Translations under genes and position numbers: made by a program
Shown here: piece by piece, positions 1 through 29,187 of the stretch
Position numbering within the stretch: position 1 is the first letter of the stretch
How the letters are laid out: each line of letters opens with the position of its first letter
Virus record (IMG/VR): IMGVR_UViG_3300038701_000780
Location: 1-29,187 of that record
From: a virus
Length of the DNA: 29,187 bases
Reading direction: 5' to 3' (one strand)
The notes under the pieces: generated by a model
What the model was told of the DNA's origin: nothing
What the model saw: only the letters and a program-made list of their open reading frames with translations
The model's database searches: none

Positions 1-547
1 GGCCCTGAAGAGCTTGATCTGTTTGACCAAAGTACATATCGAGAGCGTTGTTGTAGCTGTTCTGCTTCTGTGAGGCGATAAGGTTAGCTAGTCGGTCTGC
101 TGTGTCACCTGCAATCTGTGTTTCGCCAATCGTCTGAGCACCAGAACCATAGGCACCACTTTGGGCCGCTCCAACACGGAGTTTAGCAAGGGCTTGGTTA
201 GAAGCGTCCACGGCGTCTTTGATTGCTCTGTCAGTAACTAGATCGTCGTAAGGGTTCATGTAGGCTTCTAGGTCGCCTGCCTGTGGGGCTCTTCCCATGC
301 GGTCGGTGGCAAAGGCAAGGAGGTCGTTTGTTGAGCCTGTGAAGTCCCTGTCCGTCATTCCTCGAACACGGTCTTGGGCTGCTAGTTCGTCAGCAGAGAA
401 GTCGGCAATACGATCACCACCATAGGCCGTGAACTCACCCGAAAAGGCGTCCATTGCAGAGTCCACCGAACGATCCGCCAGTCGATCAAACTGAGGTGAT
501 GTATGGACCTTGTTCTCGGTAGTTGTCTTTTGCTTACTTTTTCCCAT
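1..547 (-). CDS. Putative virion/ejection protein, N-terminal part
   Basis: This is the 5' part of a gene that runs off the left edge; about 182 codons are visible and no stop is met. Translation starts MGKSKQKTTTENK at an ATG on 545-547, four bases after the stop of the preceding gene. The product is hydrophilic and helical, rich in Ala, Asp and Gln, with a stretch AYMNPYDDLVTDRAIKD followed by AKLRVGAAQSGAYGSGAQ. Similar NPY...D...A..G.AA...GA.G patterns are common in proteins encoded late in podovirus tail/ejection modules, but I cannot name the family. No strong Shine-Dalgarno is seen; GAGTAG precedes the start. The role is inferred from position after tail genes. Confidence 0.7.
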   Translation of the reverse strand, partial: MGKSKQKTTTENKVHTSPQFDRLADRSVDSAMDAFSGEFTAYGGDRIADFSADELAAQDRVRGMTDRDFTGSTNDLLAFATDRMGRAPQAGDLEAYMNPYDDLVTDRAIKDAVDASNQALAKLRVGAAQSGAYGSGAQTIGETQIAGDTADRLANLIASQKQNSYNNALDMYFGQTDQALQG

Positions 548-551
548 AAAA

Positions 552-1037
552 CTACTCTACCACACGCGGCTTGAAAATGGTTCCACTTGATCGATTATCG
601 GCAAATCTTTCCAATAGATAGGGCATTTGAGTGAGTTTGATGCTCTCTTTGATTAACCTCATCATCTTTGTTGATACGTCCCTGTTACCTCTGTAGTCTT
701 CTCTGACCCAGAACAGAGCGTTAGTCATGTAGCCTTCTTTGGACCAGTAGAACGCATTAGTGATGTTAATTAGAGACCCAACCATTTGATCTCCATGCCA
801 AATTAGGAATTGAAAGTCGGGGATGTCCTCACAACATTCTTCGAAATGTTCCCTAATTCGCCCTTCGCTCTTTTCACCAAAGCTAACAAGGCTGTTGAGA
901 TGCGGTCGCCAAAGCTTCATGCAGTGGTCAAACATCTCCATCGTGAAGAGGCTTACTTTAAGATCTTGGGTCTTTAATGTTCTTTCCACTCTCAATTTCT
1001 TTCTTAGCCGCACCAAGGGCTTTATCAAGCACCTCAA
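552..1037 (-). CDS. GNAT-like acetyltransferase-fold protein
   Basis: A 161-codon frame whose central part (LKVSLFTMEMFDHCMKLW, DFQFLIWHGDQMVGSLIN, NALFWVREDYRGNRDVST) follows the beta-alpha-beta plan of GNAT N-acetyltransferases, including an R-G-N-R segment after beta-4 where the acetyl-CoA pyrophosphate loop (Q/RxxGxG/A) normally lies. The loop is degenerate, so catalysis is not assured. The frame begins inside the preceding gene, overlapping it by 80 nt from the ATG at 1037; GTG or TTG codons near 987-1002 or the ATG near 929 are alternative starts, but the last would remove beta-1. T7-like phages carry a small internal-virion gene at a comparable place, and a virion role is possible. The family call is by motif reading only. 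Confidence 0.6.
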   Translation of the reverse strand: MRCLIKPLVRLRKKLRVERTLKTQDLKVSLFTMEMFDHCMKLWRPHLNSLVSFGEKSEGRIREHFEECCEDIPDFQFLIWHGDQMVGSLINITNAFYWSKEGYMTNALFWVREDYRGNRDVSTKMMRLIKESIKLTQMPYLLERFADNRSSGTIFKPRVVE

Positions 1038-1188
1038 ACCCAGCTTCTGAGTTTCCGTCCCCTAGATGAGCCACGAACCACGCAGGCAGTACGTACTCTC
1101 CTTCTGACACTTGGGCCGTAACCGTGTCGTCTTTGCCCTTGCTGGCTGTGCTTTGTTTCGGTCCCGAAAGTAGTTCCATGAAGTCCAT
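958..1188 (-). CDS. Small conserved virion-associated protein
   Basis: A 76-aa protein starting MDFMELL three bases after the stop of the AAA+ gene, with AAGGA about 12 nt upstream. The core reads VSEGEYVLPAWFVAHLGDGN then SEAGFEVLDKAL. This 'GEYV(I/L)P...V..LGDGN...G...L' block is recurrent in small podovirus structural or ejection proteins and in the C-terminal regions of some tail proteins. It therefore looks like a real conserved domain, although its function is not known to me. The C-terminal tail is Lys-rich (AAKKEIESGKNIKDPRS). It overlaps the following GNAT-like gene if that uses its upstream start. Confidence 0.75.
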   Translation of the reverse strand: MDFMELLSGPKQSTASKGKDDTVTAQVSEGEYVLPAWFVAHLGDGNSEAGFEVLDKALGAAKKEIESGKNIKDPRS

Positions 1189-1191
1189 TAG

Positions 1192-2364
1192 TTACACCAT
1201 CCTTAGTAATATGCTTTGGAGTTCTGCTCCACTAATTTTAGCATCCATTGCTCCTTCGTAGTTTTGTCCTGTTCGATCTTTGATAAAGGCTCGTGCATCG
1301 GCTGAGTCAATAAGACCGAGTTCGTACTTGCAATCGACACGACCGGGGCGAATAAGAGCTGGATCAAGCTTATCTGGGTGGTTGGAAGTCATGATAAGAA
1401 TACGTCCAGACCCCGCTGTCACACCGTCAATGTTGTTCAAAAGACAGGACAGAGTGAGCTTTTTCTTCTTTTTGTCATCGTCGTCTGTTTCTCTGTCCAC
1501 ACCAACAGAATCAATATCTTCCATCAAAACGATGCACTTCTTAGGACAATTTCTAATTGCTCGTTCTAGACCATCATCGTCGATTGACCCCAGATTGATC
1601 CGGTAGATAGGGAGGTTCAGCTCTGTCGCCAAGACCAACGAAACTGTGGATTTGCCTGTACCGGGAGGCCCGTGAAACAAGTACCCACGTCGATGAGGAA
1701 TACCGTAGTCTTTATAGGTGCTGGCAGAGGAAAGGAACTGTTGAGCGTCATCAATAATATCGTCCAGTACATCACTACACACGGTTTCTCTTGTACGAGA
1801 AGGAATAGTTGCTTCACCGGAGAAGTAGTCGTAGTTCCATGTAAAGCACTCTACTTCGTCTCCATTATTAGCTGTATAAGCTTCTTGGATAATTCTCTCA
1901 ATGACTCCCTTAAACGGACGAAGAACAAAGAAAGTGTAGTACTCTCGTTTCTCTTTACTTAGACCGTCCTCGTCTCGTCCCAGTGAAATAACAACAGGGA
2001 GAAGGCCAAAGAACATTAGGTGGGGTCCCCAGCCGGGTGTGATTAGGAAGTTTCTCTCCGAGTCTTCGTAGCTTCCTCCGTTCTCAACTGTGCCAATTCT
2101 CTGACGAGGCGAGTTTCTTAGGTCTTTTCGTCTATGTAGTACGTTCTTCAGTTTATAGAAACCAGATGTTGTGTTGTCTACTTCGATCTCTTGGATAAAA
2201 CGGCGCTGAAGAAACCTTAAGATAGCAAAAGGAACCGAGCGAAAAGCAAAGAGAAAAGCGGAGATGAGACCACCACCAACGATACCAATAAGAAACTCAT
2301 TGTCGAGTTGTGAAACAAGGTAATCGCTGACTTGATCTACTGTAAGGGTGCTAAAAATGTCCAT
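1192..2364 (-). CDS. BCS1-like membrane-anchored AAA+ ATPase
   Basis: A 390-aa protein. Residues about 24-43 (FLIGIVGGGLISAFLFAF) form one membrane segment followed by basic residues, as in BCS1. The AAA+ core has Walker A GPPGTGKS (232-239), Walker B CIVLMEDID (277-285), a charged insertion DDDDKKKKK (295-303), LLNNIDGV, sensor-1 ILIMTSN (322-328), and arginine fingers in LIRPGRVD (338-344). LLNNIDGV..G.GRIL.MTSNHPDKLDPALIRPGRVD is the signature of the BCS1 branch, whose mitochondrial member translocates folded Rieske protein across a membrane; bacterial and phage members have unknown roles. It sits in the tail module between the coiled-coil fibre gene and small virion genes. A role in virion assembly or genome entry is inference. 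No good Shine-Dalgarno precedes the ATG. Confidence 0.88.
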   Translation of the reverse strand: MDIFSTLTVDQVSDYLVSQLDNEFLIGIVGGGLISAFLFAFRSVPFAILRFLQRRFIQEIEVDNTTSGFYKLKNVLHRRKDLRNSPRQRIGTVENGGSYEDSERNFLITPGWGPHLMFFGLLPVVISLGRDEDGLSKEKREYYTFFVLRPFKGVIERIIQEAYTANNGDEVECFTWNYDYFSGEATIPSRTRETVCSDVLDDIIDDAQQFLSSASTYKDYGIPHRRGYLFHGPPGTGKSTVSLVLATELNLPIYRINLGSIDDDGLERAIRNCPKKCIVLMEDIDSVGVDRETDDDDKKKKKLTLSCLLNNIDGVTAGSGRILIMTSNHPDKLDPALIRPGRVDCKYELGLIDSADARAFIKDRTGQNYEGAMDAKISGAELQSILLRMV

Positions 2365-2409
2365 ACAAAAAACGTAGCAGGACTATCAGAACGACGCAAA
2401 TAAATTAGA

Positions 2410-3225
2410 TTAGGCAGACTCTAGTGTATCTACTCGGGCTTCGATCTCATCTAGGGCCTCTTGTACGTCGTCTGCTGTAAGCCCCGAAGATGAGTTGTCG
2501 TACCCAATCAAAGACGCTCCCTCAGACGCTGATGTGCTTTGGAAGTCGGTAATCGTTCCCTCGGCTGTCGTCACACGGGCTGTCAGAGCTGTGATGTCTG
2601 TTTGGGCTGTACCCAAGTCGGTTTGAAGAGTCGTGATGTTTCCTTCGGCAGCAGTTACGTCTGTTTGCAGATTCGCAATGTCAGTGTCGTTAGACGTAAT
2701 GTTGGTCTCTGACGTTGTTACACGAGTATCAAGTGCCGTGACAGAAGAGGAAAGTGTCGTAACTGAAGATTCGGCTGTCGTTACCCGTGTATCAAGAGCT
2801 ACGATATCTGCTTCTGCGGCAGTAAGATCTGTTTGAAGTGTTCCTACTGTTGTTTGCAGCGAAGCAACGTTTGTGTTCAGGGTAGATACACCTGTCTGAA
2901 GAGTCCCCACATCTGTTTGCAGAGTCGATACACTACCTTGGAGTGCTGAAACTGTCGTGTTAAGCGTCGTAACTGTCCCAGAAAGTGTCGTAACTGCTGC
3001 ATCCAAAGTAACAACAGAGGCACTAAGGGTTGCTACATCTCCGTCAATCGTCTCAACGTCGGTGTCTGTTCGTTGGAGGTTACGAAAGCCTTGTTCGATA
3101 GCAATACGCATGGCACCAAACCAACGTCGCAGCTCTTGGTCCTTAGGATCACTTGATTCGCTGATGGACTTTGGGGTATCGGGAAGAACAACGTTCTTAG
3201 TCTGTGTTGCAACTCTGGATACCAT
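2410..3225 (-). CDS. Coiled-coil tail fibre or stalk protein
   Basis: A 271-aa protein that starts directly after the stop of the gp10-like gene (TAA then ATG). After a short N-terminal head (MVSRVATQTKNVVLPDTPKS) residues about 55-235 are an almost regular 7-residue pattern of TTLxTxV, LQTDVGTLQTG and TAESSVTTL units, typical of long trimeric coiled-coil fibres. The C-terminus GASLIGYDNSSSGLTADDVQ followed by EALDEIEARVDTLES matches a module that is repeated three times in the 1324-aa tailspike. This suggests a shared trimerisation or attachment unit between two virion fibres. Structural role in the tail is well supported; partner and receptor are unknown. Confidence 0.8.
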   Translation of the reverse strand: MVSRVATQTKNVVLPDTPKSISESSDPKDQELRRWFGAMRIAIEQGFRNLQRTDTDVETIDGDVATLSASVVTLDAAVTTLSGTVTTLNTTVSALQGSVSTLQTDVGTLQTGVSTLNTNVASLQTTVGTLQTDLTAAEADIVALDTRVTTAESSVTTLSSSVTALDTRVTTSETNITSNDTDIANLQTDVTAAEGNITTLQTDLGTAQTDITALTARVTTAEGTITDFQSTSASEGASLIGYDNSSSGLTADDVQEALDEIEARVDTLESA

Positions 3226-4776
3226 TTATCTAAACCCATCCGGTGAAATACGGAAACGTGAAACACCAAGGTCAAAACTACCACCAAGTTCATTCTGGCT
3301 CAACACAATCTGCATTGTTCTGCCACGAAGTTTGTAGTCAACAGTTTCAGTAGACCCATCAAAGATGAACGGCCCCTTAACAATCTCCTCGTTCGAGTTC
3401 GGGTACTTCTTACCTTTCAACGTAATCGTCATCGTTCCTTCGATGTTAAGGTCAGGTACGTAGCGATCATTGAAAAGGATTTCAGTTCCTGTGTCTAAAC
3501 CAAAGATACCTGAAGTAAGAGAAGCGTTCATTGGTGCGCCATCATCGTCTGACCCAATCTCGTGCTCAAACAACTGACCGTCCTTACCAGCAATAGGTTT
3601 CTCAAAGATACTAGAGTCTTCCCACACAGTTCTTTCGAGACTCCCGCTGTACCATGTCTTTTCACGGTAGTTATAGATCACGTAACGATCATTCTCGACA
3701 CTGTTCAGGGACGGGTAGAACCACCACAGTTCGTTGTGCTGAGAGTTAACCCCACAGTAAACTTTTTCTTTTTGTCCCCGGTTAATCGTATTTGGGCTTA
3801 CGTTGCTCTTTTCAGGTTCTCCAAAGACATCAAGGTCAAGAGGTGTCCTAATCGGAGTAACAACACCGTCATATTGGTAGAAGGAGTTAATCCCCATCCA
3901 GTACACGGTACCTTCAACTTCCTGAGCCGCATGAGGTGCGATAAGTCCACACTTACTCCCGATACGGTTGAAGCCGAAGACAAAGTCACCACCCGTAAGC
4001 TCCATCGCATAGGCAGTTGTGTCTGACCAGATAATTGTTTGTAGTCGTGTCTTCAGTGCTCCAATTAGCTTAGATCCACCTTGGAGCCTCTGTCTACCAG
4101 CGTTGTTATCTGTGGCCGGTGTCCAATCTGTGTAATCGGCATCGTCTGACCAGCGGACCAGCATCGGGTCAAACACGTCACTTTCATTGGTACACCCAAG
4201 AGCAAACACAAAAGGAGCTGGTTCGTGGATAAACATGAAGTTACACTCAGCCGGGGCGTCTGTAATCACTGATGCATCACCGCCAACACTCAGGTCCCAG
4301 TAAAAAATACCTCTGCCTTCTGGGTTGATGATTAGATCTTCACCAAAGTTGTCTACCGACCATTGACGGAGCTTAAGTGTCACAGAACCGTTGTTAGGCG
4401 AGCCGTAGCCACCTGACCCGTAGGTCCCAGCACCATAACCAGACACAACAGCGTTGTTAACAAGACCAGCAGGAACGTCGGTAGTAGTATCAACGATAGA
4501 TGTGAAAGAACCACTTGAGAAAACGTAGAAGTCTTCGTTTGTTCCCACAGCTACGTAGTTTTGCCCATCGAGAGCAGACCACGTATGAAGGGCTCTTGGT
4601 GTTCCTGAGATGTCGTTGTTAGAGCTAAAAGAAACCCAGCCACCGATACTGAACACACGTCCGTCTCTCCAACGAACCTTGTCACCTTCGATCCAAGACT
4701 GCCCAGCTTCGTAAGGTGTCATGTTCTTTACGAGACCGGGGCGCAGCTCAATTTCTTTTAGTTCCCCCGTTTCCAT
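3226..4776 (-). CDS. Tail hub / DNA stabilisation protein, P22 gp10-like
   Basis: A 516-aa protein beginning METGELKEIELRPGLVKN, then SWIEGDKVRWRDGRVFSIGGW. The opening 'L.PGl..n.T.y.....W..gd.vRw..G....iGGW' is the hallmark of a podovirus tail protein family related to P22 gp10, a beta-propeller hub that plugs the head-tail channel after packaging. The rest is a run of beta-strand-like repeats with WSALDGQNYVAVGTNEDFYVF, DYTDWTPATDNNAGRQRL, GTVYWMGINSFYQYDG and NELWWFYPS. The stop is contiguous with the next start. The family call rests on the N-terminal pattern and on neighbours (two adaptor proteins, collar fibre). Confidence 0.78.
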   Translation of the reverse strand: METGELKEIELRPGLVKNMTPYEAGQSWIEGDKVRWRDGRVFSIGGWVSFSSNNDISGTPRALHTWSALDGQNYVAVGTNEDFYVFSSGSFTSIVDTTTDVPAGLVNNAVVSGYGAGTYGSGGYGSPNNGSVTLKLRQWSVDNFGEDLIINPEGRGIFYWDLSVGGDASVITDAPAECNFMFIHEPAPFVFALGCTNESDVFDPMLVRWSDDADYTDWTPATDNNAGRQRLQGGSKLIGALKTRLQTIIWSDTTAYAMELTGGDFVFGFNRIGSKCGLIAPHAAQEVEGTVYWMGINSFYQYDGVVTPIRTPLDLDVFGEPEKSNVSPNTINRGQKEKVYCGVNSQHNELWWFYPSLNSVENDRYVIYNYREKTWYSGSLERTVWEDSSIFEKPIAGKDGQLFEHEIGSDDDGAPMNASLTSGIFGLDTGTEILFNDRYVPDLNIEGTMTITLKGKKYPNSNEEIVKGPFIFDGSTETVDYKLRGRTMQIVLSQNELGGSFDLGVSRFRISPDGFR

Positions 4777-4783
4777 TTACTAC

Positions 4784-5728
4784 TTATCCCTTGTATTGAA
4801 TATAGGCCAGTTTGTAGTAAGGTGGCAACGTGCTAACTGAGTGAGTGTGGGCACCAACGCCTGTTAGGCTAATTCCGTGCGTGTGACCCGATCCACTACC
4901 AGTCTCAGATGAACGACCGATGTCAGCGTCACTTGTTGAGCCCTTGAGAACGTACTGGTCGTTGTTACCCGACAGAGAAAATTCACGAGCAACGGAGTTA
5001 CTAGATGAGAGAGCCGGTGTAGAGCCTGCTGTAGCGTTCTTAGACACAAAGTGTCTGTGAGCAGGAATCTGGCTTACGGTCAGTGTATGGCTATCTGTTG
5101 TCCCTGAGATGTCGACTGTTGACGAACCAGAAGTTACAGAAGATGCTCCACCTGTGTTGCCAATTTCCGACTGACCTGTGGCCCCGTAGACGAATTTGTT
5201 TCGTAGATCGACTGTGCCGTTTGACCCGTTACAAATGAACCAACCGGTAGGAAGGTTAGAAAGCGTTCCAGCAAACATACGAATCTCATCAACAATATAG
5301 TCAACAGCTGGTGAGCCTTCGAAGATGTTACATGTACTTGTGTCAGAGTAGACAAAGAACTTAGTGCTTGTGTCTGATGTAATCGCTACACCTGTACCAC
5401 TTGAGTTCTTGAACGTAATCGTAAATGAACCCATGTTTGCACTGTTTTCAACAAGGTACATTCCAGAGAACGTGTTAGGGAAGTTGATTGTAAAGTTAGT
5501 CGCCAGCGTCCCGGTGATCTTAATGATTGCCGACTCGGTCTCAGATACGGCCCCAGTAGAACTCGTTAGCGTCTTTTGAGAACCGGCTGAAATATCAATA
5601 GTAAGTACGTCAGAGAGACCAGCGTCAATCTTGTCAAAGTTTCGGTTAAGCGTGTCTGCCCAAAGGCCGTCCTGATCCCCGGCTGCCGGTTTCTCTAGGT
5701 TAAGCAGAGCTGTAAATGTACTCGCCAT
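4784..5728 (-). CDS. Tail fibre with phage tail-collar domain
   Basis: A 314-aa protein. The N-terminus MASTFTALLNLEKPAAGDQD then LWADTLNRNFDKIDAGL is the common virion-attachment segment of short fibres. A collar domain follows at about 145-170: VDEIRMFAGTLSNLPTGWFI, CNGSNGTVDLRNKFVYGATG. The His/Ser/Thr/Gly-rich C-terminus contains DSHTLTVSQIPAHRHF, SGSGHTHG and GAHTHSVSTLPPYYKLAYI, as in the receptor-binding tips of collar-domain fibres that bind metal through HxH motifs. It lies between the gp10-like and adaptor genes. It most likely forms a short tail fibre; the receptor is unknown. Confidence 0.88.
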   Translation of the reverse strand: MASTFTALLNLEKPAAGDQDGLWADTLNRNFDKIDAGLSDVLTIDISAGSQKTLTSSTGAVSETESAIIKITGTLATNFTINFPNTFSGMYLVENSANMGSFTITFKNSSGTGVAITSDTSTKFFVYSDTSTCNIFEGSPAVDYIVDEIRMFAGTLSNLPTGWFICNGSNGTVDLRNKFVYGATGQSEIGNTGGASSVTSGSSTVDISGTTDSHTLTVSQIPAHRHFVSKNATAGSTPALSSSNSVAREFSLSGNNDQYVLKGSTSDADIGRSSETGSGSGHTHGISLTGVGAHTHSVSTLPPYYKLAYIQYKG

Positions 5729-5731
5729 TTG

Positions 5732-6475
5732 TTACGGACTCCCTACTGATGTCTGTCTATTGATATTAGCACGTTGTTCAGATTCTCCGGCGTCTTGACG
5801 TTCTCTGCGTGTAACGTTGAGGTGTCGAGCAAGGTCAGCCGTGTATCGCATGTTCCAGTAGTCAACGGCCCCTCTATTCTTCATGAACTCACTCATCTCA
5901 ATGAGAGCAGCAACACGAAGAAGGTTTGGTACCTTTTGAAGGATAACGTTGGTTGAGTTAGACGAGCTAAGAAAGTTTGCCTCAGCTGCATAAACAACGT
6001 CTAGACCTGTGATCGTCGTAGACAGTGCGTAGGGGGCAAAGATAAGAACTTCTGGGCTGCTGTCTTTGATTGAGTAGTACTTAGGAATACCGTAAGACGT
6101 TGAATTAGAACGATATTCTTCAATAAAGCTCTGTTCCACTTTCTCTAGTTTATGGCGATCTCCATTTGCATCGACGTACCAAACATCAACGAACCACAGG
6201 AACTTAGAAGGATCGATTGTCGTTGTTTGTTGTCCCACGACTTCGTAGTTTGTTGGAGTTGATCCTCCCTGAAGAAAGTCGAGTGTTTCGTTGTCAGTTC
6301 CTGAGAGGAAGTTAAAGGACTCAGATACTCTAAATCTTTCGTAGTCGGCCTCTTCGGCAACACGAGTCTCAGCTAGATTAATAGCCGTATCGACATAGTC
6401 TGCCATTTCCGAAGACGAGTCTTGGATTGTGTTAAGAAGATTGGTCTTCAGAGCTGAGTAGGATGTAATTGCCAT
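5732..6475 (-). CDS. Head-tail/tail adaptor protein, SU10-type
   Basis: A 247-aa protein starting MAITSYSALKTNLLNTIQ, then ADYVDTAINLAETRVAEEAD. The pattern 'y..L...l...l......e..d.v..fI.laE.rl.r.l' at the N-terminus, with WYVDANGDRHKLEKVEQSF in the middle and a C-terminal helical part RVAALIEMSEFMKNRGAVDYW, matches a widespread adaptor family of podoviruses that sits below the portal. The C-terminal RERQDAGESEQRAN helix is typical. The 101-aa gene upstream ends in TAA immediately before this ATG. Assignment is by pattern and gene order. Confidence 0.7.
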   Translation of the reverse strand: MAITSYSALKTNLLNTIQDSSSEMADYVDTAINLAETRVAEEADYERFRVSESFNFLSGTDNETLDFLQGGSTPTNYEVVGQQTTTIDPSKFLWFVDVWYVDANGDRHKLEKVEQSFIEEYRSNSTSYGIPKYYSIKDSSPEVLIFAPYALSTTITGLDVVYAAEANFLSSSNSTNVILQKVPNLLRVAALIEMSEFMKNRGAVDYWNMRYTADLARHLNVTRRERQDAGESEQRANINRQTSVGSP

Positions 6476-6781
6476 TTATGCTGCTGTCCTAAAAATGATT
6501 TCGCCCCAACGGAGAGGCTGAGACACACCATCGACTTCAACGGACAGAAGTGTACCAGCAGTCTGAAAAGCATCTGTATTTGGGCCGTGCTTGAAACGAA
6601 GTTTCCCCTCGGTACGAGAAGGACGTGGGATGTCTTTCTGAGGTGTGGTTACACGGTTCCAGCGTTTGTCGTTGAATTTTTTATCTACAAGAAGACCAGT
6701 ACCGGGCTCATACTCCAGTTGACCAATGGGCAGGAGAACTCCAGAACGTTGACAGTATGAGCGTCTTTGCGGCTTTTTCAT
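6476..6781 (-). CDS. Small conserved structural protein, unknown
   Basis: A 101-aa basic protein (MKKPQRRSYCQRSGVLLPIG) placed between two adaptor genes and coupled to both by TAA-ATG junctions. The opening resembles a short ribbon: C-x-R-S-G...G.L..ep.TG..V..K..D.R, a pattern also seen in phage and bacterial small proteins where a 'C..sG...p...l' element begins the chain, but only one Cys is present so no zinc site is supported. The middle RPSRTEGKLRFKHGPNTDAF and end RWGEIIFRTAA are beta-like. It is probably a minor virion or assembly protein; this is inferred from context only. Confidence 0.65.
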   Translation of the reverse strand: MKKPQRRSYCQRSGVLLPIGQLEYEPGTGLLVDKKFNDKRWNRVTTPQKDIPRPSRTEGKLRFKHGPNTDAFQTAGTLLSVEVDGVSQPLRWGEIIFRTAA

Positions 6782-7444
6782 TTATCGTCTTCTTCTCGAT
6801 CTTGGTGTGACGACGAAGTCAGCTCTTTCACGGTCAGCATCCATCGCCATCTTGAGCTTAGAGTTCCACTCAGCACGAAGCATCATTCTCTTCTCATCTG
6901 TAATCATTTTATCATTACATGCAAGACGGTAGGCTAGACCAGCAATAAGGACAGGAAAGAACACTGGCTTAACACCAATGGATTCGTCGTAGTCTGTAAT
7001 CTCTTCTGGTGAGATCTCTGCATATGCTGTGTAGGTGTAAGCAGCGTCTGTCTTCGGCCACAGTTTAAGTTCCACTGAATCACTCTTAGAGTGGGTAGTG
7101 AAGATAGAAGGACGACCTGTTTGGCTGCTTCCTGTGGCAATTTCATCAAACTCAAGGATGCCTGCGCGTTGAAGAGGAAACCGACTCGTGTTTGTGTTGT
7201 CCTCAACAAGGTTCAAAATCTCTGTGATACTCACATCAAGAGTTACTGAGTCGATAGCAGCAGCAACTGAGATGTCAAACCGTTTGAGGTAAGACAAAGG
7301 AATCTCGTAAGCAAGAATTTCCTGCACAAGCATGTTCAACTCAAACTTAGCTGTCTTAAGGCTTTCACCTTCATAAGGAGCACCACCAACCTTAAGAGCT
7401 GCGTTCTGAATGATGTCAATTACGGATACCGAGATTCTAGCCAT
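6782..7444 (-). CDS. Head-tail adaptor, P22 gp4-like
   Basis: A 220-aa protein starting MARISVSVIDIIQNAALKVG, then ESLKTAKFELNMLVQEILAY. The pattern 'd.i..Alr.lG....ge........aL..LN.ml..w' is that of P22 gp4-type tail accessory factors, which bind the portal ring and seal the vertex. The C-terminal half has a conserved helix (FFPVLIAGLAYRLACNDKMI) followed by KRMMLRAEWNSKLKMAMDA and ends in an Arg cluster RSRRRR that could contact DNA or the portal. It sits between the tailspike and the small adaptor-associated gene. The family assignment is by pattern. Confidence 0.75.
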   Translation of the reverse strand: MARISVSVIDIIQNAALKVGGAPYEGESLKTAKFELNMLVQEILAYEIPLSYLKRFDISVAAAIDSVTLDVSITEILNLVEDNTNTSRFPLQRAGILEFDEIATGSSQTGRPSIFTTHSKSDSVELKLWPKTDAAYTYTAYAEISPEEITDYDESIGVKPVFFPVLIAGLAYRLACNDKMITDEKRMMLRAEWNSKLKMAMDADRERADFVVTPRSRRRR

Positions 7445-7447
7445 TTA

Positions 7448-10400
7448 TTACCCCGATCTAGATACTTCGTAAAAGATTGATTGAGCTGTACCACTGCGCT
7501 TTTCAAAGATAATGCAGTCATCTTCTGCTACGTCGAATGTTCCCCCACCCGACAGGACAATGTTCTCATACGGATAGAAAGTGAAGGTAGGACGATCTAC
7601 TTGCCCAGTCAGGTTGATTGCACTTGAACCAGCGACAGCTTGTGCTCTCGTTGCGTGCACGGTGATTTGGTTAGCCGATGCAACATTGGCGTAGTACGTT
7701 GTACCTGCTGTCAAACCAAAAGCAGTAATCGGACAAGTTAGACCATCGCCTGTGGTGATTGAGTGTCCGTTGAAAGTAAGACGTTCCAGCCCACCGTCAA
7801 CACCATCTAGGTCATCAGTAAACGTGTCTCCCCCAGATGTCGACCCATGGTTGAACGTGATCGTATCACCTGACGCCGCCCTGAACCGCACCAGTTGACC
7901 GTCTTCAACGTTAGTTCCGTCGAGAAAGAAAACATCATCTGTTGTTCCAGCTTCAGCACTGATGTCGTACCCCGGAATCGGAGCGTTAACGTTCGGTGAA
8001 AAGGCCGGTGATGCCCCCGCTGTAATTGTAAAGGAACTGGCAGCGATAACTGTTGGTGTGTTACGGAACAATTCATAGATGTTACCGTCAGCTTGGCGTT
8101 CAAGAGCAATAGCATCTCGACGTGTGTCCATCACAAAATCGGTACCGTTGTTGAGACGGATGTTCCCTGTGCTGTCCTTAACCGTGATTACGTTACCCGG
8201 ATTAGCTCTGAGGTAAACGATGCCACCAATTGGAAGGTTGTTAATTGTATCAACGTCATCTACACCAGCACTTTCGGCTGTGATCTCAATACGTGAGCTG
8301 ATGGCATCGATTTCACCAGAAGAAACTGTGGCTTCCTGTGGACGTGTAGACTCAAAAGCTCTCCAGCTACGACTTACTTCGTAAACAGCATCTGAAAGTC
8401 TTTCAACAACTAGGGCCGTGGCGTCATCGTCAAGGACAATCTGTGCGTCGTGGTCCAATTGGATTTCAGTTGTCGTGTCTGTCTGAGTCTGGTTGCTAAG
8501 GACCGTAATTCTTTCGCCAGAAGCAGCTTTAATACGACACGTTCCAACGAAAGGAAGGTTTTCAATCGCAACCAAATCATCCGTAGTACCAGTGTTACTC
8601 TCAACAATGATGTTACGGAAGAAACGAGCATCGAGCACACCGTTAGCATCTAGAGCCAGTGTTACGTATCTGTCGTTTCTAACGTTGAACTCAAAGTAGG
8701 CACTGTGTGACGCATTAAGATCCCAAGGAGCACTTCTTGATGTTGACCCAAAGCCCGGAGCGTTGATATATGCAGCCCCAAGTGTGGCGTTTGTCTTAAG
8801 AGCGTGGCCCTGTGAAGATGTATTCTCAACACGGCGAGGCATCTCGATAACCCACTCAGACCCGTCCAGCGTAACTTCTCCGCCGTCGGCGTAGCCACCT
8901 GCGTTACAGGTATCAAACAGTGGATTGTTCAGTGAGCATCTATCTTGGTTACTGTTCGCACAAAGAAGTCCGGTGTGGTCGATGTTACGGATTTCCATGT
9001 CGTTGATGTTACAACGTTCAATTGTTGTAGTTGTCGCGAAGTAGAAACCATATTTAGTATCTTGACACTCACCAAGACCAAAGTCGATAATTCTGTAGCC
9101 GTCGCTTGCTGTACCGAAGAAACCAACACCGAAGCCACCGTTATCACTGTAGAACTGACCCCAACGAACAGAGAAGATTTTATCGTTTGCACCAACATCA
9201 TCAGGAGCGAATTTAACGGCCCAAGCTGCTCCTTGGATGTGAGCAAATGAAGTAAACACACCGTCAGCTGACTTGAACAGGTAGCCCGCTTCAACAGTTG
9301 CTTCCAGAAGGACTAGGCTTGTCGTGATACCTGTGATTTCGTTATTTTCGGCAACAGCGTCAGCTCGGTCTCGATAAATGCGGTAAGTGTCTGTGCTGAC
9401 CACCTTGGCGTACACAGCCTCAAACTCTGTCGTAGACGCATCAGCTGTGTAAACAAACAAACGTTGAAGGTCCATCATGCCGTGATCTGCCGTAGTAATT
9501 AGGTCACTGGCTACGCTGTCTACTGCATGTTTAGTTACGGTTCCTTGTGCGTGTTCAAGGGCAACAATGTGTACTGTTGTGTTTGTTCGGTCGTTCTTTT
9601 CTGTCAAAGGAGGGTTGTCTACACCAAAGGTGCTGTCACTGTCAAAGAAGATACTTCCTCGTCCACCAGATTTACGAAGACCTTTGTTGAAGTACGGAGC
9701 GATAATGTGCGCAGGGTTGGCCACTCGTGTTGCACGAATACCGTAGTAGCCCCCTGTGATTTCGCAGTTCTCGATAATGAGGTCGTTGATGTGGTAAGCC
9801 CAGATGACAGATCCACCACCGCCGTTTAGGTCACAATCTTGGGCCGTACATTCTATAGTCGTATTTGTGATCCCACAGTGAGTGATTGGTGTTGATTTAT
9901 CTTTCTCACCTCGAAAGTAAACGATGTTGACCGAAGGATCATCGCAGAAAATACGAGTTAGTCCGCGTCCTTGCCCATCAAATACAACTTGATCTGTAGC
10001 GGGGATATGTCCATTCACCGTATCTGAGGCATAGTAGTCACCATACACCAAACGACCACGGGCACCAGCAATTCCTCGTCTGTCTGACAAAGTGTAGATA
10101 AATCTGCTGTATGCACGAAGGGCTTGAAGGTCGTCTGTTACTCCGTCACCTGTGGCTCTGAAGTGGTAAGGAGTCAGACTGTCTAGGTCTGTTCGTACCC
10201 AAGCACCGTCGGAACCAGTAAGGCTCATGCCTGTCGTTACAAGGTAAGCAGCCCCTACAGAGTCAGCCAGAAGGTGCAGAGTGAAGTCTTCATCAACAAG
10301 TTGTACAAGTTGACCAGCTGTGCCGTCTACGGCCCCTTGGAAAGAGGTGTAAAGAGCGAACCCTGTTGACTCTTCGCGTGCGTAGTACTTCGTTTCAGCT

Positions 10401-11422
10401 GTGAATCCGCCAGCGGTAGTCGTTGATACAAGAACGTCACCTGTACCAATTCCTTGGTCTGTAACTGTAACGATGTCTGAGCCCGTGTTAACTGTAGGGT
10501 TTACGATAGACTTAACAACAAGAGAACTCGACATATCAGAGTCGTCTTTTCTCCATTGTCCAAACTCTCGACCACTAACAGAGAAGTTGTCACGAAGTCC
10601 TGTACCAAGAGCAATGGCTGCATCTAGACCAGAAACCTCTACTGCAACATCCTCAAACAGCGTGTCAACCTCAACGAGGGCGCCTTGCACGGTTGGAGAG
10701 GACAGTCGGGTGTTTGTAGAAAAGAAACCAACAAGCGAAGCCCCATCACCATCGGCAGCAGAAGCAAAAGTTGTAGATACGTTCGTTAGGTCGCTGTCTA
10801 GTTCTGTCAGCGCTCCTTGCACAGTAGAGGTCGAAATGTTTGTCCCTGTATTAAAGAAACCAACAAGACCCGAACCGTTTCCGTCATCCGCCGAAGCAAG
10901 GTTAGTGGCGTTAGTCGTAATTAGCTGTGTGAGTGTTGTTGATGTAGACGATAGGTCCGCGTCGAGTTCAAAAATTGCCGCTTGCACTGTTGATGCAGTA
11001 ACGTTAGAACTTGTATTGTCAAAACCAATGAGACCAGCACCGGGTGCTACGCCAGTGGCGTCGGCAAGGTCAGCTAGGAACGAAGTGTTGTTCGCAGAGA
11101 TTGCTGTGCTGATTTCAGTGTCAGTTTCGGTCGTACTATAGACATCAAGGTTCGAACGTGCGTCACCGAGGATTCCAGCCTCATAGGTAGGCGCTACGTT
11201 TTCGTAGTTGACACCACCCTCAAAAGTGAATAGACCTTGAACGTCAATGTTCCCCTGAAGGATTTCAGAAGCAAGTCGAAGAGCAAGTGCTGAGATAGAA
11301 AAACGCTTAGGAACTTCGTTAACGAGCACGAGGGTGTAGTCAGTGTCTTGGACAGTGCTGCCCTCAATGCTCTCTAGATCCTGAACATTTTGAAGAATGA
11401 AGTTGTCTGGATTAGCTGCCAT
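7448..11422 (-). CDS. Beta-helix tailspike / large tail fibre
   Basis: A 1324-aa protein, the largest gene here. Residues 1-125 are a virion-binding head (VQDTDYTLVLVNEVPKRFSI). Residues about 128-260 hold three copies of a module G(A/S)GL(I/V)GFxxTxxxxSxxTVQ followed by A(L/I)xELD. A pectate-lyase-like entry motif GDGVTDD occurs at about 425-431, followed by LIIENCEITGGYYGIRAT, NCEITGG-type turns and repeated short strands characteristic of right-handed parallel beta-helices. The C-terminal 350 residues contain repeated DDVDTINNLP / DDLVAIENLPFVGT / TDDVFFLDG units with 'GxxIxxxxxxG(E/D)xITV' strands, perhaps small beta modules. It probably recognises or degrades a surface polysaccharide. 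Enzyme activity is inference; no catalytic residues could be assigned. Confidence 0.85.
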   Translation of the reverse strand: MAANPDNFILQNVQDLESIEGSTVQDTDYTLVLVNEVPKRFSISALALRLASEILQGNIDVQGLFTFEGGVNYENVAPTYEAGILGDARSNLDVYSTTETDTEISTAISANNTSFLADLADATGVAPGAGLIGFDNTSSNVTASTVQAAIFELDADLSSTSTTLTQLITTNATNLASADDGNGSGLVGFFNTGTNISTSTVQGALTELDSDLTNVSTTFASAADGDGASLVGFFSTNTRLSSPTVQGALVEVDTLFEDVAVEVSGLDAAIALGTGLRDNFSVSGREFGQWRKDDSDMSSSLVVKSIVNPTVNTGSDIVTVTDQGIGTGDVLVSTTTAGGFTAETKYYAREESTGFALYTSFQGAVDGTAGQLVQLVDEDFTLHLLADSVGAAYLVTTGMSLTGSDGAWVRTDLDSLTPYHFRATGDGVTDDLQALRAYSRFIYTLSDRRGIAGARGRLVYGDYYASDTVNGHIPATDQVVFDGQGRGLTRIFCDDPSVNIVYFRGEKDKSTPITHCGITNTTIECTAQDCDLNGGGGSVIWAYHINDLIIENCEITGGYYGIRATRVANPAHIIAPYFNKGLRKSGGRGSIFFDSDSTFGVDNPPLTEKNDRTNTTVHIVALEHAQGTVTKHAVDSVASDLITTADHGMMDLQRLFVYTADASTTEFEAVYAKVVSTDTYRIYRDRADAVAENNEITGITTSLVLLEATVEAGYLFKSADGVFTSFAHIQGAAWAVKFAPDDVGANDKIFSVRWGQFYSDNGGFGVGFFGTASDGYRIIDFGLGECQDTKYGFYFATTTTIERCNINDMEIRNIDHTGLLCANSNQDRCSLNNPLFDTCNAGGYADGGEVTLDGSEWVIEMPRRVENTSSQGHALKTNATLGAAYINAPGFGSTSRSAPWDLNASHSAYFEFNVRNDRYVTLALDANGVLDARFFRNIIVESNTGTTDDLVAIENLPFVGTCRIKAASGERITVLSNQTQTDTTTEIQLDHDAQIVLDDDATALVVERLSDAVYEVSRSWRAFESTRPQEATVSSGEIDAISSRIEITAESAGVDDVDTINNLPIGGIVYLRANPGNVITVKDSTGNIRLNNGTDFVMDTRRDAIALERQADGNIYELFRNTPTVIAASSFTITAGASPAFSPNVNAPIPGYDISAEAGTTDDVFFLDGTNVEDGQLVRFRAASGDTITFNHGSTSGGDTFTDDLDGVDGGLERLTFNGHSITTGDGLTCPITAFGLTAGTTYYANVASANQITVHATRAQAVAGSSAINLTGQVDRPTFTFYPYENIVLSGGGTFDVAEDDCIIFEKRSGTAQSIFYEVSRSG

Positions 11423-11434
11423 TTACTTAGCCCC

Positions 11435-11713
11435 TTATGATGACCCTTCTTTTTCTACAACGACAGCTGTTTGTGTTGGTACGATGGGAATAAAAATCAT
11501 GAATTTGCTTGCTGGTACGTAGACATTTGGAAGCTCGTCCCCAAGAGTAGAAGCGATTAACGTTCCATTACTTGATCCCGGCCATACTGTTACGTTAGTG
11601 TCTTCAATACGGTAATAGATACTCGCACCCTGCACTTGGCAGTTGACACCAGCTGACCCACCAGATACTGTTCCGGGTGTTGTCGTAGTTCCTGTTCTTT
11701 TCGTTGTAGCCAT
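11435..11713 (-). CDS. Small virion protein, paralogue of next fibre's head
   Basis: A 92-aa protein MATTKRTGTTTTPGTVSGGS, with QVQGASIYYRIEDTNVTVWP and a C-terminal strand region KFMIFIPIVPTQTAVVVEKE. It is clearly homologous along its full length to residues 1-95 of the 336-aa protein encoded just upstream (MATTKHTATATSATEIAGGS, QVQGPSIYYRIED), so the two arose by tandem duplication or one lost a C-terminal domain. It is probably a beta-rich domain that is attached to the virion alone, as a decoration or base unit. Shine-Dalgarno-like GAAGG lies upstream (AGAAGGTACAATAGAATC). Function is not known. Confidence 0.72.
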   Translation of the reverse strand: MATTKRTGTTTTPGTVSGGSAGVNCQVQGASIYYRIEDTNVTVWPGSSNGTLIASTLGDELPNVYVPASKFMIFIPIVPTQTAVVVEKEGSS

Positions 11714-11729
11714 GATTCTATTGTACCTT

Positions 11730-12740
11730 CTAAATACTCAGGCTGCCAATTTCGGCTAACTCATCAATGACCGCTGTTTTCTGTGCCTCAGTGATTACAC
11801 CGTTACCCGCTTTCAGTGCACCAAGAGAGCCAGTGAAAAGACCGTTGTTAGGACTGATAATGTCTTGAGCAAAAAGAACAAAACCACGTCTCTGGCTTGC
11901 TCCGTCGGTGTCAAAAGGAACGATAGTTGTTGGGCTTTCTTTGTTATATTGACCGACAATGGACGTGGTTCCTGTTCTTTGGATAAAGAATACGTGCCAA
12001 ACACTGATGTCACCATCTACAAGCACAGCACTTGCCCCTGACGAGTTATACCAGTTCCATTTATTAGACAAAGCACGAAGACCGCCTTGAAAGTTGCTGG
12101 TTGTCGCAAAGAGTCGTCCTGACGTTCCTTTAGCAAGACCGGCTACCCAGAAGTCTTCACCGAGATCGGGGCCGTTGGGGTCAGAGTCAAGAGGTACTCT
12201 TTCAGCCATCAACTGGCTTGCCGCTGTAACGATAGACATGAAGTCACCCTCGTCGTTAAGCGTTGCCTTTGACACAGCAGATGGTGTTTGCCAGTAACGT
12301 CCGTTGGCCTTGTCGAATAGATGTCCTACGTCGTCATCATCGTCAGTAGCTGCTGTTGGTGAGGCTTGACGGAGACGCTCGTCGAACGTTGTACCTGTGG
12401 CACTGATGTTGATGTCAATGATGGTATCAGGAAGCTGTACAGAGGCCGCTGAAGCTCCTTCTACGATCACAGGGTCTCGGGCAATCACTGTAGAAGGAGC
12501 GCCGTCTGGGGCAGAGACAAAGACACAGAACTTATCAGCAGGGATCTCAAAAGTCGGGTTAGGTGTTTTCTTAGTGACACGAGCTTCGACAAAACCGTTT
12601 GTTGTACTCCAAGACACACCCGTAGAATCCTCAATACGGTAGTAGATACTCGGTCCCTGAACCTGACAGGTCTTTCCGCCTGATCCTCCTGCGATTTCTG
12701 TAGCCGATGTGGCTGTTGCTGTGTGTTTTGTCGTTGCCAT
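11730..12740 (-). CDS. Tail fibre/appendage protein with lectin-like domain
   Basis: A 336-aa protein. Residues 1-95 are the same domain as the neighbouring 92-aa protein. A linker VIVEGASAASVQLPDTIIDI leads to a C-terminal domain of about 200 residues with GHLFDKANGRYWQTPSA, FWVAGLAKGTSGRLFATTSN, ALSNKWNWYNSSGASAVLVD, VWHVFFIQRTGTTSIVGQYN and GLFTGSLGALKAGNGVITEA. This succession of beta-strands with a late 'fnGSigal..y...Lt.aq...l...la' motif is typical of concanavalin/LamG-like sandwich domains in phage fibres. It probably binds a surface sugar. AGGGGA lies 7 nt before ATG. Confidence 0.72.
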   Translation of the reverse strand: MATTKHTATATSATEIAGGSGGKTCQVQGPSIYYRIEDSTGVSWSTTNGFVEARVTKKTPNPTFEIPADKFCVFVSAPDGAPSTVIARDPVIVEGASAASVQLPDTIIDINISATGTTFDERLRQASPTAATDDDDDVGHLFDKANGRYWQTPSAVSKATLNDEGDFMSIVTAASQLMAERVPLDSDPNGPDLGEDFWVAGLAKGTSGRLFATTSNFQGGLRALSNKWNWYNSSGASAVLVDGDISVWHVFFIQRTGTTSIVGQYNKESPTTIVPFDTDGASQRRGFVLFAQDIISPNNGLFTGSLGALKAGNGVITEAQKTAVIDELAEIGSLSI

Positions 12741-13898
12741 TTAATTCCCCTGAAACGTGTGAATAGTGCTTCCTACCTCACCATCATACACCCAATCGGT
12801 GATTCCAGCGTTTCTGATTAGCAGATCGTAGCCAGTAACTTCAGCGTTTCTTGTCATAACTCGTTTGAAAAAAGGCTGGCCGTGTTGATCGAACTGAAAA
12901 ACTGTGCCAATGTTGCTTCCAAGGACAGATGAAGAAGGTGTCATGTAGAACTCAACGTATCCAAAGTCGCTGCCTCCAGCGTGTCCATAGATAGCTTTTG
13001 AGAAGTTGTGTGCTTCAATCGGGCCGTCAACAATGATGTAGTCGCTATCGTTAAGGACAGGAACACGTCTATACCAGTTACAGGCGGCCCCAGCACTTCG
13101 TCCATCTTGGATAGAGCTACCGGGAGCCCTGTACCCCTCTGGTTGGCGTCCGTGGGCCGTATATCCTCCACTAAGGATGTGTGCAGAGCCGACAAAGCCG
13201 TGAGCAGGCACTCTGTAGCTTGTTACGCCATCGATGAACCCAAACACTGAGCCAGCGTCGTTGATGTGGATCTGGTCTTTGCCAAAGTTACCAATGATTC
13301 CAACGTTTTGTAGCCCGTGTGCTTTAACGGCGTTTTGTCTGTCGTAAATTCGAATGTCTGTTGGTTCACTCGGGCTGTTTACAAAGATCTCAAATACAGC
13401 TTCTTTCTTTGTTGTCAGCCTTGGGTCACCGGAAGAATCGTTCAGAAGATTAAGGCAGAAACTGTTTGGAGTTACTTTTACTGCGTCAATGTTCTCTTGG
13501 ATTGTGCCTTCATTCTTCCAAATAAGTGGAGCCAACCCTCTGTCCATTGCGTAGTGAGGACTGTGAGCCGAGATGCTGCCGTTGTTATTAGGTGTGTCCC
13601 TAAATGTGTAGGTTTTGCCCCAACAGTCTCCATCTACCTGAACAAAGCCCTCAAGTAAGGCTCGGGCGTCAAGTAACACTTCTGTGTCTTGTCCAACGAG
13701 AATACGAGACCCGAAATCAGTGGAGGCTAGCGGCAGTGTTGAAGAGCCAAGGAACACGATTACGGCGTCGTCATCGGACCCCAGCTTCGCTGCTTCGGCT
13801 GTTGGAAAGGGATTTAGGAGAGAACCATCTGAAGGATTTAGGTATCCCCGAGAGCTGTCTACGTAAACGGTTTGGCGGCCAAAAGAATTGTGAATCAT
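12741..13898 (-). CDS. Putative tail-associated beta-helix protein
   Basis: I choose the ATG at 13896-13898 (MIHNSFGRQTVYVDSSRGYL), giving 385 aa; an upstream in-frame ATG at 13970 would add 24 residues (MSGAINLCTFF...) that run back into the tRNA region and look noncoding. 'VYVDSSRGYLNPSDGSLLNP' then FPTAEAAKLGSDDDAVIVFL is the usual start of single-stranded right-handed beta-helix proteins (yvd...G.d...G....PF.ti..A...a..gd.i.v..G). Later parts HGLQNVGIIGNFGKDQIHI and SYRVPAHGFVGSAHILSGG fit stacked strands. It is the first gene after the tRNA cluster and overlaps the next start. It is probably a spike or a depolymerase-like appendage; catalytic residues are not assignable. Confidence 0.72.
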   Translation of the reverse strand: MIHNSFGRQTVYVDSSRGYLNPSDGSLLNPFPTAEAAKLGSDDDAVIVFLGSSTLPLASTDFGSRILVGQDTEVLLDARALLEGFVQVDGDCWGKTYTFRDTPNNNGSISAHSPHYAMDRGLAPLIWKNEGTIQENIDAVKVTPNSFCLNLLNDSSGDPRLTTKKEAVFEIFVNSPSEPTDIRIYDRQNAVKAHGLQNVGIIGNFGKDQIHINDAGSVFGFIDGVTSYRVPAHGFVGSAHILSGGYTAHGRQPEGYRAPGSSIQDGRSAGAACNWYRRVPVLNDSDYIIVDGPIEAHNFSKAIYGHAGGSDFGYVEFYMTPSSSVLGSNIGTVFQFDQHGQPFFKRVMTRNAEVTGYDLLIRNAGITDWVYDGEVGSTIHTFQGN

Positions 13899-13935
13899 AA
13901 AGATGATTATAGCAGTTTTGCTATGTAAACACCGA
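13899..13935 (-). promoter_or_regulatory. Possible promoter just before tail operon
   Basis: On the minus strand a perfect TATAAT lies 8 nt before the ATG at 13898. The sequence 17 nt further up (around GGTGTT) is a poor -35. If used, transcription would start almost at the ATG, giving a leaderless message; no Shine-Dalgarno is visible, which is consistent with this. It is a weak prediction based only on the -10 box and position between the tRNA cluster and tail genes. Confidence 0.3.
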
Positions 13936-13957
13936 TAGAAAAAAGTACATAGGTTTA

Positions 13958-14040
13958 TGGCACCCGACAAAGGACTCGAACCTTTATTTTCAGCTCCATT
14001 TACGGATGACTGCTTCGTAGGCAGGACCGGCTAGACGGGC
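13958..14040 (-). tRNA. Atypical tRNA, anticodon ACG (Arg) likely
   Basis: 83 nt with encoded CCA. The acceptor (GCCCGTC with GTCGGGT) pairs at 6 of 7 positions with one G-U, and the T arm AAAGG-TTCGAGT-CCTTT is perfect. A 4-bp stem CTGC/GCAG encloses loop CTACGAA, identical to that of bacterial tRNA-Arg(ACG). The D arm is reduced to a few bases (GCCGGTC) and about 25 nt with a small hairpin lie between anticodon and T arms, so the cloverleaf is unusual and function is uncertain. Confidence 0.55.
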
Positions 14041-14046
14041 ATAAGT

Positions 14047-14122
14047 TGGTGTATCCCCGAGGAATCGAACCCCAGCCTCTTAGGCTTCAACAAAGCGTGC
14101 GCACCAGCTACACCAGAGATAC
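14047..14122 (-). tRNA. tRNA, anticodon probably GTT (Asn)
   Basis: 76 nt including CCA. Acceptor GTATCTC/GGGATAC and T arm TGGGG-TTCGATT-CCTCG are good. The anticodon arm is ACGCT-TTGTTGA-AGCCT with one mismatch, giving GTT; a different fold around GCCTAAGAGGC cannot be excluded. A better tRNA-Asn(GTT) occurs at 16028-16105, so this one may be degenerate or have a different identity. Confidence 0.6.
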
Positions 14123-14148
14123 ATAGTTGTTGGAACAGCCAACCGGAC

Positions 14149-14183
14149 TAGCAGCTTCGCTGCGGCCACGAGCTTTGCTCGTT
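14149..14183 (-). repeat. Double-hairpin element inside tRNA T-loop
   Basis: Minus strand: ACGAGC-AAA-GCTCGT, linker GGC, CGCAGC-GAA-GCTGC, ending in TA. It starts AACGAGC and ends GCTGCTA, the same ends as the copy at 22226-22260, from which it differs at one base of the linker. It lies between the G and the T of a T-loop TTCGAG|T. Confidence 0.88.
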
Positions 14184-14214
14184 CTCGAACCGGCATCTCC
14201 TCCATTTAGACGAA

Positions 14215-14236
14215 AGCAGGCCACGCCTGCGGCGTT
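14215..14236 (-). repeat. Single-hairpin element (ACGCC-GCA-GGCGT type)
   Basis: Minus strand: A-ACGCC-GCA-GGCGT-GGCCTGCT. The same unit recurs at 16844-16866 and, in opposite orientation, at 17123-17144. It lies directly after the acceptor stem of the interrupted tRNA at 14131-14245. Confidence 0.82.
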
Positions 14237-14254
14237 ATTGGCTGCATGTAGATT

Positions 14255-14328
14255 TGGTCGTCCCACGAGGTAACGCTCCTCGGTCTCTTGCTTATCAGGC
14301 AAGTACTCTACTTTTGAGCTATAGGACA
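14255..14328 (-). tRNA. tRNA-Ile (GAT)
   Basis: 74 nt with CCA. Acceptor TGTCCTA/TGGGACG (two G-U pairs), D stem GCTC/GAGT, anticodon arm CTTGC-CTGATAA-GCAAG. The T stem CGAGG/CCTCG is perfect but the loop is AGCGTTA instead of TTCRANY, and the D-loop AAAAGTA lacks the GG pair, so the normal D-T loop contact cannot form. Anticodon is clear; functionality is open. Confidence 0.82.
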
Positions 14329-14372
14329 TTGAAAATTTCTGTCCACAGCGAAGCTGTTTTAGGACATTGAAA
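14322..14372 (-). repeat. Hairpin element flanked by 13-bp direct repeats
   Basis: The 13-bp sequence taggacattgaaa (plus strand) occurs at 14322-14334 and 14360-14372. Between them is a hairpin ACAGC-GAA-GCTGT (14345-14357). One repeat copy covers the 5' end of tRNA-Ile, the other abuts the 3' CCA of the next tRNA. This looks like an insertion with target duplication. Confidence 0.82.
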
Positions 14373-14373
14373 T

Positions 14374-14547
14374 TGGCGGGCCGTGCGGGATTCGAACCAA
14401 GATCGAGAAATGGGGTCTCAACGATCCTTTTACGCTTCCTCTTGTCTAGATCTTCTGACTTTTGAACATTCCCATTATTTTTCAGTTTTCAGAAGAGGGG
14501 TCCTTACGGCTTTCCCGACAAGCGCTTTACCATTAAGCTAACGGCCC
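14374..14547 (-). tRNA. tRNA-Pro (CGG), interrupted by ~98 nt
   Basis: Ends are tRNA-like: acceptor GGGCCGT/ACGGCCC is perfect, followed by G and CCA; D arm GCTT-AATGGTA-AAGC is perfect; anticodon arm GCTT-GTCGGGA-AAGC gives CGG. About 98 extra nt then separate the anticodon arm from a T arm whose loop is TTCGAAT but whose stem pairs only partly. The insert can fold: TCTTCTGA pairs with TCAGAAGA, and GATC..GAGA pairs with TCTC..GATC. It is either an unusual intervening sequence or a broken gene. Confidence 0.6.
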
Positions 14548-14551
14548 TAAT

Positions 14552-14625
14552 TGGAACGGATACTCAGACTCGAACTGAGGACTCTTGGTTGGAAGCCAAG
14601 CACGTTACCTCTACGCCATACCCGC
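14552..14625 (-). tRNA. tRNA-Gly (TCC)
   Basis: 74 nt with CCA. Acceptor GCGGGTA/TATCCGT with G-U pairs, anticodon arm CTTGG-CTTCCAA-CCAAG, T arm CTCAG-TTCGAGT-CTGAG perfect. Standard cloverleaf. Confidence 0.93.
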
Positions 14626-14643
14626 ATGAATTTTATACTTCGG

Positions 14644-14685
14644 CTGGATGAACAGCTTTGCTGTGACCAGTCTTTGACTGGATGA
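14644..14685. repeat. Double-hairpin element with 8-bp direct repeats
   Basis: Plus strand: ctggatga (14644-14651), hairpin ACAGC-TTT-GCTGT (14652-14664), GA, hairpin CCAGTC-TTT-GACTGG (14667-14681), and ctggatga again (14678-14685). The second direct repeat contains the CCA end of tRNA-Gln, so the element abuts a tRNA 3' end and the stem itself uses the repeat bases. Confidence 0.85.
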
Positions 14686-14752
14686 TCCGACAGGATTCGA
14701 ACCTGTGTCAACGGATTCAAAGTCCGCTATCCTACCACTAGACGACGGATCA
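14679..14752 (-). tRNA. tRNA-Gln (TTG)
   Basis: 74 nt with CCA. Acceptor TGATCCG/CGGATCA perfect, anticodon arm CGGA-CTTTGAA-TCCG, T arm ACAGG-TTCGAAT-CCTGT perfect. The CCA is shared with a palindromic element. Confidence 0.93.
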
Positions 14753-14759
14753 ACATAAT

Positions 14760-14836
14760 TGGCAAGGGAGGTAGGAATCGAACCCACGACACGCAGTGGT
14801 TTGGAATCACCGGCTCTACCATTGAGCTACACCCCT
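14760..14836 (-). tRNA. tRNA-Trp (CCA)
   Basis: 77 nt with CCA. It starts AGGGGTGTAGCTCAATGGTA, close to bacterial tRNA-Trp, with anticodon loop TTCCAAA (anticodon CCA), G73, and T arm GTGGG-TTCGATT-CCTAC. Two mismatches in acceptor and anticodon stems. Confidence 0.88.
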
Positions 14837-14966
14837 ATGATTTCTTACCGAGAAACGACATCCAGACGGCTCATGACACCTTCAAAAACCCTTTTCAACG
14901 GTATGACACCCCTGCTCCAGTAACCGTAAACACCTCATCTAGAATAGGTGCCACGAACGAAGTGAG
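14837..14966. other. Spacer without recognised gene
   Basis: No tRNA T-loop signature or ORF with coding character is seen. At 14951-14969 there is an inverted repeat CCAC...GTGG around GAACGAAGTGA that runs into the CCA end of the next tRNA; it may be a diverged palindromic element. Confidence 0.4.
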
Positions 14967-15030
14967 TGGAAGATAGGGACGGAATTGAACCGCCGTAAGA
15001 AGGGTGTCTAAACCACTCTGCCACCTACCT
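14967..15030 (-). pseudogene. Truncated Ser/Leu-type tRNA
   Basis: Only 64 nt including CCA. Acceptor AGGTAGG/CCTATCT pairs throughout with one G-U, T arm GGCGG-TTCAATT-CCGTC is good, and TGGCAGAGTGGTTTAGACAC looks like the D arm of a Ser or Leu tRNA. The anticodon and variable arms appear deleted. An alternative reading as a D-armless tRNA with loop GTTTAGA exists but is less likely. Confidence 0.55.
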
Positions 15031-15168
15031 AAATTAGTTTGCCGTGTCCCTCATCGGTTAACCCCTCTCGGCGACTTCTACGGGCATCAAGTTCTTTTCG
15101 GGAATCAAACCCTAGCAACGTCTCACAGAAACTCGATTTACACAGCAAATTCTTTGGTCCCCAAGGTC
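15031..15168. other. Spacer with possible tRNA remnant
   Basis: A T-arm-like GGG-TTTGATT-CCC occurs on the minus strand near 15098-15112 with an altered loop base, but no matching acceptor stem, anticodon arm or CCA could be found. No protein gene is convincing. Confidence 0.35.
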
Positions 15169-15246
15169 TGGTAGCCGCCGTAGGACTCGAACCTACACTG
15201 TACGCATTCTAAGTGCGTCGTCTCCTGCCAATTGGACTAGACGGCC
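15169..15246 (-). tRNA. tRNA-Leu (TAG), short variable loop
   Basis: 78 nt with CCA and A73. Acceptor GGCCGTC/GGCGGCT with G-U pairs, anticodon arm ACGCA-CTTAGAA-TGCGT perfect, T arm GTAGG-TTCGAGT-CCTAC perfect. Anticodon TAG reads CUA Leu codons, yet the long variable arm of bacterial tRNA-Leu is absent. Confidence 0.85.
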
Positions 15247-15270
15247 TTATTTTTACCCCTTGGGGGTGAT

Positions 15271-15345
15271 TGGTCTGAAATCTAGGAATCGAACCTAGCT
15301 TGCATCCTTCCAAGGGACACCGATGACCCAGCCTCTTCATCTCAG
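15271..15345 (-). tRNA. tRNA-Pro (TGG)
   Basis: 75 nt with CCA. Acceptor CTGAGAT/ATTTCAG, anticodon arm TGTCC-CTTGGAA-GGATG (two G-U), T arm CTAGG-TTCGATT-CCTAG perfect. The D region can pair GATGA with TCATC, with an enlarged loop. Confidence 0.85.
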
Positions 15346-15353
15346 GTTATTGT

Positions 15354-15440
15354 TGGAGCTGGCAGTAGGATTCGAACCTACGGTGGGCTTTCGCCGACGG
15401 ATTACAAAACCGTTCCCTTCGTCCGCTCGGGTACACCAGC
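15354..15440 (-). tRNA. Type II tRNA with anticodon TGT (Thr)
   Basis: 87 nt with CCA. Acceptor GCTGGTG/TGCCAGC, anticodon arm ACGGT-TTTGTAA-TCCGT (inner T-T), long variable arm with hairpin GGC-GAAA-GCC, T arm GTAGG-TTCGAAT-CCTAC perfect. The D arm (CCCGAGCGGACGAAGGG) and variable arm are those of a Ser tRNA, but the anticodon is TGT. T73 fits neither Ser (G73) nor Thr (A73) of E. coli. Confidence 0.82.
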
Positions 15441-15496
15441 TTAATGACTTTTTCCTTTGTTTCGACAACAACCATTATACGAGAACGGCATTTATT

Positions 15497-15567
15497 TGGA
15501 ACCAAGTTGGGAGTCGAACCCTTATAGCTGAGGATTCACAGTCCCCCTCTCTCACCGGAGCCTTGGC
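15497..15567 (-). tRNA. tRNA-His (GTG)
   Basis: 71 nt with CCA. Acceptor GCCAAG/CTTGGT, anticodon arm GGGGA-CTGTGAA-TCCTC, T-loop TTCGACT on a stem with only three sure pairs. Slightly short; the G-1:C73 feature of tRNA-His is not obvious (T73). Confidence 0.78.
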
Positions 15568-15576
15568 TTAATCTGT

Positions 15577-15653
15577 TGGAGAGACACGAGGGATTCGAAC
15601 CCATCAACAAACAAGTTAAAAGCCTGCTGCCATTCCCAGATGGCCCGTGCCCC
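15577..15653 (-). tRNA. tRNA-Lys (TTT)
   Basis: 77 nt with CCA. Acceptor GGGGCAC/GTGTCTC with G-U pairs, D arm GCCA/TGGC, anticodon arm CAGG-CTTTTAA-CTTG, T-loop TTCGAAT with three G-C pairs and two mismatches. Confidence 0.83.
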
Positions 15654-15666
15654 GTATCAGGGATAT

Positions 15667-16002
15667 TTATTTTCTAACAGCGGCACGATCAAGACGTTCG
15701 ATCTCTGCAAGAATAAGTGCCCCCGCTTTGACCAACTGTCGTCGAGTGTCGGCGGGCTTGAAAGTCCAATCTTCGGGCCACGGAGCTTCTTCAACCGGGT
15801 AAATTTTTAAGTCTTTACCGGTGGCACGGTGATGTATGTGCTGTATTGCGGCAACGTCCGCTAAAACACTGGCCGCAAAAGCCAAGGAGCCGTCGGCGTG
15901 GTAAGTGTCGTCATGCTCTCGGGACCACCCTAATTCAAGAATTTGACGATTCCGCTCTTCTAAAACATCTGCTATGTGCTGTGAAGAAATTCTTTCTAAC
16001 AT
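15667..16002 (-). CDS. Conserved phage protein, WPEDW...KP family
   Basis: About 111 aa from the second ATG (MLERISSQHIADVLEERNRQ), chosen because AAGGAA lies 9 nt before it, whereas it touches the first ATG at 16011. The sequence QILELGWSREHDDTYHADGS, LAFAASVLA, EAPWPEDWTFKPADTRRQLV and KAGALILAEIERLDRA matches a family common in phages and prophages (RxxQ...GW..EHDD.h.dGsLa.AA...P.W..W.KP...R.DLVrAgALilAEIERLdR). It has no settled function that I know; the helical layout resembles MazG-like all-alpha nucleotide pyrophosphohydrolases, but the metal-binding ExxE motif is not clear. It stands alone among tRNA genes. Confidence 0.85.
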   Translation of the reverse strand: MLERISSQHIADVLEERNRQILELGWSREHDDTYHADGSLAFAASVLADVAAIQHIHHRATGKDLKIYPVEEAPWPEDWTFKPADTRRQLVKAGALILAEIERLDRAAVRK

Positions 16003-16027
16003 GTTGTTCATTTCCTTGTTTTAAGAA

Positions 16028-16105
16028 TGGCTGACGTAGTTGGACTCGAACCAACCTTATTCTCGGTTAACAGCCGAGCACTTTCACCCGGAAAGCTATA
16101 CGTCA
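16028..16105 (-). tRNA. tRNA-Asn (GTT)
   Basis: 78 nt with CCA and G73. Acceptor TGACGTA/TACGTCA perfect, anticodon arm CTCGG-CTGTTAA-CCGAG perfect, T arm GTTGG-TTCGAGT-CCAAC perfect. Confidence 0.94.
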
Positions 16106-16121
16106 ATAGTGGTTGATAAAT

Positions 16122-16208
16122 TGGCAGAGAGCAGAGGACCCGAGCCCCAGACCGTAAAGCCCCACTGGTTTAGCAAACCGTGCCTAAGACCTCTTAGATT
16201 TACTCTCT
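16122..16208 (-). tRNA. tRNA-Ser (GCT)
   Basis: 87 nt, type II, with CCA and G73. Acceptor AGAGAGT/GCTCTCT, anticodon loop TTGCTAA on stem GGT/ACC, long variable arm. The T-loop is CTCGGGT instead of TTCRANY, a marked deviation. Confidence 0.82.
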
Positions 16209-16217
16209 ATGTTTGAT

Positions 16218-16292
16218 TGGTGGAAGAGAAGAGGATCGAACTCTTAATTTCGCCTTGCAAGGGCAATGGTTTACCAATTAGCCTACTCCCCC
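16218..16292 (-). tRNA. tRNA-Ala (TGC)
   Basis: 75 nt with CCA and A73. Acceptor GGGGGAG/CTCTTCC (G-U pairs), anticodon arm TTGCC-CTTGCAA-GGCGA, T arm AAGAG-TTCGATC-CTCTT. The G3-U70 pair required by AlaRS is present. Confidence 0.93.
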
Positions 16293-16334
16293 AAAGAACG
16301 TCGCCCCCTTGGTACATGGGCCCCCATTGATTAG

Positions 16335-16817
16335 TTAAAGGCCGCTGTTGCGAATATCAACAATAGTCTGTGTTTCTTGCTCAGTAAGTGTGTTGCCTCT
16401 TTCAGCCACAAAGTTACCAAGGCTGTCAAATCCAATTTCGGATTCACCGTGCTTAGCCGCTCTACCGACACCGAGATTAAAACACCAGAACAAGAAGGTG
16501 ACGCTAATCAAACGAATATCAACGCCAACAACCCTCTTCGACACTGTTTTCGTGTACGAGTACCCAAACTTCTTGTTGGTGTCGTTCTTTGCTACTGAGA
16601 AACCAAACACACGTCTAGTTCTATCATTTGGGTAGCGCCACGGGCTTTTGTACTTGCACCATGCTCTTTTTCTAGATTTCAAATCAAACATAACGGTCCT
16701 TTTCTGGTTTGTTTTGTACTCTTTATAAGAAGACAAGCACGCAGCAAAGCATAAAGCTAGGCCAGAGGTACCTGTCATAAGGTAGATTGTGCGACGGCGA
16801 GATATCCACTTCTCCAT
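16335..16817 (-). CDS. Putative membrane-anchored small protein
   Basis: A 160-aa frame with AGAGGGG 4 nt before the ATG. The N-terminus MEKWISRRRTIYLMTGTSGL then ALCFAACLS has a basic lead and one membrane helix (about 10-29). A basic middle part MFDLKSRKRAWCKYKSPWRY follows; a second hydrophobic stretch (RLISVTFLFWCFNLGVG) lies at about 102-118. The C-terminus FDSLGNFVAERGNTLTEQET is soluble. I do not recognise the family. The strong ribosome binding site, Cys/Trp content and a single open frame in a cluster of tRNAs support coding; an internal start at the MFDLKS Met is possible. Confidence 0.55.
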   Translation of the reverse strand: MEKWISRRRTIYLMTGTSGLALCFAACLSSYKEYKTNQKRTVMFDLKSRKRAWCKYKSPWRYPNDRTRRVFGFSVAKNDTNKKFGYSYTKTVSKRVVGVDIRLISVTFLFWCFNLGVGRAAKHGESEIGFDSLGNFVAERGNTLTEQETQTIVDIRNSGL

Positions 16818-16843
16818 AAGTCCCCTCTGAGGACCTAGCAGGA

Positions 16844-16866
16844 TAGCAGGCCACGCCTGCGGCGTT
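16844..16866 (-). repeat. Single-hairpin element inside T-loop
   Basis: Minus strand AACGCC-GCA-GGCGT-GGCCTGCTA, inserted between TTCAAA and TCCTGC of a T arm. Its ends (AACG...TGCTA) match those of the element in the T-loop at 14149-14183. Confidence 0.83.
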
Positions 16867-16937
16867 TTTGAACCTGCGACTCCGCCTATTCAAGCGACGG
16901 GGGCGATAAAGTGTGCCATGTATTCCCGTCTTTTGTC

Positions 16938-16985
16938 GGTACTACGCTGAAGGCGTGGAGCCAATGAGCGTAGTGAATTGGTACT
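16938..16985. repeat. Diverged double hairpin with 6-bp direct repeats
   Basis: ggtact at 16938-16943 and 16980-16985 flank a unit with ACGC...GCGT and CCAAT...ATTGG inverted repeats joined by GGAG. Structure is similar to the other elements but stems and loops are less regular. Confidence 0.6.
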
Positions 16986-16998
16986 CAGTGATGGAACA

Positions 16999-17016
16999 GC
17001 AGCAAAGCTGCGACCA
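16999..17016 (+). repeat. Hairpin element, GCAGC-AAA-GCTGC
   Basis: Plus strand perfect hairpin (16999-17011) followed by GACCAC, the usual linker, but without a second hairpin. It lies 7 nt from the CCA of tRNA-Val. Confidence 0.75.
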
Positions 17017-17022
17017 CAAAAA

Positions 17023-17097
17023 TGGTGCTCAGGGCTGGTTTCGAACCAACGGCTTCCTCTTTGTAAGAGAGGCACTCTACCTCTGAGTTACCCGAGC
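17023..17097 (-). tRNA. tRNA-Val (TAC)
   Basis: 75 nt with CCA and A73. Acceptor GCTCGGG/CCTGAGC, anticodon arm CCTCT-CTTACAA-AGAGG perfect, T arm GTTGG-TTCGAAA-CCAGC. Confidence 0.93.
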
Positions 17098-17122
17098 ATT
17101 TTTTGTTATCGAACCACCGTAA

Positions 17123-17144
17123 AACGCCGCAGGCGTGACCTGCT
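17123..17144 (+). repeat. Single-hairpin element, inverted orientation
   Basis: Plus strand AACGCC-GCA-GGCGT-GACCTGCT, the same unit as at 14215-14236 and 16844-16866 on the other strand, in the variable region of the tRNA-Val-like pseudogene. Confidence 0.82.
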
Positions 17145-17175
17145 GTAGTCTGCGTGTAAAACAGGTGTTCTACCA

Positions 17176-17212
17176 TAACACGCAAAGCGTGTGGTCACAG
17201 CGAAGCTGTTTT
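17176..17212 (-). repeat. Double-hairpin element in tRNA D-loop
   Basis: Minus strand: AAA, ACAGC-TTC-GCTGT, linker GACC, ACACGC-TTT-GCGTGT, TA. Both stems are perfect. It separates TAGTTCA from TGGTAGAAC of a tRNA D arm. Confidence 0.87.
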
Positions 17213-17235
17213 GAACTAACCGAGCAAATTTTTTG

Positions 17236-17511
17236 TTACTGAAGTGTCAGAAAAGCAGCGTCAGAAAGATCAAACTCCCAACCGTCTTTTGTGATTGTCA
17301 GCTCTGGTGGAAGATAAACACCTTCGTCAATCTCAATTACAGGAATGTAATTTACGACAAAACCAGCCTCAAGAAGCATGTCTTTTAGCTCTTCAGCAGG
17401 GTCGTTTTCTTCTTCGTCGTCTTCGTCTTCTTCGAAAAACTCTGAATTATCAAAGTCTTCGTCATCAAAGTCTTCTTCTTCGATGTAGTCCTCGTATTCG
17501 TCTTCAAACAT
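17236..17511 (-). CDS. Small acidic protein, unknown
   Basis: A 91-aa protein with a strong Shine-Dalgarno (AAGAGGAGG, 9 nt before ATG). Residues 1-41 are almost entirely Asp, Glu and aromatic residues (MFEDEYEDYIEEEDFDDEDF), a disordered DNA-mimic-like tail. Residues 42-91 form a small folded part: LKDMLLEAGFVVNYIPVIEI, VYLPPELTITKDGWEFDLSD. I do not recognise the family. Acidic phage proteins can bind host DNA-binding proteins, but nothing here proves that role. Codon use and the ribosome binding site support coding. Confidence 0.75.
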   Translation of the reverse strand: MFEDEYEDYIEEEDFDDEDFDNSEFFEEDEDDEEENDPAEELKDMLLEAGFVVNYIPVIEIDEGVYLPPELTITKDGWEFDLSDAAFLTLQ

Positions 17512-17567
17512 GGTTTGGGCCTCCTCTTAAACCACGATAAGAGTAACACAAAAACCAAAGCTGTCGG

Positions 17568-17651
17568 TGGCGGAGGGTAGAGTAATCGAAACACGTACCT
17601 TTCAGCACCCCTAGGGTTCAAGCCTAGTTTGACACCTTGCCGGTACCCTCC
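17568..17651 (-). tRNA. tRNA-Ser (TGA)
   Basis: 84 nt, type II, CCA and G73. Acceptor GGAGGGT/ACCCTCC perfect, anticodon arm CTAGG-CTTGAAC-CCTAG perfect, long variable arm, T-loop TTCGATT on a weak stem. Confidence 0.9.
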
Positions 17652-17656
17652 CTTAG

Positions 17657-17730
17657 TGGCGAAGCATACGGGACTCGAACCCATCTCCTCGGGTAGACAA
17701 CCCGGTACGCAACCTCTACGTCAATGCTCC
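17657..17730 (-). tRNA. tRNA-Asp (GTC)
   Basis: 74 nt with CCA and G73. Acceptor GGAGCAT/ATGCTTC, anticodon arm CGGG-TTGTCTA-CCCG, T arm ATGGG-TTCGAGT-CCCGT. T at position 37 is unusual. Confidence 0.9.
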
Positions 17731-17736
17731 TTAATT

Positions 17737-17822
17737 TGGCCCACCACGTCGGAATCGAACCGAACTTTAGCTCCCAGACAGGCCTTTAGTCTAGACAGAA
17801 GCTGCACCTTGCTATGCGGCGG
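17737..17822 (-). tRNA. Type II-length tRNA, anticodon uncertain (AGA?)
   Basis: 86 nt with CCA and G73. Acceptor CCGCCGC/GTGGTGG and T arm TTCGG-TTCGATT-CCGAC are good. The anticodon arm is best read TCTGT-CTAGACT-AAAGG (one mismatch), giving AGA, a Ser anticodon that fits type II length and G73, but position 37 is C and the D arm is not Ser-like. Confidence 0.55.
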
Positions 17823-17826
17823 AAAT

Positions 17827-17918
17827 TGGTGTGGAGCTAGGCATCGAACCTTGAGTTGCCACCATCTCCATCACATTAGTAAATTAGGTGCGTGTAACTT
17901 AGCAACTTGTCATCACAC
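17827..17918 (-). tRNA. Degenerate tRNA-like gene, anticodon unresolved
   Basis: About 92 nt ending in CCA. T arm CAAGG-TTCGATG-CCTAG has one mismatch; the acceptor GTGTGAT/GCTCCAC pairs at 5 of 7. The anticodon arm around ACCTAATTTACTAATGT has mismatches and a 9-nt loop. Type II length; probably decayed or an undetected fold. Confidence 0.45.
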
Positions 17919-17986
17919 GAGGTGAGTAGGATCGTTGCGACCTATCTCAGGCTGAACACCTCACGATGTCAACGTCACCTAATATT
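17919..17986 (-). other. Possible tRNA remnant without CCA
   Basis: Minus strand AGGTGA...TCACCT can close a 6-bp stem over about 60 nt, with an inner TAGG...CCTA hairpin whose loop TCGCAACGAT is not a T-loop. No anticodon arm or CCA is visible. Nothing else is seen here. Confidence 0.3.
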
Positions 17987-18065
17987 TGGTTGCGGGGGCC
18001 GGATTCGAACCGACGTTCTTCGAGTTATGAGCCCGACGAGATGACCAGACTTCTACCACCCCGCA
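17987..18065 (-). tRNA. Initiator tRNA-fMet (CAT)
   Basis: 79 nt with CCA and A73. Acceptor TGCGGGG/CCCCGCA, anticodon arm TCGGG-CTCATAA-CTCGA, T arm GTCGG-TTCGAAT-CCGGC. Body and 3' half closely follow E. coli tRNA-fMet. The hallmark 1-72 mismatch (C-A) is replaced by a weak T-A pair, and one of the three G-C pairs of the anticodon stem is G-U, but the initiator type is clear. Confidence 0.9.
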
Positions 18066-18127
18066 AAAAATAAGGTGTTGGCACCTATTAGATAACCAAC
18101 GGTCTTTGCTTTGAGACCCCACTACAT

Positions 18128-18364
18128 TCACCACAAATGCGTAGAGCGACCCACGGAGTCATAACACCTACGCCATTGGTTAAATGGTACGTTAGCGGCC
18201 AGAGGTCTTCCCGTGTCACACATCTCCCACCAATCACCATAATCAGCGGGTTTGTACTTTTTTCTATCGATGTCAAAGAGCAAGAAACAATGTGTTTCCC
18301 TATTGTGTAAATAGAAGTAACATACCGTTTTTGGCTTTGCAACACCTATTTCAATCAAATCCAC
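18128..18364 (-). CDS. Small unknown protein, GTG start
   Basis: A 78-codon frame from GTG at 18362-18364. The protein (MDLIEIGVAKPKTVCYFYLH, CFLLFDIDRKKYKPADYGDW, WEMCDTGRPLAANVPFNQWR) has balanced composition with alternating strands and looks coded. The start codon lies inside a palindromic element (CAGC-TTT-GCTG) and no good Shine-Dalgarno is seen. From about 18180 the -1/+1 alternative frame continues with MTPWVALRICGECSG, which contains CxxC, so a frameshift or a short second gene is possible. Family not recognised. Confidence 0.45.
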   Translation of the reverse strand: MDLIEIGVAKPKTVCYFYLHNRETHCFLLFDIDRKKYKPADYGDWWEMCDTGRPLAANVPFNQWRRCYDSVGRSTHLW

Positions 18365-18374
18365 AGCAAAGCTG
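18364..18374 (+). repeat. Hairpin element, CAGC-AAA-GCTG
   Basis: Perfect single hairpin at the start of the small ORF, followed on the plus strand by a T-rich run. Same core as the copy at 16999-17011. Confidence 0.65.
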
Positions 18375-18385
18375 CTATTTTTTAC

Positions 18386-18416
18386 GCAAAAAGAAAGGGA
18401 ACCTTGCGGCTCCCCT
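18386..18416 (-). terminator. Intrinsic terminator after capsid gene
   Basis: Minus strand hairpin GGGAGCC-GCAA-GGTTCCC (one G-U, stable GNRA loop), followed by TTTCTTTTT. It is 25 nt past the stop of the major capsid gene, so it would limit read-through from capsid genes into the tRNA cluster. Confidence 0.85.
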
Positions 18417-18441
18417 CTTAGTTTTTAACTCTGGTGGTTCC

Positions 18442-19374
18442 TTATGAGCCAGTAGAACCATACCATCCACGGAAATCGAGGTGACCAAAGCTGTAACGCT
18501 CACGGGCTCGATATTTCATGATACCGCGATCTCCATCATCGTCATCTGACGTTTGCAGGGCCACACGGCTGTACATAAGTGTCGAGTTCGGAATCGATGT
18601 TTGGATGAACCAAGCACCATCATCAGAGAGACGACAGTTCGTTTTAACGCCTCCGGGGAAGAATCCTCCAGAACCAACGATGTTCTTATCGTTGACGTTA
18701 GTTACTCCGTCCGACCCTTGAGTCGTTACAGAGGTAGACAGGTCTGAGTCAAGGATCTTACGAGCCGTGAACATCAGTGACGTTGGGATAACCAGTTTCT
18801 GTGCTGTCGCACCGGTTAGGTTTCCTCGGTCGTCTGTTTGACGCTGAATCTTAATGATCGCGTTTTCGAGAGCTGTCTCTGAAAGTTGACCAGTAAGGGT
18901 GTTGTCGAAGTTCCCAGCGTCTGTAGTTGGGTGGTCGTTGGCAAAAAGTGCTTTACCATCTGGACCGTTAGCTGTTGAGAAAGCTAGGTTGAAGTAGTTA
19001 GCAGCACGCATTTGCTTCGTTTCACCCATCGCACGACCAAGGGCCGTAGCAAAGAGAGCTGAACGCTCTGCGTAAATGTTATCTTCAATAGCTTCTTCAG
19101 TGATCGTGTACCCAAGAGCGATAGTTTGGTGCAGCCAGCGCTGCTTGTAAAGCTCTTCGAGAGAGTCAAAGCGGATCGTGTCCCCTTCAAGTTTCTCTGC
19201 TGCACGACCGAAGTTACCAACCATCAGCTGTTCTTCGTAGTTACGACTAGACGAACGTGTTTCGAAAAGGTCGTTGTGCTCCTCTTTGACAGCGTTGTAG
19301 TTCTGGCTTACGATCTGGTCGAGGCCGGGAACCAACATGCTTGCAAGAGTTGCTCTGTTCATTGCTTGTGCCAT
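18442..19374 (-). CDS. Major capsid protein (HK97 fold)
   Basis: A 310-aa protein, the expected size for a podovirus shell subunit. AAGGAG lies upstream of ATG and a terminator follows. The N-terminal segment (NYNAVKEEHNDLFETRSSSR) is followed by the E-loop-like part AEKLEGDTIRFDSLEELYKQ. A central stretch holds KALFANDHPTTDAGNFDNTL, then GQLSETALENAIIKIQRQTD and GATAQKLVIPTSLMFTARKI. 'LFa.dHp......N.....LS...l..a...m..q....G..l...P..LvvP..l...A..ll' is the P-domain signature of Mu gpT-type and related HK97-fold capsids. Location after scaffold and before tail genes agrees. High abundance is implied by its own terminator. Confidence 0.92.
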   Translation of the reverse strand: MAQAMNRATLASMLVPGLDQIVSQNYNAVKEEHNDLFETRSSSRNYEEQLMVGNFGRAAEKLEGDTIRFDSLEELYKQRWLHQTIALGYTITEEAIEDNIYAERSALFATALGRAMGETKQMRAANYFNLAFSTANGPDGKALFANDHPTTDAGNFDNTLTGQLSETALENAIIKIQRQTDDRGNLTGATAQKLVIPTSLMFTARKILDSDLSTSVTTQGSDGVTNVNDKNIVGSGGFFPGGVKTNCRLSDDGAWFIQTSIPNSTLMYSRVALQTSDDDDGDRGIMKYRARERYSFGHLDFRGWYGSTGS

Positions 19375-19393
19375 AGTTCAGTTACTCCTTTCC

Positions 19394-20044
19394 TTAAAAC
19401 AACGTGTTGACTAGTTTGACAAGGATAACAGTTTCATCTGATCCCCAGTCATTAGTTACAGTTGATGGTGTTGAACCAAATGCTACCCCGCCTTCAGTAC
19501 GAACAATGTTAACCACAATCGCGTTAGCACGAGTAAGTGGGACATCAGTCGAACCATCATCGGCACGAGTAAGTGTTAGACGAGCGTTTGTTGCGTTGTT
19601 GTCTACCTGTACGTAGTCACCAATGTTGTCTTGGTTAATCAGGTTGTCAGCGTCAGCATTTACCATTTTCGCCATGTAAAGCGTGTTTGGTGAGATGTTG
19701 ACCTTGACACCAACGCCAGAAGCTGCTGTAAATACGATACCGTCGTATGCAACTCCGTTTGAAGATCCCGAGGTGATTGAAGACGCAACGTCTTTATCGT
19801 GCTTAGGGTTACCGTTTGAATCGATGTAGAAGAGACCGGCAATCGTACCGAGTACGCGCGTTGTTGTCAGATCTTCGTCGTCGGTAACAGGAACTACAAG
19901 TCCGCTCGAATTGAGCTTCACAAGCTGTCCAGTGTATAGGGCGTTGCCAGTGGCCGCCTGATACGTAGTCATTCCACCAAAGAAACCGGCATCATCGATG
20001 TTACCGCTAGGTGTAAGACCTTTTTTAATTTCTACTCCAGCCAT
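19394..20044 (-). CDS. Capsid decoration-like structural protein
   Basis: A 216-aa protein with AAGGAG before its ATG, placed just before the major capsid gene. It is beta-rich, with Gly/Asn/Thr content: GNALYTGQLVKLNSSGLVVP, LGTIAGLFYIDSNGNPK, LYMAKMVNADADNLINQDNI, GDYVQVDNNATNARLTLT. The 'G..v.l...G.v........vlGv.a...y.d..G.p' layout is that of small barrel proteins that decorate or cement capsids in many phages. Assignment is by layout and gene order; scaffold protease or vertex functions are not supported. Confidence 0.65.
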   Translation of the reverse strand: MAGVEIKKGLTPSGNIDDAGFFGGMTTYQAATGNALYTGQLVKLNSSGLVVPVTDDEDLTTTRVLGTIAGLFYIDSNGNPKHDKDVASSITSGSSNGVAYDGIVFTAASGVGVKVNISPNTLYMAKMVNADADNLINQDNIGDYVQVDNNATNARLTLTRADDGSTDVPLTRANAIVVNIVRTEGGVAFGSTPSTVTNDWGSDETVILVKLVNTLF

Positions 20045-20147
20045 AAGTTTTCTCCTTAAGAGTAAAAGAAATTACAGGTCACACTTACGTTCTCTTCGGT
20101 CCTCAGGGTGCGGCGACCAAACTACACCCCAAGTCGTGGTCAAAGCT
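20045..20147 (-). other. Intergenic leader with hairpin
   Basis: Contains the Shine-Dalgarno AAGGAG of the decoration-like gene and, at the end of the preceding gene, an inverted repeat CAAAGC-CTAGA-GCTTTG followed by GACCA...TGGTC. Pairing is imperfect; it could attenuate or process the transcript but is not a clear terminator. Confidence 0.4.
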
Positions 20148-20696
20148 CTAGGCTTTGGTGTACTTACTTTCGTTAGTAACAGCGTCCCCGAGTTCCCTTT
20201 GAATGTTTCTCATTCTTTCTTCATCGTCTCTGTGGGCTCTTTCAGCCATTGAGACAGGGATTCGACGCAACTGTTCGTAACGTTCTAGTTCTATCTTAAC
20301 AAGAATACTGTCCCCCACGCAAATATGAGGAGTATTAATTTTTCTGTCGGGCATAACTGAAGCAAAGTTGTTCGAATACGCTTCAATAGTTACACCGTCT
20401 GGAAGGTCAGATTTAAGAACAGGTGACCACCCCTGAAGTGAAGCAGTAGAAAGGTTTTGGACATCTTCAGTCCCTTCAATCAGATACCGTTTCCACCCAA
20501 GGATAAGACCATTTTGATTTGCCCACTCCTGAACTTGTGGAGGAATAGCAAGACGGTCATTGATGTCATATTGAACCGGAGATGGAACGGCCCCTGATGT
20601 CATAGCTGCTCTTTTCTCCGCGACTGTCTTTGGTTTTGGTCCCGGCTTTTTCTTAGCTGGCACAGCGTCTGTTGGTGTAATTGTTGCTTGAGTCAT
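20148..20696 (-). CDS. Conserved head-module protein, unknown
   Basis: A 182-aa protein starting right after the scaffold stop, with GGAGAT inside the scaffold end. The N-terminus carries a basic, proline-rich AT-hook-like piece (PAKKKPGPKPKTVAEKR). Two folded parts follow: LILGWKRYLIEGTEDVQNLS then LQGWSPVLKSDLPDGV, and INTPHICVGDSILVKIELER followed by a helix YEQLRRIPVSMAERAHRDDE. Proteins of this type are often encoded between scaffold and capsid genes of podoviruses, and I know no function. The helix-rich C-terminus (MRNIQRELGDAV) may contact the scaffold or capsid. Confidence 0.72.
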   Translation of the reverse strand: MTQATITPTDAVPAKKKPGPKPKTVAEKRAAMTSGAVPSPVQYDINDRLAIPPQVQEWANQNGLILGWKRYLIEGTEDVQNLSTASLQGWSPVLKSDLPDGVTIEAYSNNFASVMPDRKINTPHICVGDSILVKIELERYEQLRRIPVSMAERAHRDDEERMRNIQRELGDAVTNESKYTKA

Positions 20697-20699
20697 AGA

Positions 20700-21767
20700 T
20701 TATCTCCAGTTCTTTCCTTTGGTTTGAGCCTCTTCTCTGGCTCGTTTGTTTCTAATGTACGCTTCCACACCTTCTTTGGTAGTGATGTTCATGCGTTCAA
20801 GAAGTTCTTTCTCATCTTTAGTAATAACAACTCGTTTCTTCCCTGCTTTGCCGTCTTGCTTGGCTGGGGCTCCTCCGGCTGCTTTTTGCTTCTTCGTCTT
20901 CTGAGCATCGTAGTACCCTTTCACACGAATTTTCTTGTCTGTTGCATACTCACGAAGTTCTTCTGCAATAGCTTCGTATGTGTCCGGGTCATCCATGTCT
21001 TCACCATCACGACGATACTGGATAGCAAGTTTCTTTGCTCTATCCGACAGGAGTTCTTCATGGGCCGTTAGGGGCTCAGAAATCCACCTGTTGTCTTCAA
21101 TAAAGATACGAGCTGCGGGTGGAAGATTCGGTTCCTGTGGTTGTCGTTGTGGTTGAGCCTTGGGTGGGGCTTTGGGATCAGCTTTTGGCCGTTTCGCTGT
21201 TGTATTTTCAGCCACACGGAGATCAATAGTCAGACCCATAAGCTCGTTGTTCAGCTCAAAAATCTTATCAGCGTCTTCATCAGTGTCGAGACCCCGAATT
21301 TCATTTTGCTTCTCTTTGATCTCTGCCTTAATACGTTTTGTTGTTTCTTCGGCAGTTTGATACAAAGCATCTCGTTGTGATTCCTCACGAAGAGCTTTCT
21401 CAGCGTTCAGGGCTGCAAGGGCTGCTTCTTTGGCTTCCTTCGCTTCCCTTAGTTCTCTGGAAAGAGTTTCGATTCGTTGCTGTCCTCGGGGCTTTTTACG
21501 TTTCTTGCCACGTCCTTCAGGATCTGCTTCACCCTTAGTCTTGTCGGCTTCCTCATCATCCTCCTCTTCCTCTGACGACGGATCTTGCTCTTCATCGTCG
21601 TCTTCATCTTCTTTGTCTTTCGAAACGCCACCGTTTTCTTCCTCCTCGATCTCTTCAAGAACAACGTCGATTACCGATTCATCATCGTCTTCGTCCCCCG
21701 TGTCCTTAAGAGAGTCGATAGCAAGTTCGAGTGGGTCTTTATCCCCGTTTAGGTTTTTCCAAGCCAT
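20700..21767 (-). CDS. Scaffolding protein
   Basis: A 355-aa, highly charged protein with AAGGAG 10 nt before ATG. Residues about 20-75 are acidic (DEDDDEEQDPSSEEEEDDEE). A long predicted coiled coil follows at about 95-180: RIETLSRELREAKEAKEAAL, EETTKRIKAEIKEKQNEIRG, DADKIFELNNELMGLTIDLR. Then comes a Pro/Lys linker, and a C-terminal basic part (KKRVVITKDEKELLERMNIT, EAYIRNKRAREEAQTKGKNW) suited to capsid binding. This composition and its place between portal and capsid genes are diagnostic of podovirus scaffolds. No protease motif is seen. Confidence 0.85.
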   Translation of the reverse strand: MAWKNLNGDKDPLELAIDSLKDTGDEDDDESVIDVVLEEIEEEENGGVSKDKEDEDDDEEQDPSSEEEEDDEEADKTKGEADPEGRGKKRKKPRGQQRIETLSRELREAKEAKEAALAALNAEKALREESQRDALYQTAEETTKRIKAEIKEKQNEIRGLDTDEDADKIFELNNELMGLTIDLRVAENTTAKRPKADPKAPPKAQPQRQPQEPNLPPAARIFIEDNRWISEPLTAHEELLSDRAKKLAIQYRRDGEDMDDPDTYEAIAEELREYATDKKIRVKGYYDAQKTKKQKAAGGAPAKQDGKAGKKRVVITKDEKELLERMNITTKEGVEAYIRNKRAREEAQTKGKNWR

Positions 21768-21781
21768 GAATTATTTTCTCC

Positions 21782-22198
21782 TTAAGCTTCTAGAATTTTA
21801 TATGAGCCAAGATTAAGAACATCTAGGTCTACCACCTTAGCAATAACTTGCTCATAAGGAATGTAGCTAAGAAGAATTTCTTCTCCGTCCTCGTTTCGAA
21901 CACGGTACTTGTGTCCAGCCATTTTGCTCCAAAGAACAAAGTCGCCTACTTCGTACCAAGGTTCCTTGTGAATGTCCTCATCATACGCAACGTTAGAAAT
22001 AGCGAGGACCCGACCGACACTAGTCAACCGAGTCCAATCTTCTGTTTGCGATTGAGGTAAGTACACACCACCAGACGTTTTCTCATCAATTTCCACAGGA
22101 CGAACAACCACGTGAACGCCTCTTGGTTGCGGAAAGTTTACCGGGTCTTTGTACTGGTCTTTGTTTGTGTTTCGATCCAATTTACTTACTTCTTTCAA
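21782..22198 (-). CDS. GroES-like co-chaperonin
   Basis: I choose the TTG at 22196-22198, because AAAGGAG lies 7 nt before it; the upstream TTG at 22234 would read through a palindromic element. This gives 138 aa (MKEVSKLDRNTNKDQ). The Cpn10 fold is clear: GVHVVVRPVEIDEKTSGGVY (including the mobile loop), then LTSVGRVLAIS, then WYEVGDFVLWSKMAGHKYRV and EEILLSYIPYEQVIAKV. It is longer than GroES (97 aa) by an N-terminal tail and a C-terminal VDLDVLNLGSYKILEA. Phage co-chaperonins such as T4 gp31 work with host GroEL to fold the capsid protein, and this gene is next to the scaffold and capsid genes. Confidence 0.85.
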   Translation of the reverse strand: MKEVSKLDRNTNKDQYKDPVNFPQPRGVHVVVRPVEIDEKTSGGVYLPQSQTEDWTRLTSVGRVLAISNVAYDEDIHKEPWYEVGDFVLWSKMAGHKYRVRNEDGEEILLSYIPYEQVIAKVVDLDVLNLGSYKILEA

Positions 22199-22225
22199 CA
22201 GGTTTCTCCTTTGTCTGTAATCAAT

Positions 22226-22260
22226 AACGAGCAAAGCTCGTGGTCGCAGCGAAGCTGCTA
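22226..22260 (+). repeat. Double-hairpin element at gene end
   Basis: Plus strand A-ACGAGC-AAA-GCTCGT-GGT-CGCAGC-GAA-GCTGC-TA. It separates the GroES-like gene from the 127-aa gene, and its last three bases supply the stop codon (TAG on the minus strand) of that gene. It is the near-identical inverse copy of 14149-14183. Confidence 0.9.
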
Positions 22261-22641
22261 GTCTAGCTTACTTTTCTCGTCTTCCCAACCATGATCGGGT
22301 GATAAACCGTCTTTTAACCACTCAGAACGAAGATCTGGCGTTACCATAGTCGTTAACATCTTGATTGCATCTGGAACTGTTGCTTCCTCTCCAAATGAGA
22401 TGTGGATTCGGTTTATTTTCGGCGATCCCGGCTCGTCTTTCAAAGCTTGGTCGATGAGATTCACAAGCCCGTTAAAATCTTCAGACTCAGCTTCTTTTTC
22501 TTTGATTATCGCCAAGTTCTCTTCAGTAAAAAACTCTGGATTTTCCAAAGCTGAGTTAACTAGAGAGACAACTTTATAAACACGAAGGTCTTTTGGTCTA
22601 GGAAGCACACCGGGAATCTCAATCGTCTGTGTCTCGTTCAT
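22258..22641 (-). CDS. Small acidic protein, unknown
   Basis: I choose the ATG at 22639-22641 (MNETQTIEIPGVLPRPKDLR, 127 aa), preceded by GAAGGTGA; the frame extends 6 codons upstream to a TTG. It overlaps the previous gene by 23 nt, which suggests coupling. The product is acidic and helical (VSLVNSALENPEFFTEENLA, GLVNLIDQALKDEPGSPKIN) with a possible C-terminal tail SEWLKDGLSPDHGWEDEKS. It lies between portal and co-chaperonin genes, a place where podoviruses often carry small assembly proteins. The family is not recognised. The stop codon is provided by an inserted palindromic element. Confidence 0.65.
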   Translation of the reverse strand: MNETQTIEIPGVLPRPKDLRVYKVVSLVNSALENPEFFTEENLAIIKEKEAESEDFNGLVNLIDQALKDEPGSPKINRIHISFGEEATVPDAIKMLTTMVTPDLRSEWLKDGLSPDHGWEDEKSKLD

Positions 22642-22810
22642 TTTTGTCACCTTCTTCAATAATGGCTATGATTTCGCGAAATGCTTGGGCTCTACCTCTA
22701 ACTACGTCGCTGTCTTCTTTTTCTTTCTCAATAAGGGCAGAGGTACAGGTTTCCATTTCGTCGGCGCTGTACGCTTTGACCTCTTTAAGAATTGTTGCTG
22801 GTGTCGCCAT
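22619..22810 (-). CDS. Very small helical protein, unknown
   Basis: A 63-aa protein (MATPATILKEVKAYSADEME, CTSALIEKEKEDSDVVRGRA, QAFREIIAIIEEGDKNERD), highly charged and probably one long helix or a helical hairpin. It overlaps the previous gene (22785-23030) by 26 nt and the next by 23 nt. Its ATG follows directly after a direct repeat (CGTTATA on the plus strand) of the inserted element at 22811-22853, so the insertion replaced its original ribosome binding region: GGAGCTGCTATAACG precedes ATG, with GGAG inside the element. Function unknown. Confidence 0.6.
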   Translation of the reverse strand: MATPATILKEVKAYSADEMETCTSALIEKEKEDSDVVRGRAQAFREIIAIIEEGDKNERDTDD

Positions 22811-23030
22811 CGTTATAGCAGCTCCTCTGCGGCCACGAGCCTTGCTCGTTATACCCTACCTGTGGATCTGTAAATGTCAAGTCCCCTTCGGTACGACGAG
22901 CGTAAACAGGGACTATGCCGTCTTCGGCGTGGCTACTTTCATACCAAACGTTGTACCAGTGGTCCTTTTGGTCAGCAGGAATAACGTATGAGTGGCCACT
23001 TTCGTCGCTCACTAAACAGAATCGTTTCAT
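22785..23030 (-). CDS. Small conserved protein with in-frame element
   Basis: An 81-aa protein MKRFCLVSDESGHSYVIPAD, KDHWYNVWYESSHAEDGIVP, VYARRTEGDLTFTDP. The pattern 'flVSDdsgHwYvIPad....W..w........G..P.yA.r..g....tF..p' occurs in small phage proteins of unknown role. The next 12 residues (YNEQGSWPQRSC) are encoded by a 36-bp palindromic insertion (element plus one copy of its 7-bp target), then YNDGDTSNNS ends the protein. The start is 6 nt after the portal stop. So the fold is probably complete before the insertion, and the insertion is tolerated at the C-terminus. Confidence 0.72.
   Translation of the reverse strand: MKRFCLVSDESGHSYVIPADQKDHWYNVWYESSHAEDGIVPVYARRTEGDLTFTDPQVGYNEQGSWPQRSCYNDGDTSNNS
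22811..22853 (-). repeat. Double-hairpin element, 7-bp repeats, in frame
   Basis: cgttata occurs at 22811-22817 and 22847-22853. Between them, on the minus strand, lie ACGAGC-AAG-GCTCGT, GGC, and a degenerate second hairpin (GCAG-AGGAG-CTGC). Insertion length (one repeat plus element) is 36 bp, so the frame of the 81-aa protein is kept. Confidence 0.85.
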
Positions 23031-23036
23031 TTGTCT

Positions 23037-25385
23037 CTACTCTTTCGCGCTGTTTTTAACGTTGAATACATCCATTGCTTCTTTAATTCCCTTTTCAATG
23101 AGATCAGAACCAAGGCGAACTCTTTCCATGTCCATCTTTGTACCGCTTTCAGCAGCGTCGTTCAACATCTTTTGGATTTGACCGGCTTTGTGCATAATAT
23201 CGATACCCAGCTTGACTTGTGACTCTTTAGCCTTACGGTCTTCCGCTTTGGCTTCTGTGTCTGCTCGTAGAGCTTCGGCTTCTGCAACGATTTGAGCTGG
23301 AGTGCCTTTTTGATCCAGTTGCTGTTGAAGTTCCATAAGCTTAGCCAGACGTTGAGATGCGGCTCCGACATCTAGTCCTTGCTGCTGTTGCATTGCTTGC
23401 ATCTCTGCTACCCACTTGAGGGTCTGGTGCTCACGAATGTTGGCTTGAATGATAGGAACGAAGGCAGCCATTGACTGTGACCCACCTTGTTGTGGATTAT
23501 TCAGCCATCCCATCTTAACTGCGACGTGAGCTGTGTGATCTTGGCCGTCAAACGCTTTGATTGGTTTGTTTTCCAGAGCAGCACGAATGTCTGAGATAGG
23601 GTCCATTGGCTCTGGTTGCACATCGGGCAGAAGAAGTTTGTCTGCGTTCTCCACGTCGAGAGCACGATAGAACTCTTTGTATGCTTGCTTAATGTCGTGA
23701 ATGTCTCTGGCTTGCAGGGCGTAGTCAAGCTTAGCCTGTGCCATCGCAATTCTTTGTGCCTGAGATGGTTTGTTAGGATCAGAAACAGGAATGACCTTGA
23801 CCAACATTGGGTCGTAGTCTTCACGAAGAATGTCTGCTGTGTACCCCGGTAGAGCAAACTCAAACTCATCGTCAAGGTGCTCGAAGTTCATTGCAGCAAG
23901 AGTCTTTAGTTCGTTCCCCTGTGAGACAAACGCTCGTTTATGAACGGCCCCAAAGAACTTAGCTGACGCTTCGAGAAGAGCCATCGTTGTGCCAACTGGG
24001 CCGTAGTTAGAAGACTCAGCTACAACACTTTGCGTACTGTCCGCGAATTGCTTCGCTCTGTTCTGCGTATCTACGTAGACCTCAAACAGTGTTTGTGACG
24101 GTTCCCTGAATGGAAGAAGCATTAAGGCCTCTTTAAGGTCCCCGTGGTGGCTAACGTCTCTGAACTCACCCGGCCCGAGAGGCTCAGCGTTGTCATTAAT
24201 CTTGAGGCTTTTCTTCTTGAAACCAGCCTGAAGGTTAGCGAACTGTCCTGCGTCCATGAGAGAACGAAGGGTGTTGGTCAGTGTCTCCTGTACGTTTGTT
24301 AGGAGGTGGACGAACCCAAAAGAATAAAAGTTGCCAGCAGGAACAAAACCGTAATGAGTAATGTGGTGGGCTCGTCGTCTTTTTTCATCATAGCTTCTCC
24401 AGTTCTTACGAATAGACAGAACAGCTCCGGTTGATTTGTTAACCGTTACAATGTAGGGGTCAAACTGACCATCTTCTTCGTCGAGGTCAAGGTTTCCATC
24501 GCCCCTTTCAACGACAGGGAGGTAAACCTGCTGTTCAATAACCTCGTATACTTCGTCCTTTAGATTAGAAATACCGGCTGCTGAGCGAAGAGCGTTAGTC
24601 AACTCACTCATTTCTGGTGTCATTGGTTCACCAACTTCGGTGTCGTCTGCTTCAAAGAACCCCTTCTGAACAAGACCCTTCATCCGTCTTTCAGAGTAAA
24701 ACAAACGGACAGAGATACGTTCAGCTGTTTCTAGGCTTGTTGCCATAGCGTTTACGGCTACGTCAGAAGGCATCACAAAGCTGTCGACAATACGATCTTC
24801 TACATCGTCGTATACCTTGCGCTTAAACCCGTTACCAACAAGGGCCGTAAAGAACATCATCTTTTCTGTTTCAGGAATGAACTCGGGCATGTTTTCTGTT
24901 ACTTGCCAATTCATGTGAGTCTTGACGCGGTTTGCTCTTTGCTCGCTTTCCTCGTCAGAAGGACCAAGCACCTGTGTCTTCACTGGGCCTGATGAAGGAA
25001 GAAGTTCGGTGCACATACGCGACTGGTACGAGATAACCGACTCAAGGATAATTGGGTGGTCTACTTGGCAGGCCCCTTCGAAGATAGGCTCTGAGTCGCT
25101 GTTGCTGATACCAAGGTTACGAAGACCGTCTGATGTAATTTGTTCCCACTCGCTTCTTGAAGCAACGTCGTCGTCAAAGTCCTCAATTACGTCGTTACCG
25201 ATCTGTTTTAGATCTTCGTCAGTGAATCGTTTCTTGAGGTTTGCATAGTGGTAGCTTTCTTCGTCCTCTTCGTCGTAGACCTCTCGCGGTACTTCTTCAA
25301 GCAGCTCGTCTTCTTCAAAAAGAAACTCTCCCTGTTCGTCTACAATTTCTAGGTCTGTTGTTTGTGTTTGGGTCGTTTCTGACAT
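23037..25385 (-). CDS. Portal protein
   Basis: A 782-aa protein in the usual place after terL and of the size of P22/SU10-type portals. An acidic N-terminus (EEDELLEEVPREVYDEEDEE) precedes the conserved part: EPIFEGACQVDHPIILESVI then YQSRMCTELLPSSGPVKTQV ('i..GAs..v.PlI.ea...y.....eL.p.....v'), and HITHYGFVPAGNFYSFGFVH then LLTNVQETLTNTLRSLMDAG, the long central helix region. The C-terminal 200 residues are coiled-coil and Gln-rich (EMQAMQQQQGL, LAKLMELQQQLDQKG) and could form the barrel. Ring-shaped dodecamer at the packaging vertex; binds terminase, then the gp4-like adaptor. The start lies 10 nt after the terL stop. Confidence 0.92.
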   Translation of the reverse strand: MSETTQTQTTDLEIVDEQGEFLFEEDELLEEVPREVYDEEDEESYHYANLKKRFTDEDLKQIGNDVIEDFDDDVASRSEWEQITSDGLRNLGISNSDSEPIFEGACQVDHPIILESVISYQSRMCTELLPSSGPVKTQVLGPSDEESEQRANRVKTHMNWQVTENMPEFIPETEKMMFFTALVGNGFKRKVYDDVEDRIVDSFVMPSDVAVNAMATSLETAERISVRLFYSERRMKGLVQKGFFEADDTEVGEPMTPEMSELTNALRSAAGISNLKDEVYEVIEQQVYLPVVERGDGNLDLDEEDGQFDPYIVTVNKSTGAVLSIRKNWRSYDEKRRRAHHITHYGFVPAGNFYSFGFVHLLTNVQETLTNTLRSLMDAGQFANLQAGFKKKSLKINDNAEPLGPGEFRDVSHHGDLKEALMLLPFREPSQTLFEVYVDTQNRAKQFADSTQSVVAESSNYGPVGTTMALLEASAKFFGAVHKRAFVSQGNELKTLAAMNFEHLDDEFEFALPGYTADILREDYDPMLVKVIPVSDPNKPSQAQRIAMAQAKLDYALQARDIHDIKQAYKEFYRALDVENADKLLLPDVQPEPMDPISDIRAALENKPIKAFDGQDHTAHVAVKMGWLNNPQQGGSQSMAAFVPIIQANIREHQTLKWVAEMQAMQQQQGLDVGAASQRLAKLMELQQQLDQKGTPAQIVAEAEALRADTEAKAEDRKAKESQVKLGIDIMHKAGQIQKMLNDAAESGTKMDMERVRLGSDLIEKGIKEAMDVFNVKNSAKE

Positions 25386-25395
25386 GAGTTAATTA

Positions 25396-27078
25396 CTACC
25401 TTCTTCTACCCCAATAGGTTTTTCTAGTCTTCATTGTATCGGAGTCTTCGTCATCATCAAAGGGATCAGCGTTATTTGGGTTCTCAATTAATGTCGAATC
25501 TACGAGAAACAGGATTGCTTGGGTCATGGAGTCAACGTAGTCGTCCTTACCACCGGCACCGGGGCTAAAGCGTAGTAGCTCGTCTGTGAACTCTTTGTTC
25601 AGTTCTACGTCTGACTCGTCTTCGTTCTCAAAGAAATAAATCATTCCCGATTTGAAGTAGGGCTGACAGGCGAGGGCTCTTGCTCTTTTGTCTTTCTCCG
25701 GTAGGTACTCTTCTACGGGAAACCCTAGTCGTCTAAGTTCTTGGATAAGCGACTGACCCGAGGCTTTTTTCTCAATGAGAAAGATCTCTGGTTTCCAATC
25801 AGTACGTAGGTCGTGGCAAAGATCGACAAGGTCAGGGAACTCGTATCTTCCTTTCTCGTTGTGAATCTTAATAACCCGAGGGATTGTCATCGTTGTTCCT
25901 CCGGGCATAGGCATGTCTTCTTCAAAGATTCCCCAGACAGTAACAGCTGTGTAGTCAGCTCGGTCCGCAACAGAGAAGGCCGTATCCAGAGAAACAATCG
26001 TCATTGAACACTTTGGCGGCTCAGCAGCAACGTAGGACTTAAAGAGATCCTCTGAGAAGATAGAACCACCAGCGTTAATTGGGTCTTGCATGTACAGGGC
26101 TGGCCATAGGTGGGGCTCTGGCTGAGTCGCCTCTACTTCGTCTAGTGTTGCCTCGTCCCACAGCTCAGGCCAAAAGCTTCCTCCTTCAGTGATCTGTGAC
26201 CAACCAATCTTGTTCTTCTTAGCTACTTCGTTTAGGAAATCGGCCATAGAAGCGCTGAGACGAGCAGGAATGGCAATGATGCGCCAAGGGTCCCCTGCCT
26301 TACGATCTACCTCTGTGATGTACCCTGAGAGGTCGTCTACGTGCCACCTAGTGTTAACGATGACCTCACAGCCACCGGGAAGAAGACGAGAACGAAGACC
26401 GGGAACGTACCATTTGTTGATCTTCCCTCTTTCCCCCTTAGAAAAGGCCGTTTGTTCAGAGATAACGTCGTCACAAATAGTCAGCTCAGCACGACGACCG
26501 GCGATAGGAACACCAGCACCGCAACAGAAGTACTCACCAGCTTTAGTCGATCTCCAGTATCCCCGTGTATCTACCTTCGGATCAATGTTGTACTCAGGGA
26601 AGATGGAACGGTACTGCTCAGAAACAAGAACACTTTTAATACGAATACCGAAGTTCGCTTGGGCAAAGTCTGTTGTGTTACCAACGTGAATAAATCGCCA
26701 CATGGGGTGTCGTCCCATACACCAAGTCACAAAGAGGTTGAGGATAAGAGACTTCATGGCTCCCGGTGGAACCCAGATCTGTAGTTTTCTTTTGAACTTC
26801 TTTGTCTTGAGCTTACGACCTTTGACAATCGCTTTCTCAATTTCCATTAGTTCTTGGCAGTAAAGGTAGAGATGAACACCGTCAATGAAATCGTCAGGCA
26901 TAACCTCTTTGGCCATGATCGTGACGTAGGTGTGGAAGTCGTTCCTAGCTAGTTCTTCTCTTTCGTCCTGAACCATCTCATAGATGGACTCTCGCTTAGC
27001 TGGACTAGAGATGTCTTTGACTTGACTAAGGACTGAGGCAATGACAGCCCTTGCTTTGAGGATTTCATTAAAATTCAT
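25396..27078 (-). CDS. terL: Terminase large subunit
   Basis: A 560-aa packaging motor. The ATPase part has a non-canonical Walker A VPPGAMKS (103-110), Walker B LTICDD (199-204) and the coupling segment VIVNTRWHVDDLSGY (239-253). The RNase H-like nuclease has SLDTAF (D365), IEKKASGQS (E436) and a C-terminal KDDYVDSMTQA (D512, D513, D516), which together give the acidic triad. 'PPGa.KS' and 'N TRwh.dDL' are typical of the TerL group of P22-related and many marine podoviruses. It cuts concatemeric DNA and pumps it through the portal. The ATG has no good Shine-Dalgarno, and is separated from terS by a 450-bp noncoding region. Confidence 0.95.
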   Translation of the reverse strand: MNFNEILKARAVIASVLSQVKDISSPAKRESIYEMVQDEREELARNDFHTYVTIMAKEVMPDDFIDGVHLYLYCQELMEIEKAIVKGRKLKTKKFKRKLQIWVPPGAMKSLILNLFVTWCMGRHPMWRFIHVGNTTDFAQANFGIRIKSVLVSEQYRSIFPEYNIDPKVDTRGYWRSTKAGEYFCCGAGVPIAGRRAELTICDDVISEQTAFSKGERGKINKWYVPGLRSRLLPGGCEVIVNTRWHVDDLSGYITEVDRKAGDPWRIIAIPARLSASMADFLNEVAKKNKIGWSQITEGGSFWPELWDEATLDEVEATQPEPHLWPALYMQDPINAGGSIFSEDLFKSYVAAEPPKCSMTIVSLDTAFSVADRADYTAVTVWGIFEEDMPMPGGTTMTIPRVIKIHNEKGRYEFPDLVDLCHDLRTDWKPEIFLIEKKASGQSLIQELRRLGFPVEEYLPEKDKRARALACQPYFKSGMIYFFENEDESDVELNKEFTDELLRFSPGAGGKDDYVDSMTQAILFLVDSTLIENPNNADPFDDDEDSDTMKTRKTYWGRRR

Positions 27079-27104
27079 AGGGGTTCAGAGTATCATAAAG
27101 CACA

Positions 27105-27141
27105 ACAGCTTTGCTGTGGCTCGTGATCGCGCCAAAGGCGC
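27105..27141 (+). repeat. Double-hairpin element upstream of terL
   Basis: Plus strand ACAGC-TTT-GCTGT (27105-27117), an 11-nt linker, GCGCC-AAA-GGCGC (27129-27141). Both stems are perfect. It lies 27 bp upstream of the terL start, so it would be in the terL leader. Confidence 0.8.
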
Positions 27142-27143
27142 TA

Positions 27144-27530
27144 GTACAATGTCCGAAATACATTGAAATCAAAAAATTACTTAACGGATTAACGGCCCAA
27201 AAAACAGAAAGAACTCTATTACATAGTATCTATTACATTGTCTTTTAATCAGTCCATTGAATTATTTTTAACCAATGAATGAATGATTGATACTATGTAT
27301 CAGTTACCATGATTATTAAATACTGTTAATGAATAATAAAACCTATGGTCAATTAATGAGACACGGTATTGATACCATGTAACCCTTCAAGAGAATTATA
27401 AGCATGACCATTGGCTTTTTGCAATCGGTATCAACATTAAATGTTTTTAACAATTCATATGAACCAGTAAAACACAGGCAAATAAATTACATGTGAAAAC
27501 TTGACAAGAACTGTATCGATTCCGAAACGA
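27144..27530. other. AT-rich noncoding region with GATAC motifs
   Basis: No open frame with coding character on either strand. It is much richer in A and T than its surroundings. Seen: direct repeat tctattacat (27215-27224, 27229-27238); perfect inverted repeat TGATAC-TAT-GTATCA (27288-27302), whose arm matches ACATAGTATC at 27221-27230 in inverse; palindrome GGTATTGATACC (27365-27376); and another GGTATCA at 27427. It could be an origin, a packaging site or an operator region between terS and terL. Confidence 0.6.
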
Positions 27531-28127
27531 TTAAGCAACCTGTGTTGAGCCCCTAGACGGTTCAGGGTCATTTTTGGCCTCTTTGGTCGCGTCAAGGAGT
27601 CTTTCTAGTCCCGATCTTCTGTCCGCTTTTTTGTCCTCTTTACGGGCCGTATTTTCCTTGGGTTGAACCGCATTTGGCTTTCCAATAAGTCCGCTTACTT
27701 CAGCTAGGTTTCTCGCAGCAATGTTTGCTTCCTTGAAGTTCTTCTCCTCCATCGCCGCTGTGTATACGTCTCTCATCAATTCAATGATTTCACCAGCATC
27801 AAGGCTTGCCATCATCGCAGATTTCTTACCCAGTAGGGCAAGGTAGTCCTGTACACCGGGTCTTTTCAGTGTATTTGCTCCAACTCTGCCCGGATGCTCT
27901 GCTGTAGACCCCGCTTGACGTGCCGCGTTTCCTGCTTGTCCACTACGAGCGTAGTATTCAGCAAATTTCTTCTCGAACGGAGACAAAGTAGCCCCTGCTT
28001 GGAAGATGGCCTCGTTAAGTTCCTTCTCTAGCTGCCTCCGAGACTTGTTTTCGGTCGTGTAACTGTTGTGGTCAATGCCCGATCTAGGTTCGTTATCGAT
28101 TTCTTCGATATTAGTGTCTTCTGTCAT
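27531..28127 (-). CDS. terS: Terminase small subunit
   Basis: A 198-aa protein. AGAGGT precedes the ATG. Residues about 45-95 form the DNA-binding helical domain of the Terminase_2 type: TLSPFEKKFAEYYARSGQAG, NAARQAGSTAEHPGRVGANT then LKRPGVQDYLALLGKKSAMM ('t..e..F...Y...GnaaqAA..AGy.......g..lLk.p.V..yi'). A second helical part (DAGEIIELMRDVYTAAMEEK, AARNLAEVSGLIGKP) would form the oligomer core, and a basic tail (NTARKEDKKADRRSGLERLL) follows. It recognises the packaging site and loads terL. The repeats upstream and the AT-rich DNA downstream are candidate pac regions. Confidence 0.88.
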   Translation of the reverse strand: MTEDTNIEEIDNEPRSGIDHNSYTTENKSRRQLEKELNEAIFQAGATLSPFEKKFAEYYARSGQAGNAARQAGSTAEHPGRVGANTLKRPGVQDYLALLGKKSAMMASLDAGEIIELMRDVYTAAMEEKNFKEANIAARNLAEVSGLIGKPNAVQPKENTARKEDKKADRRSGLERLLDATKEAKNDPEPSRGSTQVA

Positions 28128-28256
28128 CGCTTTTACCTCTGTTTTTATTCAACCAAATGGATGAACGTTTCCTATGTACCCGATTATACCCGGTTAGTCA
28201 TCACTAGTACACCTGACGGGGCTCAGAAAACCTCGAAAAAGCCTAAAAAGTCACCA

Positions 28257-28290
28257 GCAGGCAGAGCCTGCGACCACGAGCTTTGCTCGT
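28257..28290 (+). repeat. Double-hairpin element upstream of terS
   Basis: Plus strand GCAGGC-AGA-GCCTGC, GACC, ACGAGC-TTT-GCTCGT. Both 6-bp stems are perfect with 3-nt loops. The second hairpin is identical to that of 14149-14183 and 22226-22260, while the first is different, so hairpins appear to be exchanged as modules. Confidence 0.88.
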
Positions 28291-28329
28291 AGACTGGAAT
28301 TTCTCCAAAAGTCACTGGAATTGTGTCTA

Positions 28330-28341
28330 CGCATATATGCG
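28330..28341. promoter_or_regulatory. 12-bp perfect palindrome CGCATATATGCG
   Basis: A perfect palindrome 200 bp upstream of terS, without a T-tract, so it is more like a dimeric protein binding site than a terminator. Function is not known. Confidence 0.4.
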
Positions 28342-28417
28342 CACCCGTGCACTTTCCTTTTTCGGGGGGTGGGTCTTGGAATTTGATGCCACTGGCAATA
28401 ATCGGTGTACCGACGAC

Positions 28418-28556
28418 GACTAAACGTCCGTGGTCCGATGACTAGTCGGGTGACTAATCGTACCTATACCGATGACTAGTCGTGGTACTAGTCCGATGAC
28501 TAAACGTCCGAGGTCCGATGACTAGTCGTGGTACTAGTCCAGTGACTAAACGTCCG
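28418..28556. repeat. ACTAGT-centred repeat cluster
   Basis: gactaaacgtccg occurs three times (28418, 28498, 28544); gatgactagtcg three times (28437, 28471, 28517); gtactagtcc twice (28485, 28531). The core GACTAGTC is palindromic. The order of units repeats (gactaaacgtccg, ggtccgatgactagtcg) around 28418-28450 and 28498-28530. Noncoding; upstream of terS. Confidence 0.85.
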
Positions 28557-28584
28557 TGTACAAAAAAGACTGATAGTCAACGTC

Positions 28585-28780
28585 TGTATATACAATGTAT
28601 ATACGTTCCCATGTATATATAATGACAAGGCAGGTACTGTATAGCCAATGTATAGACGATGTATAGACACTACGAATCCTGGGCAAGGCCGCAGTATAGT
28701 CAATGTATATACGATGTATAGGCGTCGTGGGCGTTTCACCGTGGTTATGTATATACAATGTATAGACAACGTATAGGCAT
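28585..28780. repeat. Iteron array: 11-bp units in triplets, 55-bp period
   Basis: Twelve near-identical 11-bp units of consensus TGTATA(G/T)(A/G/C)C(A/G)A occur in four groups of three. Groups start at 28585, 28638, 28693 and 28748; in the last three, units are directly adjacent (33 bp) and separated by 22-bp spacers, so groups repeat every 55 bp, five units. The first group has its third unit shifted. No convincing ORF; apparent minus-strand frames here are only translations of the repeat. Confidence 0.88.
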
Positions 28781-28818
28781 GATGACAGGGGCTAAGTGTC
28801 AAGGTAACTTTACACCTC

Positions 28819-28842
28819 CTACATATAGCGTCGATATGACAA
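28819..28842 (-). promoter_or_regulatory. Putative phage RNA polymerase promoter, copy 1
   Basis: Minus strand TGTCATATCGAC then GCTATATGTAG. It shares 18 of about 23 positions with the copy at 28861-28884. The GAC(A/G)CTATA core resembles single-subunit polymerase promoters (SP6 core GACACTATAG). It would drive transcription toward the iterons and terS. Confidence 0.45.
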
Positions 28843-28860
28843 CCAAGACACTAATACACA

Positions 28861-28884
28861 CTACATATAGTGTCAGCATAACAT
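28861..28884 (-). promoter_or_regulatory. Putative phage RNA polymerase promoter, copy 2
   Basis: Minus strand TGTTATGCTGAC then ACTATATGTAG; TGACACTATA is identical to the SP6 promoter core. It lies 42 bp upstream of copy 1 in the same orientation. No polymerase gene is present in the window, so the link is inferred. Confidence 0.48.
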
Positions 28885-28904
28885 TACGGCGATGTAATAA
28901 AAAT

Positions 28905-29187
28905 GGGGATGGACTACCGCAAAAATAAAATGCTAAGCCGTATTCACCGGCAGGGCTTCCCTTGTTGGTTACGGCCCAAGCCCAAGGCCAGAGCAAAACA
29001 GAGAGGGCAGCGCGCTAACCCCGCGTGAAACGACGTAACACTGTGGGCCCCTCAGGCTTGCACACTAAGAGCTTTCGCAAACTGGCTACGGCTGGTAACG
29101 AAGGAGGTGTGCCTAGCTGGAATCCGAAGCAGGTTGCGAGGAAGTGACAAGACAAAGATTGATTGTGTTCATGACAATGGCACTGCT
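28905..29187 (+). ncRNA. Structured RNA, possibly group II intron 5' part
   Basis: From about 28905 base composition changes from AT-rich repeats to a GC-richer, stop-rich, hairpin-rich segment without coding frames on either strand. On the plus strand it has GCUAAGCCGUA, GGUUACGGCCCAAG, GUGAAACGACGUAACACUGU, GGCUACGGCUGGUAACGAAG, GGAAUCCGAAGCAGGUUGCG and AGGAAGUGACAAGAC. These phrases resemble domain I of bacterial group II introns as I remember it. The 5' boundary (GUGYG) is not sure and any reverse transcriptase gene would lie beyond the right edge. Other structured RNAs are possible. Confidence 0.38.

Follow-up and report, generated by a model that had tools for sequence, protein, structure and literature searches.

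Double-hairpin and other hairpin-forming elements of mitochondria are dispersed, combine hairpins with one another and enter RNA genes, and those of the fungus Allomyces are present in many copies in spacers as well as RNA genes and are presumed to be mobile (PMC2800124). GC-rich palindromes also flank tRNA genes in Neurospora mitochondria (cited in PMC7218506), and in cryptophyte mitochondria tRNAs are found at the ends of palindromes (PMC5910586).

The elements considered here come from the 29-kb record of an uncultured bacterial virus in IMG/VR (IMGVR_UViG_3300038701_000780; all 29,187 nucleotides were analysed and are called the window). Like the mitochondrial elements they have two adjacent hairpins and many dispersed copies, and the likeness drawn in a preliminary description of this DNA is apt. 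However, they occur in a tailed phage rather than a eukaryotic organelle, and the unit is smaller and sits in tRNA loops; the likeness would be structural only, with no sequence relation expected and common descent unlikely. In one copy (E9) a tRNA lies between palindrome arms, as in cryptophyte mitochondria. Unlike the Neurospora and cryptophyte palindromes, which flank tRNAs, the phage elements break into other tRNAs as well, at the D-loop, variable region and T-loop. They would work like double-hairpin elements, without descent from those being claimed, and look like miniature selfish DNA of the mitochondrial kind. No phage equivalent was found in the literature searched, from which subscription papers were largely absent, as was the T4 PeSL paper.

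Rickettsia palindromic elements are dispersed too but, at about 100-150 bp, longer, and protein genes can hold them in frame; compared by description, the in-frame position of phage copy E3 is similar, but it is the only one of the 14 to lie in an ORF, and in-frame insertion is not the rule here. The PeSL cassettes of T4-type phages are larger and carry early promoters, with stem-loops shuffled among intergenic sites, whereas the present elements consist of two hairpins, have no obvious role as promoters and also enter tRNA genes. As with REP and BIME sequences, they are dispersed short palindromes and often paired, but their hairpin sequence varies freely, their ends are AAC...GCTA with no GTAG foot, and no RAYT gene was seen in the 29 kb. 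In archaea and red algae one tRNA gene can hold several ectopic introns, with D-loop and T-loop among the sites, and these are spliced at bulge-helix-bulge motifs by an endonuclease that is not known from bacteria; the phage elements also lie outside tRNAs. Intrinsic terminators (a GC hairpin plus U-run) were rejected as an explanation, most copies lacking a T-run on either side.

Architecture and distribution of the elements

In its full form the element consists of AAC, a first hairpin with arms AC.../...GT, a 4-base joiner (GGYC in most copies, the full ones included), a second hairpin and a short end, which is TA in the best copies (Table 1). Three copies (14215, 16844, 17123) are of a 22-nt short form, AACGCCGCAGGCGTGRCCTGCT, in which hairpin 1 and the 3' end are retained but a separate second hairpin is lacking. 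The modular exchange suggested earlier is borne out: hairpin ACGAGC-AAA-GCTCGT is joined to two different second hairpins, and CAGC-RAA-GCTG to at least three different first hairpins. The claim of a dispersed family in two orientations is likewise supported, copies being found on both strands and at unrelated sites; E1, E2 and E3 have 32-35 nt in common, ends and joiner included. The terminal TAG of E2, read on the minus strand, is the stop codon of the 133-aa ORF at 22258-22659.

Table 1. Hairpin elements and associated tRNA genes or remnants in the window
Feature	Position	Strand	Form or sequence	Location	Score (bits)
E1	14149..14183	-	full; AACGAGC-AAA-GCTCGT GGCC GCAGC-GAA-GCTGC TA	T-loop of T_A	57.3
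E2	22226..22260	+	full	between 133-aa ORF 22258-22659 and GroES-like gene	59.9
E3	22816..22850	-	full, degenerate second hairpin	in frame in 81-aa ORF 22785-23030	54.4
E4	28257..28291	-	full; different second hairpin GCAGGC-TCT-GCCTGC		41.2
E5	17177..17210	+	full; AACACGC-AAA-GCGTGT GGTC ACAGC-GAA-GCTGT T	D-loop of T_C	56.1
E6	17122..17143	+	short form AACGCCGCAGGCGTGACCTGC	variable region of T_C	
E7	16845..16867	-	short form	splits T-arm GCAGG-TTCAA / AT-CCTGC (T_B)	
E8	14216..14237	-	short form	3' of the 5' acceptor strand of T_A	
E9	16994..17108	-	AACAAAAA-(tRNA-Val 17023-17097)-TTTTTGT GGTC GCAGC-TTT-GCTGC TG	T-loop of T_C	
E10	14649..14684	-	CCAGTC-AAA-GACTGG TC ACAGC-AAA-GCTGT T	3' of tRNA-Gln	38.5
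E11	27104..27145	+	rearranged; AACAGC-TTT-GCTGT G GCTCGT GATC GCGCC-AAA-GGCGC TA	terL/terS spacer	14.3 (weak)
E12	14341..14358	-	AAC + one hairpin ACAGC-TTC-GCTGT + GGAC	upstream of tRNA-Ile	16.0
E13	18362..18378	+	half element ACAGC-AAA-GCTGC TA	near capsid gene terminator	7.7 (weak)
E14	16941..16982	-	doubtful; CCAAT-(11)-ATTGG CTCC ACGC-CTTCA-GCGT		5.7 (not significant)
T_A	14131..14245	-	tRNA remnant; acceptor and T stems intact, U73, CCA	interrupted by E8, E1	
T_B	16838..16877	-	isolated T-arm-like piece GCAGG-TTCAA/AT-CCTGC	split by E7	
T_C	16979..17225	-	outer tRNA-Val(TAC)-like gene	interrupted by E5, E6, E9	
Inner tRNA-Val(TAC)	17023..17097	-	intact, complete	nested in T-loop insert of T_C	

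Hairpins are present at all 14 positions named in the preliminary description, with two-hairpin status differing from copy to copy. Full pairs are found in several of them, but the copy at 16944 is doubtful, with stems of 4-5 bp and longer loops, that at 18364 is a single, slightly imperfect hairpin, and that at 14345 keeps one hairpin. The element at 22818 is of full length but its second hairpin is degenerate, and the three short forms belong by their first hairpin and 3' end but not by a separate second hairpin. The ends AAC...GCTA, given earlier as common to full copies, are exact at 14149, 22226 and 22818 and variable in all others. E11 to E14 are weak members of the family.

The repeats are real, and a chance origin was rejected on the evidence of shuffled sequence. 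When perfect stems of at least 5 bp with a 3-nt loop were counted and compared with 200 dinucleotide shuffles, there were 21 stems between 14100 and 18400 vs. 4.1 +/- 2.0 in the shuffles (maximum 10 in 200), with 14 GC-rich stems vs. 1.8 and three tandem pairs vs. 0.055. Tandem GC-rich hairpin pairs with a 4-base joiner are about 50 times commoner in this 14.1-18.4 kb cluster than in shuffled sequence, while the half of the window carrying the tail genes (1-13900) is at chance level, with 16 stems vs. 15.0 expected.

The hairpins are predicted to fold as RNA and as DNA, and stem changes between copies are compensated. With six copies aligned, 92% of the cells pair and three pairs are altered on both sides; the covariation score is 0.194 vs. 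0.101 in shuffles (0 of 500 reaching it), supporting evidence only and with a weak control, since the six rows are few and related. A covariance model trained on these six copies recovers all of them and finds one untrained seventh copy in the window, the right half of E9 (16994-17030; E = 4e-4).

Interrupted tRNA genes and a nested tRNA-Val

Neither the interruption of tRNAs by several copies nor the tRNA carried by one had been noticed in the earlier reading, which described the elements as noncoding. Not every copy is in a plain spacer: read on the minus strand, five are situated within tRNA genes or remnants, several of them interrupting these at loop positions, and a sixth (16844) is in a T-arm-like remnant. 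The copy at 22818 is in frame, close to the 3' end of its 81-aa ORF. Three copies split T-loops directly 3' of T54-T55-C56-R57-A58.

In T_A the acceptor (GCAGCCA/TGGCTGT) and T stem (GCCGG/CCGGT) pair across E1, which follows T54-T55-C56-G57-A58 and makes a net insert of 36 nt; the D and anticodon arms are degenerate, with E8 (14215) sitting within. Around T_B, an acceptor stem and CCA were looked for and not found, and 16838-16877 thus gave no third complete interrupted tRNA. Since T_A and T_B are degenerate, the insertions in tRNAs may be a sign of gene decay and not of tolerance towards inserts.

T_C is the most elaborate case, with E5 in its D-loop, in the orientation opposite to the tRNA, E6 in its variable region and E9 in its T-loop, immediately 3' of position 58. 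Its parts comprise the acceptor GCTCGGT/ACTGAGT, D stem GTTC/GAAC and T stem GGTGG/CCATC, followed by A-CCA, and the T-loop insert reads AACAAAAA-(tRNA-Val 17097-17023)-TTTTTGT-GGTC-GCAGCTTTGCTGC-TG. The first hairpin of E9 therefore has a whole second tRNA-Val gene as its loop; among the 14 tRNAs, only this inner one has 7-bp complementary flanks. At both borders of the insert the element ends obey the family rule. With its tRNA-Val inside the first hairpin, E9 appears to have carried a tRNA gene or to have been built around one.

In a cloverleaf search allowing inserts in loops, T_C scores 18 of 21 with CCA, a level of 17 with CCA not being attained in any of 1500 shuffles. Matches of at least 17 with CCA in 1.4 Mb of other sequence all contain real tRNA pieces. 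With the inserts excised T_C makes a good cloverleaf, which ARAGORN draws as tRNA-Val(tac) at a lowered threshold, while Rfam recognised neither T_A nor T_C. Between the inner and outer tRNA-Val five stem pairs are changed on both sides and paired in both genes, and one pair of the outer gene is broken, leaving 20 of its 21 stem pairs. The compensated pairs suggest that the two halves of the outer gene evolved as one molecule; mixed inner/outer pairings also score 17.5-18, as the paralogues have acceptor arms in common.

Several further tRNAs or tRNA-like genes in and beyond the cluster are unusual. One at 14374-14547 (minus strand) has an acceptor, a D stem and a CTTGT/ACAAG anticodon stem, but its anticodon loop is longer than usual by about 70 nt and its variable region by about 37; run in intron mode, ARAGORN reports tRNA-Ser(gga) with a 79-nt intron. 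More tRNA-like stretches at 17830-17985 and 15040-15165 (minus strand) are possibly further degenerate or interrupted tRNAs, and a 91-aa ORF within the cluster (17236-17511, minus strand) is very acidic, with Glu/Asp runs, and has no Pfam match. Unusual phage tRNA-like genes are likewise annotated in Vibrio phage phi-ST2, at 10889-11001, 12559-12677, 12799-12920 and 13181-13300; these are over-long (113-122 nt) with expanded anticodon arms, and one is flagged as a pseudogene.

Possible insertion traces, relatives and database searches

The window carries its genes on the minus strand, arranged as terS, terL, portal, GroES-like, capsid, tRNA cluster and tail genes, which matches the layout of large podoviruses, among them Phage DSL-LC04 and the Pelagibacter phages HTVC023P and HTVC027P. 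Identity to podoviruses of this type is 32-35% for the terminase and 38-44% for the capsid; the best capsid relative found is 47% identical, the best terminase 32-35%. Terminase and capsid peptides brought up no close relatives in IMG/VR, and 18 scanned loci of relatives contained no tRNA genes. With the relatives checked too distant and lacking a tRNA cluster, evidence for empty sites was drawn from inside the window, where it consists of the structure of the tRNAs, a paralogous copy of the 28257 flank and the direct repeat that lies in frame at 22818.

E3 is flanked by an 8-bp direct repeat, TATAACGA, with a 36-nt period, TAT AAC GA being found on both sides 36 nt apart; loss of one such unit would preserve the ORF frame, giving GYN[EQGSWPQRSCYN]D. 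Homologues of the 81-aa ORF that might represent the empty site were not found. Joining the flanks of E4 gives AATTCCAGTGACTTTT (16 nt), which is intact once in the window, 20 nt away at 28307-28322, and 28247-28322 is a tandem near-repeat of AATTCCAGTGACTTTT upstream of terS with one copy broken by E4. E10 has an 8-bp direct repeat, TCATCCAG, and its first hairpin uses CCAG from the flank, while E12 sits between 13-bp direct repeats, TTTCAATGTCCTA. Direct repeats of at least 8 bp flank four of the 14 copies vs. 2% of random positions, and their varying lengths (8, 8, 9 and 13) argue against a transposase with a fixed duplication. Profile scans of the window proteins matched no transposase, and no mobility gene was identified within the known 29 kb, the larger part of the genome lying outside it.

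Outside the window, the covariance model gave three weak matches in 0.93 Mb of relatives, none of them a double hairpin, nothing convincing in 84 loci of relatives, and no match reaching E <= 0.05 in 14 records (complete or long) of related or tRNA-rich phages, which speaks against vertically inherited fixed signals; the empty genome search, run without a positive control, is weak evidence. Exact core patterns gave 0 and then 50 matches in 84,980 prokaryote genomes (GTDB), with the first and second family hairpins joined in none, and a host origin was rejected on that ground; three of the 50 have an upstream stem of other sequence, two of 4 bp and one of 6 bp at a different spacing. In IMG/VR and other phages these patterns gave 0, 4, 0 and 1 matches, all single hairpins, and in plasmids none. 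A blastn match to a Vibrio phage at E=4 was put down to chance.

Possible origin and significance

We consider it probable that the elements are a non-autonomous, apparently mobile family of palindromic double hairpins, each about 36 bp long, which has dispersed through the genome of this phage. A folded element would bring its two ends together, and an insert in a spacer, D-loop, variable region, T-loop after position 58 or in frame close to a protein C-terminus would then disturb little, so that tolerated insertions would survive. Residues 59 and 60 of the T-loop are bulged out in tRNA, and the D-loop and variable region naturally vary in length; it is these sites that are hit. Spread would have occurred at the DNA level during phage replication, as suggested by flanking repeats that range from none to 13 bp without a fixed target duplication. 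Less confidently, the copying step may have been template switching, or annealing between single strands in their folded state, since the hairpins are predicted to fold as DNA too. Far more tentatively, a minimal element of this size that inserts in tolerant tRNA loops while sparing the tRNA, and whose first hairpin can hold an entire tRNA gene, might act as a vehicle by which the tRNA arrays of phages are built up and reshuffled.

That most copies lie in transcribed spacers of one long minus-strand operon, and that they fold strongly, would suit functional RNA signals (processing, stability or termination) kept by selection in the tRNA and structural operons. Such a role seems unlikely for hairpins of which several sit inside tRNA loops and one in an ORF, which occur in both orientations, mostly without a U-tract, which vary or have lost a hairpin, and which are absent from relatives with the same gene order. 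Palindromes might instead be generated locally, by slippage and template switching in place with a preference for GCGAAGC/GCAAAGC mini-hairpins, and the flank-derived CCAG in E10, the varying direct repeats and loops mostly of the stable GNA/AAA type are what this would leave behind; however, the likeness of E1, E2 and E3 at unrelated sites requires copying rather than independent origin, and we regard purely local generation as quite improbable.

The tRNA cluster invites explanations of its own. It contains several degenerate tRNAs and may be a graveyard in which recombination shuffled stray hairpins and a redundant tRNA-Val fragment, the nesting being accidental, the more so as the inner and outer tRNA-Val have the same acceptor arms and their parts can be mispaired in scans. 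Accidental nesting is unlikely, though, given that covariation ties the acceptor, D and T stems of the outer gene into a single molecule and that the family rule is obeyed at both insert borders. Conversely, the interrupted tRNAs, or at least T_C, could be functional, with the elements cut out or bypassed in the RNA. The 20 stem pairs kept by T_C, its five compensated changes relative to its paralogue, the threefold use of the site just after 58 and the several inserts in one tRNA would all fit such removable inserts. But visual inspection of the folds predicted for T_C and T_A picked up neither a bulge-helix-bulge nor a catalytic-intron motif. Both T_A and T_B are degenerate, and elements also lie outside tRNAs; as far as sequence can tell, T_C has intact stems but duplicates an intact tRNA-Val and would therefore be dispensable, which leaves removal at the RNA level very unlikely.

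Phage genomes are usually compact, and no described family of such miniature palindromic selfish elements was found in them. If the probable reading, a mobile family, is correct, selfish elements can maintain themselves in a phage when they settle in spacers and in the loops of RNAs, and a concrete route would be available for the reshuffling of phage tRNA arrays. The locus would also be a test case for the tolerance of bacterial tRNAs to large inserts in the D-loop and in the T-loop after 58. It would also be a warning that interrupted phage tRNA genes escape standard tRNA finders.

Beyond terS, short repeats form two arrays at 28414-28790; palindromes of the GATGACTAGTCG type make up the first and ATGTATAGACR units the second, and the arrays are possibly a packaging or replication site.
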